DNA from: Marivita sp.
GTDB lineage: Bacteria; Pseudomonadota; Alphaproteobacteria; Rhodobacterales; Rhodobacteraceae
Assembly: GCF_020055675.1 (NCBI RefSeq)
Contig: NZ_JAIPUS010000017.1
Span: 1 to 62,721, forward strand
Direction: 5' to 3'
Length of the DNA: 62,721 bases
Part shown: positions 1-62,721 of the stretch, piece after piece
Position numbering within the stretch: position 1 is the stretch's first letter
Layout of the letters: each line of letters begins with the position of its first letter
The notes under the pieces: model-generated
Seen by the model: only the letters and a program-made list of their open reading frames with translations
The model's database searches: none
Told to the model about the DNA's origin: nothing
Position numbers and translations under genes: made by a program

Positions 1-501
1 TTCTTCGACAATGTCGAGATCGCGCCGGAAAACCTGCTGGGCGGCGAAGAAGGTCAGGGCTTCTATCAGATGATGAAGCAATTGCCGCAGGAACGGCTCA
101 TCATCGGATGCGGCGCCGTGGGTGCGATGGAAGGCGCTGTTGCCCGCACCATCGCCTATTGCAAGGAACGCGAAGCTTTCGGCGGGCCGTTGACGCAGTT
201 CCAGAACACCCGCTTCAAACTGGCGGAATGCCAGACCAAGACCACCGTGGCGCGCGCCTTTCTGGATAATTGCATGGAAGAGCACCTGCGCGGAGACCTG
301 TCGGTCGAGAAAGCCGCGATGGCGAAATACTGGCTGTCGGACACGCAGGGCGAAGTGCTGGACGAATGTGTGCAGCTGCATGGCGGCTATGGCTACATGC
401 AGGAATACGCCGTCGCCGAGATGTGGGCCGATGCGCGCGTGCAGCGGATTTACGGCGGCACCAACGAGATCATGAAAGAGCTGATCGCGAGGGCGCTCTG
501 A
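1..501 (+). CDS. Acyl-CoA dehydrogenase, C-terminal part (cut by the window edge)
   Basis: The reading frame is open from the first base and ends with TGA at 499-501, so the true start lies outside the window. The 166 visible residues are the C-terminal four-helix domain of an acyl-CoA dehydrogenase, the flavoenzyme that makes the first double bond in fatty-acid beta-oxidation. Typical family stretches are ERLIIGCGAVGAMEGAV, CKEREAFGGPL, QLHGGYGYMQEY and the C-terminal RIYGGTNEIMKELIAR. In known members the C-terminal region carries residues near the FAD and the active site. GST, thiolase and hydratase/dehydrogenase genes follow on the same strand, which supports a role in acyl-CoA catabolism. 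Chain-length preference cannot be read from this fragment. Confidence 0.93.
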   Translation, partial: FFDNVEIAPENLLGGEEGQGFYQMMKQLPQERLIIGCGAVGAMEGAVARTIAYCKEREAFGGPLTQFQNTRFKLAECQTKTTVARAFLDNCMEEHLRGDLSVEKAAMAKYWLSDTQGEVLDECVQLHGGYGYMQEYAVAEMWADARVQRIYGGTNEIMKELIARAL

Positions 502-547
502 TGCTGTCAGCCATTGCGCAAACAACAGGTTCGGGATGCCTCCGGCG

Positions 548-569
548 GGAGTTTATCCGGCAAGATGAA
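548..569 (-). repeat. Dispersed intergenic box, copy A
   Basis: On the minus strand this reads TTCATCTTGCCGGATAAA then CTCC. The CCGG inside the box (557-560) can pair with a second CCGG at 542-545. This copy is followed on its own strand by CTCC-CGCC-GGAG, the same tail as copy E. It lies 46 bases after the acyl-CoA dehydrogenase stop codon. Confidence 0.7.
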
Positions 570-734
570 GGAGCGCGGCAAGCTCCACCCCGCCGGTCGG
601 CCTCTTTACCACGCGGTGTCAGGCACTGTCGGCGGGGCTTCACCTTGCACATGGCTCAGCTCTCCAGCCTGCCATGCACCGCGTTGATACGCCAATTAAC
701 CTTAACGGAGGATGAAGAAGAAACGGGCTCCAGC

Positions 735-786
735 TTCATCTTGCCCGATAAACTCCACGGGGGGGGTGGGGGTGTGAAACCCCCAC
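735..786 (+). repeat. Dispersed intergenic box, copy B, with hairpin
   Basis: The box is 735-756 (TTCATCTTGCCCGATAAA then CTCC). Here the internal arm is CCCG (744-747) and the downstream arm is CGGG (758-761), the complementary change relative to copies A, C and E. A GC-rich hairpin follows at 766-786, with an 8-base stem GTGGGGGT pairing to ACCCCCAC-type sequence and a 5-base loop. There is no T-run after the stem, so a classical terminator is not claimed. Confidence 0.7.
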
Positions 787-824
787 ATCGTCCCTCGACA
801 TTTTCACAACAGGAGACTTCGCCC

Positions 825-1463
825 ATGACCATGCACCTCTATTGCTTCGGCGAAAGCGGACATTCCTACAAAGCCGCGCTCGCGCTTGAACTTGGGGGGA
901 TGGATTGGACCCCCTTGAAAGTCGATTTCTTTGGGGGCGAGACGCGCAGTTCGGACTATCGTGCCAAGGTGAACGAAATGGGCGAAGCACCGGTGCTGGT
1001 GGATGGCGACGTCACGCTGTCACAATCAGGTGTGATCCAGACCTACCTGTCTGACACATACGGCAAGTACGGTGGCAAGGACGCGATGGAGCGGCTCGAG
1101 ATCCTGCGCTGGATTCTCTGGGACAACCAGAAATTCAGCGGCACCTCCGGCGCCTTGCGCTTCCTCATGAACTTCCTGCCCGAAGACAAACGACCAGCCG
1201 AAGTGATTGGCTTCATGCAAGGCCGGATGAAATCGGCCTACGGGGTACTTGACGCGCATCTGGCGGGCCGTGACTGGATTGTCGGGGATGCTGTCACCAA
1301 CGCAGACTTAAGCTGCTGCGGTTATCTCTATTATCCAGAACCCTTCGGATTTGACCGTGCCGACTGGCCCAATATCGACCGGTGGATGTCCAACATCCAA
1401 GCCCTGCCCGGCTGGAAACACCCTTATGACCTGATGCCCGGATCCCCTTCGGACCGGGCCTGA
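825..1463 (+). CDS. Glutathione S-transferase family protein
   Basis: This 212-residue protein has GST architecture: an N-terminal thioredoxin-like half (MTMHLYCFGESGHSYKAALA; NEMGEAPVLVDGD, with the conserved cis-Pro; LSQSGVIQTYLSDTYG, with the Ser that contacts the gamma-glutamyl group) and an all-helical C-terminal half (WIVGDAVTNADLSCCGYLYY, matching the N-capping box). The frame is open much further upstream, but AGGAG at 811-815 sits nine bases before ATG 825 and homology begins there. The stop codon is 13 bases before the thiolase start, so it is probably translated from the beta-oxidation mRNA. Its substrate is unknown. Scavenging of reactive acyl-CoA breakdown products would fit the context but is inference. 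Confidence 0.88.
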   Translation: MTMHLYCFGESGHSYKAALALELGGMDWTPLKVDFFGGETRSSDYRAKVNEMGEAPVLVDGDVTLSQSGVIQTYLSDTYGKYGGKDAMERLEILRWILWDNQKFSGTSGALRFLMNFLPEDKRPAEVIGFMQGRMKSAYGVLDAHLAGRDWIVGDAVTNADLSCCGYLYYPEPFGFDRADWPNIDRWMSNIQALPGWKHPYDLMPGSPSDRA

Positions 1464-1476
1464 GACGGAGAGCCGA

Positions 1477-2688
1477 ATGACTGACGTATATATCTACGAC
1501 GCCCTGCGTACCCCGCGGGGCAAGGGCCGCAAGGACGGCAGCCTGCACGAGGTGACGAGTCTGCGCCTGTCCGCACAGGTGCTGAATGCCGTCAGGGAGC
1601 GCAACGGGCTGGAGGGTCACGCGGTCGAGGATGTGATCTGGGGCAATGTCACCCAGGTGGGCGAACAGGGCGGCTGCCTTGCGCGCACCGCCGTGCTGGC
1701 CTCGGACCTGGACCAGTCGATCCCCGGCCTTGCGATCAACCGGTTCTGTGCCTCCGGCATGGAGGCCGTCAACCTTGCCGCGAACCAGCTGCGCGGTGGT
1801 GCTGGAGACGGCTATATCGCCGGTGGCGTGGAAATGATGGGCCGGGTGGCCATGGGCAGCGACGGGGCGGCGATCGCGGTTGATCCGAGCGTCGCGATGG
1901 AGAGCTATTTCGTCCCGCAGGGCATTTCGGCCGACATCATCGCCACCGAGTACGGATTTTCCCGCGAAGACGCCGACAGCCTTGCCGTGGAAAGCCAGCG
2001 CCGGGCCGCGGCGGCATGGGAAGATCAGCGCTTTGCCAAATCGATTATTCCCGTGCGCGACCAGAACGGCCTGACGATCCTGGATCGGGACGAACACATG
2101 CGCCCCGGCACCGACCTGCCGTCGCTTGGCGCGCTCGATCCCTCGTTCAAGCAGATGGGCGAGGCGATGCCGGGCTTCGATGCGGTGGCGCTGATGAAAT
2201 ACCCGCATCTGGAGCGGATCAACCACATCCACCACGCGGGCAATTCTTCGGGCATCGTCGATGGGGCCGCGGGTGTGCTGATCGGCAACAAGGCATTTGG
2301 CGAAAAATGGGGCCTGAAGCCCCGCGCCCGGATCAAGGCCACCGCCAAGATCGGCACCGATCCGACCATCATGCTGACCGGGCCGGTGCCGGTGACGGAA
2401 AAGATCCTTGCCGACAGCGGCATGAGCATCAGTGACATCGACCTGTTCGAGGTGAACGAGGCCTTCGCAAGCGTGGTCCTGCGTTTCATGCAGGCGTTCG
2501 ATGTCGATGCGGACCGGGTCAACGTCAACGGCGGCGCCATTGCGATGGGGCATCCGCTGGGGGCGACCGGCGCGATCATCATCGGCACGCTGCTTGACGA
2601 GCTGGAGCGCAGCGGCAAGGGCACCGGGCTTGCCACGCTGTGCATCGCGTCGGGCATGGGTGCGGCAACCATCATCGAGCGCGTGTGA
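1477..2688 (+). CDS. fadA: Acetyl-CoA C-acyltransferase (thiolase)
   Basis: The 403-residue protein is a thiolase that cleaves 3-ketoacyl-CoA to acetyl-CoA and a shortened acyl-CoA, the last step of beta-oxidation. The nucleophilic cysteine is in NRFCASGMEAV near residue 89, the catalytic His in GGAIAMGHPLGATGA, and the second Cys in LCIASGMGAA near the C-terminus. The N-terminus VYIYDALRTPRGKGRKDGSL is characteristic. The start at 1477 has GGAG at 1467-1470. The gene is followed within 20 bases by the hydratase/dehydrogenase gene, giving a two-subunit trifunctional-type pair. The symbol follows that pairing; an acetoacetyl-CoA thiolase is less likely. Confidence 0.93.
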   Translation: MTDVYIYDALRTPRGKGRKDGSLHEVTSLRLSAQVLNAVRERNGLEGHAVEDVIWGNVTQVGEQGGCLARTAVLASDLDQSIPGLAINRFCASGMEAVNLAANQLRGGAGDGYIAGGVEMMGRVAMGSDGAAIAVDPSVAMESYFVPQGISADIIATEYGFSREDADSLAVESQRRAAAAWEDQRFAKSIIPVRDQNGLTILDRDEHMRPGTDLPSLGALDPSFKQMGEAMPGFDAVALMKYPHLERINHIHHAGNSSGIVDGAAGVLIGNKAFGEKWGLKPRARIKATAKIGTDPTIMLTGPVPVTEKILADSGMSISDIDLFEVNEAFASVVLRFMQAFDVDADRVNVNGGAIAMGHPLGATGAIIIGTLLDELERSGKGTGLATLCIASGMGAATIIERV

Positions 2689-2705
2689 TCGGAAGGATTA
2701 TGACC

Positions 2706-4892
2706 ATGACAGACTTCACAATGACCACCGACGCCGATGGCATCGCGACGCTCACCTGGGACGTTCCGGAAAAATCGATGAACGTGCTGAGCTTTGAGGG
2801 GCTCGAAACCCTCAGCGACCTGATGGAGCACGCGCTGGCGGATGACGCCGTCACGGGCATCATCATCACCAGCGGCAAGCCGGATTTCGCGGCGGGCATG
2901 GACCTCAACGTGCTGGCCACGCTGAAAGAGGCCGGGGCCGAGGCGGTGTTCGACGGCATCATGAAAATGCACGGCGTGCTGCGCAAGATCGAACGCGCGG
3001 GCATGGATGCCAAGACCAACAAGGGCGGCAAGCCGGTGGCGGCGGTACTTCCGGGCACGGCGCTTGGCATCGGGCTGGAGATTCCGCTGGCCTGTCACCG
3101 CATCTTTGCCGCCGACAATCCCAAGGCCAAGATCGGCCTGCCGGAGATCATGGTCGGCATCTTCCCCGGTGCGGGCGGCACAACCCGCGTGGCGCGCAAG
3201 ATGGGGGCGATGGCGGCCTCGCCCTTCCTGCTGGAAGGCAGGCTGTCCGATCCGGCCAAAGCCAAGGCCGCGGGCCTGATCGACGAGGTCGCCGATGATC
3301 CGATGGCGGCGGCGCGCGACTGGGTGCTGAACGCCAAGGATGCCGATCTGATCAAGCCGTGGGATGCCAAGGGCTACAAGATGCCCGGCGGCGCGCCCTA
3401 TCATCCGGCGGGGTTCATGACATTCGTCGGTGCCTCGGCAATGGTCAACGGCAAGACCAAGGGTGTCTACCCAGCGGCCAAGGCGCTGCTGAGCGCGGTC
3501 TATGAAGGTGCGCTTGTGCCGTTTGACACCGCGCTCAAGATCGAGGCGCGCTGGTTCACCAACATCATCATGAACCCGTCTTCCGGCGCGATGATCCGGT
3601 CGCTGTTTGTCAACAAGCAGGCGCTTGAAAAAGGCGCAGTGCGGCCCGACGGGATCGACGATCAGAAGGTTCGCAAAGTGGGCGTTCTTGGTGCCGGCAT
3701 GATGGGCGCGGGCATCGCGCTGGTGTCGGCGCAGGCCGGGATCGAGGTGGTACTTCTGGACCGGGATCAGGCAGCGGCGGACAAGGGCAAAGCCTATTCT
3801 GCCGATTACGCGGCCAAGGGGGTATCACGCAAGAAGATCACGCAGGACAAGGCCGATGCGATGCTGGCGCGGATCAAGGCGACAAACGATTACGCTGTCT
3901 TGGCAGGCTGTGACATGGTCGTCGAAGCGGTGTTCGAAGACCCCAAGATCAAGGCCGAGGTCACGGCACAGGTCGAGAAGGTTGTGCGCGAAGATTGCAT
4001 CTTTGCCACCAACACCTCGACCCTGCCGATCACCGATCTGGCCAAGGCCAGCCAGCGCCCGGAACAGTTCATCGGCATTCACTTCTTCAGCCCGGTAGAA
4101 AAGATGATGCTGGTCGAGATCATCAAGGGCAAGGCAACCGGCGACCGTGCCGTCGCCAAAGCCCTCGATTTCGTGCGCCAGATCAAGAAGACGCCGATTG
4201 TCGTCAATGACGCGCGGTTCTTCTATGCCAATCGCTGCATCATCCCCTATATCAACGAAGGCATCCGGATGGTGAAGGAAGGCGTTGCCCCCGCCCTGAT
4301 CGAGAACGCCGCCAAGATGGTCGGCATGCCGCTGGGTCCGTTGCAGCTTGTCGATGAAACCTCGATTGATCTGGGGGCCAAGATCGCCCGTGCCACCAAG
4401 GCGGCAATGGGCGATGCCTATCCGGATGGCGAGGTGGACGAGGTGATCTTCTGGATGGAGGATCAGGGCCGTCTGGGCCGCAAGGCCAAGGCGGGGTTCT
4501 ACGACTATGACGACAAGGGCAAGCGGCAGGGACTGTCGGACGTTGTGATGCGACGATACCCGCAATCGGAAAACCAGCCCGATCTGATCGACGTCCAGCA
4601 CAGGCTTTTGTTCACACAATCGCTCGAAGCGGTGCGCGCCCTGGAAGACGGGGTCCTGATGGACATCCGCGAAGGCGATGTCGGCGCAATCCTTGGCTGG
4701 GGCTTTGCGCCGTGGTCAGGCGGCCCGCTGTCATGGCTCGACATGCTGGGCGCGGAATATGCCGCGCATCGCTGCGATGAGCTGGTCGCGGCCCATGGTG
4801 ACCGTTTTGCCTGCCCCGACCTGCTGCGCGAGATGGCGGCGAAAGGCCAGAGCTTCTATGGTCGGTTCGCACCAGCCGCGTCTGCGGCCTGA
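2706..4892 (+). CDS. fadB: 3-hydroxyacyl-CoA dehydrogenase / enoyl-CoA hydratase (FadB/FadJ type)
   Basis: This 728-residue bifunctional enzyme catalyses hydration of enoyl-CoA and NAD-dependent oxidation of 3-hydroxyacyl-CoA. The N-terminal crotonase domain shows DFAAGMDLN (oxyanion-hole region) and two glutamates in LGIGLEIPLACH and GLPEIMVGIFPGAGGTTR. From about residue 325 an NAD-binding fold starts with GVLGAGMMGAGIALVSAQAG. IGIHFFSPVEKM carries the catalytic His, and two C-terminal 3HCDH helical domains follow. Two in-frame ATGs exist, at 2700 and 2706. GGAAGG at 2691-2696 is nine bases from the second, which is preferred. Together with the thiolase it forms the core of the beta-oxidation complex. 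Confidence 0.94.
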   Translation: MTDFTMTTDADGIATLTWDVPEKSMNVLSFEGLETLSDLMEHALADDAVTGIIITSGKPDFAAGMDLNVLATLKEAGAEAVFDGIMKMHGVLRKIERAGMDAKTNKGGKPVAAVLPGTALGIGLEIPLACHRIFAADNPKAKIGLPEIMVGIFPGAGGTTRVARKMGAMAASPFLLEGRLSDPAKAKAAGLIDEVADDPMAAARDWVLNAKDADLIKPWDAKGYKMPGGAPYHPAGFMTFVGASAMVNGKTKGVYPAAKALLSAVYEGALVPFDTALKIEARWFTNIIMNPSSGAMIRSLFVNKQALEKGAVRPDGIDDQKVRKVGVLGAGMMGAGIALVSAQAGIEVVLLDRDQAAADKGKAYSADYAAKGVSRKKITQDKADAMLARIKATNDYAVLAGCDMVVEAVFEDPKIKAEVTAQVEKVVREDCIFATNTSTLPITDLAKASQRPEQFIGIHFFSPVEKMMLVEIIKGKATGDRAVAKALDFVRQIKKTPIVVNDARFFYANRCIIPYINEGIRMVKEGVAPALIENAAKMVGMPLGPLQLVDETSIDLGAKIARATKAAMGDAYPDGEVDEVIFWMEDQGRLGRKAKAGFYDYDDKGKRQGLSDVVMRRYPQSENQPDLIDVQHRLLFTQSLEAVRALEDGVLMDIREGDVGAILGWGFAPWSGGPLSWLDMLGAEYAAHRCDELVAAHGDRFACPDLLREMAAKGQSFYGRFAPAASAA

Positions 4893-5182
4893 ACACCGCG
4901 CAGTCCGGCGGGACAGAGCGCTTGCCAGACATTCGGTGCGCCCCCGGCAAGGTCCGGGGCGCAGCCGTCGCGCCAGCTTGGGCCCCCTGCTCTGCCCGAG
5001 GCGCGGCAAAACGGTCGATCCGGCCGATCCGGGGCCGTCGTGCACCAAGCATCCGCACTGCGACCCAACGGGCTTGGCGCGCATCCCGCGGCTTTGGTCC
5101 ATTGCCGCATGGCAGCAATACGCGCCGGGTCTGCCGGGTCCGGACCTAGAGAGCGGGCAGAGATCACCTGCGCGCCGACACG

Positions 5183-5833
5183 TCACTCACCGAACCGATA
5201 TCCAAATTGCGCGATGTCTCGGGCGCACATATCGGCCACGATCTGCGCGGTTCGGTCGGTGTAGGCCCGGCGGTAATCCTTCGGCCGGGCCGAGGAATTG
5301 GCGTGCGGCACGTCAAGCGCAAAGCCCAGGTGCCGCTCCAGCGGTGCCAGATCCTCTGGCAATGCCTCAAGCCGGATGTAGGCTGACGCCCGGTTGATGC
5401 CCGTTGCGTCGGTCACGTAACTGGCGGCAGGCGAGGCATGCATCGCGCCATATGTGCCGGGGTGCTGCACGAAATCCGCAAAGCTCAGCGCCTTGGCCAA
5501 CCTCACAGCCGGATGGTCAAAACTCTGTGTGCGCAGCCAGTGATAATAGCTGACCAACCGGTCCCAAGGATTGCGCACCAGGGTGAACACGAACATCTGT
5601 TCCAGCTTTCCAGGCGGCAGAACCCCGTCGATATCCGCCAGCGTACTGTGTTTCCATAGCCGCCCCTGCGCGGCAAGCTTCCTGACCCGCCCCTTGCGCC
5701 GGATCGCCTTGGGCGTGTCGCCGATCAGGATGTCGTCGCGATGCGCGCGCGCCTCCAGCGCGAGGGCCAAGGACGTCCCGCCGGTCTTGGGGATGTGTAC
5801 GAAGATGAAATTCCGTCCGGGCGAGATGATCAT
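5183..5833 (-). CDS. Sulfotransferase family 2 domain protein
   Basis: The 216-residue protein resembles PAPS-dependent sulfotransferases. FVHIPKTGGTSLA near residues 11-23 is the 5'-phosphosulfate loop, and FTLVRNPWDRLVSYYHW is the 3'-phosphate-binding element. The frame is open to 5935, but homology starts at MIISPGRNFIF, so the ATG at 5833 is chosen; neither start has a clear ribosome site. In the Rhodobacterales such proteins are often orphan genes thought to act on glycans or other surface polymers. No polysaccharide gene is nearby, so the acceptor is unknown. The 290 bases between it and the upstream beta-oxidation gene show no gene. Confidence 0.8.
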   Translation of the reverse strand: MIISPGRNFIFVHIPKTGGTSLALALEARAHRDDILIGDTPKAIRRKGRVRKLAAQGRLWKHSTLADIDGVLPPGKLEQMFVFTLVRNPWDRLVSYYHWLRTQSFDHPAVRLAKALSFADFVQHPGTYGAMHASPAASYVTDATGINRASAYIRLEALPEDLAPLERHLGFALDVPHANSSARPKDYRRAYTDRTAQIVADMCARDIAQFGYRFGE

Positions 5834-5984
5834 GCGCCAGAGGTGCCACCGGGCCGGTGCCAAGGCAAGGATTTGCTTTTGCCAAAGCGAGATCGCTGCG
5901 CCATGTCCACTTCTCGTGCCGGCGATCTGGTGCATTGTCCGGGAAGAGTGCCGGGAACGAGCCGGACGCGACCGTTCGCCGGGG

Positions 5985-6290
5985 TCACTCGAGTCCAGAT
6001 ATTTCGTAATCCCGAGGAATGCCTGCCGTTGCCGTCCACCATGGTGAAGCTCGCGTTCGTTGCTGGTGAAATTCGAAGGCCTCTTTGTCGAAGAAGCATT
6101 CCTCCACGTGCCAGATCAGAGGGTTATCCGACTGAACGACAGTGAAAGAAATGCAGCCGGGTTCGGCTGTCGTGAGGCGGATATGCTCGGGAAGATGAGT
6201 TTGCAAGATCTCGGCATCGCCCACCGATCCGCAAATTAGTCGTCCCATCAGACGCACGTACCCGGCATTCGAAGTCATCTTGTCAGCCAT
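5985..6290 (-). CDS. Antibiotic biosynthesis monooxygenase (ABM) domain protein
   Basis: The predicted 101-residue protein has the small ferredoxin-like ABM fold: an initial strand YVRLMGRLICG, a helix with HLPEHIRLTTAEPGCISF, then a strand pair around WHVEECFFDKEAFEFHQQR. ABM proteins include quinol monooxygenases and heme-degrading enzymes, but many have no known substrate. The ATG at 6290 fits the domain boundary; an upstream start at 6368 would add residues with no domain match. It is a single gene read away from the 6502 gene, sharing a divergent promoter region. Function beyond the domain cannot be assigned. Confidence 0.65.
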   Translation of the reverse strand: MADKMTSNAGYVRLMGRLICGSVGDAEILQTHLPEHIRLTTAEPGCISFTVVQSDNPLIWHVEECFFDKEAFEFHQQRTRASPWWTATAGIPRDYEISGLE

Positions 6291-6501
6291 TTGAAGACAT
6301 TTTTCGAAGTGTAGGTTGCTTGATGGCGGGATGGCAAGCGTCGGCAATGGTCCGCAAAGCCGGCACACATCCGTTTCAGGATTTCAAAGAGACCCGCCAG
6401 ACCCGAGGCAGGGCGCGCCTCGGCGCGCGCGCTTTGCTGCATTGCGCGACATCCCGTGCGGGTGTACTCTTTTGGCCAATCAATGAGGCAGAGCAGCCCG
6501 C

Positions 6502-7527
6502 ATGACCGCTTTGAAGGAATTTCAACGGCTCGAGGCCGAAGCTGTATGGCGTGCGACGCCCACAGACCAGCGCAAGGATGTGATCGTGTCGTTGGGAGAT
6601 GCCTCCTTGACGATCCTGGATCTGCGGGAAAACGTGCTGGCACATTGGTCGGTCGCGGCGGTGGTGCGGGCCAACAAGGGTCAGCGCCCCGCGATCTACC
6701 ATCCCGATGGCGATCCCGGCGAAACGCTCGAATTCGGCGAAGACGGCGCACAGATGATCGACGCCATCGAGACAATCCGCGCCGCCATCGAGAGGAGCCG
6801 CGCCAAGCCGGGCAAGCTGCGCCTCTGGATCACCGGGACAATCGCGGCCGCGATTGTGGCCGGGATCCTGTTCTGGCTCCCGGATGCGCTGTTGCGCCAC
6901 ACCGTGAAGGTGGTGCCGGCTGTCAAACGGGTCGAGATCGGCAATGCGCTTCTGGCGCGGGTCACGCGCATCTCGGGGCAGCCCTGCATGACACGCGACG
7001 CGCGCGAGCCTCTCAGTCGGCTGGCCTCGCGCGTGCTTGGACCGGCGCAGCGGGGATCGCTCGTGGTGCTGCCGGGCGGCGTGGTGCAGACGGCGCATTT
7101 GCCGGGGGGGCGCATCCTGCTGAACCGATCCCTGATCGAGGACCCGGAAGACCCCGAGGTGCCGGCCGGATATATCCTGACCGAACGCCTGCGCTCTCAA
7201 AGCCAGGACCCGCTCGAGAAAATGTTGATCCAGACCGGTCTTTGGTCGAGCCTGCGCCTGTTGACCACCGGAGAGATGTCCACGGACGATCTGGACCGCT
7301 ACAGCGAACACCTGTTGGCCCAACCCGCCGCGCCGCTTCCTGTGGAGACGATGCTTTCCGCCTTTGCCGCGGCCGAGCTGCGCAGCACGCCATATGCCTA
7401 TTCCGTTGATATCACGGGCGAAAGCACCCTGCCTCTCATCGAAGCCGATCCAATGTCCGGAAGATCACCGCGCCCTGTGCTGAGCGATGCGGACTGGCTC
7501 CGCCTTCAGGGCATCTGCGGCGCCTGA
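6502..7527 (+). CDS. Membrane-anchored protein resembling a degenerate M48 peptidase
   Basis: The 341-residue protein has one clear transmembrane segment (about residues 109-127). Its N-terminal part (about 28-90) looks beta-rich. The C-terminal part is likely outside the membrane and carries TAHLPGGRILLNRSLIEDP at about 198-215. That matches the M48 stretch preceding the zinc helix (A..LPGG.I.....L), but the expected HExxH is replaced by GYILTER at 223-229. If the relationship is right, the protein cannot bind zinc in the usual way and would be a pseudo-peptidase. The stop codon abuts the stop of the convergent gene with no base between. The M48 link is inference; otherwise it is a conserved-looking hypothetical. 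Confidence 0.6.
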   Translation: MTALKEFQRLEAEAVWRATPTDQRKDVIVSLGDASLTILDLRENVLAHWSVAAVVRANKGQRPAIYHPDGDPGETLEFGEDGAQMIDAIETIRAAIERSRAKPGKLRLWITGTIAAAIVAGILFWLPDALLRHTVKVVPAVKRVEIGNALLARVTRISGQPCMTRDAREPLSRLASRVLGPAQRGSLVVLPGGVVQTAHLPGGRILLNRSLIEDPEDPEVPAGYILTERLRSQSQDPLEKMLIQTGLWSSLRLLTTGEMSTDDLDRYSEHLLAQPAAPLPVETMLSAFAAAELRSTPYAYSVDITGESTLPLIEADPMSGRSPRPVLSDADWLRLQGICGA

Positions 7528-8181
7528 TCAGTGGCCGGGACCTTTGCCGCGGCCAACGATCTTGGGCGTCCGGATATCCTGCGGCACGGTGAGCGATCTG
7601 CGCGGGACGGTATTGCTCAGGACCTGCTGCGTGGCGCGATGGCCCTCGCGGGTCATGTGGGCGCGATGCGGGTTCAGGCGGTCATCCTCCCAGGCGCGTT
7701 TATAGCCCTTGGGCATCGGCGGCAGAGTGTCGCCCTGCGCATCATGGACATGTTTCGGCACGATCCTCTCGGCGGTCGCGCGCCGCTGTGGCTGGGCCTT
7801 GTCGCCCCGCTGCGACGCGCTGCGCGGTCGGGCTTTCGGGGACGCCGGCTGCTGCGGCGTGATGATCACCGGCTCTTCCTGCGCGACCTCGACCGGCTCT
7901 GCCTGTGCGGCGTTCTCCGGCTCCTGGCGCGCGAAGGTCGGGGTCTGGCCGCAAACAACTTCGCGCTGCCGCGACACGCGCGGAACCCAATTCACCGCAC
8001 CATCGACGCCAGCCCGGACATAGACACAGCCCCGGCTGTCCACGAACTGACGTCCCTCGAACGTCGACGGCGGATATTCCGCAGGCGGACCAACCGCGGT
8101 TCCATTCTGCGCCGATACATCTGCACCCAGCGTCACCAATGCGGCGGCAGCAATCGCGGCCGCCAAAAAATCTCTACTCAT
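7528..8181 (-). CDS. Secreted hypothetical protein
   Basis: This 217-residue protein begins with a likely cleavable signal peptide ([19 protein letters not shown] then ADVSAQ). A short conserved-looking domain follows, with two cysteines ([20 protein letters not shown] and REVVCGQTP) that could form a disulfide in the periplasm. The rest is low-complexity, rich in Pro, Gln, Glu and Arg, and probably unstructured. The C-terminus is basic and ends [11 protein letters not shown]. No enzymatic motif is seen. It converges end to end with the 6502 gene. I do not recognise a named family and assign no function. Confidence 0.65.
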
Positions 8182-8309
8182 GTCTCTGTCCCCACAGGTC
8201 AGCGCCGAACCTGCCTGTCCGAAAATGCTGTGTAAAGGTCTATTTGGCGGCCTTAGGTATCAAACGCATCAAGCTACGGCGGGATGTGGAAGCAAGCCAT
8301 CGGGACTTG

Positions 8310-8579
8310 CTGCACGCGGGTTGGAATGTTGAGCGCGTCAACCACCCCGAAATCTACAGCGACCACGGCAAGCACACCAACATGGTTGAAAGCTAGGTCT
8401 CACACCTGCGCCGCATGGTGATGGGTCAGCACCACCACGTTAGCCCGCAATACCTTCACCAGGACGCAAACCACGCCGCATGGATGGAAGGAAACCGCCG
8501 CACCGACAACGGCACTCTGGCACACACGCTGGCAAGCAACGCCATAGGTTCACTGGTCAGCCGGACTTCGAACGTGTAG
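8310..8579 (+). pseudogene. IS1595-family (ISXO2-like) transposase remnant
   Basis: Only the C-terminal end of a transposase is recognisable. Reading frame 8310-8579 gives VNHPEIYSDHGKHTNMVES, then a TAG stop at 8394-8396, then LRRMVMGQHHHVSPQYLHQ and NHAAWMEGNRRTDNGTLA before TAG at 8577-8579. The H-T-x-x-x-E-S and G-x-H-x-x-V-S-x-x-Y-L pattern is that of ISXO2-like DDE transposases. The N-terminal and catalytic parts are missing upstream and one internal stop breaks the rest. I saw no terminal inverted repeats or target duplication. The family call rests on recall of motif order, not on an alignment. Confidence 0.6.
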
Positions 8580-8610
8580 TGGCAGCGGGCGGCGTAACGC
8601 CGAGCTATTG

Positions 8611-8952
8611 TCAAATCTGGTGTTTGGTGATCGTCATGCGGCGGCCTGATCTGTGTTTGATGGCTTGATGCCGTTGATGAAATCGACGCCCTCGATGACG
8701 TGACGTGCGCGGCCCTTTGCGGAGTTCATCAAGTATCGCCTGCCGTAGCTGATCCTTGCGAAACCGTCTGTTGCGGTTTTAAGGCACTGGCCGTGCGTCC
8801 AGAGCAAGCCCGCGTAATTTCATAAGCCCTTTGACGTGCTTTAGCCCGTCCGTCCCCTCGCGGATGATCTGAGCGCGCAGGTAGTACAGCGGGATATTGA
8901 TTGTCTCATCGCTGTGCGTGTTCATCTTCAACTGCTTAATCCTGCCCAGCAT
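8611..8952 (-). pseudogene. Broken small gene with an in-frame stop, hypothetical family
   Basis: On the minus strand from ATG 8952 the frame reads MLGRIKQLKMNTHSDETINI and PLYYLRAQIIREGTDGLKHV, then meets TAA at 8779-8781. It continues in the same frame as NRNRRFRKDQLRQAILDEL and stops at 8611. The two halves together look like one protein of about 113 residues interrupted by a single nonsense codon. I associate the N-terminal pattern with small proteins of unknown function in Rhodobacterales accessory DNA. It adjoins the transposase remnant, so both may derive from one insertion event. Confidence 0.5.
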
Positions 8953-9012
8953 GATGATTCACACGGCGCAGAAGATCAGCCAGATTGTTGGTGCGTGTGA
9001 CACATAAGGCCG

Positions 9013-9645
9013 CTATTTGGTCCCGAACATCCGGTCGCCGGCGTCACCAAGGCCCGGGACGATATAGCCTTGTTCGTTCAACCGCTCGTCCAACGCGGCG
9101 GTCACGACAGGCACATCCGGGTGTGCTTGCTTCATCCGGGCAACGCCTTCGGGGGCGGCCAGCAGGCACAGGAATATGATGTTGCTGGCGCCCGCCTGTT
9201 TCACAAGGTCCACCGCGGCGGCCGAGCTGTTGCCGGTTGCCAGCATCGGATCGACAAGGATGGTCACGCGTTCGTCCAGCTGGGTCGGCACTTTGAAGTA
9301 ATACTGAACGGGTTTCAGCGTTTCCTCGTCGCGGTACAGCCCGACAAATCCCACACGCGCGGCCGGAATCAGGTCGAGGATGCCATCCAGAAGTCCGTTC
9401 CCCGCGCGCAGGATCGACACGAGGGCGAGCTTCTTGCCATCGATCACCGGCGCATCCATTTCGCACATCGGGGTCTCGATCCGCTTGGTGGTGAGCGGCA
9501 GGTTGCGTGTCACCTCGTAAGCGAGCAAATGGCTGATTTCACGCAGCAGTTGGCGGAACGACTTGGTCGAGGTGTCCTTTTCACGCATCAGGCTCAGCTT
9601 GTGCTGAACAAGCGGGTGTCGGACAATGGTAAGATGATCGGTCAT
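9013..9645 (-). CDS. upp: Uracil phosphoribosyltransferase
   Basis: The 210-residue enzyme converts uracil and PRPP to UMP. It starts [20 protein letters not shown] and shows the PRPP loop [19 protein letters not shown]. The C-terminus [13 protein letters not shown] is the family's uracil-binding end. The ATG at 9645 overlaps the upstream add stop by four bases (ATGA), so it is the last gene of the cdd-deoA-deoB-add-upp operon and recaptures the uracil released in nucleoside breakdown. Homology excludes the longer start at 9693. Known homologues match this length closely. Confidence 0.96.
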
Positions 9646-10646
9646 GGGCGCTCCAGTCGTTTCAGGACACGCCTGCGGGTGTCCTCGTCGCAAAAGGCCG
9701 AACGGGCGGCCGTCTCGTTGATCTTGGCAAACACATCTTCGTCCCAGCCAAAGGTTTCGGCAAGGTTCCGGTATTCGTCGCGCATCGTGCTGTGAAAGAA
9801 CGGCGGGTCATCGGTGGAAACCGTGACGTTGACACCGCGTTGGCGCAGTTTTTCAATGGGATGGGCGGCGAGGCTGGGATAGACCTTCAAAGCCACGTTC
9901 GAACCGGGGCATATTTCGAGCGTAATTCCCTTTTCCACAAGCATGTCCACAAGCGACAGATCATCGATCGCGTGCACACCGTGGCCAATCCGTTCGACGC
10001 GCAAATCTTGCAGCGCATCGCGCACGGATGTCGCGCCACCCCATTCGCCGGCATGTGCCGTCAGGCGCAAACCCGCTTCGCGTGCCATGTCAAAGCTGTA
10101 GGTGAAGTCCTTGGGTTTGCCGCGCGATTCATCCCCTGCCATGCCGAAACCGACGATCCAGTCTCCTGCCGTTTCCGCCGCACAGCGCGCAGCGGGCTTG
10201 GCCCTTTCCGGGCCCAGGTGACGGATGCAGGTCACGATGCCGCGCAGAATGATGCCATGGGTCTGTTCCGCCTTTTCCGCGGCATCGCGGATCGCGTGCA
10301 GATATTCGCGCCACGCCCCGAGATCACCCCCGCCACAGAAATCGGGCGACAGGAACGTTTCGCAATATATCACGTCATTTGCAGCACTTTCCTCAAGGAT
10401 CGCGCTGGTCAGGCGCGCGTAATCCTCGGGCGTTTCAAGCACGCTTGTCGCGGCTTCGTAGACGCGCAGGAAATGGACAAAGTCGCGGAAGGCATAGCTG
10501 CCGTCCGGGGCAAATGCGCTGGACAGGTCAACCGACTTTTCCTGTGCCAGACCCTTGATGAAAGCCGGCGGCGCGGCGCCTTCGTGGTGCAGGTGCAGTT
10601 CCACCTTGGGCAGGCGGACCACCCGGTCCAGTCGGTCCTCATCCAT
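9642..10646 (-). CDS. add: Adenosine deaminase
   Basis: The 334-residue protein belongs to the adenosine/AMP deaminase family (zinc-dependent amidohydrolase fold) and should deaminate adenosine or deoxyadenosine to inosine forms. Metal ligands are in [22 protein letters not shown] and VSTDDPPFF, with a further His in [10 protein letters not shown]. The first motif has HHEG rather than the HLDG of the Escherichia coli enzyme, so substrate preference could be shifted. ATG 10646 shares its A with the deoB stop (TGATG). A GTG at 10649 is an alternative. Position inside the deo operon supports a nucleoside-salvage role. Confidence 0.88.
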
Positions 10647-11854
10647 CACAAGAAGCTCCGTCCGGATCCGGATGACGACACACCCAGATGGGTTGCAACA
10701 CTTGGTCCGACATCCGCGAACCCGACATGGCCGATCTCGCCGGCCCCGGCCCCGGCCATCAAGACCGGCACGCGTTCGCGGGTGTGGTCGCTGCCGATCC
10801 AGGTGGGATCATTGCCATGATCGGCGGTGATCACCATCAGATCGGAAAAGCGCAAACGCGGCAGCAGCTTGGCCAGTTCGGCGTCGAACCATTCAAGTGC
10901 GCGTGCATAGCCCGACACATCGCGGCGATGACCATATTTGCTGTCAAACTCGACAAAATTCGCAAAAACGAGCGCACCTTCCGGCGCGGTGTCGATCTGC
11001 GTGGCAAGGTGCTGCATCAGCGTGGTGTCTGGACCTTTGTGCACGTCGTCGATGCCGGACATGGAGAAGATGTCGCCGATCTTGCCAAGGGCGATCACCG
11101 GCTGGCCGGCGTCCTGCACCCAGTTTGTCAACACCGGCTCGGGTGGTGCGATGGCAAAATCGCGTCGATTGGACGTGCGTTTGAAAGCGCCCTCCTGCCC
11201 GATGAACGGCCGCGCGATGACACGGCCGATCCGGCGTTCATGCACCATCGGCGCGAGATCCTTGCAGAGCCTCAGCAGGCGGTCGAGGCCAAAACTCTGC
11301 TCATGCGCCGCAATCTGCACGACACTGTCAGCCGAGGTATAGCAGATCGGTTTGCCGCTGCGCAGATGCTCGGCCCCGAATGTCTCGATCGCCTTGACGC
11401 CGTCGCTATGACAATTGCCAAGAATGCCATCCGTGCCCGCCAGCTCGCAGATACGTTCGGTGATTTCGGGTGGGAAGGACGGCTTGGCATCCGGCAGATA
11501 GGTCCAGTTCCACGGGACCGGAAGACCTGCCAATTCCCAATGGCCCGACGGTGTGTCCTTGCCACGCGAAATCTCGGTCGCGGCGGCCCAGCTGCCGTGC
11601 GGTGTCGCTGTCAGGCCCGGCGCGGTCTCGCCGCAGGCGAGTTCGACGGCGCGGCCAAGACCCAGCGCGTCCAGGGTCGGCACGGCCAGCGGGCCGCTGC
11701 GTCCGGTCTCGGCCCGGCCTTCCGCGCAGGCCACGGCGATGTGCCGCACGGTGTTTGCCCCGGTATCCGGCGTGCGTCCGTTGAAGAACGTCTTGGCATC
11801 GGGTGCACCACCGATTCCCACCGAATCCATGACGATCAGGAACGCTCGGGTCAT
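10646..11854 (-). CDS. deoB: Phosphopentomutase
   Basis: The 402-residue enzyme interconverts ribose/deoxyribose 1-phosphate and 5-phosphate, linking nucleoside phosphorolysis to central metabolism. It has the alkaline-phosphatase-like fold with two metal centres: FLIVMDSVGIGGAPDA at the N-terminus, GKDTPSGHWELAG with the acceptor Thr, then NFVEFDSKYGHRRD and ITADHGNDPTW with C-terminal metal ligands. It starts four bases inside the deoA stop (ATGA, 11851-11854). The length is normal for DeoB. It lies in the five-gene minus-strand salvage operon. Confidence 0.96.
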   Translation of the reverse strand: MTRAFLIVMDSVGIGGAPDAKTFFNGRTPDTGANTVRHIAVACAEGRAETGRSGPLAVPTLDALGLGRAVELACGETAPGLTATPHGSWAAATEISRGKDTPSGHWELAGLPVPWNWTYLPDAKPSFPPEITERICELAGTDGILGNCHSDGVKAIETFGAEHLRSGKPICYTSADSVVQIAAHEQSFGLDRLLRLCKDLAPMVHERRIGRVIARPFIGQEGAFKRTSNRRDFAIAPPEPVLTNWVQDAGQPVIALGKIGDIFSMSGIDDVHKGPDTTLMQHLATQIDTAPEGALVFANFVEFDSKYGHRRDVSGYARALEWFDAELAKLLPRLRFSDLMVITADHGNDPTWIGSDHTRERVPVLMAGAGAGEIGHVGFADVGPSVATHLGVSSSGSGRSFL

Positions 11855-13143
11855 GTCACATGCTCCAGCACAAGGTCGGGCGCCGTCATCCGGCCCCGAT
11901 CAAGCGTGATCGCGGCCAGAACCGCCCGCGCCGCCGCGTCGGCCTGCCCTTCGCGGGCAGCATGGATGCGGGCCAGCGGCTGGCCTTTGCTGATCGTCTC
12001 GCCGATGGAGACCACATCGCTCAGCCCGACAGCGGGATCGACCGTGTCGGTTTCCACGTGCCGCCCGCCACCCAGCGCCACCACGGCCAGGCCCAGCGCC
12101 TCTCCGTCAATCGCGGCAACGGTGCCGGAGTTTGATGCGGGCACCTCGCGGATCACCGGCGCTTCGGGCAGGAAGCGCGACCAATCCTCGACAAAGCGCA
12201 CCGGACCGTCCATCGCGTACACCATCGCACCGAACTTCTCGGCGGCGGCACCCGAGCTGATCGCGTCGCGCAGCCTGTCCACGCCGCTGTCGATCCCCGC
12301 CTGATCCAGCAAGGTCGCGCCGAGTTGGATGGTCAGCTCGGCAAGGCGCCCACTGCCCTGCCCCGTCAGAACGCGCATCACGTCCACCACTTCGAGCGCG
12401 TTGCCAAGGCTGGACGCCACCGGCTGCGACATATCGGTGATGAGCGCCGTGGTCGTGCAGCCTGTCGCGTTGGCCGTATCGACCAGCGCGCGGGCCAGCG
12501 CACGCGCCTCATCGGCGGATTTCATGAAGGCCCCCGAGCCGCATTTCACGTCGAGCACGAGCCCGTCGAGACCCGCTGCCAACTTCTTGGACAGGATCGA
12601 CGCGGTGATCAGGTCAAGGCTTTCGACCGTCCCGGTCACGTCGCGGATGGCGTAAAGCCGCTTGTCGGCAGGGGCAATATCGGCGCTGGCACTGACAATC
12701 GCGCAGCCGACATCGGACACGACATGGCGGAACTGTTCCTCGGTCAGGGTGGTGCGGACCCCCGGGATCGCTTCGAGCTTGTCGAGCGTGCCGCCGGTAT
12801 GCCCGAGCCCGCGGCCCGAAATCATCGGGACATGGACACCGCAGGCCGCCAGCGCGGGGGCCAGAACAAGGCTCACGCAATCCCCGACGCCGCCCGTGGA
12901 GTGTTTGTCCAGTACCGGCGCGCCAAGGTCCCATCTCAGAACCTTGCCGCTGTCGCGCATCCCGGCGGTCAGCGCGGCACGCCCTGCGTTGTCCAGCGTG
13001 TTCAGACAGATCCCCATGGCAAACGCGCCGGCTTGCGCATCGCTGACGCTGCCATCGGCAAGCGCATGGGCAAACCAGTCTAGGGCCGCGCTGCCGGGTG
13101 TTTCGCCCCGGCGCAGACCGGCGATGATGGATCGCGCCTGCAT
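11851..13143 (-). CDS. deoA: Thymidine phosphorylase
   Basis: The 430-residue enzyme splits thymidine (and deoxyuridine) with phosphate into base and deoxyribose 1-phosphate. The family signature is seen in KHSTGGVGDCVSLVLAP (phosphate binding), SGRGLGHTGGTLDKLEAIPG and LDVKCGSGAFMKS. The upstream frame is open to 13425, but that part is antisense-like and homology starts at MQARSIIAGLRRGE, so ATG 13143 is used. That ATG overlaps the cdd stop by one base (TGATG). Its product feeds DeoB. Confidence 0.95.
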   Translation of the reverse strand: MQARSIIAGLRRGETPGSAALDWFAHALADGSVSDAQAGAFAMGICLNTLDNAGRAALTAGMRDSGKVLRWDLGAPVLDKHSTGGVGDCVSLVLAPALAACGVHVPMISGRGLGHTGGTLDKLEAIPGVRTTLTEEQFRHVVSDVGCAIVSASADIAPADKRLYAIRDVTGTVESLDLITASILSKKLAAGLDGLVLDVKCGSGAFMKSADEARALARALVDTANATGCTTTALITDMSQPVASSLGNALEVVDVMRVLTGQGSGRLAELTIQLGATLLDQAGIDSGVDRLRDAISSGAAAEKFGAMVYAMDGPVRFVEDWSRFLPEAPVIREVPASNSGTVAAIDGEALGLAVVALGGGRHVETDTVDPAVGLSDVVSIGETISKGQPLARIHAAREGQADAAARAVLAAITLDRGRMTAPDLVLEHVT

Positions 13144-13535
13144 CAGGATCGGTCCATATGGCCCGCGCCGAATGCACCGGGCAAAAGGCTGCCGATTGTC
13201 GTTTCGCGTTCCGCGCCGTGCAGATTGGCGAGCGTGACCGGCACATCCTGGGCACCGAATTCGGCCAGTTTTTGCCGGCAGCCACCGCAGGGCGGGACCG
13301 GATCGGGGCTGTCGGCGATCACATACACCGCGACGATGTCCTGTGCGCCCGCGGCGATCATCGCGGCGATGGCCCCCGCTTCGGCGCAGGTGCCTTCGGG
13401 ATAGGCCACGTTTTCCACGTTGCACCCGACATGAAGACGCCCATCCCCCGAGCGCAACGCCGCGCCGACCTTGAAATTCGAATATGGCGCGTAGGCGTTG
13501 TCCCGCACTTGCCGTGCTGCGTTCCTCAGGTCCAT
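13143..13535 (-). CDS. cdd: Cytidine deaminase
   Basis: The 130-residue protein is a small homotetrameric-type cytidine deaminase that converts cytidine to uridine with zinc. Motifs are YAPYSNFKVGAAL, NVENVAYPEGTCAEAGAI (in the zinc-binding C-A-E arrangement) and PPCGGCRQKLAEFG with the other two cysteine ligands. The frame extends upstream to 14210 but homology begins at MDLRNAARQVRDNAY. It is the first gene of the operon, so its promoter should lie between 13536 and 13655, opposite the DUF3072 gene. Confidence 0.95.
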   Translation of the reverse strand: MDLRNAARQVRDNAYAPYSNFKVGAALRSGDGRLHVGCNVENVAYPEGTCAEAGAIAAMIAAGAQDIVAVYVIADSPDPVPPCGGCRQKLAEFGAQDVPVTLANLHGAERETTIGSLLPGAFGAGHMDRS

Positions 13536-13655
13536 CTGTTCACTGCCTCCATCGCTCTGGCTAGCATGTTTGCGAGGCCACGCGCCCGATTGCAAGGGGC
13601 GGCGGGAACCCGCACGTCCCGATCCGCGTTCCCGTCCCGAAAACAGGAGACCGCC

Positions 13656-13847
13656 ATGCCAATGCAAAACAGTATATCGCTTGATCCGGCCGTCGGATTG
13701 GGCCCCGACCCCGAACAGAGAATGACCGAGGAACAGGCCGTCAAACTGCGCGAGCTGACAGCCCGCGCGGACGAGGCATTCGATGCCAGCCTCACCTATC
13801 GTCAGGCACAGCGACGGATCGCCCATCTTCAAGAATATCTGAAGTAA
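13656..13847 (+). CDS. Small DUF3072-like protein
   Basis: A 63-residue protein with AGGAGA at 13645-13650 just before its ATG. The core MTEEQAVKLRELTARADEAF followed by LTYRQAQRRIAHLQ matches my recollection of the DUF3072 family, small helical proteins of unknown function. There is no signal peptide or membrane segment. It stands alone between the divergent cdd operon and maeB, with 89 bases to the latter. Confidence 0.75.
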   Translation: MPMQNSISLDPAVGLGPDPEQRMTEEQAVKLRELTARADEAFDASLTYRQAQRRIAHLQEYLK

Positions 13848-13936
13848 CCTTATCGAATTGGCGCCGCCGGAACGTCCTTCCTCTTGGCGCGCAACTGGTT
13901 TACGCCTGAACCAGAGCGAACGGGGGAGGAAACAAC

Positions 13937-16216
13937 ATGTCCGACAACAGCAACGAGTCACTGCGTCAGGCGGCGTTGTTCTACCACGAACACCCAAAAC
14001 CCGGAAAACTCGAAATCCGCGCCACAAAACCGCTGGCCAATGGGCGCGATCTGGCCCGCGCCTACAGCCCCGGCGTGGCCGAAGCCTGCACCGAGATCCA
14101 AGCGGATGAAACCAATGCCGCGCGCTATACCGCCAAGGGCAATCTCGTCGGGGTGGTGAGCAATGGCACGGCGGTTCTGGGCTTGGGCGATATCGGCGCG
14201 CTGGCTTCAAAGCCGGTGATGGAGGGCAAGGCGGTCCTGTTCAAGAAATTCGCCAATATCGACTGTTTCGATATCGAGGTGAACGAGAGCGATCCCGAAA
14301 AGCTGGCCGATATCGTCTGCGCGCTGGAGCCGACCTTTGGCGCCATCAACCTTGAAGACATCAAGGCGCCCGATTGTTTTATCGTCGAAAAGCTGTGCCG
14401 CGAGCGGATGAATATCCCCGTGTTCCACGACGACCAGCACGGCACGGCGATTGTTGTCGGCGCGGCGGCAACCAACGCGCTGCATGTCGCCGGCAAGACA
14501 TTCGAGGATATCAAGATCGTCTCAACGGGCGGCGGCGCGGCGGGCATTGCCTGTCTCAACATGCTGCTCAAGCTGGGGGTGAAGCGCGAAAACATCTGGC
14601 TCTGCGACATTCACGGACTGGTCTATGAGGGCCGGACCGAAGACATGAACCCGCAAAAGGCGGCCTTTGCGCAAAACAGCGACCTGCGGTCGCTGGATGA
14701 TGTGATCCACGATGCGGACCTGTTTCTCGGGCTGAGCGGACCAAAAGTGCTCAAACCCGAAATGGTGGCCAAAATGGCCGACCATCCCATCGTCTTTGCC
14801 CTGGCCAATCCGACTCCCGAAATCCTTCCAGACCAGGTGCGCGAGGTCGCTCCTGACGCGATCATGGCCACGGGGCGCAGCGATTTTCCCAACCAGGTCA
14901 ATAACGTGCTGTGCTTTCCGTTCATCTTCCGCGGGGCGCTCGACGTCGGCGCGACCGAGATCAACGATGCGATGCAGGTGGCCTGCGTCGAGGGCATTGC
15001 CAAACTGGCACGCGCAACCACCAGCGCCGAAGCCGCCGCCGCCTATCGCGGCGAACAGCTTACCTTCGGGCCGGACTACCTGATCCCGAAACCGTTTGAC
15101 CCCCGCCTGTCGGGTGTCGTTTCCACCGCCGTGGCGCAAGCGGCAATGGAATCGGGCGTCGCGATGCGACCGCTGGAGGATGTGGACGCCTACAAGGCGC
15201 ATCTGGATGCAAGCGTCTACAAATCCGCCCTGCTCATGCGCCCGGTCTTCGAAGCGGCCGGCACCGCGGCACGACGGATTGTCTTTGCCGAGGGCGAGGA
15301 CGAGCGCGTGCTCCGCGCGGCACAGGCGATCCTGGAGGAAACGACAGAGACGCCGATCCTCATTGGCCGCCCAGAGGTCATCGCGCGGCGCTGCGAGCGA
15401 TTGGGGTTGGAAATCCGCCCCGAGCGCGATTTCACGCTGGTGAACCCGGAAAGCGATCCGCGCTACCGCGATTACTGGGAAACCTACCACCGGATCATGG
15501 CGCGGCGCGGCGTAACCCCCGATCTGGCCCGCGCGATCATGCGCACAAATACCACCGCGATCGGTGCGGTGATGGTGAATCGCGGCGAGGCAGACAGCCT
15601 GATCTGCGGCACCTTCGGCGAATTCCGGTGGCATCTCGGCTATGTCGAGCAAGTGCTTGGCTCCGAAACACAGACGGCGCATGGCGCGCTCAGCATGATG
15701 ATCCTCGAAGACGGGCCGCTGTTTATTGCGGACACCCATGTGCGGTCCCTGCCCACACCCGAAGAGCTGGCCCGCACCGCGATTGGTGCAGCCCGCCATG
15801 TCCGCCGTTTTGGCCTGACTCCAAATATCGCGTTCTGCTCGCAATCACAGTTCGGCAACCAGCAGGAAGGTTCCGGAAAGCGATTGCGCGACGCGATCGC
15901 GCTGCTGGATGCGGAGCCACGCGATTTCTGCTACGAAGGTGAAATGAACGTGGACGCGGCGCTGGACCCCGAATTGCGCGCCCGCATCCTGCCGGCAAAT
16001 CGCATGCAAGGGCCGGCCAACGTGCTGATTTTCGGCCATGCCGACGCAGCCTCGGCCACGCGCAACATCCTCAAGATGCGCGCCGGGGGCCTTGAGGTGG
16101 GGCCGATCCTGATGGGAATGGGCAACCGGGCACATGTTGTCACACAAGGCATCACCGCGCGAGGGTTGCTGAACATGGCCGCCATCGCCGGCACACCGGT
16201 GGCGCGATACGGGTAA
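13937..16216 (+). CDS. maeB: NADP-dependent malic enzyme with phosphotransacetylase-like tail
   Basis: The 759-residue protein oxidatively decarboxylates malate to pyruvate. The malic domain (about residues 1-430) has YSPGVAEAC, the substrate loop [20 protein letters not shown], the metal site [16 protein letters not shown] and an NADP fold around [16 protein letters not shown]. The C-terminal half (about 430-759; [32 protein letters not shown]) is a phosphotransacetylase-like domain that in known homologues is regulatory. The start has GGGGAGGAAA just upstream. It probably supplies pyruvate and NADPH during growth on acetyl-CoA-yielding substrates such as the fatty acids handled upstream. 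Confidence 0.95.
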
Positions 16217-16333
16217 CTCGCCCGGGGCGCGCTCCGGGTATCTGCCAGTCAGAGTGGGTCGCACGCGGTTGCCGTCACGCGACCATAGCCATCTTTTTGT
16301 CAAGCCACCTCCGGGACGACACGCACCACCCCC

Positions 16334-17293
16334 CTATTCATCCAAGGGGAAAAAGCACGCCACTTCGGTGGTTTCGCCCTGCCGGGACAAATGCGGAGTC
16401 TCGGCCGAACAACGGGCCTGTGCGCGCGGGCAACGGGCCGCAAAGGCGCAACCAGGTGGCGGGTTCAGCGGGTCGGGCAGTTCCATGCCCTTGGCCTCGG
16501 GTTCGGTCAGGGGGCGTCCCACCACCGGCGCGCTTTGCGCCAGCAGCCGCGTATAAGGGTGACGCGGCGTTGCAAAGATGTCCTCGGCCCGACCGATTTC
16601 GACCACCGACCCGAAATAGAGCACGGCAATCCGGTCACTCACCGCTTCGACCACGGCAAGGTCGTGGCTGATGAAGAGATAGGTCAGGTCAAACTCGCGC
16701 TTCAGGTCCGCCAGCAGATTCAGCACCTGCGCCTGTACCGACACATCCAGCGCCGATACCGGCTCATCGAGGATCAGGATGCGCGCCTTGGCCGCCAGCG
16801 CGCGCGCAATGCCGATGCGCTGCGCCTGCCCGCCGGAAAACTCGTGCGGATAACGATCAAGGAATTCCTCGCGCAGGTTCACGCTGTCGAAAATCTCGGC
16901 AATCCGCGCCTGCCGTTCGGTCGCGTCCATGCCATAAAGATGCTTGAGCGGCGCCTCCATCACCTGCCGGATCGTCTTGCGCGGGTTGAGCGAAGAGATC
17001 GGGTCCTGGAATACGTATTGGATCTTCCGACCAAAAAGCGCCGGGTCCGCCGTATCCAGCGCCTCTCCGTCGATCTCGATGGTGCCTGTGGTTGGCTCCA
17101 GCAGCCCCACCAGCATCCGCGCGAGGGTCGATTTCCCGCAACCGGATTCGCCCACGATGCCCAGTGTCTCGTTCTGCTGGACGTCAAGCGTGACCGGATG
17201 CACCGCCTTGACCGACCCCTTGGCCCGGCCCAACAGGCTCCGTCCCACCGGGAAGGTCTTCGAGACGTCCATCAATCTGAGCGCATGTGTCAT
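16334..17293 (-). CDS. Peptide-type ABC transporter ATP-binding protein (DppF/OppF type)
   Basis: The 319-residue ATPase has Walker A GESGCGKSTLARMLVG, signature FSGGQAQRIGIARALA, Walker B ILILDEPVSALD and the C-terminal oligopeptide/dipeptide extension with cysteines (CAFAARCPRAQARCSAE) typical of this class. Homology begins at MTHALRLMDVSKTFPVG. ATG 17293 overlaps the stop of the fused DppC-DppD gene by four bases. It pairs with the ATPase half of that fusion to energise uptake. It is the last gene of the dppA-dppB-dppCD-dppF unit. The peptide, nickel or glycoside substrate of such systems cannot be told from the ATPase. Confidence 0.92.
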   Translation of the reverse strand: MTHALRLMDVSKTFPVGRSLLGRAKGSVKAVHPVTLDVQQNETLGIVGESGCGKSTLARMLVGLLEPTTGTIEIDGEALDTADPALFGRKIQYVFQDPISSLNPRKTIRQVMEAPLKHLYGMDATERQARIAEIFDSVNLREEFLDRYPHEFSGGQAQRIGIARALAAKARILILDEPVSALDVSVQAQVLNLLADLKREFDLTYLFISHDLAVVEAVSDRIAVLYFGSVVEIGRAEDIFATPRHPYTRLLAQSAPVVGRPLTEPEAKGMELPDPLNPPPGCAFAARCPRAQARCSAETPHLSRQGETTEVACFFPLDE

Positions 17294-19173
17294 TCTGCCG
17301 CCTCGCGCGTGCCCTGTTCGGGATAAAGACACCGCACCTTGCGGTCGCCCTGCCAGTCCAGCGGGATCTTCCCGCGCCGGCACTCCGTTTGCACCTTGAG
17401 GCAGCGATCCGCAAAGGCGCAACCCTCGGGCAGCCTGTCCACCGCGGGCGGCAGTCCCGTGATGGCCTCCAGCCGCCGCTTGCCGCCGCCCAACTCGGGA
17501 ACACAGGCCATCAGCCGCGCGGTGTAGGGATGGCGCGGCGCCTGCAGGATGTCTTTCGTGCTGCCTTCCTCGACGACACGGCCGGCATACATCACCGCCA
17601 CCCGGTCACAAAGCTGCGCCACAACACCGAAATCATGCGTGATGAAGACAATCGCCAGCCCGCGCGAGCGGCGCAGATCGTCGAGGATCGTCAGAACCTG
17701 CGCCTGCACCGTCACGTCGAGCGCCGTCGTCGGCTCGTCCGCGATGATGATGTCCGGATCGTTGGCCAGCGCCATCGCGATGCCCACGCGCTGCCGCATG
17801 CCGCCCGACATCTCGTGCGGATAATCCGACACGCGCTTTTCGGCATTGGGGATCCGCACCGCGCGCAACAGCTCGACCGCCTTGGCCTGCCCCTCGGCCT
17901 TGCCGATGGGACGATGCGACCGGATCGCCTCGATCAACTGGTCGCCGACGCGGTAAAGCGGATGCAAGGTCGCCAGCGGATCCTGGAAGATATAAGCCAC
18001 ATTGCGCCCCCGCATGTCCCGCAGCCGCCGGTAGGGTGCCCCGATCAGGTCTTCGCCGTCGTAATGCACCGCCCCGCCGGTGATTACCCCCGGCGGAGAG
18101 GCCACCAGTCCCATCAGCGACAGCGCGGTGACGGATTTGCCCGATCCGCTCTCGCCAATGATGCCCAGGCATTCGCCCTTTTCCACATGCAGATCGACAC
18201 CGCCCACGGCGCGGTAGACGCGATCCTTGACATGAAACTGCGTCTCCAGCCCTTGCACCTCCAGCAGCCCCTTGCCGGTGGGTTCAGGCACCGCGCCCTT
18301 TCGATCCACCTTCGTCGTTGCCATCGGCCGCGACAGTGCCCCGGACTTCAGCCGCGGGTCCAGCGCATCGCGCACCCCGTCACCCAGCAGGTTGATCGAC
18401 ATGACGATGATCAGGATCATCATTCCCGGCACGATCGAGGTATGCGGATTGGTAATCAACGCCGACCGCGCCTCGCCCAGCATCGAGCCCAGATCGGCCT
18501 GCGGCGGCTGGCTCCCAAGGCCAAGAAACGAAAGACCGGCGGTCTCGAGGATCATCCAGCCGATGGTGGTGGACATGGCGATCACGATCACCGGGATCAC
18601 GTTGGGCAGGATCTCGGACAGGATGATCCGCGTGTTCGACAGGCCCGCCAACCGCGCCGCATCGACAAACTCCTTATGCGCGATGCCCACCGTGATGCCC
18701 CGGATGTTGCGCGCGAAGAACGGCACGTTGACCGCCGCCACCGCGATCAGCGCGTTGAACAGCCCCGGCCCCAAAGCCGCGACAATCGCCAGCGCCAGCA
18801 GGATATAGGGAAACGCCATCAGCATATCGACGCCGCGCATGATGATGTTGTCGGTCCGCCCGCCGTAAAACCCCGCGATGATCCCGATGGCCGCCCCCAG
18901 CGTTGCCGCCACGATCGCCGCCGCGAACCCGACGGCCAAGGACAAGCGCGTTCCCCACATCAGCCGTGACAGCAGATCGCGCCCCAGGTGATCGGTCCCC
19001 AAGAGCGCGCCGTCGGAAAAGATCGGCTGGAACCGGTTGCTCGTATTGGTGACATCCGGATCGGCCAAAGGCAGGATCGGCGTCAGCAGCACCAGCAGCA
19101 GCACCAAAGACATCACGACGCCCCCCGCGAGCGCCAGCCGGTTGCGCGCCAGCAGGACAAGAAACGCCCTCAT
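17290..19173 (-). CDS. Fused permease and ATP-binding subunit (DppC-DppD) of a peptide-type ABC transporter
   Basis: This 627-residue protein joins two subunits that are usually separate. Residues 1 to about 275 are a DppC-like permease with an N-terminal membrane helix, GTDHLGRDLLSRLMWGTRLS and the EAA-type loop EFVDAARLAGLSNTRIILSE. After a linker (about 280-305), an ATPase domain follows with GESGSGKSVTALSLMG, MSGGMRQRVGIAMALA and IIADEPTTALDVT, ending in the CAFADRC cysteine extension. No stop or frameshift is visible at the junction. ATGA overlaps at both ends show tight translational coupling with dppB and dppF. Confidence 0.93.
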   Translation of the reverse strand: MRAFLVLLARNRLALAGGVVMSLVLLLVLLTPILPLADPDVTNTSNRFQPIFSDGALLGTDHLGRDLLSRLMWGTRLSLAVGFAAAIVAATLGAAIGIIAGFYGGRTDNIIMRGVDMLMAFPYILLALAIVAALGPGLFNALIAVAAVNVPFFARNIRGITVGIAHKEFVDAARLAGLSNTRIILSEILPNVIPVIVIAMSTTIGWMILETAGLSFLGLGSQPPQADLGSMLGEARSALITNPHTSIVPGMMILIIVMSINLLGDGVRDALDPRLKSGALSRPMATTKVDRKGAVPEPTGKGLLEVQGLETQFHVKDRVYRAVGGVDLHVEKGECLGIIGESGSGKSVTALSLMGLVASPPGVITGGAVHYDGEDLIGAPYRRLRDMRGRNVAYIFQDPLATLHPLYRVGDQLIEAIRSHRPIGKAEGQAKAVELLRAVRIPNAEKRVSDYPHEMSGGMRQRVGIAMALANDPDIIIADEPTTALDVTVQAQVLTILDDLRRSRGLAIVFITHDFGVVAQLCDRVAVMYAGRVVEEGSTKDILQAPRHPYTARLMACVPELGGGKRRLEAITGLPPAVDRLPEGCAFADRCLKVQTECRRGKIPLDWQGDRKVRCLYPEQGTREAAE

Positions 19174-20117
19174 GTCTTGATCCTCGGGTCAAGCAGGCTT
19201 TGCGCCACATCCACCGCGATGTTGAACAGCACGTAGCAGGCGGCCACGAACACCACGCCGCCCTGCACCAGAAGCAGATCGCGCGTCAGGATGGCATCGA
19301 CCAGCATCCGCCCGATGCCAGGCCACTGGAAGACGATCTCGATATAGACCGCGCCGGACAGCACGAAACCGGCCTGGATTCCCAGAACCGGGATGATCGA
19401 CACCATCGCCGCCCGCAGCGCATGGCGCCAGATCACGCCGCGCTCATGCACGCCCTTGGCGCGCGCGGTGCGGATGAAATCCTGCCGCAACACCTCGAGC
19501 ATGGCCGATCGTGACAGCCGCGCGATCACCCCCGTCGCCACCACCGCCAGCGCCGCCGCCGGCATCGCCAGATGCGAGATCAGCGCCCAGATATCCCGCG
19601 CGCCATAGATCGGCCACATGCCCGACACCGGGAACCAGCGCAGGGTCACCGCAAAGAACAGGATCATCATCATCCCCAGGAAAAACGACGGAATCGAAAT
19701 CCCGAGCAACACCACGAAGGTGATCGCGCGGTCCGCCAGGCCATACTGGTTCGCCGCCGAAATCACCCCGGCGATGATGCCGAGGATCGAACACAGCACA
19801 AAGGCCGTCCCGGCCAGAACCAGGGTCGCGTTGAACCGCTCGAGCACCTCATCGAGCACCGGCCGGTTAAGCGCGAAACTCGTGCCGAAATCCCCGCTCA
19901 ACATGTTACCCAACCAGATGAAATACTGCTCAACAAGCGTCTTGTCCAATCCCAGATCCCGGTTGAGCTTCTCGACATTCTCCGGTGTCGCGTAACTGCC
20001 AAGGATCGCCATCGCCGGGTCACCAGGGATCAGCGCCATGATCAGGAAGACGATCACGGTAATGCCCAGCAGCACCGGGATCGCGGACAGCAAACGCTTC
20101 AGGATGTAGCCGGTCAC
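19170..20117 (-). CDS. Peptide-type ABC transporter permease (DppB type)
   Basis: The predicted 315-residue membrane protein begins VTGYILKRLLSAIPVLLGITVIV. It has the DppB pattern of one N-terminal helix, a periplasmic loop with IPGDPAMAILG, and a BPD_transp_1 core with the EAA-like loop DFIRTARAKGVHERGVIWRH. Two starts compete: ATG 20132, which lies within a dispersed repeat, and GTG 20117. GTG is favoured because AAGGA, supplied by the repeat's end, lies seven bases upstream and homology starts there. The 88 bases separating it from dppA contain the repeat and two hairpins. Confidence 0.9.
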   Translation of the reverse strand: MTGYILKRLLSAIPVLLGITVIVFLIMALIPGDPAMAILGSYATPENVEKLNRDLGLDKTLVEQYFIWLGNMLSGDFGTSFALNRPVLDEVLERFNATLVLAGTAFVLCSILGIIAGVISAANQYGLADRAITFVVLLGISIPSFFLGMMMILFFAVTLRWFPVSGMWPIYGARDIWALISHLAMPAAALAVVATGVIARLSRSAMLEVLRQDFIRTARAKGVHERGVIWRHALRAAMVSIIPVLGIQAGFVLSGAVYIEIVFQWPGIGRMLVDAILTRDLLLVQGGVVFVAACYVLFNIAVDVAQSLLDPRIKT

Positions 20118-20127
20118 GCAGGGGTCC

Positions 20128-20201
20128 TTCATCTTGCCGGAAAAACTCCGGGGGGTGCGGGGGGCTGGCCCCCCGCCGGTCGGACGGGCCCCGCCCGTCC
20201 G
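20128..20201 (+). repeat. Dispersed intergenic box, copy C, with two hairpins between dppA and dppB
   Basis: The box is 20128-20149, with CCGG at 20137-20140 able to pair with CCGG at 20148-20151. Two perfect GC-rich stems follow: 20157-20164 with 20169-20176 (8 bp, 4-base loop) and 20181-20188 with 20194-20201 (8 bp, 5-base loop). In the minus-strand dpp mRNA these lie right after the dppA stop codon. They are placed to stabilise the binding-protein message or reduce read-through into dppB. On that strand the box also supplies the AAGGA used by dppB. Confidence 0.75.
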
Positions 20202-20205
20202 AGGC

Positions 20206-21783
20206 TCAGTTCTTCACCACGTCATCCAGCAAAAGAAAGAAGGACGGCTGGAGCGAGAAATTCTCGACCGCGTCATTGGTCACTGCGTTCTGCTTCCAGT
20301 TGGCGACGAAGACCCAGGGCGCGTCTTCCTGCACGATGGTCTGCATCTGCTTGTAAAGCCGCGCACGCTCTTCCTGGTCGGTCGCCACCCGCGCCGCCTC
20401 CAAGAGCGCATCCACCTCGGGGTTGGAATAATAGCCCGAGTTGAAGCCACCGGCATCGGGCCACGCCTCGGTGCGCAGCGCAAGGAAGGGCAGCGTGTCG
20501 GGATCGTTCGTCATCCACGCCATCTCGGCCATGTCGGCCTTGCCCTCCAGACCGGGGTTCACCTCGCCCAGAAAGGTGTTCCACTCGTAGGTCTCGATGC
20601 TCACATCGAAACCGACCGCCTCCAGATCGGCCTGGATGGCGGTGCCCATTGCCACCGGATCCAGCATCCCCGACCCGCCTTCGGTCACGAAAAAGGTCAG
20701 TTCCGCGCCCTCGGCCCCGGCCTCGGCGATCAGTTCGCGGGCGCGGTCGGGATCGTAGGGATAGGGCTCCAGCTCCTCGTTATAGGCCCAGGCAAAGGCC
20801 GGCGGTGTCGGACCTGCGGCCACTTCCGCGGTGCCTTCCAGCACCTCTTCGACCAACGCCGTCTTGTTGACCGCGTAATTCGCCGCCTGGCGGACCCGCT
20901 TGTCGGCGAAAGGGCCTTCCTTGGCGTTCAGGATCAGGAACCAGACATGCGGCCCGGCCTGCTCATGCACGGTGTAGCTGTCGCCCTGGAACTCCGACAG
21001 CGCCACGGGCGGCACTTCGACCATAAGGTCGATTCCCCCCGCCAGCATTTCCGCCGTTCGGGTATTGGCATCGGTGATCGGGCGGAAGACAACCGCCTCC
21101 AACTCGGGCACGCCATCCCAGTAATCGGGGTTCGCTTCGACCACGACCGCCTCGTTCGATCGCCATTCCGCGAAAGTGAAGGCGCCAGTCCCCGACGGGT
21201 TGCGACCGAATTCCGCGCCGTGCCGTGCGACGGCGGCAGGCGACACGATCAGGCCCGTGGGATAGGCGAGGTTCGACAGGAATGGGGCATATGGCGCGTT
21301 CAGCGTGAATTTCACCGTCAGGTCATCCACTGCGTCCACGGTTTCGATGGCAGAGAAAAAGAACGCCAACGGGAAAGGACCCGTGTCGTGATAGGGGTGG
21401 TCCTCGTTCAGCATCCGTTCGAAATTGAACTTTACGGCCTCGGCATTGAAATCGCTGCCATCGTGGAACTGAACCCCCTCGCGCAGCGTGAAGGTATATT
21501 CGGTGCCATCCTCGCTGATCTCCCAGTCGCTGGCCAGCGCAGGCTCCACTTCGAGCGTGCCATCGCGGTACCGCACCAGCCCGTCATAGACATTCATCAG
21601 GATGCGGAAATCGTTTACGGCAGTCACCGCCGCGGGATCGAGCGCCTTGGGCTCGGCGATCTGGCCGACGATCAAGACGCCGGGGGGAGTTTGTGCAAAG
21701 GCCGGATCGCTTGCCCCGAAGCTCAGCGCAAGCGCGGTGCCGGCGGCCAGCAGGCTGCGGCGGGTGAGGTGAAATAGCGGCAT
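20206..21783 (-). CDS. Peptide-type ABC transporter substrate-binding protein (SBP_bac_5)
   Basis: The 525-residue protein has a twin-arginine-like signal (HLTRRSLLAAGTALALSFG) and the extended binding-protein fold of the DppA/OppA class. Family stretches include EPKALDPAAVTAVNDFRIL, DGTEYTFTLREGVQFHDGS, NPSGTGAFTFAEW and RQAANYAVNKTALVEEVLEG. AGGAGAGG lies before ATG 21783. It is the first gene of the minus-strand transporter operon, and its promoter region holds two copies of a palindrome also found before the GntR gene. This fold binds di/oligopeptides, glutathione, nickel or opines, so the ligand is open. Confidence 0.9.
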   Translation of the reverse strand: MPLFHLTRRSLLAAGTALALSFGASDPAFAQTPPGVLIVGQIAEPKALDPAAVTAVNDFRILMNVYDGLVRYRDGTLEVEPALASDWEISEDGTEYTFTLREGVQFHDGSDFNAEAVKFNFERMLNEDHPYHDTGPFPLAFFFSAIETVDAVDDLTVKFTLNAPYAPFLSNLAYPTGLIVSPAAVARHGAEFGRNPSGTGAFTFAEWRSNEAVVVEANPDYWDGVPELEAVVFRPITDANTRTAEMLAGGIDLMVEVPPVALSEFQGDSYTVHEQAGPHVWFLILNAKEGPFADKRVRQAANYAVNKTALVEEVLEGTAEVAAGPTPPAFAWAYNEELEPYPYDPDRARELIAEAGAEGAELTFFVTEGGSGMLDPVAMGTAIQADLEAVGFDVSIETYEWNTFLGEVNPGLEGKADMAEMAWMTNDPDTLPFLALRTEAWPDAGGFNSGYYSNPEVDALLEAARVATDQEERARLYKQMQTIVQEDAPWVFVANWKQNAVTNDAVENFSLQPSFFLLLDDVVKN

Positions 21784-21815
21784 GGGTGACGTCCTCTCCT
21801 GAGATATCGACTCTT

Positions 21816-21831
21816 ATTTATCATGATAAAT
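21816..21831. promoter_or_regulatory. Perfect 16-base palindrome, putative GntR operator 1
   Basis: ATTTATCATGATAAAT is perfectly self-complementary. It lies 33 bases upstream of the dppA start codon in the dppA/DUF1028 divergent region. Near copies occur at 21843-21860 and at 23394-23411 before the GntR gene, so this regulator is the obvious candidate to bind. No binding data are implied. Confidence 0.65.
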
Positions 21832-21842
21832 TGCATCAGGCC

Positions 21843-21860
21843 AAATTTTCATGATAAATT
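21843..21860. promoter_or_regulatory. Imperfect palindrome, putative GntR operator 2
   Basis: AAATTTTCATGATAAATT repeats the operator-1 core TCATGATAAAT with two mismatched dyad positions. It is followed by CAAGTC, as is operator 3 at 23394. It lies 26 bases before the DUF1028 start codon, so it could control that gene while operator 1 controls dppA. Confidence 0.55.
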
Positions 21861-21886
21861 CAAGTCCGGTGATAACAGGATTGCAG

Positions 21887-22582
21887 ATGACCATTTCCAT
21901 ACTGGCTTTCGATGAAAAAAAGGGCGCTTATGGCGGTGCCGCGACCACCGGAAGCCTGTGTGTTGGCGGTTGGGTCCTGCGCGGCGATGCCGAATCGGGA
22001 CTGTCGGCCTCGCAAGGATCGCTGCCCAGTACCTTTTGGGGCACCGACGTTCTGACCCTCATGCGTGGCGGGACCGACGCGGCGGCGGCCGTGGCCCAGG
22101 TCACATCCGCCGATGCGGGCCGCGCCGAACGTCAATTGGCCGCGCTTGATCCGGCAGGGCAAACCGGGCATTTCACCGGCAGCAACAGCATTGCCGTCGC
22201 TGACGCCCGGACCGCTCCGCATGTGGTGGTCACCGGCAATCTTCTGACCTCGGGCTCGGTTCTGGATGCCTGCCTCGACGGATTTCTTGCCGCAACGGGT
22301 CCGCTCGACACACGCCTGCTGGAGGCGCTCGACGCGGCGTCACGTGCTGGCGGGGACAGCCGGGGGCTGTTGTCAGCGGCGCTCTTGATCGTCCGCCGCT
22401 CAGATCCGCCGATGACACTGCGTGTGGACTATTCCGAAACGCCGTTGACCGATCTGCGCGCATTGCATGCGCGGGCCACATCCGGGCTCTACGCGGATTG
22501 GCTCGGCCATGTGCCCACGCTTGACGATCCGCAGCGCAGCCTGCCGTTCCAATCCACCGACCGCCCCGTCACTCCGCGATAA
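21887..22582 (+). CDS. DUF1028 family protein (Ntn-hydrolase-like)
   Basis: The 231-residue protein matches the DUF1028 pattern: MTISILAFDEKKGAYGGAAT at the start, then SLCVGGWVLRGDAESGLSASQ and SNSIAVADARTAPHVVVTGN. DUF1028 proteins are predicted Ntn-type hydrolases of undefined substrate, often near peptide transporters and amidases. AGGA at 21877-21880 precedes ATG 21887; a start at 21851 would overlap operator 2 and is rejected. It is divergent from the dpp operon and its last 14 bases overlap the convergent GntR gene. Hydrolysis of an imported peptide or amide is inference from context. Confidence 0.82.
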   Translation: MTISILAFDEKKGAYGGAATTGSLCVGGWVLRGDAESGLSASQGSLPSTFWGTDVLTLMRGGTDAAAAVAQVTSADAGRAERQLAALDPAGQTGHFTGSNSIAVADARTAPHVVVTGNLLTSGSVLDACLDGFLAATGPLDTRLLEALDAASRAGGDSRGLLSAALLIVRRSDPPMTLRVDYSETPLTDLRALHARATSGLYADWLGHVPTLDDPQRSLPFQSTDRPVTPR

Positions 22583-23339
22583 ACCGTTTCATGACCTCGG
22601 CTTCCTGATCCTCCATCAGGTCGCGTGCCATTTTCATATGGCTCTCCATCACCTGTCGCGCGGCGGCGGCATCGCCCGATCGCAGCGCCGCGATGAGCTG
22701 CAGTTGATGGTCGCGGCCGCGTCGCCACAGGTCATGGTTGGGCGCCGCGTACAGGCGCTTGTAGACCGTCAGGTCGGTGAGGATCTGCGCCATGAAGCCA
22801 ATGAAGAACCCCAGCAGCGCGTTGTCGCCGAAATCCGACAAACGCGCATGAAACCGCAGCGAGGCCACATGCTGCGCGCGCTCGCCCTCGGAATCCTCGG
22901 CAGGCACCGCGTAGGCCTTCATGATCTCGTCCAGCTCGGCGAGCTGCGCCTCCGTCAACCGGCCCGCCAAGGAGGCCGCCAGTTCCGGCTCCAGCGACAG
23001 GCGCAGGGCATAGACATCCGCGATGGTGAGGTTCTGGAAATAGAAGTAGTTCGCCAAAAGCGCGTGTGCCCGCTCGCGTGACACCTCGCCGACGAAACTG
23101 CCACCACCCGGGCCGGTCTTGGTCTCGACCAGGCCCTGCGCCTGAAGGATGCGCATCGCCTCACGGATCGTGCCCTTGGACATCTGGAACCGCGCGATCA
23201 ACTCCGCTTCACCGGGCAGCCGATCGCCGGGCCTCAGCCCTTGTTCGACCACCCAATCCTTGATCGCCTCGGCCACGCGAACGGGGCGCGACCGGCGGGG
23301 CCGACGGGCGGAGCTTTCAGGTGGGGTGACGGCTGTCAT
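22569..23339 (-). CDS. GntR-family regulator, FCD (FadR) subfamily
   Basis: A 256-residue regulator with an N-terminal winged helix (AEAIKDWVVEQGLRPGDRLP, then MSKGTIREAMRILQAQGLVE) and an all-helical FCD ligand domain (VYALRLSLEPELAASLAG, LRFHARLSDFGDNALL, HQLQLIAALRSGDAAAARQV). His and Asp positions fit the metal site of FCD proteins. The start is uncertain: ATG 23339 or ATG 23387, neither with a good ribosome site. The second would put the palindrome at 23394-23411 immediately before the start codon. It probably controls the transporter, the DUF1028 gene and itself. FCD members are usually repressors released by a small carboxylate. Confidence 0.88.
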   Translation of the reverse strand: MTAVTPPESSARRPRRSRPVRVAEAIKDWVVEQGLRPGDRLPGEAELIARFQMSKGTIREAMRILQAQGLVETKTGPGGGSFVGEVSRERAHALLANYFYFQNLTIADVYALRLSLEPELAASLAGRLTEAQLAELDEIMKAYAVPAEDSEGERAQHVASLRFHARLSDFGDNALLGFFIGFMAQILTDLTVYKRLYAAPNHDLWRRGRDHQLQLIAALRSGDAAAARQVMESHMKMARDLMEDQEAEVMKRFIAE

Positions 23340-23393
23340 GCGCGATAGGCCCGGATATGCCTGCCCCGAAACGGGCAGTCGCGCCATGCAAGC

Positions 23394-23411
23394 AATTTAT
23401 CATGATGAATT
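23394..23411. promoter_or_regulatory. Palindrome, putative GntR operator 3
   Basis: AATTTATCATGATGAATT is an 18-base palindrome with a single mismatched pair and shares its core with the sites at 21816 and 21843. It is followed by CAAGTC, as at operator 2. Placed just upstream of the GntR gene, it suggests autoregulation. Confidence 0.62.
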
Positions 23412-23430
23412 CAAGTCTTCGCAAACCCCG

Positions 23431-26400
23431 TCATGCCGCCTCCTGCCGTGATGGTGCCGCACTGTGCATGAAGAACGCATAGTAAAACACCGGTGCGGCC
23501 ACCAAAGTCAGGATCGAGGCAAAGGCCAGACCGCCCATGATGGTGACCGCCATCGACCGGAAAAACGCATCCCAGATCAGCGGCGTCATGCCGAGGATCG
23601 TTGTCGCGGCGGCAAGGATCACCGGCCGCAAACGCGATGTCGATGCCTCGACAATCGACTCCTTCAATGTCTGCCCCGGCCTTTCGGCGCGCACCAGGTC
23701 AATCTCTTCCACCAGAACGATCCCGTTCTTGATCAACATCCCCGAGAGCGACAACAGACCTAGAAGCGCGGTAAAGGTAAACGGGAACCCGGTCCCCAAG
23801 AGCGCAAGGCTGACCCCGTTCACCGACATCGGCACCAGCAGCCAGATGATCAGGGGTTGCCTGAGCGCGTTGAACAGCAGCACCGAGATCACGATCATGA
23901 TGATCAGGCTCATCGGCAATTGCCGCCCAAGGCTTTCCTGCGCTTGCGAGGAGCTTTCAAGCTCGCCGCCCCATTCCATCTTGTAGCCGGACGGCAGCTC
24001 CATGTCCTCGATCGTCTGGGTCACCTCGGCCTGCACCTGCGCCGCCGTGAGGCCCTTGACGATATCGGCGCCCACGGTGATCGTCAGCAGCCGGTCGCGC
24101 CGCTTCAACAACGTGTTCTGCGCCTCGAAGGTCAGACCGTCTGTCACCTGTTCCAGCGGCACGAAGCTTTGCGCGTTCTGCGAATAGACCATGTGATCCG
24201 TCAGAGCGAGGTTATCCTCGGGTTTGGCGCGCAGCACGATGGGGATCTGCCTGTCGCCTTCGCGGTACACGCCGGCATCGATACCCGTGGTCGCAAAGCG
24301 CAGGATCGACGTGATGTCGTCGCGGGTGATCCCGGCCTCCTGCGCGCGGTCCGTGGCGTAAACCGGTTTCAGGATCAGTTCCTGTTCGCGCCAGTCGATG
24401 CGTGGCGTCACGATATTGTCCGACGCCTCGGTCAAGCGCGCCATAGCCTCATCCGCCAGATCGCGCAGCATGTCCGGGTCCGAGCCGGAAAACCGCGCCT
24501 GGATCGGGTCGCCGCCACCGGGGCCAAAGGCCAGCCGCTTGGCGCGGAATTCCCCCTGCGGCACGGCCCGCGCGGCAAACGCCTCGAGATCGGAAATCAA
24601 CGGCGGAATCTCTTCGATCGTGTCCGTTCTGACGATGATATGGCCGTAGCTCGGGTTCGGATCTTCCGCCTGGTAGGTCAGCATGAACCGGTCCGCCCCC
24701 TGCCCGACAAAGGCAGTCGCGGACACCACGTCCTCCTGCCCGGCCAGCCAGTCTTCCAACACCCCGATATCGCCCGAGGTCTCTTGAATCGACGCGCCCT
24801 GGTCCAACTTGTAATGAACAAAGAACAGCGGCGTGTTGCTGTCCGGGAAAAACTGCTGCTTGATCTGGCCGAACAACATGAAGCAGACCACGGTGATCGC
24901 AACCAGGGCGGCAATCACCAACCACCAGACCCGGAGCGCTGCGCGCAGGGTGCCGGCATAGAGCCTGAAAAACACTCCTCCATAGGCATCCTCCGCGTCG
25001 CCACTGGCCCGCTTGAAAAAGTAATGCCCCAGAAGCGGCGTCGCCGTCAGCGCGAGCACCCATGACAACAGCAGCGAAATCCCGATGACCGCGAACAGCG
25101 AGAACAGGAATTCTCCCGTCGCGTCCGGGCTGAGACCGATTCCGGCAAACGCCATGATCCCGATCACCGTCGCGCCCAGGAGCGGAATCTGCGTCTTGCT
25201 GGCGGCCTCATCCGCTGCCGCCCGGCTGTCCTTGCCGCGTCGCATGGCGATCTGCATGCCTTCGGCGACCACGATGGCGTTGTCCACCAGCATCCCCATC
25301 GCGATGATCAATGCGCCCAGCGAAATGCGCTCCATCTCGATGGAAAAGACCGACATGAAGAACAGCGTGCCCACCACGGTGAGAAGCAGCGTCACCCCGA
25401 CGACGATGGCCGCGCGCCAGCCCATGAACACGGCCAGCACGACCACCACGATTGACACCGACATGGCGAGGTTGACCAGGAAGGCGTTCGAGGCCTCTTC
25501 CACCACGACATGCTGCTGGTAGACCGGCTGCAACTCCACGCCGACAGGGATTTGTGGCGCCAGCTCGTCCAGCTTGGCGTCCGCGCGCTTGCCCACATCG
25601 ACGATGTTCTCGGTCCCGATGCCGGCCACACCCACCGTGAAGGCCTCGACCCTGTTGTGCCGGATCAGCATGTCGGGCGTTTCCTCACGCGCCCGCCGTA
25701 CCTCGGAAAAGTCGAACAGGTTCAAAAGCTCGCCGCCGACCCCCACCGTGAGGCCGGCAATCTCCTGTACCGTGTCATACCCGTCCGGGCCTTGTATGAG
25801 GGTTCTGCCATCCTCGTCCTGAATCGATCCGCCATCGACCACGGAATTGGCTGTCGCCAGCGCGCCCTGAATGGCCGATGGCGGCACATTCAGATTGGTG
25901 GTCAAGGCCAAGTCAGGCTCGACATAGATGACCTCGTTCGGCACGCCGGACAGGCTTACATCGGCGACGCCATCGACAGTCAGCAATTCACGTCGCAGAA
26001 AGGTGGCAAGGTTGTTGATCTCGGCATCGGAAAACCCGGGGGCCGTGACGGCATAATAAATGCCGTAGACATCCCCGAACCCTTCATTCACGAAAGGCGT
26101 CCCGACCCCGGCCGGCAAGCGTACCGAACTGACCCTGTTGCGCAGCTTGGTCCAGATCTCGGGCAATTCCTCGCCGTCGTACTGATCCTTCATGTCCACG
26201 GTGATCCGTGATTGCCCGGGTCGGTTGACAGAGCGCACCTCTTTCATCTCCGACATCTTCTGGATCTCGGATTCCAACGGCTCCGACACCTCGCGCGCCA
26301 CCTGCGCGGCGCTGGCACCGGGGTATTCGGTGACCACGACCGCTGTCTTGATGGTGAAGGCCGGATCTTCCAATCGGCCAAGGGTGAAGAACCCCCAGAT

Positions 26401-26475
26401 ACCGCCAAGCAGGGCCGCAAGCATGATCAGCCACGTGAGGATCGGGCGATCAATGGAGGCTTTTGCAATATTCAT
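23431..26475 (-). CDS. RND-family efflux transporter, inner-membrane pump
   Basis: The 1014-residue protein is an AcrB-like RND pump. It begins MNIAKASIDRPILTWLIMLA with TM1, followed by a porter loop (VVVTEYPGASAAQVAREVSE) and a central helix block (RISLGALIIAMGMLVDNAIV, carrying the acidic residue of the proton relay). The second half repeats the plan, ending VAAPVFYYAFFMHSAAPSRQ. It starts ten bases after the adaptor gene. No outer-membrane TolC-type gene or TetR gene is adjacent, so an outer channel must come from elsewhere. Substrate class is undetermined, though the sequence is nearer the multidrug (HAE1) than the heavy-metal class. Confidence 0.92.
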   Translation of the reverse strand: MNIAKASIDRPILTWLIMLAALLGGIWGFFTLGRLEDPAFTIKTAVVVTEYPGASAAQVAREVSEPLESEIQKMSEMKEVRSVNRPGQSRITVDMKDQYDGEELPEIWTKLRNRVSSVRLPAGVGTPFVNEGFGDVYGIYYAVTAPGFSDAEINNLATFLRRELLTVDGVADVSLSGVPNEVIYVEPDLALTTNLNVPPSAIQGALATANSVVDGGSIQDEDGRTLIQGPDGYDTVQEIAGLTVGVGGELLNLFDFSEVRRAREETPDMLIRHNRVEAFTVGVAGIGTENIVDVGKRADAKLDELAPQIPVGVELQPVYQQHVVVEEASNAFLVNLAMSVSIVVVVLAVFMGWRAAIVVGVTLLLTVVGTLFFMSVFSIEMERISLGALIIAMGMLVDNAIVVAEGMQIAMRRGKDSRAAADEAASKTQIPLLGATVIGIMAFAGIGLSPDATGEFLFSLFAVIGISLLLSWVLALTATPLLGHYFFKRASGDAEDAYGGVFFRLYAGTLRAALRVWWLVIAALVAITVVCFMLFGQIKQQFFPDSNTPLFFVHYKLDQGASIQETSGDIGVLEDWLAGQEDVVSATAFVGQGADRFMLTYQAEDPNPSYGHIIVRTDTIEEIPPLISDLEAFAARAVPQGEFRAKRLAFGPGGGDPIQARFSGSDPDMLRDLADEAMARLTEASDNIVTPRIDWREQELILKPVYATDRAQEAGITRDDITSILRFATTGIDAGVYREGDRQIPIVLRAKPEDNLALTDHMVYSQNAQSFVPLEQVTDGLTFEAQNTLLKRRDRLLTITVGADIVKGLTAAQVQAEVTQTIEDMELPSGYKMEWGGELESSSQAQESLGRQLPMSLIIMIVISVLLFNALRQPLIIWLLVPMSVNGVSLALLGTGFPFTFTALLGLLSLSGMLIKNGIVLVEEIDLVRAERPGQTLKESIVEASTSRLRPVILAAATTILGMTPLIWDAFFRSMAVTIMGGLAFASILTLVAAPVFYYAFFMHSAAPSRQEAA

Positions 26476-26485
26476 GGCGCAGCAC

Positions 26486-27517
26486 TCAGTTCGGGAATCC
26501 GGTGAACCGTCTGACGCGGTCCCCGTCTGCCAATTGGCTCGCCCCGCTGGCGACGATTTCCTCGCCCGGCTCCAGCCCCGCGATCACGCGCACCTCACCC
26601 CGGATCGTCGGCTCGACGGTCACGCGCCTGCGCGCGACAGTGCCTTCTTCTGCACCAACGGGTGTGAATACCAACACCGTGGGTGCGCCATCATTCATCG
26701 TGCCGACCGCCGATGCCGGGATGCGAATATCCTGCGTGCCGGCGTCCAGTGTCGCATAGACCGTCACCGACGATCCCGGCAGGATCCTCTTGCCCTCGGG
26801 TGGCTCCATGCCCAGGGTGATCTGGTAGGTCTGGCCAACCTGCGAGGTCTCCGCGTTGAATTCGCGCGGCGTCACCGGGTAGCGCTCGTCACCGGTGGGA
26901 AACTTTGCCCAAAGGTCGACCCCCGGATCGGTGCCCGCTCTTTGAAACAGGATTTCCGGCACTTCGATGTCAATGCGCAGCTCCGACATGTTGTGCAACC
27001 GCGCCACCGGCGTTCCGGCCGATATGGTCGAAAAGTTGGCCACGTTGCGCGACGCCACAAGCGCGTCGAACGGCGCCAGCAAGGTCGCGTTCTTCAATTC
27101 GCGTTCCGCATTCCGCACCGAGATTTCCGCCAATTCAAGCGAGGTCTGGGCATCATCCACTGAAACCTGGCTCACCGTGCTTCCTTGCAGTTTCTGCAGT
27201 CGCTCCAGCGTCCGCTCCGCCTGGTTTCGCTGCACCCGCGCCTGATCCAGCGCCAGCTGAAAGGGTTCAAGATCAAGCTGCGCAATCACGGAATCCTCGT
27301 TGATCCGGTTGCCTTCAATGAGGGGCAACTTGACGATTTGCCCTCCCACCTGGAAGGCCAGGTCAACCGTTTCCTTGGCGACGACATGCCCGAAAAATTG
27401 CCGTGTCATGGCACCATCGACCGCCGTCACATTGATGATCTTGGCCAGCCGCATGTCCTGCGCCGCCCCCATCGTCGGGCCGACCAGCAGCAAGAGGCAA
27501 AACAATAGGCGGCGCAT
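26486..27517 (-). CDS. RND efflux periplasmic adaptor subunit
   Basis: The 343-residue membrane-fusion protein has a signal peptide (MRRLLFCLLLLVGPTMGAAQ). A split lipoyl domain follows (TVDLAFQVGGQIVKLPLIEG and RELKNATLLAPFDALVASR) flanking a short coiled-coil hairpin (LDQARVQRNQAERTLERLQK), then beta-barrel and membrane-proximal parts. GGGAG precedes ATG 27517; the longer start at 27595 is rejected because the added stretch lacks signal-peptide character. It is the first gene of the two-gene operon. A TetR-like palindrome sits about 80-100 bases upstream. Confidence 0.9.
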   Translation of the reverse strand: MRRLLFCLLLLVGPTMGAAQDMRLAKIINVTAVDGAMTRQFFGHVVAKETVDLAFQVGGQIVKLPLIEGNRINEDSVIAQLDLEPFQLALDQARVQRNQAERTLERLQKLQGSTVSQVSVDDAQTSLELAEISVRNAERELKNATLLAPFDALVASRNVANFSTISAGTPVARLHNMSELRIDIEVPEILFQRAGTDPGVDLWAKFPTGDERYPVTPREFNAETSQVGQTYQITLGMEPPEGKRILPGSSVTVYATLDAGTQDIRIPASAVGTMNDGAPTVLVFTPVGAEEGTVARRRVTVEPTIRGEVRVIAGLEPGEEIVASGASQLADGDRVRRFTGFPN

Positions 27518-27597
27518 GGCGAAACTCCCGGTCTCTGTCACATTGGCAGGGAAACGACCTTTGTCACGGGACGTTCCACGCCTGATGCGCGTCAACT

Positions 27598-27616
27598 AAA
27601 CCGAACAGTTCAGTTT
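27598..27616. promoter_or_regulatory. TetR-type operator candidate upstream of the RND operon
   Basis: AAACCGAAC-A-GTTCAGTTT is a 19-base inverted repeat with one mismatched pair of nine. AAAC-GAAC palindromes of this form are common targets of TetR-family repressors of RND pumps. It lies 81 bases before the adaptor start codon. The only TetR gene in the window is betI, more than 17 kb away, so the cognate repressor is probably encoded elsewhere. Confidence 0.6.
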
Positions 27617-27696
27617 GACACGCCTCAATTGCACCGAAGACGTGAAAACCCGCTGTGCGCCTGTGCACAGTTGCAATATCGCAGCGCGATGAAGGA

Positions 27697-29193
27697 TCAG
27701 TAAAGCCAGAACAGCGTGATCGCCGGGAACATCACCAGCAGGATCACCCGCAGGATATCCGAGGTCACGAACCAGATCACTGCCTTGTAGGTCTCCATCA
27801 TCGGCGTGTCGCGATCCATCGAATTGATGATGAACAAATTCATCCCCACCGGCGGCGTGATCAGCCCGACCTCGACCACGATCAGGACAAGGATACCAAA
27901 CCAGATTGCCACCCATTCCGCTTCGATCCGGTTTGCCATTCCCTGTGTCACACGAATATCAAGCGCCTGCATCTGCTCGCGGGTCAGCTCTGCACCGGTC
28001 GCCAGCGCCGCCTCGATCGAGGCCAGCATCTCTTGCCCCATGCCGTTGACCGCCCCGGCCGCCAGCGCCTCGCGCGCGGCATCCGCCTGCATCGCCGCCA
28101 GATCGACAAAGCCGAAATCCATCACCGATATCACCGGGAAGAAGATCGGGATGGTCAAAAGGATCATCGACAGGCTGTCCATCAAACACCCGAAGACAAG
28201 GTAGAAGAGCAGGATCAAGGACAGAACCATGAACGGGCTCAACCCCATGTCCACAACCCAGTTCGACAGTTCCTGCGGCACCTGGCTCAACGCGAGAAAG
28301 CCATTGTAAAAAGACGCCCCCAGCACGATGAAAAAGATCATCGCGGTGCTCACCGCCGTCTGGATGATGCTCTGCTTGAACACCGCCCAGGACAGGCTGC
28401 CCGACACCAGCGCGATCAGCCCGGTGCCCGCCGCGCCAACCGCCGCGCCTTCGGTCGGCGTGAACCAGCCAAGGTAAATCCCCCCGACGACCAGCGCAAA
28501 GACCACGAGCACCGGCCACACGTCAAGCAAGGCCCGCCAACGCTCTGCATAGGGCACCGGCGCGCGCATTCCCGCCGCCTCCGGATGCCGCCGCACATAG
28601 ATCGAGATCGCGATCATGTATCCGAGCGCAGCCAACAGCCCCGGGACAAAGGCCGCAAGGAACAGCTTGGCGATATTCTGCTCGGTCAGGATCGCGTAGA
28701 TGACCAGGATCACCGATGGCGGGATCAAAATACCCAGGGTGCCCCCCGCGGCCAGGGTCGCCGTCGAAAAACCGCCGGAATACCCGTTGCGGCGCAACTC
28801 GGGCAGCGCCACGCGGCTCATCGTGGCGGCAGTGGCCAGCGACGACCCGCAGATTGCGCCAAAGCCGGCGCATGCCCCGACCGCCGCCATGGCAACACCC
28901 CCCTTGCGGTGGCCAAGCCAGGACTCGGCCGCCTTGAACAAGGCCGATGACAGGCCGGACAGCGTGGCAAACTGGCCCATCAACAAGAACATCGGGATGA
29001 TCGACAGCGAATAGCTTGAAAAGGTCGAATAGGTTTCCGACTTGAGCTTGGCCAAAACCACGTCCGGGCTGCCCAGCGACAGCCAAAGCCCGCCGATCCC
29101 GCACAGCAACATGGCCAGCCCGATCGGGGCACGCAGGAATATCAGCACCAGAAGCACCGGGAAAGACCAGAGGCCCAGCTCCAGAGGGCTCAT
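27697..29193 (-). CDS. dctM: TRAP transporter large permease (DctM)
   Basis: The 498-residue protein is the 12-helix-type permease of a tripartite ATP-independent transporter, driving solute uptake by ion symport. Typical pieces are MFLLMGQFATLSGLSSALFK, AVGACAGFGAICGSSLATAA, AAGGTLGILIPPSVILVIYA and VVEVGLITPPVGMNLFIINS. It is about 60-70 residues longer than common DctM proteins because of a hydrophilic insertion before the last helices (roughly residues 358-423; it includes MQALDIRVTQGMANRIEAEW). ATG 29193 overlaps the dctQ stop by four bases; upstream sequence in frame is not homologous. Confidence 0.92.
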   Translation of the reverse strand: MSPLELGLWSFPVLLVLIFLRAPIGLAMLLCGIGGLWLSLGSPDVVLAKLKSETYSTFSSYSLSIIPMFLLMGQFATLSGLSSALFKAAESWLGHRKGGVAMAAVGACAGFGAICGSSLATAATMSRVALPELRRNGYSGGFSTATLAAGGTLGILIPPSVILVIYAILTEQNIAKLFLAAFVPGLLAALGYMIAISIYVRRHPEAAGMRAPVPYAERWRALLDVWPVLVVFALVVGGIYLGWFTPTEGAAVGAAGTGLIALVSGSLSWAVFKQSIIQTAVSTAMIFFIVLGASFYNGFLALSQVPQELSNWVVDMGLSPFMVLSLILLFYLVFGCLMDSLSMILLTIPIFFPVISVMDFGFVDLAAMQADAAREALAAGAVNGMGQEMLASIEAALATGAELTREQMQALDIRVTQGMANRIEAEWVAIWFGILVLIVVEVGLITPPVGMNLFIINSMDRDTPMMETYKAVIWFVTSDILRVILLVMFPAITLFWLY

Positions 29194-29774
29194 GCTCCCT
29201 CCGCCCCGCTGGCGGGCAGGATATCGCGCCCCGTCGCGGCCCTCAGCACGCGACCAACGGCGCAATATACCGCCGTCAGAGAGGCCACGACGGCTGCGAC
29301 AAGGCTTGCTGCATAGGCCCACCAGATCGGGAATTGCAGCAGGAACGTTGTCTCGCCATTGCTGATCTTGTCCATCATGCCCACGCCCAGCCGCCAGGTG
29401 ATCACCACGATGGCTGCCGTCAGCACCACCTCCCAGAATGCCACTAGCCAGCGGTTCAGCCGCTCCGACAGGCCGGAGGTGAAGATATCCACCGTCGCAT
29501 GGCCCGCATAAAGCTGGCAGACCGGCAGGAAGGCGAAGATCGCAAAGGCAATCCCGGCTTCGACCACCTCGAAATCACCGGTGACCGGCCCGACGCCGGT
29601 GCTGATCAGCACATCACCCGCCCGCGCGGAAATCGCCGCAAGCCAGTTGGAATGGCCGATGCTGTTGAGCCCGCGGCCCAGGACAGACACGCAGGTCAGC
29701 AAAACAAGGAGGCTCAAGACACCGCCCCCCAGCACCGCCATGGATCTTGCAAGGCGTTCAATCGCCGTGGTCAT
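29190..29774 (-). CDS. dctQ: TRAP transporter small permease (DctQ)
   Basis: The 194-residue protein has four predicted membrane helices (around VLSLLVLLTCVSVLGRGLN, AFAIFAFLPVCQLYAGHATV, WEVVLTAAIVVITWRLGVGM and AYAASLVAAVVASLTAVYCA), the DctQ layout. VCQLYAGHATVDIF resembles the conserved family segment. It overlaps dctM by four bases and follows dctP by 72 bases. It forms the membrane complex with DctM. Confidence 0.9.
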   Translation of the reverse strand: MTTAIERLARSMAVLGGGVLSLLVLLTCVSVLGRGLNSIGHSNWLAAISARAGDVLISTGVGPVTGDFEVVEAGIAFAIFAFLPVCQLYAGHATVDIFTSGLSERLNRWLVAFWEVVLTAAIVVITWRLGVGMMDKISNGETTFLLQFPIWWAYAASLVAAVVASLTAVYCAVGRVLRAATGRDILPASGAEGA

Positions 29775-29846
29775 GCCGCCCGCCCCTTGTCGTCCTGCGT
29801 GCCACCCGCGCCATCCGGAGCCGGCCCCCGGGTCGCGCGGCGCTTC

Positions 29847-30881
29847 CTACTGCGTGCTGTGCTTTTCAAGCAGCGCGTTTGCCCGCTCGACAAGCGCAGC
29901 ACCGTCCAGACCCTTTTCATCCATCTCCGCGATCCAGTCATCCCTGGTCACTGCGGCGGCTTCCTGCCATCCGGCGGCCTCCTGGGCACTGATGGTGATG
30001 ATCCTGTTGCCCGCATCCAGCGCTGCGTCGCGGGCCGGGCCGTCATCGGCCTGCATCTGCGCACCCGCCATGCGGCTGAACTCCGCACCGGACTGCGAGT
30101 CAATCACGTCTTTCAGGTCATCCGGCAAGGCCTCGTAAGCATCCTTGTTCATCGCAAGGATGAAACTGGTGGTATAAAGCGCGTTCCCCTCGAACTCGGT
30201 GTGGTTCTGCACCAGCTCCGCCACCTTGAGCGCGCCGGTCACCTCCCAAGGGATCACGGCGCCATCGACAACCCCCTTGGACAGCGACTCGGGGATAGCG
30301 GGTACCGGCATACCCACGGTGGTGGCCCCGAGATCCGACAACAGCTTGGTTGTCGCCCGTGTCGGCGCGCGCAGCTTCATCCCGTTCAGATCCGATGGCT
30401 CCAACACGGGATCGGTCGAATGGATCACGCCGGGACCATGCACCCAAACGCCCAGCACTTTGAAATCGGCAAAGTCCTGATCCATCATCCGTTCCTCGGC
30501 CAGGTCCCAAAAGGCTGCGGACATATCCCCGGCATCCGACATCAGGAAAGGCAGCTCGAACACCTCGGCGCGCGGGAAGCGACCCGGCGTATAGCCGGCA
30601 ACGGTCCAGATGATATCGGCCACACCGTCAATCGCCTGGTCAATTAACTGCGGCGGCGTACCGCCCAGCTGCATCGACGGGAAATGCTGGATCTCGATCC
30701 GCCCATCAGACGCCGCCATGACCCGTTCGGCCCAGGGCACCAACACGTTCTTGGGCACATTGGCCTGCGCTGGCAGGAACTGGTGCATGCGCAAAGTCAC
30801 ATCCTGGGCAAATGCCCCGGTGGCAAGCATCGCCGCCACGGCGGTCGTGCCGGCCAGCTTCATGAAACCAATTTTTTTCAT
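29847..30881 (-). CDS. dctP: TRAP transporter solute-binding protein (DctP)
   Basis: The 344-residue periplasmic protein has a signal peptide (MKKIGFMKLAGTTAVAAMLA, cleavage near AFAQ) and the DctP fold. The conserved central arginine that salt-bridges a carboxylate ligand is likely the one in NGMKLRAPTRATTKLLSDLG. Other family stretches are HQFLPAQANVPKNVLVPWAE and ALYTTSFILAMNKDAYEALP. A G-rich site precedes ATG 30881. It heads the dctP-dctQ-dctM operon. The substrate is probably an organic acid, but nothing in the sequence names it. Confidence 0.92.
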   Translation of the reverse strand: MKKIGFMKLAGTTAVAAMLATGAFAQDVTLRMHQFLPAQANVPKNVLVPWAERVMAASDGRIEIQHFPSMQLGGTPPQLIDQAIDGVADIIWTVAGYTPGRFPRAEVFELPFLMSDAGDMSAAFWDLAEERMMDQDFADFKVLGVWVHGPGVIHSTDPVLEPSDLNGMKLRAPTRATTKLLSDLGATTVGMPVPAIPESLSKGVVDGAVIPWEVTGALKVAELVQNHTEFEGNALYTTSFILAMNKDAYEALPDDLKDVIDSQSGAEFSRMAGAQMQADDGPARDAALDAGNRIITISAQEAAGWQEAAAVTRDDWIAEMDEKGLDGAALVERANALLEKHSTQ

Positions 30882-31434
30882 TGCCAAATCCCCCCGTTTT
30901 TCTGCGTCCATAAACACACGTCGCGGATGAAGAATCCATGAAAAATCTGCCCCGGCCCGATAATGCGCTTGGCCGTCATGAAACCCACATTCGCCGCCCG
31001 CGGCAAGCTGACCTGCCAAGCAGCACCGACGCGGCAACACGGCAGACATCGATCACCCGCCGCCGCTCCAGCCCGACGGCAAAGGTGATCGCCCCCGTCC
31101 TCTCGCGTCACGTCACGGGGCGGCACCGGCCTGTCCAGCCCGGCCCGATGATGCTCGTTCGCGTGATGACACGGTCCGCAGCTTCATCTTGCCCGAAAAA
31201 CTCCGGGGGAGTCGCCCGGGGGGCGACGGGGGCAGCGCCCCCGAACCACAGCCCGGGGACAGCGCCCTCCACACCCTGCCCGGGATGCTCCCGCACGATC
31301 TCCGGCAGCACCCGGAGCCGCCAGTTGGCGCGCCCGTCCGATATCGCATTACGCCCTGCATCTGACCTGACCGCGCTGGACAATCCACGCACCACCAGCA
31401 AGTGTCAGCGCGAACACGAACAAGGAGACACCAC
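30882..31434. other. Intergenic region between dctP and ridA holding repeat copy D
   Basis: No gene is supported in these 553 bases. The left part should hold the minus-strand dctP promoter. The right part contains repeat copy D (31183-31204) with two adjacent hairpins and, near 31421, the ridA ribosome site. The segment around 30990-31180 is GC-rich with no recognisable signal. Confidence 0.5.
31183..31242 (+). repeat. Dispersed intergenic box, copy D, with two hairpins
   Basis: The box is 31183-31204. Its inner arm is CCCG (31192-31195) and the downstream arm is CGGG (31204-31207), as in copy B. Two stems follow directly: GTCGCCC 31211-31217 with GGGCGAC 31221-31227, and GGGGGC 31228-31233 with GCCCCC 31237-31242. 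It lies between divergent transcription units. Confidence 0.72.
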
Positions 31435-31776
31435 ATGATCGAGCGATTGGAAACCGGGCAACGGATGAGCAAGATCGTCAAACACAATGGCACCGTCTAT
31501 CTGTGCGGTCAGGTCGGCGCAGGCGACAGCGTGACCGAACAGACGCAGGATTGCCTCGCCCGCGTCGATGCGCTGCTCGAAAAGGCCGGATCGTCGCGCG
31601 CGCAGATCCTGCAAGCCATCATCTGGGTCGCCGACATGGCGGATTTCGCCGAGATGAACGCGGTCTGGGATACCTGGGTCCCCGAAGGTCATGCCCCCGC
31701 CCGCGCCTGCGGCGAGGCCAAACTGGCCCGCCCCGAGCTCAAGGTCGAAGTGATAGTGACCGCCGCCTACGAATAA
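31435..31776 (+). CDS. RidA/YjgF-family protein
   Basis: The 113-residue protein belongs to the RidA superfamily. Members hydrolyse reactive enamine/imine intermediates (the archetype deaminates 2-aminoacrylate) or act in amine catabolism. Visible features are [20 protein letters not shown], a helix [20 protein letters not shown], the family region [20 protein letters not shown] carrying the conserved Arg, and the C-terminal strand [17 protein letters not shown] near 31422 precedes ATG 31435. Its end overlaps the convergent reductase gene by 10 bases. Whether it is true RidA or a Rid subfamily cannot be settled by eye. Confidence 0.86.
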
Positions 31777-32744
31777 AGCCCGGCGGTCCGCCCACGAAGC
31801 TGCACCAGCGCCAGCACCGTGTCGATCGTCGGTGTTGGCACACCCACCACGCGGCCCAGCTCCTGCACCGATCCGACCAGCGCGTCGATCTCCATCGGAC
31901 GGCCCTGGTCCAGATCCTGCAACATCGACGTACGATGCGCGCCAACAGCCGCCCCGCCGTCGATGCGCCGCTCCACGTCAATCGGGAATTTCACCCCAAG
32001 CGCCTCGGCGATCTCCTGCGCCTCGAGCATCATGCCCCTGGCCACGCCCCGCGTGCCCGCGTCGGTGCACAGCACATCCAGCGTCGCATGGGTCAGCGCC
32101 GAGATCGGGTTGAACGACAGGTTGCCCCAAAGCTTCACCCAGATCTCGTCCCGCAACCGTGGCCGCACCGGCGCCTTCAGCCCCGCCGAGGACAGCGCCT
32201 TCGACAGCGCCGTGGCGCGCTCCGATTTCGACCCGTCCGGTTCGCCCAACGAAAAGCGGTTGCCCTCGATATGCTTGACCACGCCGGGACGGGTCACCTC
32301 TGCGGCCGGATAGACAACACATCCCAGCACCCGGTCCGGCCCGAAGCCGTCCCATTGCGCATTGCCCGGGTCCACAGAGGCAAGCCGCGTGCCCTCATGC
32401 GCGCCGCCGATCTTGTGGAAATACCACCACGGCACCCCGTTCACACCGGAGACGATCGTGGTGTTCGGCCCGATCAGTGGCTGCATCTTGTCGACAATGG
32501 GCGGCACCGAATGCGCCTTCAAGGTCACGATCACATAATCCTGCACGCCCAGCGCCGCCGGATCTTCAGAGGCATTAACCTTAACGGCCGCCTCGTTCTC
32601 TTCCTCGATCAGCGTCAGCCCATTCGCCTGCATCGCCGCCAGGTGCGGCCCGCGCGCCACAAGGCTCACATCCGCCCCCGCCTGCGCCAGCTTTACTCCC
32701 ATGTAGCCGCCAATGGCGCCCGCTCCGAATACGCAAATCTTCAT
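31767..32744 (-). CDS. 2-dehydropantoate 2-reductase family (ketopantoate reductase-like)
   Basis: The 325-residue NADP-dependent oxidoreductase begins [20 protein letters not shown], a Rossmann glycine motif. The C-terminal helical domain carries the catalytic lysine in [19 protein letters not shown], the ApbA_C signature. PanE reduces ketopantoate in pantothenate synthesis, but these families are broad and no other pan gene is nearby. Another 2-keto acid may therefore be the substrate. The frame is open to an ATG at 32795 inside repeat copy E; ATG 32744, with GGGGAGAG just before it and at the start of homology, is used. It follows the acyl-CoA ligase gene on the same strand. Confidence 0.85.
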
Positions 32745-32790
32745 CGCTCTCCCCGAAACGATCCGCTGGTCTATGGCGAACCGCTCCTCC

Positions 32791-32821
32791 TTCATCTTGC
32801 CGGAAAAAACTCCCGCCGGAG
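32791..32821 (+). repeat. Dispersed intergenic box, copy E; possible weak terminator on the minus strand
   Basis: The box is 32791-32813 with one extra A. CCGG at 32800-32803 can pair with CCGG at 32816-32819. Read on the minus strand it gives CTCC-GGCG-GGAG followed by six T, a short stem plus T-run, located 42 bases after the ligase stop codon. The stem is only four base pairs, so terminator activity is tentative. Confidence 0.6.
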
Positions 32822-32862
32822 GCTCCGACAGGGGCCAGCCGGCGCATCGTCACATCTCTTGC

Positions 32863-34395
32863 TCAGGCCGATTCCACCAGCCCCAGCTTCTGTGCCAGGC
32901 CGATGCGCTGCATCTTGCCCGTTGCCCCTTTGGGGATCTCGTCAAGAAGGATCACCTTGCGCGGCACCTTGAAATCGGCCATGCGCCCGGCGGCAAAATC
33001 ACGGATCTCGCGCTCGGTCGCCTCCGATCCCTCGACCAGCACGACCGCCGCGGCCACCTCTTCTCCCAGCTTGGGATGCGGCAGCGCGAAGGTCACCACC
33101 TGCGCGACGCCCGGATGGTCCAGCAAGACGCCATCCACTTCAAGCGGCGAGACCTTTTCGCCGCCGCGATTGATGATCTCCTTCAATCGCCCGGTCAGAT
33201 GCAAAAAGCCGTCGGCGTCGAATGCGCCCTGGTCGCCGGTGCGGAACCAGCGTTTGCCATCCGCCTCGAAGAAGCTCTTGGCATTGGCCTCGGGGTTGCT
33301 TTCATAGCCCGGCGTCACGTTGGGACCCGAAATCACCACCTCGCCGGTGCCGTCGATCAGACCATTCTCGACCTCGTCTGCCACGCGCACCTCGGGGCCA
33401 GCGGCCACACCCACCGCGCCCGGCTTTTGCCGGTCGAAGGGGTTGCAGCACATCTGATGCGCCGCTTCTGTCATGCCATAAGCTTCGATCACCGGGGCAT
33501 TGAACGTCTCGCGCAGCGCTTCCATCACTTGCCCTGGCAAGGACGCCGAAGACGACCGCAGGAACCTGAGCGGTACTTCTTCGATCACATCCGCGTTGCG
33601 CTTGGCCCGGCTCAGGATCGCCTGGTGCATGGTTGGCACGGCAGTGTACCAGGTTGGCTTTGCCTCCCGCATCCAGCCGAAGAACCGCAGCGCGTCGAAC
33701 CCCGGCGCGCACCAGATCGATGCGCCGACCGACAATGAGGCCGACACGGCGGCCAGCAGCCCATGGATATGGAACAGAGGCATCACGTTCAGGCAGCGGT
33801 CGTCCGAGGCCAGATCAAGCGACGCCGCGATATTCCGCGCCGACGCGGCCACATTCGATTGCAACAACGGTACGATCTTGGGCCGCGAGGTGGTGCCCGA
33901 GGTATGCAGGATCAGCGCCACGGACCCCTCGCCCGGCATGTCCCCGGACTTGGGGTCGCCGCCCGCGCCATCGGCGCGCAGGGCAAACATTCCGGCCGGT
34001 GCGCCGTCGGACACGGCCGCGCGCAACACCGTCAACCCGAGCGCTCGCGCCGCGACAAGCGCCGGCCCGTCCTCGTCCTCGGCAAGCACGACGGCCTTGG
34101 CCCCGAGGTCTTCGAGATAGTACCGGTATTCATCCTCCCGATACGCCGGGTTCAGCGGTGCGGTGGTCGCCGCCTGCGCAATGGTGACAAAGGCCGTCGC
34201 CATCTCGGGACCGTTGGGCAGGACAATCGCAACCCGGTCCGAAGCGCCAATCCCCAGGCTGCGCAAATCCGCGCCGACCTGTTCCGACAGCGCGCGAAGC
34301 GCGCCATAGCTCAGCCAGTCGCGCCCCGGTGCGCCGATTGCCACGGACTCCGGATCATGCCCTCCCAGCAAGTCTTTCACGGTGTTTGCCATCAT
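32863..34395 (-). CDS. AMP-dependent acyl-CoA synthetase, Pcs60/oxalate-CoA ligase-like
   Basis: The predicted 510-residue ligase activates a carboxylate via an acyl-adenylate. Motifs are LILHTSGTTSRPKIVPL (P-loop), LFHIHGLLAAVSASLSVGAS, YGMTEAAHQMCCNP, WFRTGDQGAFDADGFLHLTG and the C-terminal catalytic lysine in KGATGKMQRIG. The FHIHGLL and MTEAAHQM forms resemble the Pcs60/AAE3 oxalate-CoA ligase branch more than long-chain FadD. That substrate is a suggestion only. Paired ATGs at 34395 and 34392 follow GGGGGGA; the choice changes one residue. It is divergent from the selD fusion. Confidence 0.86.
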   Translation of the reverse strand: MMANTVKDLLGGHDPESVAIGAPGRDWLSYGALRALSEQVGADLRSLGIGASDRVAIVLPNGPEMATAFVTIAQAATTAPLNPAYREDEYRYYLEDLGAKAVVLAEDEDGPALVAARALGLTVLRAAVSDGAPAGMFALRADGAGGDPKSGDMPGEGSVALILHTSGTTSRPKIVPLLQSNVAASARNIAASLDLASDDRCLNVMPLFHIHGLLAAVSASLSVGASIWCAPGFDALRFFGWMREAKPTWYTAVPTMHQAILSRAKRNADVIEEVPLRFLRSSSASLPGQVMEALRETFNAPVIEAYGMTEAAHQMCCNPFDRQKPGAVGVAAGPEVRVADEVENGLIDGTGEVVISGPNVTPGYESNPEANAKSFFEADGKRWFRTGDQGAFDADGFLHLTGRLKEIINRGGEKVSPLEVDGVLLDHPGVAQVVTFALPHPKLGEEVAAAVVLVEGSEATEREIRDFAAGRMADFKVPRKVILLDEIPKGATGKMQRIGLAQKLGLVESA

Positions 34396-34554
34396 TCCCC
34401 CCAATGTTTTGCGCCGCTTGGTTCCGACATTCACCGAAAGGTCGGGCAATGAAAAGCCCCTCACCCACGAATAGGTGTCGAAACTTGACCCACCGTCGCA
34501 TGGGCGCCGCCGCCACACCGTGATAGGTCGCGCGCAAAGACAAAGGACAGACCC

Positions 34555-36717
34555 ATGCACCAACCGACCCTGCCGCTTTCGCAAGACCTCGTTCTGATCG
34601 GCGGCGGCCACACACATGCGCTGGTCCTGCGCCAATGGGCGATGAGGCCCCTGCCCGGAGCGCGTCTGACATTGATCAACCCCGGCCCGACCGCGCCTTA
34701 TTCCGGCATGCTGCCGGGGTTCGTCGCCGGGCATTACAGCCGCGATCAGCTGGATATCGACCTGGTCCGGCTGACAGGGGCCGCGAACGCCCGGCTCATC
34801 ATCGGGGCCGCGACAGGGATCGACCCTGCCAGCGGATCTGTCCGGATCGACACCCATCCGGCGGTGGGCTTTGACAGCTGTTCGGTCGATATCGGCATTA
34901 CCTCCGACATGCCGAGCCTTCCCGGCTTTGCCGAATATGCCGTTCCCGCCAAGCCACTTGGCCCCTTCGCCGCCCGCTGGGAGGCGTTCCGCGCCGCGAG
35001 CGGCCCGACACGCGTGGCGGTGATCGGCGGCGGTGTCGCCGGATCAGAGCTTGCCATGGCGATGGCACATGCCCTGCGCGGCCGCCCGGCGACGATCCAT
35101 CTGATCGACAATTCCACGATCCTGTCGACCCTGCCCGCCAAAAGCGCGCAGCGCCTGCGCGACGCGATGAGATCCCTTGAGGTTGTCCTGCACGAAAACG
35201 TCCGGGTCACCCATCTAAGCGAAAACACCGTCCATCTGGACGGCGCCCGCAGCATCCAGGCCGACTTTATCACCGGGACCGCAGGGGCCCGGCCTTATCC
35301 ATGGCTTGCCGAGTCCGGTCTTGAAACCCATGACGGGTTCCTGGTCGTCAACGAAAAGCTGCGAACGAGCGACAAGCGCATCTTCGCTGTCGGCGACTGC
35401 GCATATATGGCCCATGCGCCGCGCCCCAAGGCAGGCGTTTATGCCGTGCGCCAGGCGCCTGTGCTCTTTCATAACCTGACTTCCGCGTTGTCCTCTGGTG
35501 CGCTGAAATCCTATAAACCGCAAAAGGATTACCTGAAGCTTATCTCGCTTGGTGAAAAATCGGCCCTTGGCGACCGGTTCGGGGTCAATTTTGCCGGTCC
35601 CTGGGTCTGGCGCTGGAAAGACAGCATCGACCGCAAATTCATGGCGCGGTTCGACACCCTGCCCAGGATGCAAACGCCGCCCTTGCCCTACCCGCGCGCC
35701 AAGGGCAGTACGGCGGCACTCGGTCCGAAACCGCTTTGCGGTGGCTGCGGCGCGAAGCTGGGGCGCGATGCACTGGCACAGGCCGTGTCGACGCTGCCGC
35801 CATCACACCGGGGGGACATCGTCTCCCTGCCCGGCGATGACGCGGCGGTCTTGACCACCGGCGGCGCGCGCCAGGTCTTCACCACGGATCATCTGCGCAG
35901 CTTCTGGGCCGATCCCGCCGTCATGGCGCGCATCGCGGCGCATCATGCGCTGGGGGATGTCTGGGCAATGGGCGCCGATCCGCAGGCGGCAACCCTGTCG
36001 ATCACCCTGCCCCGCCTGTCCGACCGCTTGGGGCAACGCAGCATGACCGAAATCCTGACAGCGGCCGACCAGGTTCTGCGCGAGGCCGGTGCGGCGATTG
36101 TTGGCGGGCATAGCAGCATCGGTGATGAGCTGACCATCGGCCTTGCCGTCACGGGGCTGTGTACGCGCGATCCGATCACCCTGGGCGGCGCGAAAGACGC
36201 GGCAGCGCTGATCCTGACAAAACCGATCGGCACCGGCGTCCTGATGGCCGCGGCGATGTCCGGCACCGCGCGCGGCGCCCATGTGGCCGCAGCGCTGGAG
36301 GCGATGCAGCAGGGCCAAATGGCGGCCTCGCATATCCTGCGCGAGACCGCAGAGGCAATGACGGATGTCACCGGCTTCGGCCTGGCGGGCCACGTGCAGA
36401 ACATCTGTACCGCCTCGGGCCTGTCCGCACGGTTGACGCTCGATGCGATCCCGCTGCTGACCGGCGCGCTGGACCTGTCCGGACGCGGCGAACACTCGTC
36501 GCTCTATACGAACAATCGCGCCGGATTTTCAAATATTCCGGATACCCCGAAAACCCGGCTGCTGTTCGATCCACAAACCGGCGGCGGGCTTGTTGCGGCG
36601 GTTCCCGAGGCAAGGGCGGACGAGACACTCGCCAATTTGCGCGATGCGGGCTATCCCGATGCGACCCGGATCGGCTACCTGCACAGCGGCTCGCCGGGTC
36701 AGGTCTCCATCAGCTGA
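34555..36717 (+). CDS. selD: Fused FAD-dependent oxidoreductase and selenide, water dikinase (SelD)
   Basis: The 720-residue protein has an N-terminal NDH-2-like flavoprotein domain (LVLIGGGHTHALVLRQWAM; VAVIGGGVAGSELAMAMAHA; IFAVGDCAYMAHAPRPKAG). From about residue 395 it is SelD, which makes selenophosphate from selenide and ATP. The catalytic C and K are in LCGGCGAKLGRDAL (Cys17 and Lys20 of the E. coli enzyme). GDDAAVLTTGG and GGHSSIGDELTIGLAV are ATP/metal sites. The second Cys of the E. coli C-G-C-K motif is Ala here. AAAGGACAG precedes ATG 34555. The flavin domain may supply reduced selenium, which is inference. It converges with mnmH, overlapping by 19 bases. Confidence 0.93.
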   Translation: MHQPTLPLSQDLVLIGGGHTHALVLRQWAMRPLPGARLTLINPGPTAPYSGMLPGFVAGHYSRDQLDIDLVRLTGAANARLIIGAATGIDPASGSVRIDTHPAVGFDSCSVDIGITSDMPSLPGFAEYAVPAKPLGPFAARWEAFRAASGPTRVAVIGGGVAGSELAMAMAHALRGRPATIHLIDNSTILSTLPAKSAQRLRDAMRSLEVVLHENVRVTHLSENTVHLDGARSIQADFITGTAGARPYPWLAESGLETHDGFLVVNEKLRTSDKRIFAVGDCAYMAHAPRPKAGVYAVRQAPVLFHNLTSALSSGALKSYKPQKDYLKLISLGEKSALGDRFGVNFAGPWVWRWKDSIDRKFMARFDTLPRMQTPPLPYPRAKGSTAALGPKPLCGGCGAKLGRDALAQAVSTLPPSHRGDIVSLPGDDAAVLTTGGARQVFTTDHLRSFWADPAVMARIAAHHALGDVWAMGADPQAATLSITLPRLSDRLGQRSMTEILTAADQVLREAGAAIVGGHSSIGDELTIGLAVTGLCTRDPITLGGAKDAAALILTKPIGTGVLMAAAMSGTARGAHVAAALEAMQQGQMAASHILRETAEAMTDVTGFGLAGHVQNICTASGLSARLTLDAIPLLTGALDLSGRGEHSSLYTNNRAGFSNIPDTPKTRLLFDPQTGGGLVAAVPEARADETLANLRDAGYPDATRIGYLHSGSPGQVSIS

Positions 36718-37754
36718 AGCGCCGCTTCGATTTCTGCGGCGACCGTTTCGAGATCGCCGGGCGACAGGCCCTCTGTTTCGACGCGTCCGATCACCTTTGG
36801 CGACATCGCCTTCATCGACTTTGCATAGGCCGGATCGTAGTGATCCTCCATCAACGAGCGCGTGAGTGCCCGCATATCCCCCGCAGCGCTTAGCGCGATC
36901 CACTGCGCCACCAATGCCTCACCGCGATGGGCTTTCAACGGGGCCAGCTTGGCATGAAGCGCCGCGCTGTCCGACAGGATGTCATCATAAGCGCGCACAA
37001 GGTACTCGGTCCGCGCGACGATGGGGGCGGACACTTCGATCCACGGGGCCTTTTTCATCCCCTGCCAAAGGCTCGGCGGGATCAGGAGATCGCCGATCTT
37101 GCTGCTTTCCGCCTCGACCAGAACGGGGCGCGCCGGATCGAGCCGGCAAAGCTGCCGGGCCACGGCGCTTTCGAACCCTTTCTGCGCGGGCTGCCCCCCC
37201 ATGCTGCCCAGCAAGGACCCGCGATGATTGGCAAGCCCTTCCAGATCGATCACCTGCACACCCCGCTGCGCAAGATATGGCAAGAGCTCGGTCTTGGCAG
37301 TGCCGGTATAGCCGCCCAGCTGCACGAAGCGGAACGGCAACGCCTCGCGGTGCAGCATGTCCGCCACCAGCCGCCGATATGTCTTGTATCCGCCCCGAAT
37401 GACCTCGGACCGCCAGCCGATTTCCGCCAGCAGCCACGCAAACGATCCGGACCGCTGCCCGCCGCGCCAGCAATAGACCAGCGGACGCCACGCGCCATCA
37501 TGGTGCGACAGCGCGGTTTCGACGTGATGCGCTGCATTGCGGAACACCAGAGCCGCGCCGATCTTGCGCGCATCGAAGGGGCTCACCTGTTTGTAGATGG
37601 TGCCCACGCGCGCGCGCTCGTCATCATCGAGAACCGGCAGGTTGATCGCGCCGGGCACATGATCCTCGGCATATTCCGCCGGGCTGCGCACATCGATCAC
37701 GGTATCGAACCCGTGATCCAGCAGATCCGGCAGGTTGGAGGGGGTGAACGCCAT
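36699..37754 (-). CDS. mnmH: tRNA 2-selenouridine synthase
   Basis: The 351-residue protein (also called SelU/YbbB) replaces sulfur by selenium at the wobble 2-thiouridine of certain tRNAs using selenophosphate. An N-terminal rhodanese domain has the active Cys95 in PLVYCWRGGQRSGSFAW. A P-loop domain follows with GYTGTAKT at 148-155. The usual Gly before the lysine is Ala here. It begins five bases after the pqiC stop, so it may ride on the pqi transcript. Together with selD this gives the selenouridine trait; no selA or selB for selenocysteine is in the window. Confidence 0.93.
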   Translation of the reverse strand: MAFTPSNLPDLLDHGFDTVIDVRSPAEYAEDHVPGAINLPVLDDDERARVGTIYKQVSPFDARKIGAALVFRNAAHHVETALSHHDGAWRPLVYCWRGGQRSGSFAWLLAEIGWRSEVIRGGYKTYRRLVADMLHREALPFRFVQLGGYTGTAKTELLPYLAQRGVQVIDLEGLANHRGSLLGSMGGQPAQKGFESAVARQLCRLDPARPVLVEAESSKIGDLLIPPSLWQGMKKAPWIEVSAPIVARTEYLVRAYDDILSDSAALHAKLAPLKAHRGEALVAQWIALSAAGDMRALTRSLMEDHYDPAYAKSMKAMSPKVIGRVETEGLSPGDLETVAAEIEAALQLMET

Positions 37755-37759
37755 AATCG

Positions 37760-38338
37760 CTAGCGCATCAACCCGATCAGATCGTCTGCCAGCACCGCGA
37801 GTGCGCGGCCCTGCGCGGCCGTCACGGCAGACGGTGTGATCGCGGTCACAGGCACGGAGACGGCGAACCTTTCCACCCGTTCGCGCGGACGCCCCTCCAC
37901 GGCGCTGACAGCCGCCTGGCCGGTGATCTCGAAGGTGCCGGACATATCCGCAAGCATCTTGTCGATCCGCACATCGAGCCGCGCCGACGGCCCGTCCCGA
38001 AGCGGCCAGGGTTCGGCCGCAACGGTCGCGGTGCTGCGTTCATCCAGCAATTGCGCCAATATGCCTGTCACCGCGCGGTCCGGGTCGTCGGCCCATTCCG
38101 CATCGCCAAGCGGGCGCAACGCGCCTTCGGCGTCGCGGACCAGAATGGCAGTACCGGACGCGTGGCCCGGCAAGGACACGTCCCGCAATTCCACCGTGCG
38201 CACCGCAACGCGCGTCGCCGCGTCGCCGCCCCGCGCCGGCGTATCGATCAGGTAGCGCCCTGTATCGCCCGCGGCGCAGGCCGACACCAGCGGCAGGGCC
38301 ACGACAAGGGCAAGTCTGCGCAAGATCAATACGGTCAT
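37760..38338 (-). CDS. pqiC: Outer-membrane lipoprotein of the Pqi system (PqiC-like)
   Basis: The 192-residue protein starts with a lipoprotein signal (LRRLALVVALPLVSACAAG; lipobox Cys21). It has the ABC-transport auxiliary (YmbA/PqiC) pattern: RYLIDTP, RVAVRTVELRDVSLPGHASG, WADDPDRAVTGILAQLLDER and a closing helix after AAQGRALAVLADDLIGLM. In known systems PqiC docks the MCE tube PqiB at the outer membrane. It begins 16 bases after pqiB. The family call is from motif order and gene context. Confidence 0.85.
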   Translation of the reverse strand: MTVLILRRLALVVALPLVSACAAGDTGRYLIDTPARGGDAATRVAVRTVELRDVSLPGHASGTAILVRDAEGALRPLGDAEWADDPDRAVTGILAQLLDERSTATVAAEPWPLRDGPSARLDVRIDKMLADMSGTFEITGQAAVSAVEGRPRERVERFAVSVPVTAITPSAVTAAQGRALAVLADDLIGLMR

Positions 38339-38354
38339 GGGGTCTCGTCCTTCC

Positions 38355-40808
38355 TCAACGCCCGAAGATCAGGGAATTCGGGCTGCGTTCAATTTCACGC
38401 GCCAGGTTCGAAATTGCCTTGGCGGCGCTTTGCACCTCGCGCAGAGCCGACAGGGTCTGCGTGCTGAAATCCGATCGTTCCCCGTAAGAGGTGATGACGG
38501 TTTCGGTTTCGGCCACCAATCGCTCCAGCCGCGCGGTAAGCTGCGGCAGATCCTCGACCGATTGCGCCACCGATCCGGCCGCATCCGAGGCCGATTGCAG
38601 CGTCGCATTCAGGTTTTCGACGACGCCACCGGCGCGCAATTCCGCCAGGGCAAGGCGCATCTCGGTCAGCGCGTCGTTCAAGGTTCCGGGCAAATCCAAC
38701 GTCTCGTCGCTGCCCACGAGGGCATCCACCCGGTTCAGCGTGCCGGTCGCGCTGTCCACCAAGGCCTGCAATTCCAGTTCTTGCGCCTTGGTCGCGACGG
38801 CGTCGATCTCCGCCAACAAGTCCGGGATATCGGTTTCCGTGATCTGGCGCAGGTTCCGGGTAACGGCGGGGGCGTCCTGCGTGGCCGTGCTGATATCGGC
38901 CATCGCCCGGTCAAGATTGCGCAGCGAAGACCCCAGCGTCTGAACGGCCCCTTCTGCGCGCACATCGGCCACCACCTCGCGCACATCGTCAATCGCGGCG
39001 CTCACCGCGTCCGGGATGCCCTGAACGGCGTCCTGCGCAATCAGGGCGTCGATCCGGTTCAGCGTCTGCGTGGCACTGCCCACCAGGCCCTCAAGCTCAA
39101 GCGTCTGCGCGGTTTCGGCGACGCCTTGCAATTCGGCCAGAACCGCCGGGATCTCCTCTTCGGTCAGCTTGGTCAGGTTCTGCGTCAGCGCCGGCGCCTG
39201 TCGCGAGGCTTCGTTGATCCCAACCATGGCCTCGTCAAGACGGGCCAATGCGCTGTTGAGCGATGCAACGGCGCCGCCTTCGCGCACTTCGGCGACCAAA
39301 TCGGTCAGGTCGGTCACCGCCGCGTCCAGTTGCGCCGGGATCGACTGGATCGCCTCGCTGCCGACGATTGCACGTGTGTCATCCAGCAGCGCCACGGCCG
39401 ATCCGGGCATGCGCTGCAAATCCTCGTTCCGGGCCAGAGCCTCGACCGAATCCATCAGGCTGATCGCCCGCTGCATCACCTCCTCGATCGGCAGCGCGTT
39501 GATCCGTTCCAGCACACCTTCGGCGGTGGCAGTGAAATCCGACAGGTTCGATTCGACGCTGGGCAGGCGCGGAAGATCATTGTCATCTTCCCGCAGTCGG
39601 GCCGGCGCGACATCGTCCAGCACCACCAGCTCGATCCGCAGATCGCTGCTCAGAAGGCTCTCGGTCGCCAGCCGCGCCCGCATCCCGGAGTCCACCGCGA
39701 AGCGGAAGAAATCGACTGTTTCCTCGGGCGTTGTGCCGGCCTCGAGCCCCATCCGCTGCGGATCAATCGACACGTTGACCAGCAGCGACAATTCCGGACC
39801 GAACTGCGACTCGATCACGCGCGACCGCAATTCGGTGACAACACCAACCTCAAGGCCCTGATAGGTCACGTCATCTCCCGCTTCGAGCCCGTTCACGGAT
39901 TCCGAGAACTGGATCGAGAACGGCACACCTTGCGCCGGACCGCGCACCAATGTGTTGCGGCGGGCATCCTCTTCCTCTTCATAGAGGTTGAACACATAGC
40001 CCGGCGGCAGCGGGTCGCCGTCGTCATACAGGTTGTCGAACTGCACACCCCCCGTGACCAGTGACGCCAGACTGTCGAAATCCACGGCAAAGCCGGATGT
40101 GCCGAAGGACAGCTTGAACCCGGAGGTATCCCAGAACCGCGTTGCCTGCGTCAGACGCGCGTCATGCGGCGCGTCGATAAAGGCATCGACCATGACCGTG
40201 CGCCCATCCGCGGACAGGCGCGGCGTTTCCAGCCGCCCCACCTCGACCCCGCGAAACAGCACCGGAGACCCGTTGGAAATGGTTGTCCCGTCATCCGTGG
40301 CCAGCGTGATCCGCTTGCCGGGGCGGCCCGGCTGGGTCAGCGGCGGTGAACTCATCCCGATGAAATCCCGCGCTTCGGCAGCCGGCTCATTGTCCCAGGC
40401 ACCTTCGATATAGACACCGGACAGCACGGTGGACAGACCGCTGATCCCGCGCGCCGAGACTTCGGGGCGCACAACCCAGAACAGGGCTTCGGCATCGATG
40501 AACGGGGCGACATCATTGTCCACCCGTACCGAGACGATCACCCGGCCCAGATCGCTGGAAAACCCCACATCCTCGACCGTGCCGACAACGACCTCGCGAT
40601 ACCGCAGGGTGGTCTCTCCCGCGACCACGCCGGACGCGTTTTCGAACGAAATCTCGATCAGCGTGCCACGGTCGGCAAAGCTCTGCCATGCGATACCCAG
40701 TGATACCGCAAGCGCGAGAAACGGAATGACCCACACGAAAGACAGGTTGCGCAGCACCGACTTTTTCGGCGGCGTTACGTTCATGTCGGCAGGGGTAGGC
40801 TCGGTCAA
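38355..40808 (-). CDS. pqiB: MCE-domain lipid-transport tube protein (PqiB), enlarged
   Basis: The 817-residue protein is anchored by one N-terminal helix (LSFVWVIPFLALAVSLGIAW) and has three MCE/MlaD domains (around RGTLIEISFENASGVVAGET, KRITLATDDGTTISNGSPV and VPFSIQFSESVNGLEAGDD). A long helical C-terminus follows. E. coli PqiB is about 546 residues. The excess here is largely three tandem units of about 108 residues (478-585, 586-693, 694 to about 801). The start is TTG 40808, overlapping the pqiA2 stop, with AAGGAG seven bases upstream; ATG 40784 lacks a ribosome site. It should form a hexameric needle carrying lipids between membranes. Confidence 0.92.
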   Translation of the reverse strand: MTEPTPADMNVTPPKKSVLRNLSFVWVIPFLALAVSLGIAWQSFADRGTLIEISFENASGVVAGETTLRYREVVVGTVEDVGFSSDLGRVIVSVRVDNDVAPFIDAEALFWVVRPEVSARGISGLSTVLSGVYIEGAWDNEPAAEARDFIGMSSPPLTQPGRPGKRITLATDDGTTISNGSPVLFRGVEVGRLETPRLSADGRTVMVDAFIDAPHDARLTQATRFWDTSGFKLSFGTSGFAVDFDSLASLVTGGVQFDNLYDDGDPLPPGYVFNLYEEEEDARRNTLVRGPAQGVPFSIQFSESVNGLEAGDDVTYQGLEVGVVTELRSRVIESQFGPELSLLVNVSIDPQRMGLEAGTTPEETVDFFRFAVDSGMRARLATESLLSSDLRIELVVLDDVAPARLREDDNDLPRLPSVESNLSDFTATAEGVLERINALPIEEVMQRAISLMDSVEALARNEDLQRMPGSAVALLDDTRAIVGSEAIQSIPAQLDAAVTDLTDLVAEVREGGAVASLNSALARLDEAMVGINEASRQAPALTQNLTKLTEEEIPAVLAELQGVAETAQTLELEGLVGSATQTLNRIDALIAQDAVQGIPDAVSAAIDDVREVVADVRAEGAVQTLGSSLRNLDRAMADISTATQDAPAVTRNLRQITETDIPDLLAEIDAVATKAQELELQALVDSATGTLNRVDALVGSDETLDLPGTLNDALTEMRLALAELRAGGVVENLNATLQSASDAAGSVAQSVEDLPQLTARLERLVAETETVITSYGERSDFSTQTLSALREVQSAAKAISNLAREIERSPNSLIFGR
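38405..39377 (-). repeat. Three tandem 108-residue repeats inside pqiB
   Basis: The repeated protein units share an I-P turn, an acidic helix ending in EGGAV or AEGAV, N-L-x-x-(L/I)-T-x-x-(E/D)-I-P and a closing S-A-T-x-T-L-N-R. Units 1 and 2 are spaced exactly 108 residues (324 bases). Unit 3 diverges in its second half. The repeats suggest internal duplication that lengthened the C-terminal helical needle. Confidence 0.75.
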
Positions 40809-41455
40809 ACCGGTGCTCCTTCAGGCGGGGCATCCCAGATCAGTCTGGGATCGAAGCTATTGGCGGAAATCATGGTGAATGCAACCGAAAGCGCGAAACT
40901 CACCGCCGCGATACCGGGATTGATCGTGGCGACGAAATTCAACTGCACCAGGGCAGACAGGATCGCAACGACGAACACGTCGATCATCGACCACCGGCCG
41001 ATGAACTCCACGAGTTCGTACAGGTGAAGATGGACGGAGGTGCCGGGTTTTCCACTTTTGACCCGCAGGGCAAGATACGCGATCGCGATGAACTTGCCGA
41101 TCGGGATCACGACCGATGCAACAAAGACGATCAATGCCACCCCGATGGAGCCGTGGTCGATCAGATCGAACACACCGCCGACAATGGTGCTTTCCTGCGT
41201 TTTCCCCAGGGTGCTGGTGCGCAGCATCGGATAGACATTGGCCGGGATATAGACAACCATCCCGGCCAGCAGCCAGGCCCAGACCTTTTGCAGGCTGGCC
41301 TTGTCACGGCTGACCAGCGGTGTTCCGCACAGGTCGCATTGCGGCGTGCCCCTGGGATAGACATGGCCGCATTCCGCGCATCCCACCAGTCCAGCGGCGC
41401 GCGCGGTCAGGACGGGCTGCGCGCGTTCAACGTTTGCCATACCGTCACCCGACAC
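40805..41455 (-). CDS. pqiA: PqiA-type membrane protein, second half
   Basis: The 216-residue protein has a zinc-ribbon-like N-terminus (CAECGHVYPRGTPQCDLCG) and four predicted helices (AWLLAGMVVYIPANVYPML, GVALIVFVASVVIPIGKFIA and two more near MIDVFVVAILSALVQLNFVA and AVSFALSVAFTMI). It matches the C-terminal half of a full-length PqiA. GTG 41455 is preferred because AAAGGA lies nine bases before it; ATG 41440 is weaker. It overlaps the first-half gene by 49 bases in another frame and is coupled to pqiB. Confidence 0.88.
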   Translation of the reverse strand: MSGDGMANVERAQPVLTARAAGLVGCAECGHVYPRGTPQCDLCGTPLVSRDKASLQKVWAWLLAGMVVYIPANVYPMLRTSTLGKTQESTIVGGVFDLIDHGSIGVALIVFVASVVIPIGKFIAIAYLALRVKSGKPGTSVHLHLYELVEFIGRWSMIDVFVVAILSALVQLNFVATINPGIAAVSFALSVAFTMISANSFDPRLIWDAPPEGAPV

Positions 41456-42030
41456 ATGAAATTGTCCTTTAGGATGGTGACAATCACCAACCCGACGAAA
41501 GCCCAGAACGCGGGTCCCAATGTGACCTGGGCCAGCCCCGCCACCTTGACCAGAGCAACCGCCACACCGATGATGAAAATCTCGGCCATTGCCCAGGGGC
41601 GGATCGCCTCGGCCAGCCGGAACGCGTCCCTGGCATGACGCGCCGGGCTCCAGCCCAGCGCCATTGGCGCAAAGACGTAGATCAGCGCGATGAACCGGAT
41701 CACCGGCAGGACCACGATCAACGCCGCCACTGCAAAAGAGAGCGGCAACATCAACCCATCGGAAAACGCGAGGATGGCGTCAAAGACCGAACTCTTGCGC
41801 CCCAACCCATGCGTGCTCAGTTCAAGAAACGGAAAGAACACGGCAGCCACCATGAGGATCAGCGCGGTGGTTGCCAGCATCACGATCTGCGTCATCGCGT
41901 TTTCCCGCGGCGCCATGAGAACCGTGCCGCAGCGTACACATTTTGCCTGCGCGCCCGGGCTGAGCCGCGGCACATTGTGCAGCGCGTCGCATTTCGGGCA
42001 GGCGATCATGTTGGACAGCGAGTCGGGCAT
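41407..42030 (-). CDS. pqiA: PqiA-type membrane protein, first half
   Basis: The predicted 207-residue protein begins with a zinc-ribbon-like domain (MIACPKCDALHNVPRL, then AQAKCVRCGTVLMAPRE). Helices follow (TTALILMVAAVFFPFLELST and AAVIVVLPVIRFIALIYVF-type segments) with EAIRPWAMAEIFIIGVAVAL. It matches the N-terminal half of PqiA, an inner-membrane partner of PqiB. The start is uncertain: ATG 42030, 42009 or 42141 are possible and none has a strong ribosome site. It heads the pqiA1-pqiA2-pqiB-pqiC operon. Confidence 0.85.
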   Translation of the reverse strand: MPDSLSNMIACPKCDALHNVPRLSPGAQAKCVRCGTVLMAPRENAMTQIVMLATTALILMVAAVFFPFLELSTHGLGRKSSVFDAILAFSDGLMLPLSFAVAALIVVLPVIRFIALIYVFAPMALGWSPARHARDAFRLAEAIRPWAMAEIFIIGVAVALVKVAGLAQVTLGPAFWAFVGLVIVTILKDNFMCRVTVWQTLNARSPS

Positions 42031-42171
42031 TTGGGTGTGATACGCGATCAATAGAGGTGTTAACAGTAGCGTCACGGCCAAACGTTCAGCACCCTTGCCG
42101 GTTCCCGGACCGTCTCCGGCCTCCGTGTTCCGTTGCGGCATCGACGTGATCCCGCTGACCTTACGGATCAA

Positions 42172-42201
42172 CCGTACAATCCGACCGTGCAGATTGTACG
42201 G
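42172..42201. repeat. Perfect 9-base inverted repeat between betA and pqiA
   Basis: CCGTACAAT at 42172-42180 and ATTGTACGG at 42193-42201 are exact complements, separated by 12 bases. It begins 12 bases beyond the betA stop codon, so it could be a 3' stem-loop protecting or ending the bet mRNA. There is no T-run after it on the minus strand. An operator for pqiA is the alternative. Confidence 0.6.
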
Positions 42202-42213
42202 AGCGTACGGCGA

Positions 42214-43872
42214 TCAGCGCTGCTTGGTTCGCCAGTCCGGATGCACCCAGGGCGCCCGGTTGTCGGGCGCCAGAGCAGGTTTACCCAGAATGTGATCCGA
42301 GGCCTTTTCGCCGACGAGAATCGAAGGCGCATTGAGATTTCCATTCGTGATCCGCGGAAAGATCGAACTGTCCGCCACCCGCAAACCGTCGACCCCGATC
42401 ACACGGGTTTCCGGATCGACCACCGCCATCGGATCATCGCGCGATCCCATCTTGCACGTGCCGCAGGGATGATACGCACTTTCGGCATGCTGCCGAATGA
42501 ATTCATCAATCATTTCATCACTTTGCGCGGCATCGCCAGGCTGGATCTCGTGCTTGTAATAGGGCTTGAATGCCTCCTGCGCAAAGATGTCCCGCACCAG
42601 GCGAATGCCCTGCCGGAAATCGGTCCAGTCCGCGTCATGACTCATGTAGTTGAAAAAAATGCGCGGATCATCCTCGGGGTTGGCAGAGCGCAATGTGATC
42701 TCGCCGCGCGAGGGCGACCGCATCGGCCCGACATGCGCCTGAAAACCATGCCCCTCGGCAGATGCCTGACCATCATAGCGCACCGCAATGGGCAGGAAAT
42801 GGATTTGCAGATCCGGGTAGGTCACCCCTGCCCGAGAGCGAATAAACCCAGCACTTTCAAACTGGTTAGACGCACCCGGCCCGGTTTTTGTCAGGAGCCA
42901 CCTTGCACCGACATAGGCTTTTCCAAGCAGGCTCCAGTATTTGTACAGGCTCACTTTCTGGCGCGCCGCAGCCTGCACGTAAACCTCGAGATGGTCCTGG
43001 AGGTTCTGCCCCACGCCGGGGCGGTTTACGACGACGTCGATTCCGTTTTCACGCAGATGTTTGGCCGGACCAATGCCCGAAAGCATGAGCAATTTCGGAG
43101 AGTTGATAGCTGATGCTGCAAGTATCACTTCAACATCGGCGCGGATCGTGCTGATCTGGTTGCCTTTTGCGATCTCCACGCCGATTGCGCACCCGTTCTC
43201 GATTACAACTTTTCGCGCAAAGCCTTTGACAAGGTTACAATTTTTCCGTTTCAGCGCCGGGCGGAGATATGCTTTGGCCGCAGACCAACGCGCGCCGCGC
43301 CACACCGTCATGTCAAACGGGCCGACCCCTTCCTGACGCTGGCCGTTGTAATCGCCCGTGACGGAATATCCAGCCTGTTCCCCGGCGTCGACAAAGGCCC
43401 GGGTCAGCGGGTTGTCTCGTGCGCCGCGCGTCACACGCAGCGGCCCATCGGTTCCGCGCCAATCGCGGTCGCCGCCATGTCCACCGTCATGCCAATTCTC
43501 AAGCCGCTGATAATACGGGAGAACATCCGCAAATCCCCAGCCTGCTGCGCCTTGGTCGCGCCAATGGTCAAAATCCTTGGCGTGGCCGCGAACGTAAATC
43601 ATGCCATTGATCGAAGACGAGCCACCGATCACCTTGCCCCGCGGACAGGCCAACCGGCGGTTGCCCAGATGCGGTTCCGGCTCGGTCCGGTAGCCCCAAT
43701 CGTACCGCTTCATGTTCATCGGAAAGCTGAGCGCGCCAGGCATCTGGATGAACGGCCCCGCATCGGAGCCGCCGTGTTCGATGACGATCACCGAACGACC
43801 TGCCTCGGACAAACGGGCGGCCATCGCGCAGCCCGCCGAGCCCGCGCCAACTATGACATAATCTGCATTCAT
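42214..43872 (-). CDS. betA: Choline dehydrogenase
   Basis: The 552-residue GMC-family flavoprotein oxidises choline to betaine aldehyde. It starts with the FAD motif [23 protein letters not shown] signature regions are [20 protein letters not shown] and [20 protein letters not shown]. The C-terminal catalytic His region is [20 protein letters not shown], followed by [20 protein letters not shown]. It follows betB by nine bases. BetA and BetB together produce the osmoprotectant glycine betaine or feed it to catabolism. Confidence 0.95.
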
Positions 43873-43881
43873 TTCAGAGCC

Positions 43882-45339
43882 TTAGTACGGGGCCTCAATG
43901 TCACCCATGCGCACGTAAACGGATTTCAATTCGCTGTAGTGGTTGATCGCCTCGCGCGAGTTTTCGCGCCCGACGCCCGACATCTTTGTGCCGCCAAAAG
44001 GCGCTTCGACCGGGGCATCATTGTAGGAATTGATATAGCAGCTCCCCGCCTCGAGCTGCCCGATGACGCGATGCGCCCGCGACAGATCGCGGGTGAAGAC
44101 GCCAGCCGACAAGCCGAATTCCGTGTCATTGCCCCGGCGGATCGCCTCCTCCTCGGTCTCAAACTCCAGAACCGCCATGACGGGGCCGAAAATCTCTTCC
44201 CGGGCGATGGTCATGTCGTCGGTCACATCGGCGAAAACCGTGGGCTGCAGATAGAACCCGTCACGATCCAGCCGCTTGCCGCCGGTGACCAGCCGGGCAC
44301 CTTCCTTTTCGCCTTTTTCGATATAATCGAGGACGATTTTCATCTGTTTCTCGGACACCATCGGGCCAAAGCTGGTCTGCTCGTTCATTGGATCGCCGAT
44401 CACCGCATTGGACAAACGCTCTGTCAGCCGTTCAAGAAACGCCGCCTTGAGCCCCTTTTGCACGAAAACCCGTGTGCCGTTCGAACACACCTGCCCGGAG
44501 GAATAAAAATTGCCCATGATCGCGCCCCCGACCGCATTGTCGAGATCGGCGTCATCAAAGATCACCATCGGTGATTTGCCGCCCAGTTCCATCGTGACAT
44601 GCTTCATCTGTGCCGCCGCTGCCGCGTAGACCTTCTTGCCGGTGGGCACCGACCCGGTGAGCGACACCTTCGCGACGCGCCGGTCGCTGACCAGCGAGGA
44701 CCCGACATCGCCAAAGCCCTGAACGACATTGAAAACCCCGGCCGGCAGGCCCGCCTCGACAAGGATTTCGGCAACCTTGAGCGCCGAGAGCGGCGTCGTC
44801 TCGGACGGCTTGAAGACCATCGAATTCCCGCAGGCAAGCGCCGGGGCACCCTTCCAGCAGGCGATCTGCGTCGGATAGTTCCACGCACCGATGCCCAAGC
44901 AGACGCCCAGCGGTTCGCGACGGGTGTAGACCCAATCTTCGCCAAGCTGGATATGTTCTCCGGTCAGACTGCCCGCAAGGCCGCCGAAATATTCCAGCGC
45001 ATCGGCACCGCTGGTAGCATCCGCGACCAGTGTTTCCTGCAAGGGTTTCCCGGTGTCATAGGTTTCCAGGACCGACAGATCACGGTTGCGCTCGCGCATC
45101 ATATCGGCGGCCCGGCGCAGGATGCGCCCTCGCTCGGTGCCCGACAGCGCTGCCCATTGCTTTTGCGCATGATGCGCCGCTGACAGCGCGCGGTCGATGA
45201 TCGCAGGGGTCGCCGCGTGAAGCTCGGCGATCTGCGCGCCCGTCGCAGGATAGATGACCGGGATCGTCGGCCCGCCCGTATCCTCGACATAGGTTCCATC
45301 GATGAAATGGCTCGCCTTCGGTTGCGTGTCATAGCTCAT
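43882..45339 (-). CDS. betB: Betaine aldehyde dehydrogenase
   Basis: The 485-residue NAD(P)-dependent aldehyde dehydrogenase converts betaine aldehyde to glycine betaine. The catalytic glutamate is in [20 protein letters not shown] and the nucleophilic cysteine in [17 protein letters not shown]. The cofactor loop [16 protein letters not shown] and the C-terminal [15 protein letters not shown] are standard. The ATG overlaps the betI stop by four bases. Context with betA, betI and choline import makes the substrate assignment strong. Confidence 0.95.
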
Positions 45340-45932
45340 GGCCGGGGATCCCTTTCCGTCTGTTTGAGGTCTTGCTCCAGCGCGGTCAGCACCTGACCCG
45401 TGGCAGCGTCTCCCGATGGGATGTCCCTGCCCAGCGCCTCGCGCAGATAAAGCCCGTCGATCAGGCCTGCGATACGCACGGCAACCTCGTTCGCCCTGGA
45501 CCCGACAAGGGGGCGCAGATTGAAGACGAGGTTCGAATGAAGCCGCCGCTGATAGACAGACAAAAGGCGCCGCGCCTGATCATCGGATTGGGCTAAAACA
45601 TAGAAATTGAGCCACGCCGCCACCACGTCGCGGCGGAAATTGGAGCTGGTAAACCCGGCCCGCACAATCGCTTCGGTCCGCGCACGCGGCCCCTGCGCCA
45701 TCGCCAAGGCCCCTCGGACTTCTGCCCCGTAGACGCCAAGCGTATGGCGCATCGCGGCGAGGAAAATCTGGGTTTTGCCGCCAAAGTAATGATGCGCGAG
45801 CGCCGCCGACATCCCGGCCCGCCGCGCGATCTGGGATACGGTCACGTCGAGGGAGCCTGCCCGGCCGATCTCGGTGATCGTGGCTTTTACTAGGGCCTCG
45901 CGGCGTATAGGCTCCATCCCGAGCTTCGGCAT
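45336..45932 (-). CDS. betI: TetR-family repressor BetI
   Basis: The 198-residue regulator has the TetR helix-turn-helix ([20 protein letters not shown]) and an all-helical choline-sensing domain ([20 protein letters not shown] is typical of BetI). The start [19 protein letters not shown] has GGAAGGA before it; an upstream ATG at 45995 is rejected. It leads the betI-betB-betA operon and is divergent from choXWV. A dyad in the shared promoter is the likely target. In known systems choline relieves BetI repression. Confidence 0.94.
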
Positions 45933-45975
45933 GTTTTTCCTTCCAGGTTGACGGCCGGACTGTATGGCGTTCTTA

Positions 45976-45989
45976 ATTGACTCGTCAAT
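45976..45989. promoter_or_regulatory. Putative BetI operator between betI and choX
   Basis: ATTGAC-TC-GTCAAT is a perfect 6-base inverted repeat with a two-base centre. It resembles the ATTG...CAAT dyad I recall for BetI sites. It lies 44 bases from the betI start and 38 bases before choX, so one dimer or a pair could control both directions. Confidence 0.6.
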
Positions 45990-46026
45990 CAACAAAAACC
46001 GACTTCACTCAGGGAGACCAACTCAC

Positions 46027-46944
46027 ATGATGAAATCTTCGCTTTCGATCCTCGCCATCTGTGCCGCCGGCGCGGCCTCGGCCAATTGCGATACGGTTGT
46101 CTTTTCCGATGTTGGCTGGACCGACATCACCGCAACCACGGCAGCAACCACGGTGGTCCTGGATGCCCTCGGATACGAGACAGACGTGAAAGTTCTGTCT
46201 GTTCCGGTTACGTACACCGCGCTGGCCGAAGGTGACGTGGACGTGTTCCTTGGCAACTGGATGCCGACGATGGAGGCCGATATCGCCCCCTATCGCGAGG
46301 CCGGCACCGTCGACACGGTGCGCGCCAACCTCGAAGGTGCGAAATACACGCTTGCCACGAACGCGGCCGGGGCCGAGCTTGGCATCACGAGCTTTGATGC
46401 GATTGCAGAGCACAGCGACGCGCTCGACGACGAGATCTTCGGGATTGAACCGGGCAATGACGGCAACCGCCTGATCATGGACATGATCGAAGAGAACGCC
46501 TTTGGCCTTCAGGGCTTTGACGTGGTCGAAAGCTCGGAACAGGGAATGTTGGCGCAGGTGGATCGGGCCTCGGAACGCGGTGAGCCTGTTGTCTTTCTTG
46601 GCTGGGAACCGCATCCGATGAATGCGAATTTCGACCTGACCTACCTCGAAGGCGGGGACGATTGGTTCGGACCCAATCTGGGCGGTGCGACCGTCTACAC
46701 CAACACCAGGGCCGGGTTCGTCGAAGACTGTGAAAATGTCGGCACGCTGCTGAACAACCTCGAATTCTCGCTCGCCATGGAAAATGAGATCATGGGTGCG
46801 ATCCTGAACGACGGCGAAGAGGCGCGCGATGCGGCGACCGTTTGGCTCACGGCAAACCCGGAGGCCATGACAGGCTGGCTCGACGGTGTGACCACCAAGG
46901 ATGGTGGCGATGCCATGGCAGCCGTGACGGCTGCGCTTCAATAA
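46027..46944 (+). CDS. choX: Choline ABC transporter substrate-binding protein
   Basis: The 305-residue periplasmic protein has a signal peptide (MMKSSLSILAICAAGAASAN) and the glycine betaine/choline-binding fold. Aromatic residues expected to form the cation cage are seen as W31 (DVGWTDI) and W78 (FLGNWMP), with another Trp in VVFLGWEPHPMN. It binds choline or betaine outside the inner membrane and hands it to ChoW. GGGAG at 46012-46016 precedes ATG 46027. A strong hairpin follows the stop codon and may raise ChoX levels relative to ChoWV. Confidence 0.93.
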   Translation: MMKSSLSILAICAAGAASANCDTVVFSDVGWTDITATTAATTVVLDALGYETDVKVLSVPVTYTALAEGDVDVFLGNWMPTMEADIAPYREAGTVDTVRANLEGAKYTLATNAAGAELGITSFDAIAEHSDALDDEIFGIEPGNDGNRLIMDMIEENAFGLQGFDVVESSEQGMLAQVDRASERGEPVVFLGWEPHPMNANFDLTYLEGGDDWFGPNLGGATVYTNTRAGFVEDCENVGTLLNNLEFSLAMENEIMGAILNDGEEARDAATVWLTANPEAMTGWLDGVTTKDGGDAMAAVTAALQ

Positions 46945-46956
46945 AAGCTGACACCC

Positions 46957-46985
46957 GGAAAGGGCGGCCTCGGGCCGCCCTTTCC
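46957..46985 (+). terminator. Strong hairpin between choX and choW (attenuator or mRNA stabiliser)
   Basis: GGAAAGGGCGGCC (46957-46969) pairs perfectly with GGCCGCCCTTTCC (46973-46985), a 13-base stem with a 3-base loop. It starts 12 bases after the choX stop codon. There is no long T-run, so partial termination or 3' protection of the binding-protein message is likelier than full termination. Confidence 0.7.
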
Positions 46986-47006
46986 GTTACGGGATAGGGA
47001 CCACGC

Positions 47007-47843
47007 ATGGATTGGTTGACAGACAACAAGATCCCGGTTGGTGATATCGCCGGAACGTCATTCGACTGGCTTGAAAGCAATGGCGCGTTCTTCTTCGACG
47101 CCCTGTCGGACGCGCTGGACGCGATGATCGAAGGCTTCCTGTGGCTGCTGTTAACGCCGCATCCCTTGCTGATCGTCGCCATCTTCGTGGCACTGACATG
47201 GGGCTTTCAGCGCAGTTGGAAGGTATGCCTCTTTGTCGGGCTCGGATTCCTGTTCATCATCAACCAGGGCTATTGGGAGGAAACAACCGAAAGCCTGACG
47301 CTGGTGCTCGCGGCCTGCATCGTGTGCATGGGCGTCGGCGTGCCCATCGGGATCGCGGTCGCGCATCGGCCAAGGCTATACGCCTGGATGCGGCCGGTCC
47401 TGGACCTGATGCAAACCCTTCCCACTTTCGTATATCTTATCCCGGCCATCGTGTTTTTCGGCATCGGCATGGTTCCGGGCCTGATTGCCACGGTGATTTT
47501 CGTGCTGCCCGCGCCGATCCGGCTGACGCATCTTGGCGTCAGCTCGACACCCATGCCGCTGATCGAGGCGGCACAGGCCTTTGGCGCGACCAAGTCGCAG
47601 CTTTTGTGGAAGGTCGAACTGCCCTCCGCCCTGCCGCAGATCATGACGGGGCTGAACCAGACGATCATGCTCTCGCTCTCGATGGTCGTGATCGCAGCAC
47701 TGGTCGGCGCCGACGGGCTGGGGGTGCCCGTGGTGCGTGCCCTGAACCAGGTGAACACGGCCAAGGGGTTCGAAAGCGGTTTCGTGATCGTGGTGGTCGC
47801 GATCATCCTTGACCGAATGCTGCGAATGGAGCGCCGGAAATGA
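47007..47843 (+). CDS. choW: Choline ABC transporter permease
   Basis: The 278-residue protein is a BPD_transp_1 permease of the ProW/OpuAB class. After an N-terminal hydrophilic stretch, helices include PLLIVAIFVALTWGFQRSWK and LVLAACIVCMGVGVPIGIAV. The cytoplasmic loop that meets the ATPase is IEAAQAFGATKSQLLWKVEL. QIMTGLNQTIMLSLSMVVIA is typical of betaine/choline permeases. It overlaps choV by four bases. Confidence 0.93.
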   Translation: MDWLTDNKIPVGDIAGTSFDWLESNGAFFFDALSDALDAMIEGFLWLLLTPHPLLIVAIFVALTWGFQRSWKVCLFVGLGFLFIINQGYWEETTESLTLVLAACIVCMGVGVPIGIAVAHRPRLYAWMRPVLDLMQTLPTFVYLIPAIVFFGIGMVPGLIATVIFVLPAPIRLTHLGVSSTPMPLIEAAQAFGATKSQLLWKVELPSALPQIMTGLNQTIMLSLSMVVIAALVGADGLGVPVVRALNQVNTAKGFESGFVIVVVAIILDRMLRMERRK

Positions 47844-48886
47844 CCGATCCACGCGTGGAATTCGACAATGTCTCCATTGTCTTCGGCGATCGGCCGGAAA
47901 CGGCGCTGCCGCTGATGGACCAGGGCCAGGAGCGCGGCGAGATCCAGCGCAACACCGGGCAAGTGCTGGGCGTGCATGATTGCTCGCTGACCGTGTCCAA
48001 GGGAGAGATCCTTGTCCTCATGGGGCTGTCCGGTTCCGGCAAGTCGACGCTGTTGCGCGCGGTGAACGGGCTGAACCCCGTGGTGCGCGGCTGCGTCCGG
48101 GTGCATGACGGCTCTGGCCTTGTCGATGTGACCCATGCACATGCCGATGTGTTGCGCAGGCTCCGGCTCAAGCATGTGGCGATGGTCTTTCAGCAATTCG
48201 GCCTTTTGCCCTGGCGCTCGGTACGTGAAAATGTCGGCCTTGGCCTTGAACTGGGCGGCCAGTCCAAGACCGAACGCAGGGCGCGGGTGGAAGAACAGCT
48301 GGCGCTGGTCGGTCTGTCGGATTGGGCCGACCGCAAGGTCGCGGAATTGTCGGGCGGCATGCAACAGCGCGTTGGCCTGGCCCGCGCCTTTGCCACCGAT
48401 GCGCCGATCCTGCTGATGGACGAGCCCTTTTCCGCGCTGGATCCGCTGATCCGCACCAAGCTCCAGGATGAGCTGCTGAAATTGCAGGAGCGACTGAAAC
48501 GCACGATCGTTTTCGTCAGCCATGATCTGGACGAGGCATTCAAGATCGGCAACCGCATCGCCATCATGGAAGGTGGCCGGATCGTGCAATCCGGCACGCC
48601 ACAGGATATTTTCCGCAACCCGTCGAATGCGTATGTGGCCGATTTCGTGCAGCACATGAATCCGCTTGGCGTGTTGCGCGCACGCGACGTCATGCGCGCG
48701 CTGTCCGCACCGGCCGGAGCCGAGGCGGTGGATGCCGACGCACGGGTGCAAGCGGTTATGAAAACCCTTGTGCGTGCCGAAACCGATCTGGCGGTGACAG
48801 AGAACGGCAAACCGATCGGGGTGATCGGAAAGAACGACGTTCTGGCCTATCTGTCCGATCCCGCCACGGGAGGCCAGTCTGAGTGA
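47840..48886 (+). CDS. choV: Choline ABC transporter ATP-binding protein
   Basis: The 348-residue ATPase has Walker A GLSGSGKSTLLRAVNGL, Q-loop VAMVFQQFGLLPWRSVRENV, signature LSGGMQQRVGLARAFA, Walker B ILLMDEPFSALDPL and the switch His in VFVSHDLDEAFKIG. A C-terminal extension (about residues 285-345) resembles the single CBS-like tail of ProV/OpuA proteins that senses ionic strength, though incomplete. It is the last gene of choXWV. An 84-base gap separates it from the sulfur cluster. Confidence 0.94.
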   Translation: MTDPRVEFDNVSIVFGDRPETALPLMDQGQERGEIQRNTGQVLGVHDCSLTVSKGEILVLMGLSGSGKSTLLRAVNGLNPVVRGCVRVHDGSGLVDVTHAHADVLRRLRLKHVAMVFQQFGLLPWRSVRENVGLGLELGGQSKTERRARVEEQLALVGLSDWADRKVAELSGGMQQRVGLARAFATDAPILLMDEPFSALDPLIRTKLQDELLKLQERLKRTIVFVSHDLDEAFKIGNRIAIMEGGRIVQSGTPQDIFRNPSNAYVADFVQHMNPLGVLRARDVMRALSAPAGAEAVDADARVQAVMKTLVRAETDLAVTENGKPIGVIGKNDVLAYLSDPATGGQSE

Positions 48887-48970
48887 TGGACGTGCTGCAA
48901 GAGGCTTGAAACGTATTCCGATTTATTTATATGTTCTTTTGTCAGGATTTCAGCGCAGGGAGGCTCTCGC

Positions 48971-49834
48971 ATGACACCTATCGTCACCGGCTTTTTCGAC
49001 GACGCCACGAATACCATATCGTATCTCGTGCAAGACCCCTCGGGGCGGGCCTGTGCCATTGTCGACAGCGTTCTGGACTTCGACTATGCCTCGGGCCGCA
49101 CCGATACTCGATCGGCGGACAGCATCATTGCTCACGTCAAAGAGCATGATCTCGATGTGCAATGGCTGCTCGAGTCGCATGTCCATGCCGACCACCTGAG
49201 TGCCGCGCCCTATCTGCAAGAGGCTCTGGGCGGAAAGATCGGTATCGGCGACCGCATTCAGGTTGTTCAGGATACCTTTGGCAAAGTGTTCAACGAAGGC
49301 ACGGAGTTCCAGCGCGATGGCAGCCAATTCGACAAGCTCTTTACCGAGGGCGACAGCTTTCATATCGGACAGATGCGCGCGGATGTGCTGCACACGCCCG
49401 GTCACACACCGGCCTGCCTGACTTACGTGATCGGCGATGCGGCGTTTGTCGGCGATACTCTGTTCATGCCGGATTTCGGCACCGCGCGGTGCGATTTCCC
49501 GGGCGGGTCGTCGAACCAGCTTTACGACTCGGTGCAGAAAATTCTCGCCCTGCCGGACGAAACCCGGATTTTCGTAGGCCATGACTACAAGGCGCCGGGC
49601 CGCGAAGAATACGCGTGGGAGACCACTGTTGGCGAACAAAAGGCCAGGAACGTGCATGTCGGCCAAGGCAAGAGCAAAGACGCTTTCGTGGAAATGCGCG
49701 ATGCGCGGGATGCCACATTGTCCATGCCCAAGCTGATCATCCCGTCCCTGCAGGTCAACATGCGGGCGGGACAAATGCCGCCCGAAGATGATGACGGCAA
49801 GGTCTTCCTCAAAGTTCCAGTAAACGGATTGTAA
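48971..49834 (+). CDS. blh: MBL-fold persulfide dioxygenase-like hydrolase (Blh type)
   Basis: The 287-residue metallo-beta-lactamase-fold protein has the metal motif SHVHADHLSAAPYL (H70, H72, D74, H75), further ligands in LHTPGHTPACLTYV and AAFVGDTLFMPDFGTARCDF, and FVGHDY near the end. This matches the Blh/ETHE1 branch that oxidises glutathione persulfide to sulfite. GGGAGG lies before ATG 48971. The upstream 84 bases include an AT-rich stretch (48915-48942) suitable for a promoter. In other bacteria blh is controlled by the ArsR-type BigR/SqrR repressor; none is seen here. Confidence 0.88.
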   Translation: MTPIVTGFFDDATNTISYLVQDPSGRACAIVDSVLDFDYASGRTDTRSADSIIAHVKEHDLDVQWLLESHVHADHLSAAPYLQEALGGKIGIGDRIQVVQDTFGKVFNEGTEFQRDGSQFDKLFTEGDSFHIGQMRADVLHTPGHTPACLTYVIGDAAFVGDTLFMPDFGTARCDFPGGSSNQLYDSVQKILALPDETRIFVGHDYKAPGREEYAWETTVGEQKARNVHVGQGKSKDAFVEMRDARDATLSMPKLIIPSLQVNMRAGQMPPEDDDGKVFLKVPVNGL

Positions 49835-49838
49835 AGAC

Positions 49839-50264
49839 ATGAACCCGGATTGGATTTACGGGCTGATCGGCGGGATGCTGATCGGCACGGGCGGCGCGGT
49901 ATATCTGCTCGCCAATGGGCGCATCATGGGCGCGAGCGGCATCATCGGAGGGCTGGTCGATGGCAGCGCGCGCAACACGATGTGGGAACGGCTCAGCTTT
50001 CTGGCGGGGTTGGCGCTGATCCCGGTGGTTGTGCTGTTTTTCCTGGGTCCGAAAGACACCCATGCCACAGGCAACCTCGCGCTTCTCGTCGCGGCGGGTC
50101 TGCTGGTTGGCGTCGGGACGCGGCTTGCCAATGGGTGCACGTCGGGTCACGGCGTCTGCGGAATTTCGCGCCTGTCATTGCGTGGGGTGGTTGCCACGGT
50201 GTTCTACATCCTCGCTGGTGGTCTGACCATTGTTCTGTTTCGTCATTTGCTGGGGATCGTCTGA
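49839..50264 (+). CDS. YeeE/YedE-family sulfur transporter, first half
   Basis: The 141-residue membrane protein starts MNPDWIYGLIGGMLIGTGGA and has about four helices. It carries the sulfur-transport signature TRLANGCTSGHGVCGISRLS, whose cysteines in thiosulfate transporters relay the substrate. It follows blh by four bases and ends on the next start (TGATG). It probably pairs with the next gene to form a full transporter for thiosulfate or another sulfur species. Confidence 0.88.
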   Translation: MNPDWIYGLIGGMLIGTGGAVYLLANGRIMGASGIIGGLVDGSARNTMWERLSFLAGLALIPVVVLFFLGPKDTHATGNLALLVAAGLLVGVGTRLANGCTSGHGVCGISRLSLRGVVATVFYILAGGLTIVLFRHLLGIV

Positions 50265-50698
50265 TGCGCAATGTCTTCGCATTTCTGGCCGGTGGCCTGT
50301 TCGGCGCCGGTCTGTTCGTTTCCGGAATGACCGACACGCGCAAGGTGCAAGGGTGGCTCGATATCTTCGGGGATTGGGATCCAACATTGGCCTTTGTCAT
50401 GGGCGGCGCGATCCTGCCGATGGCGATTGCCTGGCGCGTGGCCGCGAAACGGCGGTTTGGGCTCATGGGCGAGGCCATGCCGCCCCCGCCGGACCCAAGG
50501 CTGGGCCGGAATGTTGTTGTCGGATCGGTCCTGTTCGGCATGGGCTGGGGCCTTGTCGGGCTCTGCCCCGGACCAGCGGTGGCCTCGCTCAGCTATGGAG
50601 GGACTTCCGGGCTGGTGTTCTTGGGTGCGATGCTTGCCGGCATGGCCTTGATGCCCGGCCTTCGCGGATGGCTGGACAGGGCTGCACCGGCGCAGTAG
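50264..50698 (+). CDS. YeeE/YedE-family sulfur transporter, second half
   Basis: The 144-residue membrane protein begins MRNVFAFLAGGLFGAGLFVS and contains GMGWGLVGLCPGPAVASLSY, the second Cys-containing half-signature of YeeE/YedE proteins. A start at 50264 overlapping the previous stop by one base indicates coupled translation. In many proteins the two halves are fused; here they are separate genes in adjacent frames. The call rests on the Cys motif and the neighbours. Confidence 0.87.
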   Translation: MRNVFAFLAGGLFGAGLFVSGMTDTRKVQGWLDIFGDWDPTLAFVMGGAILPMAIAWRVAAKRRFGLMGEAMPPPPDPRLGRNVVVGSVLFGMGWGLVGLCPGPAVASLSYGGTSGLVFLGAMLAGMALMPGLRGWLDRAAPAQ

Positions 50699-50707
50699 TC
50701 CTAGACC

Positions 50708-51139
50708 ATGGATATTCGTCAAATCACCGACCGCTACGCCGTGTCCCCGCAGATCGACCCGGAAGATGCTCCGGCGATCAAGGCGGCGGGGATCACAACC
50801 GTCATCTGCAACCGTCCGGATGCCGAAGTGCCGCCATCGCACCAGGCTGAAACCCTTCGTGCCGCGATCGAGGCAGAAGGTTTACGCTTCGAGGTATTGC
50901 CGATCACGCATCAGACGATGACACCTGATCGCGTGGCCGCACAATCGGCCATTGTCGACGCCTCGGAAGGGCCGGTTCTGGCCTATTGCGCCTCCGGAAC
51001 GCGATGTTCGGTCGTGTGGGCGCTTGGTCAGGCGGGGCAGCAAAGCACCGATGCGATCCTGAGCGCCCTTTCGAAGGCGGGATACGAACTCTCGGCCCTG
51101 CGCCCAACATTGGATGCCGCCGCAAACGCCCCGCGTTAG
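50708..51139 (+). CDS. TIGR01244-type sulfur transferase / phosphatase-like protein (DUF442)
   Basis: The 143-residue protein starts MDIRQITDRYAVSPQIDPED and carries LAYCASGTRCSVVWALG with Cys94, a loop like that of cysteine phosphatases and rhodaneses. I assign it to the small family frequently fused or adjacent to Blh. In several species it is the N-terminal domain of Blh itself. Here it is a separate last gene of the sulfur operon, nine bases after the transporter. It may transfer persulfide sulfur or bind a thiol; the role is not established. Confidence 0.8.
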   Translation: MDIRQITDRYAVSPQIDPEDAPAIKAAGITTVICNRPDAEVPPSHQAETLRAAIEAEGLRFEVLPITHQTMTPDRVAAQSAIVDASEGPVLAYCASGTRCSVVWALGQAGQQSTDAILSALSKAGYELSALRPTLDAAANAPR

Positions 51140-52164
51140 GGATCGACTGTCTGGATCGCGGCTGGCAGGCCGGTCGCGATTTCGTCCAGCGCCGTATCAA
51201 GTGAAAACCCTGTCAAAGACTGTGACCCGCCCTGCTGCGGCGGCGGCGTGGCAGATGGTTCCGTGTTCTCGGGTGGTTCAGGCCCGGGGTCCGATGTCGG
51301 CGCATGGACAGGTTCTGTTCCGATCCGGACCGCCCGGAAACCGTTCATCTGGCCCAGCTTGCCGCGCGCTGCGACATGGCCACCGGCAACCACAAGTGCC
51401 GCCGATGACACCGCTTGCGTCGAGATAGGCAAGACGTCACCGGGTTTGAGCGCTTGCGCCTTGTCCAACGGCAAATGGATGCGGGTCAGCACTGCCTGCA
51501 TCCGCGCCGGGACCAGCCGGAGCGTCGTGGCATGTTTCCCCGCACTGGGTGTCTTGTCCTTTCGCTCCTGCTTTGGCGGATCGGGAAAGAGGAACACCGC
51601 ACGCCCGGTACGGGTCTCCTGCGCCAGCGCGATATCGAAGGTGCTGACACGGTACGCCTCGCTCTCCAGGGTCAGCCCGGCGACCTGCACATCTTCGGCC
51701 AGCGCACCGAACCGGTAGCCTTGCAAATGCGCCAATTCGGGTTGTCCCGCCAGCAAGGAAGCAAAGCGCGGCAAGGCCGCATCCAGCAGCGGCGCCATCA
51801 TCGCGGCATCGGTCGGGGTAAAGGCGCGGTCGTCCGAGGGAAAGCGCGTCACCTTGCCCAAGGTCTGCACCTCGATCAGACCGGTGACAATCTCGCGATC
51901 GAGCGCGACGAGCCCGCAGGGGTCCTGATCGTTTTCGATAATGATCAGCAGCGCGTCATCACCGACCTGGGCGAGGGCGCGGTCCACCTTCATGGTGTCG
52001 TCGCTTGACCGCGCCGCCGCAAGGGCAAGACCCCAAAGCGCATCAGCAGCAATCGACAGGCCGCGCCCAAGCGCGCGCGAAACCAACAGGGCGCCGTCGC
52101 CCCGCGCCTTGCGCTGCGCCCGCACCTTGCGTTCCAAAACGGTGTCGGCCGTGTCTTCTGTCAT
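51136..52164 (-). CDS. FliM/FliN-family C-terminal domain protein
   Basis: The 342-residue protein resembles flagellar switch protein FliM. A middle region (about 30-195) has the CheC-like layout (LVSRALGRGLSIAADALWGL; TGLIEVQTLGKVTRF; AFTPTDAAMMAPLLDAALPR). Near residues 235-290 a SpoA domain follows (THLPLD-type LPLDKAQALKPGDVLPIST, AARGKLGQMNGFRAVRIG). The tail is Pro-rich. The N-terminal CheY-P-binding segment of FliM (EIDALL) is absent. No other flagellar gene is nearby. It follows the transporter-kinase gene by 85 bases on the same strand and overlaps the convergent sulfur gene by four bases. It may be this organism's divergent FliM. Confidence 0.75.
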   Translation of the reverse strand: MTEDTADTVLERKVRAQRKARGDGALLVSRALGRGLSIAADALWGLALAAARSSDDTMKVDRALAQVGDDALLIIIENDQDPCGLVALDREIVTGLIEVQTLGKVTRFPSDDRAFTPTDAAMMAPLLDAALPRFASLLAGQPELAHLQGYRFGALAEDVQVAGLTLESEAYRVSTFDIALAQETRTGRAVFLFPDPPKQERKDKTPSAGKHATTLRLVPARMQAVLTRIHLPLDKAQALKPGDVLPISTQAVSSAALVVAGGHVAARGKLGQMNGFRAVRIGTEPVHAPTSDPGPEPPENTEPSATPPPQQGGSQSLTGFSLDTALDEIATGLPAAIQTVDP

Positions 52165-52249
52165 GGCTGTGTGTCTATCCCCGTCATCGCCTGTCGCCGG
52201 TTATGGCGAGAATTGGTTACCAAGGATTTACCAAAGACCGATCCCGCCC

Positions 52250-54937
52250 CTATTGCGCCGCCAGAGCGGTCCGATACGGCAACACGACGCGGAAATTCGC
52301 CCCGCGCAAGGCCGGCACATATTCCACCGACCCACCGAGACGGGTCATTACCTGCCGGCAAATGGCCAGCCCCAGACCGGCCCCGCCTGCCTTTTGATCG
52401 CTGACGCGGGCGAATTTTTCGAAAATCAGGTCCGCGGCCTCGGACGAGATTCCGCTGCCATTGTCCTGAAAATCGACAACGATGCGATCGGTGTCCTGCA
52501 TCACGCGGATCGTCAGGCACGGGTTCGGCGCGTCGCAGTATTTGCGCGCGTTGGCGATCAGGTTGATGAACACCTGGCTCAACCGATCGAGATCGGTGCA
52601 CAGCTGGATATCCTCGCGCGCACGATCGCGCTTGATATCGAGCTGTGCACCGTCCTCGCCCACGGCCGCGGATGACACCGCACGATCGAGTGCATCGCGC
52701 AATGTGCCGTCTCGCAGGTTCAGGTTCACCTGACCATTCTCGACCACGCTCAGATCCAGCAGATCATCCAGAAGCCGTGTCAGGCGTTGCGCTTCGTCAT
52801 GGATGATCGACGCATAGCGCGATTGGTCTTCCGGCTGGATTTGATCCGTGTCGCGCAAGATTTCCGAGAACGCCCGGATGGAGGTCATCGGTGTGCGCAG
52901 CTCATGGCTGATCTGACTCAGGAACGCGTCTTTCTGGATCGACAGTCTGGTCAGCTTCTGGTTCGCGTTGCGCAATTCCAAGGCAGTGCGGCTCAGCTCT
53001 TCGGACTGCTCCTTGAGCCGGGCCGAGTACTCCAGCATCTGCGCGGTTTCATCCGCAACCGCCATGAGGTCTTCGACCGACACTGCCATACCACCCGTGA
53101 TCTGACCCACCATCGCATGTGCCGTGGCGGCACCAACGGAACTGGCCAACTCGCGCTCCAGCACTTCCAGGAAATCAGGCGTCGGTTCCGGCAGATCGCC
53201 CCGCGCCCCCTGCTTGCGCGCATGGCCCGAAAACAGCGCCTGCGCCTCCTGCGCGCCAAGGATGCGCTGCGCCATGACCATCAGGTCCTCGGTCTGCGCA
53301 CCGCCACGCGACCAGGTGCGCGTGTTGGCGGAGTGTTCAAAGATATTCACGAACTGCGCCGCCTGTAGCCGCTCCAATGGCGACGGGAAGCTCAGAAGTG
53401 AAACCGTGACAAAGGCCAAGACATTGAACAGCATGGACCACAGCAGAGCGTGCATCAGTTGGTCCATCCCCGAGATCCCGAACAGCGCATCGGGTTTCAG
53501 CCAGGTCCATCCGAACAAACCGTTGTCAATGATCGTCGCGGGCAGGATCGTGCCGACCCCGAAGCTGGGCAGGTAAAGCGTGTAAAGCCATGTCGCAAAT
53601 CCCGCTGTCAGACCGGCAAAGGCCCCCAGCCGCGTGGCTCCGCGCCAGAACATGCCGCCCAGCATCGCCGGCAACACCTGCGCCAGGCCGCAGAACGCCA
53701 CCAGACCGATGGACGCCAGCGCCGCGCCCCCGCTGGAAAAGCGGTAGTAGAGGTAGCCCAGCATCACGACGCCGACGATCGACAGACGCCGCGCCATCAG
53801 CACAGCCGCCCGAACATCGCCCGACACGCTGGCTCCGCTCGGTCGCAGCCGGAGCCAGATCGGCATGACGATATGGTTCGACACCATTGTCGAAAGCGCG
53901 ATCGCGGCGACGATCACCATGGAAGTCGCCGAACTGAAGCCGCCCAGGAAGGACAGCATCGCCAATCCGTTCTCGCCCAGCGCCAGCGGTACGGTCAGCA
54001 CGAAGAGGTCGGGGTTCGACCCTTCGGGCATGATGCTCAATCCCACAACAGCGATTGGCACGACAAACAGGCTGATCAGGCAAAGATAAAGCGGGAAGGC
54101 CCAGCTGGCCGTGCGCAGATGGCGTTCATCGTCATTTTCCACCACAAGCACCTGGAAGGTGCGCGGCAGACACAGGAAGGCGGCAGCGGAGAGGAAGATC
54201 AGACCGGCCCAACGGCTGCGATCCGTGTGCCATTGGCCGAACTCTGACGCGTCGATCTGGTAAAGCGCCTCCGATAGGCCGCCCGAGACGCCCCAGACCA
54301 CGAAGATGCCAACGGACAACAGCGCGACAAGCTTCACGACCGCCTCGACGGCGATGGCCATGACCACCCCGTCATGGCGTTCTTTCGCATCAAGGTTGCG
54401 CGTCCCGAACAGGACGGTGAACACGGCCAACCCAAGTGACAGCCAAAGCCCCAGATCGCGGGAGACGTCCGGATTTGACCCGTCGGCTCCTGCGGCAAAA
54501 ACCGAGAACGACAGTGTCACCGATTGTAGCTGCAAGGCGATATAGGGGGTGGTTCCGATCACGGCGAGGGTCGTCACCCCGGCGGCCAGAAGGCTGGATT
54601 TTCCGTAACGGGATGAAATGAGGTCGGCGATCGACGTGATTTTTTGCGTTCTGCCAATACGGAGCATCTTGCGCAACAGCCACCACCAGCTGACCATGAC
54701 CAGCGTCGGACCAAGATAGATCGTCAGGTATTCGAACCCATTGCGCGCCGCGGATCCAACGGCGCCATAAAACGTCCAGGCGGTGCAATAGATCGAAAGA
54801 GACAGGGTGTAGATCAGCGGCGACCGCAGCCATGCTTTCTTGCCCTGCAAGGCCAGCCTGTCGGCCGCGAAGGCGACAAGAAACAGGAAGGAGACATAGG
54901 CGATACACACCGCGATGAGCAGGTTCAGGGTGCTCAT
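52250..54937 (-). CDS. Sodium:solute symporter-like sensor histidine kinase (CbrA-like)
   Basis: The 895-residue protein joins an N-terminal sodium/solute symporter domain of about 13 helices (IYTLSLSIYCTAWTFYGAVG; SIADLISSRYGKSSLLAAGV; LSFLGGFSSATSMVIVAAIA) to a cytoplasmic kinase. HisKA has FLSQISHELRTPMTSIRAF with the phospho-accepting His near residue 675. The ATPase domain shows FINLIANARKYCDA, DNGSGISSEAADLI and GGAGLGLAICRQVMTRLGG. Such proteins couple solute sensing or uptake to phosphorylation. ATG 54937 overlaps the small membrane-protein gene by four bases. The ligand is unknown; the acetyl-CoA synthetase gene nearby hints at a short carboxylate. Confidence 0.93.
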   Translation of the reverse strand: MSTLNLLIAVCIAYVSFLFLVAFAADRLALQGKKAWLRSPLIYTLSLSIYCTAWTFYGAVGSAARNGFEYLTIYLGPTLVMVSWWWLLRKMLRIGRTQKITSIADLISSRYGKSSLLAAGVTTLAVIGTTPYIALQLQSVTLSFSVFAAGADGSNPDVSRDLGLWLSLGLAVFTVLFGTRNLDAKERHDGVVMAIAVEAVVKLVALLSVGIFVVWGVSGGLSEALYQIDASEFGQWHTDRSRWAGLIFLSAAAFLCLPRTFQVLVVENDDERHLRTASWAFPLYLCLISLFVVPIAVVGLSIMPEGSNPDLFVLTVPLALGENGLAMLSFLGGFSSATSMVIVAAIALSTMVSNHIVMPIWLRLRPSGASVSGDVRAAVLMARRLSIVGVVMLGYLYYRFSSGGAALASIGLVAFCGLAQVLPAMLGGMFWRGATRLGAFAGLTAGFATWLYTLYLPSFGVGTILPATIIDNGLFGWTWLKPDALFGISGMDQLMHALLWSMLFNVLAFVTVSLLSFPSPLERLQAAQFVNIFEHSANTRTWSRGGAQTEDLMVMAQRILGAQEAQALFSGHARKQGARGDLPEPTPDFLEVLERELASSVGAATAHAMVGQITGGMAVSVEDLMAVADETAQMLEYSARLKEQSEELSRTALELRNANQKLTRLSIQKDAFLSQISHELRTPMTSIRAFSEILRDTDQIQPEDQSRYASIIHDEAQRLTRLLDDLLDLSVVENGQVNLNLRDGTLRDALDRAVSSAAVGEDGAQLDIKRDRAREDIQLCTDLDRLSQVFINLIANARKYCDAPNPCLTIRVMQDTDRIVVDFQDNGSGISSEAADLIFEKFARVSDQKAGGAGLGLAICRQVMTRLGGSVEYVPALRGANFRVVLPYRTALAAQ

Positions 54938-55224
54938 TTCTCGGGTCCGTCATCCGCGGCGCGGTCTGTCGGGTCATCCGCCAACAGACGCGACAGGCCC
55001 CATGTCATCACGATCACACCGGCCCAGACCAGAAAGATATAGATGAGCGCGGTGGCGCTGCTGACCGTGCCCGCCCCCGATTGCGGCCAGATCAGCGGGA
55101 TGAACCAAAGGATCAGCGCAAGGATCGGGGCCAGTCGGGCGGCATCCGTCAGGCGGCGCCTGCGATAGGTGCCTTTCTCGTGGAAATTCGCCGGCGAGCC
55201 CGGCCTGTCAGCGCCGGATGTCAT
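54934..55224 (-). CDS. Small two-helix membrane protein in the kinase operon
   Basis: The 96-residue protein starts MTSGADRPGSPANFHEKGTY, then a basic stretch and two membrane helices (APILALILWFIPLIW and SATALIYIFLVWAGVIVMTW) and an acidic tail. It overlaps the receiver gene upstream and the symporter-kinase gene downstream by four bases each. Small two-helix partners accompany some symporters (YjcH beside ActP), so an accessory role is likely but inferred. I do not recognise a named family with certainty. Confidence 0.75.
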   Translation of the reverse strand: MTSGADRPGSPANFHEKGTYRRRRLTDAARLAPILALILWFIPLIWPQSGAGTVSSATALIYIFLVWAGVIVMTWGLSRLLADDPTDRAADDGPEK

Positions 55225-55589
55225 GTCCCGGCGAGGCGTCTCACCGTCTCCAGCATGTCGGCATTGGAAAACGGTTTCGTCATGAAGGCATTGCACCCTG
55301 CCCGCTCGGCGATTTCACGGTCCTTGGACTGGCCCCGCGCGGTGAGCACCAGCACCGGCATTGCCGCGTTCACCGGATCCTCGCGCAATTCGCGCAGGAT
55401 GTCATATCCGCTCTTGCCCGGCAGCATTACGTCCAGGATCACCACATCCGGTTTGCGGTCGCGCAGAATATCAAGCGCGTCTGCCCCGTTGGAATGGGTT
55501 TTCACGGTCCAGCCGTCGCGGGACAGAATGAAGCTGATCGCCTCGATGATGTTGGGCTCATCCTCGATCAACAGAACCTGTTTCGACAT
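55221..55589 (-). CDS. Single-domain response regulator
   Basis: The 122-residue protein is a CheY-like receiver without an output domain: MSKQVLLIEDEPNIIEAISF, the phosphorylated Asp53 in PDVVILDVMLPGKSG, the Thr in VLVLTARGQ and the Lys in FMTKPFSNADML. GGAGG lies six bases before ATG 55589. It is co-transcribed with the kinase. It could pass phosphate to another protein, for example a switch or an unlinked regulator, since it cannot bind DNA itself. Confidence 0.93.
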   Translation of the reverse strand: MSKQVLLIEDEPNIIEAISFILSRDGWTVKTHSNGADALDILRDRKPDVVILDVMLPGKSGYDILRELREDPVNAAMPVLVLTARGQSKDREIAERAGCNAFMTKPFSNADMLETVRRLAGT

Positions 55590-55684
55590 GCATATCCTCC
55601 CCCCGGACGCATCATATCGCCAATCGTCTTGAGACGTATTTTTTGATCGCCCTGCACAGACTATTACGAACACGGTCCGCAGTG

Positions 55685-57001
55685 TCAAAACCTCCGCGCG
55701 TCCGTGGTGCCCATGATCGATGGTTCACGACGCCCCTCGCAAGAAGAATTGGGACAGATCCGACATGTCAATCCGACTTCGTGGATCGGTTCGGCGATAT
55801 CACGTGATGGTTCGGGAACAACCAGCATGTGACTTTCAAACAAGACATCCTGCCCGGCACGGACCGGCCCGGTGGGCTGTGCGATGGCATAGGCCCGATA
55901 CCGGGCCGAGGTGCGGGCGGATTGTTCCATCACTTCGGAATGTACCATCATCGGCCGCGCGAGCGATCGATAAAGCGGCCACAGCGCGCATCCGGCCCCC
56001 AGTCGCGGCAAGGGAAAGTCCGGCAAGGGTTTGCGAAACGTGGTCACGCAGGAGCCATCACAGATGGCAAGACCCACAGGCTCGGCCAACAGGTCATCCG
56101 GCAAACTCGCCAGGCGGCGCATGGCACTGGCCACGTCGGTGCCGAACCGGGCGGCGAGCGCCACCGGATCGCTGCCTGTTTCGGCGACTGCATCGGCACA
56201 AACGGCCAGCGGCATACGCGCCGCGTCATCGCGGTAGCGCCGCAGGGTGCGGTGCAACAGCCAGCGCGCCGAATGCGACACTCCTTCCCCAAGCACCGCC
56301 GTCACGTCTTCGACATCGGCCACATCCCGTTCCAGTGCCGGGATGTGAAACCCGGTCTTGTTGAACACCGCATCCACCTCGTCCTGCGGCGCGTTGGTTT
56401 CGGTGGCTTCGGTGTCGGATGCTTCGAGATAATGCGCGAGGCTGCGGCTCGTGTCCGCCAAACGCGCACTGTCCTCGTAGATGTTGCGATTGAACCGGCG
56501 CTGCCACTCCGGTTCGATGTCCTCCGGCTCGGCTAGGATCGAGGCGGCGGACCGGATCGCCGTCACGGTCGACAGCATTTCGTGCAGCGAGGCCGCCAGG
56601 TGCGGGTCATGCGTGAGACGGTCGGTCAGCGCCTCGACACTGCTTTGAAGCGTTTCAATCCGGCGCTGGCTCTCGGCCAGAAGCGCGGCCCAGCCGGGGA
56701 ACCGTCCGGCAAATTCTTCGACCCGGGCAAACTCGCCTTCCCCCATGTCCGTATTCGACGCCGCCTCGCGCAATGTGGCAAGCAAGGCGGTCTCGGCGCC
56801 TTCGGTCAGCGAGGTTGGTTCCACCCCCAAAGCATCGGCGATATTGATCAGCAGCTTACCCCCGATTCTGCGGCGATTGTGTTCGATCAGATTCAGGTAA
56901 GAGGGCGAAATATCGGCCCGTTTGGCCAGTTCGGACTGCTTTATCCCCGCCATCACCCGCCGTTCGCGTATTCGGCTGCCTGTCAGAGTGTCGCGGGGCA
57001 T
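55685..57001 (-). CDS. XRE-family regulator of the short-chain fatty acid type (ScfR/RamB-like)
   Basis: The 438-residue protein has an N-terminal Cro/CI helix-turn-helix (RIRERRVMAGIKQSELAKRA, then ISPSYLNLIEHNRRRIGGKL). A long helical middle follows, then a C-terminal DUF2083-like domain ending VGLTCRICPNSSCEGRREPS with three cysteines. Relatives in other bacteria (RamB, PrpR-like) control acetate or propionate metabolism. The start is ATG 57001; a longer frame to 57043 adds residues not typical of the family. It is read away from the ABC transporter/acs operon and could also lead the receiver-kinase operon, which begins 95 bases on. Confidence 0.85.
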   Translation of the reverse strand: MPRDTLTGSRIRERRVMAGIKQSELAKRADISPSYLNLIEHNRRRIGGKLLINIADALGVEPTSLTEGAETALLATLREAASNTDMGEGEFARVEEFAGRFPGWAALLAESQRRIETLQSSVEALTDRLTHDPHLAASLHEMLSTVTAIRSAASILAEPEDIEPEWQRRFNRNIYEDSARLADTSRSLAHYLEASDTEATETNAPQDEVDAVFNKTGFHIPALERDVADVEDVTAVLGEGVSHSARWLLHRTLRRYRDDAARMPLAVCADAVAETGSDPVALAARFGTDVASAMRRLASLPDDLLAEPVGLAICDGSCVTTFRKPLPDFPLPRLGAGCALWPLYRSLARPMMVHSEVMEQSARTSARYRAYAIAQPTGPVRAGQDVLFESHMLVVPEPSRDIAEPIHEVGLTCRICPNSSCEGRREPSIMGTTDARRF

Positions 57002-57048
57002 GGCAAAATCTCGTGTCGAATCAACCGGCTGCTGCACCGCCAAAAAAC

Positions 57049-57062
57049 AAATTTACAAGTTT
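57049..57062. promoter_or_regulatory. Imperfect dyad in the XRE / ABC transporter intergenic region
   Basis: AAATTTACAAGTTT has five of seven dyad positions paired. It lies in the 216-base shared region between the XRE start and the ABC binding-protein start. Placement fits an operator of the XRE protein, but one imperfect copy is weak evidence. Confidence 0.35.
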
Positions 57063-57217
57063 CTGCGATGCGTTGTGTATTTTTTGACAGAAAAATCGTT
57101 TCCGGGAAAGCGCTTATTGCTATGTTTTCCATGCATGCCCGATACTCGAATTGCACATATGTGCGGCTTCGACGGGTGGAGGATCCCGTCGACCCTTAAA
57201 GACATTGGGAGGATTAC

Positions 57218-58561
57218 ATGTCCAAAGGCAATCTGACACGTCGCGGCGTGCTCAAGACCGGCGCAGTCGCTGGCGCGGGCCTCGCGGTCCCGACGTATCT
57301 ATCAGCGCAGGAAAGCGGCTTTACCAACGCGCCCACCGGCTCCACCGTCACGCTGGGGTTCAACGTGCCACAGTCCGGCCCCTACGCGGATGAGGGTGCC
57401 GACGAACTCCGCGCCTATGAACTCGCCGTGGAACATCTGAACGGCGAAGGCGACGGCGGCATGCTGAACACCTTTTCGTCGAAGGCGCTTCAGGGCAATG
57501 GCATTCTTGGCAAGAAGGTCGATTACGTCACCGGCGACACGCAGACCAAATCGGATGCAGCGCGCGCCTCGGCGAAATCGATGATCGAAAAGGACGGCGC
57601 GGTGATGATCACCGGCGGGTCATCTTCCGGCGTGGCCGTGGCCGTTCAGGCGCTCTGCCAGGAGGCCGGCGTCATCTTCATGTCTGGCCTCACGCATTCA
57701 AATGACACCACGGGCAAGGACCGGCGTGCCAACGGCTTCCGCCACTTCTTCAACTCCTACATGTCGGGCGCGGCGCTGGCGCCCGTGCTGGCTGCCAACT
57801 ACGGCACGGATCGCAAGGCCTACCACCTGACGGCCGACTACAACTGGGGCTACACCACCGAAGAGGCTGTGAAGTCCTCGACCGAAGCTCTGGGCTGGGA
57901 AACCGTCGCGGCGGTGAAAACACCGCTGACACAGACAGATTTCTCGTCCTATATCGCTCCGGTTCTGCAGTCAGGCGCCGACACCCTGATCCTGAACCAC
58001 TACGGCGGCAACATGGTCAACTCGCTGACCAACGCCGTCCAGTTCGGCCTGCGCGACAAACAGGTCAACGGCAAGGATTTCCAGATCGTCGTTCCGCTTT
58101 ACTCGCGCCTCATGGCGAAGGGTGCGGGTGCCAACGTCAAAGGCATCTTCGGCTCGACCAACTGGCACTGGTCGCTGCAGGACGAAGGCTCCAAGGCGTT
58201 CGTCAAGTCCTTCGGCACCAAGTACGGCTTCCCGCCGAGCCAGGCCGCGCATACATGCTACGTGCAGGCCCTCCTCTACGCGGACGCCGTGCAGCGTGCC
58301 GGATCGTTCGAACCTTGCGCGGTTGTCGAAGCGCTCGAAGGCTTCGAGTTTGACGGCATGGGCAATGGTCCGACGCTCTATCGGGCCGAGGACCACCAGT
58401 GCTTCAAGGACGTGCTGGTCGTGAAGGGGAAAGACAACCCATCCTCGGAATTCGACCTTCTCGAGATCGTCGAGGTTACCCCGGTGGATCAGGTCACCTA
58501 TGCGCCCGATCACCCGCAATTCGCGGGCGGGGCCCTGGGCACCTGCAACAACGGCGCCTAA
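57218..58561 (+). CDS. Branched-chain-type ABC transporter substrate-binding protein (Peripla_BP_6)
   Basis: The 447-residue protein starts with a twin-arginine signal (NLTRRGVLKTGAVAGAGLAV; R8-R9). It then has the LivK-like periplasmic fold (TLGFNVPQSGPYADEGADEL; KVDYVTGDTQTKSDAARASA; AVMITGGSSSGVAVAVQAL; YHLTADYNWGYTTEEAVKSS). GGGAGGATT lies before ATG 57218. It heads the five-gene transporter operon that leads to acetyl-CoA synthetase. Such proteins bind amino acids, urea, amides or small acids, so the ligand is not fixed by sequence alone. Confidence 0.9.
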   Translation: MSKGNLTRRGVLKTGAVAGAGLAVPTYLSAQESGFTNAPTGSTVTLGFNVPQSGPYADEGADELRAYELAVEHLNGEGDGGMLNTFSSKALQGNGILGKKVDYVTGDTQTKSDAARASAKSMIEKDGAVMITGGSSSGVAVAVQALCQEAGVIFMSGLTHSNDTTGKDRRANGFRHFFNSYMSGAALAPVLAANYGTDRKAYHLTADYNWGYTTEEAVKSSTEALGWETVAAVKTPLTQTDFSSYIAPVLQSGADTLILNHYGGNMVNSLTNAVQFGLRDKQVNGKDFQIVVPLYSRLMAKGAGANVKGIFGSTNWHWSLQDEGSKAFVKSFGTKYGFPPSQAAHTCYVQALLYADAVQRAGSFEPCAVVEALEGFEFDGMGNGPTLYRAEDHQCFKDVLVVKGKDNPSSEFDLLEIVEVTPVDQVTYAPDHPQFAGGALGTCNNGA

Positions 58562-58669
58562 GCCGATGTTCTTCGAGGCGGGCCACGCGGCCTGCCTCTT
58601 CCTTGCGTCAGCCCGTTGCGATGTCGGGCTGACTGCACTTCCACACTTCGGACCGCAAAGGGTGGGGCA

Positions 58670-59701
58670 ATGGACGCCATAATTCTGCAAATTCTCAACG
58701 GGCTCGACAAGGGCTCTGCCTATGCGCTGATCGCGCTGGGTCTGACACTCATCTTCGGCACGCTCGGCGTGGTGAACTTCGCCCACGGCGCATTGTTCAT
58801 GATCGGGGCGTTCTGCGCCGTGACATTGTCCCGCCTGCTCAGCCTGAGCCACGAAGTTGCCGTTCCCGGCGAGGTTGATTTCCTTGGCAATCCGGCTATG
58901 CGGGACCAACCCTACGCATACGACATCTTCGGAGAGGCATGGGGCGCGCATATCATCGACTGGGCCGTTCCCCTGTCCATCCTGTTTGCGATCCCGGTGA
59001 TGATCCTTATCGGCGTCATCATGGAACGCGGGCTGATCAAGCACTTTTACAAGCGCCCTCACGCGGACCAGATCCTCGTGACATTCGGCCTGGCCATCGT
59101 GCTGCAGGAGATCATCAAGTATTACTACGGGGCCAACCCGATCCCGACCCCTGCCCCCGAAGCCTTTACCGGGTCGTTCGATTTCGGCGCCCTGATCGGG
59201 TTCGAAGCGAACACCATCATCTATCCCTATTGGCGATTGGTCTATTTTGCCTTTGCCGCCATCGTCATCGGGGCCGTGTTTGCCTTCCTGCAATTCACGA
59301 CCTTCGGCATGGTGGTCCGCGCCGGCATGGCCGACCGCGAAACCGTGGGACTGCTGGGCATCAACATCGACAAGCGGTTCACCATCATGTTCGGTCTGGC
59401 CGCCGCGGTCGCTGGTCTGGCAGGTGTGATGTACACCCCCATCAATTCGCCGAACTACCACATGGGCATGGATTTCCTTGTCCTGAGCTTCGTCGTGGTG
59501 GTTGTCGGTGGCATGGGATCCCTGCCCGGAGCTGTGCTCGCGGGCTTCCTTCTGGGGATCCTCGAGAGCTTTGCCTCTATGCGCGAAGTCATCAACATCA
59601 TTCCCGGCATCAACCAGGTGATCATCTACCTCGTTGCCATTGTAATTCTACTGACGCGTCCGCGTGGCCTGATGGGTCGCAAGGGCGTGATGGAGGACTG
59701 A
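58670..59701 (+). CDS. Branched-chain-type ABC transporter permease (LivH type)
   Basis: The 343-residue membrane protein begins [20 protein letters not shown], typical of LivH, with [19 protein letters not shown] and the cytoplasmic loop [20 protein letters not shown]. It is about 40 residues longer than many LivH proteins because of an early hydrophilic insertion around [27 protein letters not shown] precedes ATG 58670; an upstream start at 58616 is rejected. It is followed by LivM after four bases. Confidence 0.92.
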
Positions 59702-59705
59702 TCCC

Positions 59706-60905
59706 ATGTTCGGACTCGACAAGAAAGACGCATCCCTCCTGCTCGTCGTGGCAGCGCTGGTGGTCTTTGCCCCGTTCTTCCTGAACCCGTTTCCGGAGGC
59801 TTCGGGCTGGGCACAGTTCAACGCGGGCTACCCCGACCTGATGCAGCGCTTCGTCATCTTCGGCATTTTCGCCATCGGCTTCAATATCCTGTTTGGCCTG
59901 ACCGGCTATCTCAGCTTCGGTCACGCCGCCTTCCTTGGCGTGGGGTCCTATGCAGCCGTTTGGATGTTCAAGCTGCTCAGCATGAACGTCATCCCGGCAA
60001 TCATCCTGGCTGTGATCGCGGCAGGGGTATTCGCGCTGATCATCGGATATGTCAGCCTGCGGCGTTCGGGCATCTATTTCTCGATCCTGACGCTGGCTTT
60101 CGCACAGATGTCCTTTGCGCTGGCCTATTCGGTTCTGACCCCGATTACCGGCGGTGAAACGGGCCTGCAACTGGCGCTGGACGATCCGCGTATCCTGGGC
60201 GGTCTGTCATCCAGTGATGGCAATATCCCGGTGCCGGGGCTGTTCGGCCTTGAAATGCGCGACAGTTCGAAGCTTGTTCTGGGCGGTTGGGTGTTCACAT
60301 TCAACTTCGGCTATTACTTCAGCGCGCTGATCATGCTGTTGTCGTTTTACCTGTCGATCCGCATCTTCCGCTCGCCCTTCGGCATGATGCTCAGGGCGGT
60401 CAAGTCGAACCAGCAACGCCTGAATTACACCGGCGTCAATCCACGTCCGTACACGCTGGCCGCCTTTGTGATCTCGGGCATGTATGCCGGCCTGGCTGGC
60501 GGCCTCATGGCATCGATGGACCCGCTGGCCGGGGCGGAACGCATGTTCTGGACCGCCTCGGGCGAGGTGGTCCTGATGACCATCCTCGGCGGGGTCGGCA
60601 CCCTCATCGGGCCGGTCCTCGGCGCGGGCATGATCAAGTACATGGAAAACATCATTTCCAAGATCAACTCGGACATCCTGCACACGTGGTTCGCGTTTCT
60701 GCCCGACGGGCTCGAAGACGCGGTGGTCGCGATGATCTACCCGTTCATCGGCAAGGGCTGGCACCTGACGCTGGGCATCGTGTTCATGCTGGTCGTGATC
60801 TTCCTGCCGGGTGGTCTTGTCGAAGGCGGACAACGCCTGGCCGGCCTCTTCCGCAGAAAGAAAACCGACGAGAGCAAGACCGCTACCACCGAACCTGCCG
60901 AATAA
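59706..60905 (+). CDS. Branched-chain-type ABC transporter permease (LivM type)
   Basis: The 399-residue membrane protein shows the LivM core: [40 protein letters not shown], and the late loop [20 protein letters not shown] before [25 protein letters not shown] inside the livH end serves as its ribosome site. The C-terminus is hydrophilic and Lys-rich. It forms the membrane channel with the LivH-type protein. Confidence 0.92.
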
Positions 60906-60917
60906 GGAGACGGACAG

Positions 60918-61673
60918 ATGGGAATTCTAGACGTCAAAGACGTGAACAAACGGTTCGGCGGGCTTCAGGCCCTGGGCAATGTGAACCTCAGCGTGGCGGA
61001 AAACGGCTGCCACGCGATCATCGGCCCCAACGGGGCGGGCAAATCCACGCTGCTCAATTGCCTCGTGGGAAAGCTGATCCCGGACACCGGGTCGGTCATG
61101 TTCGACGGGCAATCGGTTCTTGGCCGCACCCCGTTCGAAATCAACCAGATGGGCATTTCCCGCGTGTTCCAGACGCCCGAGATTTTCGGCGACCTGACGG
61201 TGATGGAGAACATGCTGATCCCCTGTTTCGCCCGACGGGATGGATCGTTTGCGCTGCATGGCATTCGCTCCGTCGTCAGCGAGGGTGAATTGCGCTCGCA
61301 GGCCGAGCAGATGCTGGAAGAGGTCAACATGCTCGACAAGCGTCACATGCACTCGTCCTCCATGTCTCGCGGAGACAAGCGGCGGCTCGAAATGGCGATG
61401 TGTCTTGTGCAGAATCCGAAGCTCCTCTTGCTCGATGAACCCACCGCCGGCATGGCACGCGCGGATACGAACAACACCATCGAGCTGCTCAAGGAAATCA
61501 AGGAGACGCGCAACATCACCATCGCAATCATCGAGCATGACATGCACGTGGTGTTCTCTCTCGCCGACCGGATCACGGTGTTGGCGCAAGGCACACCGCT
61601 GGTCGAGGATTCTCCCGAGAACATCAAGGGCCATCCCAAGGTCAAGGAAGCGTACCTCGGCGAAGCCGCTTAA
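60918..61673 (+). CDS. Branched-chain-type ABC transporter ATP-binding protein (LivG type)
   Basis: The 251-residue ATPase has Walker A IIGPNGAGKSTLLNCLVG, a LivG-type Q-loop region (INQMGISRVFQTPEIFGDLT), signature SMSRGDKRRLEMAMCLVQ, Walker B LLLLDEPTAGMARADTN and the switch His in IAIIEHDMHVVFSLADR. The signature reads SRGD rather than LSGG, a variant seen in some LivG proteins. AAGGAG precedes ATG 60918. It pairs with LivF. Confidence 0.92.
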   Translation: MGILDVKDVNKRFGGLQALGNVNLSVAENGCHAIIGPNGAGKSTLLNCLVGKLIPDTGSVMFDGQSVLGRTPFEINQMGISRVFQTPEIFGDLTVMENMLIPCFARRDGSFALHGIRSVVSEGELRSQAEQMLEEVNMLDKRHMHSSSMSRGDKRRLEMAMCLVQNPKLLLLDEPTAGMARADTNNTIELLKEIKETRNITIAIIEHDMHVVFSLADRITVLAQGTPLVEDSPENIKGHPKVKEAYLGEAA

Positions 61674-61723
61674 TTCATCCGGCGGCGCATATTGCGCCCC
61701 CCTCCCATGGCGAGGATATCAGC

Positions 61724-62479
61724 ATGAACGTCAAACCCGATTTTTCGAAAAACCGCAACATGGCGGAGACCGCCCCAGCTTTCCTGTCCGTCTGGGACAT
61801 GCATGCCTACTATGGCGAAAGCTATATCGTGCAGGGCATTTCCTTCAACGTTCACGAAGGCGAGATCCTCGCGCTTCTGGGTCGCAACGGAGCGGGCAAG
61901 ACAACCACCCTGCGCTCGATCGCGCGGATGGACAGCCCTCAGGTCAAGCGCGGTGAAATCTGGCTCGATCACCAGCCGTTGCACTCCATGAAAAGCTACG
62001 AAGCCGCGATGTCCGGACTCGGGCTCGTACCCGAGGATCGCTGCATCATCCCCGGTCTCACCGTCGAGGAAAACCTGCAACTGGCACAGATCGCGCCCCC
62101 CATCGGCTGGTCGATCGAACGCTTGTACGATCTTTTCCCGCGCCTCGGCGAACGCCGCAAGCAGGAAGGCGTCACGCTGTCGGGCGGCGAACAACAGATG
62201 TTGTCCATAGCCCGCGCCCTTGCGCGTGACGTCAAGGTGCTGCTGCTCGATGAACCCTATGAGGGTCTGGCGCCGGTGATCGTGGACGAGATCGAAAAAA
62301 CCCTGCGCCTGATCAAGGAACAGGGCATGACGACGATCCTGGTTGAACAGAACGCGGTTCGCGCGCTGCAACTCGCGGATCGGGCGATCATTCTGGACAC
62401 CGGTTCGATCGTGTTCGACGGGTCGGCGGAGGAAGTTCTGGAAAACGACTCCCTGCGGGCGGAATACCTGGCGATCTGA
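61724..62479 (+). CDS. Branched-chain-type ABC transporter ATP-binding protein (LivF type)
   Basis: The 251-residue ATPase has a 20-residue leader before the usual LivF start (LSVWDMHAYYGESYIVQGIS). It has Walker A LLGRNGAGKTTTLRSIARM, signature LSGGEQQMLSIARALARD and Walker B VLLLDEPYEGLAPVIVDE. EDRCIIPGLTVEENLQLAQ is typical of LivF. It is the last transporter gene before acetyl-CoA synthetase. A possible terminator lies in the 88-base gap. Confidence 0.92.
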   Translation: MNVKPDFSKNRNMAETAPAFLSVWDMHAYYGESYIVQGISFNVHEGEILALLGRNGAGKTTTLRSIARMDSPQVKRGEIWLDHQPLHSMKSYEAAMSGLGLVPEDRCIIPGLTVEENLQLAQIAPPIGWSIERLYDLFPRLGERRKQEGVTLSGGEQQMLSIARALARDVKVLLLDEPYEGLAPVIVDEIEKTLRLIKEQGMTTILVEQNAVRALQLADRAIILDTGSIVFDGSAEEVLENDSLRAEYLAI

Positions 62480-62509
62480 AAATTGCCAATTTTGATGTTG
62501 CGACCCATG

Positions 62510-62546
62510 CCGCCCTTGCCATTTCCCGGCGGGGGCGGTTTTCTTT
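62510..62546 (+). terminator. Possible intrinsic terminator between livF-type gene and acs
   Basis: CCGCCC (62510-62515) can pair with GGGCGG (62533-62538), followed directly by TTTTCTTT (62539-62546). The loop of 17 bases contains a further GCC/GGC pairing. It would reduce read-through from the transporter operon into acs, whose ribosome site (GAGGAGG, 62554-62560) is just beyond. Confidence 0.5.
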
Positions 62547-62567
62547 GACCAAAGAGGAGGACACGAT

Positions 62568-62721
62568 ATGACCGACACAACCTATCCCCCATCCGACGAC
62601 ATTATCCGTAACGCGCATGTTGATTCGGCGCGGTACGAGGAGATGTATGCGCGGTCGGTGTCCGATCCGGAAGGGTTCTGGGCCGAGGCGGCGCAGCGGC
62701 TGGACTGGATGAAGGCACCGA
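62568..62721 (+). CDS. acsA: Acetyl-CoA synthetase, N-terminal part (cut by the window edge)
   Basis: The visible 51 residues begin MTDTTYPPSDDIIRNAHVDS and continue RYEEMYARSVSDPEGFWAEA, the ACAS_N domain that opens acetyl-CoA synthetases (acetate + CoA + ATP to acetyl-CoA). GAGGAGG lies seven bases before ATG 62568. The catalytic domains are outside the window, so a propionyl-CoA synthetase cannot be fully excluded. Its place after the ABC transporter suggests that imported substrate yields acetate or a similar acid. Confidence 0.85.
   Translation, partial: MTDTTYPPSDDIIRNAHVDSARYEEMYARSVSDPEGFWAEAAQRLDWMKAP

What the first reader, a model, noticed from the sequence alone, without database searches (positions are those of the whole stretch)
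540..32821. Five-copy dispersed intergenic element with covarying arms
The 22-base box TTCATCTTGCC[C/G]GA[A/T]AAACTCC occurs at 548-569 (minus), 735-756, 20128-20149, 31183-31204 and 32791-32813 (plus; one extra A). All copies are between genes. Where the internal arm is CCGG (A, C, E) a CCGG lies downstream; where it is CCCG (B, D) the downstream arm is CGGG. That compensating change keeps a stem. Three copies (B, C, D) are followed by extra GC-rich hairpins; A and E share another tail (CTCC-CGCC-GGAG). This looks like a mobile or amplified structured RNA/DNA element rather than a plain terminator.
Basis: seen in the sequence. Interest (0 to 1): 0.7.

Follow-up and report, generated by a model that had tools for sequence, protein, structure and literature searches.

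The report
RNA gene with dispersed matching sites
A short DNA sequence scattered at gene ends in marine bacteria is matched, in two separate parts, by a family of small folded RNAs that we could not find described, one of which is encoded between two of the copies; this suggests RNAs that recognise many places in their own genome.

Summary
The five boxes are real and lie beside gene ends; the claimed CCGG/CGGG arm covariation is not supported. Read on the other strand the box is [L4]-linker-NNN-[D11], with L4 GGAG and D11 GCAAGATGAAG. The own genome has 17 intergenic copies of this dialect and 49 of sister dialects.

Boxes A and B bracket a structured RNA gene on the minus strand (window 684-548). 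In 43 aligned loci 96.5% of helix cells pair; covariation is 0.483 against 0.064-0.100 for slid versions. RNA segment P1a equals D11 except G for A at one position, and the loop of the first hairpin equals L4. Across genera both change together with the upstream box: D11 within 2 mismatches in 56 of 62 loci, L4 positions 2-4 in 51 of 55. Dispersed boxes in the genus carry such L4/D11 pairs. Rfam has no match at the RNA, and RAYT transposases show no association.

Best reading: small RNAs with a two-part code for dispersed sites, more likely in DNA than in mRNA. Trans action, effect and protein partner are inferred or unknown.

The parts
548..570 (+). Box A, GGAGTTTATCCGGCAAGATGAAG; its complement is the 3' tail of the minus-strand RNA (P1b, spacer, A-rich linker, CTCC)
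734..756 (-). Box B, GGAGTTTATCGGGCAAGATGAAG, upstream of the RNA's presumed promoter
548..684 (-). Structured RNA gene (model R2 match, 93.1 bits)
649..677 (-). P3, the first hairpin of the RNA; its loop GGAG is at 662-665
638..648 (-). P1a, GCAAGGTGAAG: equals the D11 part of boxes A and B except G for A at position 6
588..637 (-). P2 hairpin, arms 588-594 and 631-637
696..707 (.). Conserved TTAACCTTAACG between RNA and box B, CtrA-site-like (likeness recalled, not tested), perhaps part of the promoter
20127..20149 (-). Box C, solo, after the 20206-21783 gene and before the 19170-20132 gene, with GC hairpins at about 20150-20202
31182..31204 (-). Box D, solo, with GC-rich hairpins beside it
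32790..32813 (-). Box E, solo, class I hairpin CCTCCGGCGGGAG; one base longer

Best explanation
The boxes are recognition sites of a family of small structured RNAs. Shown by comparison: the window encodes one such RNA on the minus strand (684-548). Its P3 loop (4 nt) and its P1a segment (11 nt) reproduce the two parts of the box, L4 and D11, and both covary with the boxes beside the RNA gene; dispersed boxes in the genus carry matching L4/D11 pairs. In cis the RNA's own 3' tail, the complement of box A, can pair with both segments (P1 helix plus loop-tail pseudoknot). Inferred: in trans the same two segments pair with one strand of box B and of the solo boxes, most likely within an RNA-protein complex on DNA, giving self-control at B and acting at transcript ends at the solo boxes, whose neighbouring hairpins end or protect transcripts. 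The protein is unknown. My odds: RNA and boxes form one coevolving system 0.9; action in trans 0.6; on DNA rather than mRNA 0.4.
For: RNA structure: 27 pairs, 96.5% of cells paired, covariation 0.483 vs 0.064-0.100 slid. P1a/P1b: at least 9 of 11 pairs in 49 of 53 loci, 27 different P1a, 536 of 539 cells vs shuffled mean 425, maximum 449. Loop-tail: all 4 pairs in 33 of 53 parsed loci vs shuffled mean 13.5, maximum 23. Upstream box: D11 within 2 mismatches of P1a in 56 of 62 loci, foreign P1a 170 of 1150; loop = L4 at positions 2-4 in 51 of 55, shuffled mean 19.6, maximum 30. L4 of dispersed boxes goes with D11. Dialect of dispersed boxes equals that of an RNA of the same genome in 7 of 9 genomes compared. 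Both boxes at the A/B locus shift dialect together. Of 4 box pairs predicted to hold an RNA, 3 do. For DNA: boxes lie in both orientations at gene ends, and five loci with no tail found keep the upstream match, where box and P1a have the same sense and cannot pair as RNA.
Against: No transcript data, no protein found. Six of 62 loci fail the upstream match (L336, L349, L353, L420, L421, L425; L353 is a script artefact, its box equals P1a exactly), and L362 passes without a box-like linker. Solo dialect differs from the RNAs found in G051 and G041. AACCAGAGAAG boxes have mixed L4 (GGGA 4 of 12). P1 and loop-tail pairing can be wholly internal to the RNA. At locus C, G006, G011 and G016 have unrelated hairpins in place of the box element.
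Confidence: 0.5

Rival explanations
1. Trans-acting sRNA on mRNA: P1a and the P3 loop pair with boxes carried in mRNA 3' regions and alter stability or read-through; no DNA recognition.
For: Boxes lie at gene 3' ends; in the orientation stop-CTTCATCTTGC...CTCC the mRNA is the right strand (39 opp/opp and 33 convergent of 120). The cis fold shows that such pairing is possible.
Against: 44 of 120 lie in same/same context, where the mRNA has the sense of the guide; box B lies upstream of the RNA and is conserved there.
Confidence: 0.25
2. RNA-guided mobile cassette: box B - RNA - box A is an element whose RNA recognises its own ends and target sites, and solo boxes are targets or leftovers.
For: Inverted boxes at both ends of the RNA gene; several RNA copies per genome with different dialects; at the A/B locus three species have a bare pair of another dialect; relatives on plasmids and viral contigs.
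Against: No recombinase gene annotated in the stretches around the plasmid copies that have full gene tables (two others had none); the RNA stretch is held in 14 of 17 genus genomes; no clean empty site at loci A/B or C; no RAYT association.
Confidence: 0.15
3. Ordinary hairpin element: terminators or REP-like repeats at gene ends; the box is a by-product and the RNA only shares it because box A overlaps its 3' end.
For: GC hairpins beside many solo boxes and the 3'-end position; unrelated hairpins replace the element at locus C in three species.
Against: Some boxes have no adjacent GC hairpin (L281). It does not predict L4/D11 coupling, the loop-L4 match, or a free spacer between constant parts in orthologues chosen without the box.
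Confidence: 0.1

Closest known systems
IS110/IS621 bridge RNA (PMC11208160; passages seen)
   Same: A non-coding RNA with two short guide segments for one DNA site, and natural covariation between guide and site.
   Different: There the two target guides pair with opposite strands (9 and 4 bases are named in the passages) and the RNA lies in the non-coding end of an element with its recombinase; here both segments would pair with one strand across about 8 unpaired bases, and I saw no recombinase beside the RNA.
TIGR-Tas (PMC12045711; abstract and outline seen)
   Same: Two-part guide RNA for DNA, in prokaryotes and viruses.
   Different: TIGR guides are 36-nt RNAs cut from arrays next to a Nop-domain protein; here a single ~135-nt folded RNA, no array, no protein seen beside it.
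TldR RNA-guided transcription factors (PMC13418256; start of abstract in a listing only)
   Same: Would be RNA-guided control of transcription.
   Different: TldR is a TnpB-like protein (rest recalled); no such gene was looked for genome-wide here.
REP elements with RAYT (recalled)
   Same: Dispersed extragenic repeats with hairpins at gene 3' ends, single or in inverted pairs.
   Different: No RAYT association, and the conserved core is a non-palindromic two-part box matched by an RNA gene.
Base-pairing regulatory sRNAs (recalled)
   Same: Small structured RNA with possible base-paired targets.
   Different: Tens of matching sites, two matched parts, both orientations, and a matching site upstream of its own gene.

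Membership tests
REP elements with RAYT transposase | Dispersed, extragenic, near gene 3' ends | tested here: met
   4 of 135 copies inside called genes; 4 of 120 in divergent gaps vs 188 of 878 gap-orientations
REP elements with RAYT transposase | Association with a RAYT / Y1 transposase (PF01797) | tested here: not met
   2 of 27 box-rich and 1 of 27 genomes without hits of one box pattern
Intrinsic terminator | Hairpin followed by a U tract, always downstream of a gene on the same strand | tested here: not met
   Upstream neighbour on the same strand in 77 of 120; 39 opp/opp; short T run only
Known Rfam RNA family | Match at the RNA above the family's gathering score | tested here: not met
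   None at the RNA in the window or in 18 other loci
Conserved structured RNA | Compensatory changes exceeding shuffled and slid controls, and a strand set by G-U pairs | tested here: met
   strand (plus-strand view: P2 2 GT/TG vs 21 AC/CA, P3 1 vs 10)
Conserved structured RNA | A transcript exists | not testable with these tools
   No RNA data; -10-like bases 5' of P3 in Thiothrix and Cereibacter plasmids seen by eye only
IS110-type bridge RNA system | RNA lies in an element with its IS110 recombinase gene | tested here: inconclusive
   None among annotated genes around four plasmid copies; chromosomal neighbours were not searched by family
IS110-type bridge RNA system | Two guides pairing with opposite strands of the target | tested here: not met
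   Loop and P1a both have the sense of the same box strand
TIGR-Tas | Array of guides next to a Nop-domain protein | not tested
   No protein-family search was run on the neighbours
Base-pairing sRNA | Pairing with mRNA targets changes their expression | not testable with these tools
   Only sequence complementarity and covariation

The most novel reading that the evidence does not exclude
A natural, multi-copy RNA-guided DNA recognition system without a linked protein gene: each RNA paralogue carries a 4-nt loop guide and an 11-nt guide set to a site upstream of its own gene and to a private set of gene-end sites, with several such codes coexisting in one genome and rewriting guide and sites in step over evolution.
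Probability: 0.35. Interest if true: 0.95.

Novelty: categorically new. Interest (0 to 1): 0.85.

Why it matters
If the match is functional, a widespread group of bacteria uses small folded RNAs to address dozens of gene-end sites through a readable two-part code. Several codes coexist per genome, so swap tests are direct. It would add a kind of RNA-based genome addressing and point to an unknown partner protein. Even without trans action, it is a widespread, strongly covarying RNA family (97 of 149 sampled family genomes) with no Rfam model matching it here.

Tried and rejected
Plain terminator: orientation is mixed and D11 lies past the T run. RAYT/REP: no association. Start-codon reading (GGAG, then ATG in GATGAAG): the ATG frame runs a median of 30 codons to a stop, another frame 34, and the third opens with a stop. 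Plus-strand RNA (model R1) was my first reading; G-U counts turned it to minus. A long A-B stem: the spacers of A and B often differ by eye, not counted. Papers: 8 searches were answered; in the listings I saw no description of box or RNA; a listing shows at most the best 20, and subscription journals are mostly not held. The RepRanger paper (PMC12306157) was searched for six terms only: no Rhodobacter, Paracoccus or Sulfitobacter. Phage records: no match to a 35-nt P3 query. Of five viral contigs, L429 and L430 look like chance matches inside called genes; Deinococcus hit L426 had no R2 match at E up to 1.

Rows dropped: A5 holds 43 of 53 RNA loci; L344, L333, L358 and L353 had no usable P1 from the script, and L167, L328, L336, L341, L342 and L352 were not passed on (near-duplicate, long P2 or unusual P1). 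The 53 are the best of the hits, not all. P1b was located as best complement with a bonus for an A-rich linker, which favours pairing. In one search the tail was parsed in 53 of 56 loci; L322, L342 and L344 were parsed wrongly and count against pairing, and the script stopped with an error after the totals. In one search the matches of L419, L422, L423 and L424 had been seen by eye first. Many loci were fetched with patterns that fix GGAGT or TATTT, so constancy inside those is no evidence; others (chosen by a neighbouring protein; chosen by D11) are free of that. One search's class-wide pattern also misses the own dialect, so it says little about absence outside the family.
Full report
OBSERVATION. 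The five boxes exist as described. The window is contig 1 of a 3.6-Mb genome in 82 contigs. Two genomes of the window's genus have contigs of the same length as Marivita geojedonensis and M. hallyeonensis records (184576 and 776414 bases), so the window is probably a Marivita (inference). In the own genome 19 exact GGCAAGATGAAG were found (reversed control 1), 17 intergenic: 16 with GGAG, one with GAG and no GC hairpin. In the genus 15 of 17 genomes match a looser pattern (a few of those hits are not boxes). In the family 102 of 149 genomes match a still looser pattern, up to 171 times, with the reversed control at most 5 per genome; many of the genomes with few hits are at background. Genera differ in dialect: GAGTATTT-NNN-GCAAGATGAA, -ACAAGATGAA, -GAAAGATGAA and others.

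POSITION. With a home-made gene caller on 119 loci: 135 copies, 4 inside genes. Of 120 with both neighbours, 44 have both genes on the box strand, 39 both on the other, 33 lie between convergent genes and 4 in divergent gaps; gaps of 60 bp or more in these loci, both orientations counted, give 277/277/136/188. Other dialects (four genomes): 20/13/20/4 against 59/59/44/42. So boxes sit at gene 3' ends in either orientation. The stop codon of a same-strand gene is a median 59 bp before the box; an opposite downstream gene ends a median 17.5 bp after it.

THE A/B LOCUS. Orthologues fetched by the neighbouring protein (17 of 17 genus genomes) show a conserved stretch between A and B in 14; in G005, G009 and G012 only a close box pair of another dialect remains. 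In G004 and G010 both boxes differ from the window's in the same way. Within the same dialect the changes in A and B fall almost only in the spacer. RNAalifold on the 14 gave 9 of 30 pairs with compensatory changes. A covariance model (R1) matched 97 of 149 family genomes at E<=0.001 and four places in the own genome, three of them listed (E-values rough). G-U counts on 34 loci put the RNA on the minus strand: seen from plus, P2 has 2 GT/TG and 21 AC/CA, P3 1 and 10.

RNA ANATOMY. In 53 loci the RNA strand reads: box B; TTAAC-rich motif; P3 hairpin (CGGTACAGGC-[loop]-GCCGATGACCG type); P1a; P2; tail = complement of box A (P1b, spacer, AAATA-like linker, 4 nt). P1a and P1b pair at 9 or more of 11 positions in 49 of 53, with 27 different P1a; 536 of 539 cells pair against a shuffled mean of 425 and a maximum of 449 in 2000 shuffles. 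On 43 aligned sequences four helices have 96.5% of cells paired and covariation 0.483, against 0.064-0.100 when slid; P1 alone 99.8%, 7 of 11 pairs changed on both sides. The P3 loop pairs with the last four tail bases in full in 33 of 53 (shuffled mean 13.5, maximum 23). Model R2 scores the own-genome copies 93.1 (window), 104.9 (contig 8) and 91.9 bits (contig 62).

THE TWO-PART MATCH. The box is [L4]-linker-spacer-[D11]; the RNA carries L4 in the P3 loop and D11 as P1a, in the same order and sense. An upstream 11-mer, 73-121 nt before P1a, is within 2 mismatches of P1a in 56 of 62 loci (39 with exactly one); 46 of the 73 differences are A in the box and G in the RNA at position 6. P1a of other loci reach at most 1 mismatch in 15 and at most 2 in 170 of 1150 trials. 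The loop equals L4 at positions 2-4 in 51 of 55 parsed boxes (shuffled mean 19.6, maximum 30 in 5000), in 22 of 23 with a loop other than GGAG; at all four positions in only 20 of 55. Loci without a tail found by script or eye (L333, L358; plasmids L422 of Azospirillum and L424 of Thalassococcus; viral contig L419) keep the upstream match. Since box B and P1a have the same sense they cannot pair with each other as RNA; the simplest shared partner is the complementary DNA strand. That is my main reason to prefer DNA, and it is inference. The constant G.U (G.T) at one position would also keep the guide's own coding DNA from being a perfect site (speculation).

DISPERSED BOXES. In the 119 loci only L069, L130 and L146 hold an RNA above 60 bits; most boxes are solo or in close inverted pairs. 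A TATTT-based pattern finds 27-82 boxes of other dialects in each of the 17 genus genomes, 49 in the own (reversed control 0). L4, which that pattern does not fix, goes with D11: AAACAGAGAAG with GAGG in 10 of 11; AAAAGAAGAAG with TGCA 7 and GGCA 2 of 9; AAGAGAAGAAG TGCA 2, TGCG 2, GGCA 2, TGAG 1 of 7; AACCAGAGAAG mixed, GGGA 4, GAAG 3, GAGG 2, others 3 of 12 (boxes beside RNAs included). The own genome's RNAs on contigs 8 and 62 have loops GGCA and GGGA, and solo boxes with the same pair of parts exist (L407 GGCA/AAGAGAAGAAG, L417 GGGA/AACCAGAGAAG). The dialect of dispersed boxes equals that of an RNA in the same genome in G057, G140, G160, G147, G021, G120 and G126, and not in G051 and G041: 7 of the 9 genomes for which I held both, some with only two boxes read. 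Box pairs 120-190 bp apart in G003 and G002 were predicted to hold further RNAs: 3 of 4 do; in G140 such pairs show no P3 (L210-L214: R2 28.4 bits or less).

BREADTH. Relatives of the RNA occur on plasmids of Paracoccus, Thalassococcus, Cereibacter, Azospirillum and, among Gammaproteobacteria, Thiothrix (R2 34-91 bits for six), and on viral contigs L419, L427 and L428 (32-36 bits). Thiothrix and Cereibacter copies show no matching upstream box. A TGCTATAGT-like stretch lies just before P3 there (by eye), fitting an RNA start.

MECHANISM. Shown: a conserved structured RNA, and two-part covariation with boxes beside it and with dispersed boxes. Inferred: recognition in trans, its DNA level, and its effect. 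At locus C (translated as a permease-like gene after a gene I take for its binding protein; not searched) five of nine aligned species have the box element, G002 a divergent one, and G006, G011 and G016 unrelated hairpins, so hairpins there probably act on the transcript whatever the box does. Most likely the hairpin shapes the transcript end and the box is the address read by the RNA.

NOVELTY. No Rfam match at the RNA and no paper seen. Bridge RNAs and TIGR are nearest in logic, but their linked proteins were not seen beside this RNA.

Noticed in passing
L210-L214 (G140): Inverted box pairs with exactly 113 bp between starts occur four times in one genome (and one at 150 bp) without a P3 hairpin between them; their inner sequences differ.
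   Followed up: partly
window 755-790 (beside box B) and RNA loci of other genera: Box B often has its own hairpin type, GGGGGTTTCACACCCCC-CACCCCCGTGGAG, seen beside RNA genes and seldom beside solo boxes.
   Followed up: no
window 31050-31766: Long stretch around box D with only a weak gene call on either strand; may hold a decayed gene.
   Followed up: no
L425 2068-2146 (Cereibacter plasmid): Weak match to Rfam CcsR1 (27.5 bits, gathering 65.3), not at the RNA.
   Followed up: no
L420, L421, L425: On Thiothrix and Cereibacter plasmids the RNA lies near antirestriction, zincin-like metallopeptidase and DUF932 genes.
   Followed up: no
window 20133-20205: The gap between a binding-protein-like and a permease-like gene holds a hairpin in every one of nine aligned species, but of unrelated sequence in three.
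   Followed up: partly
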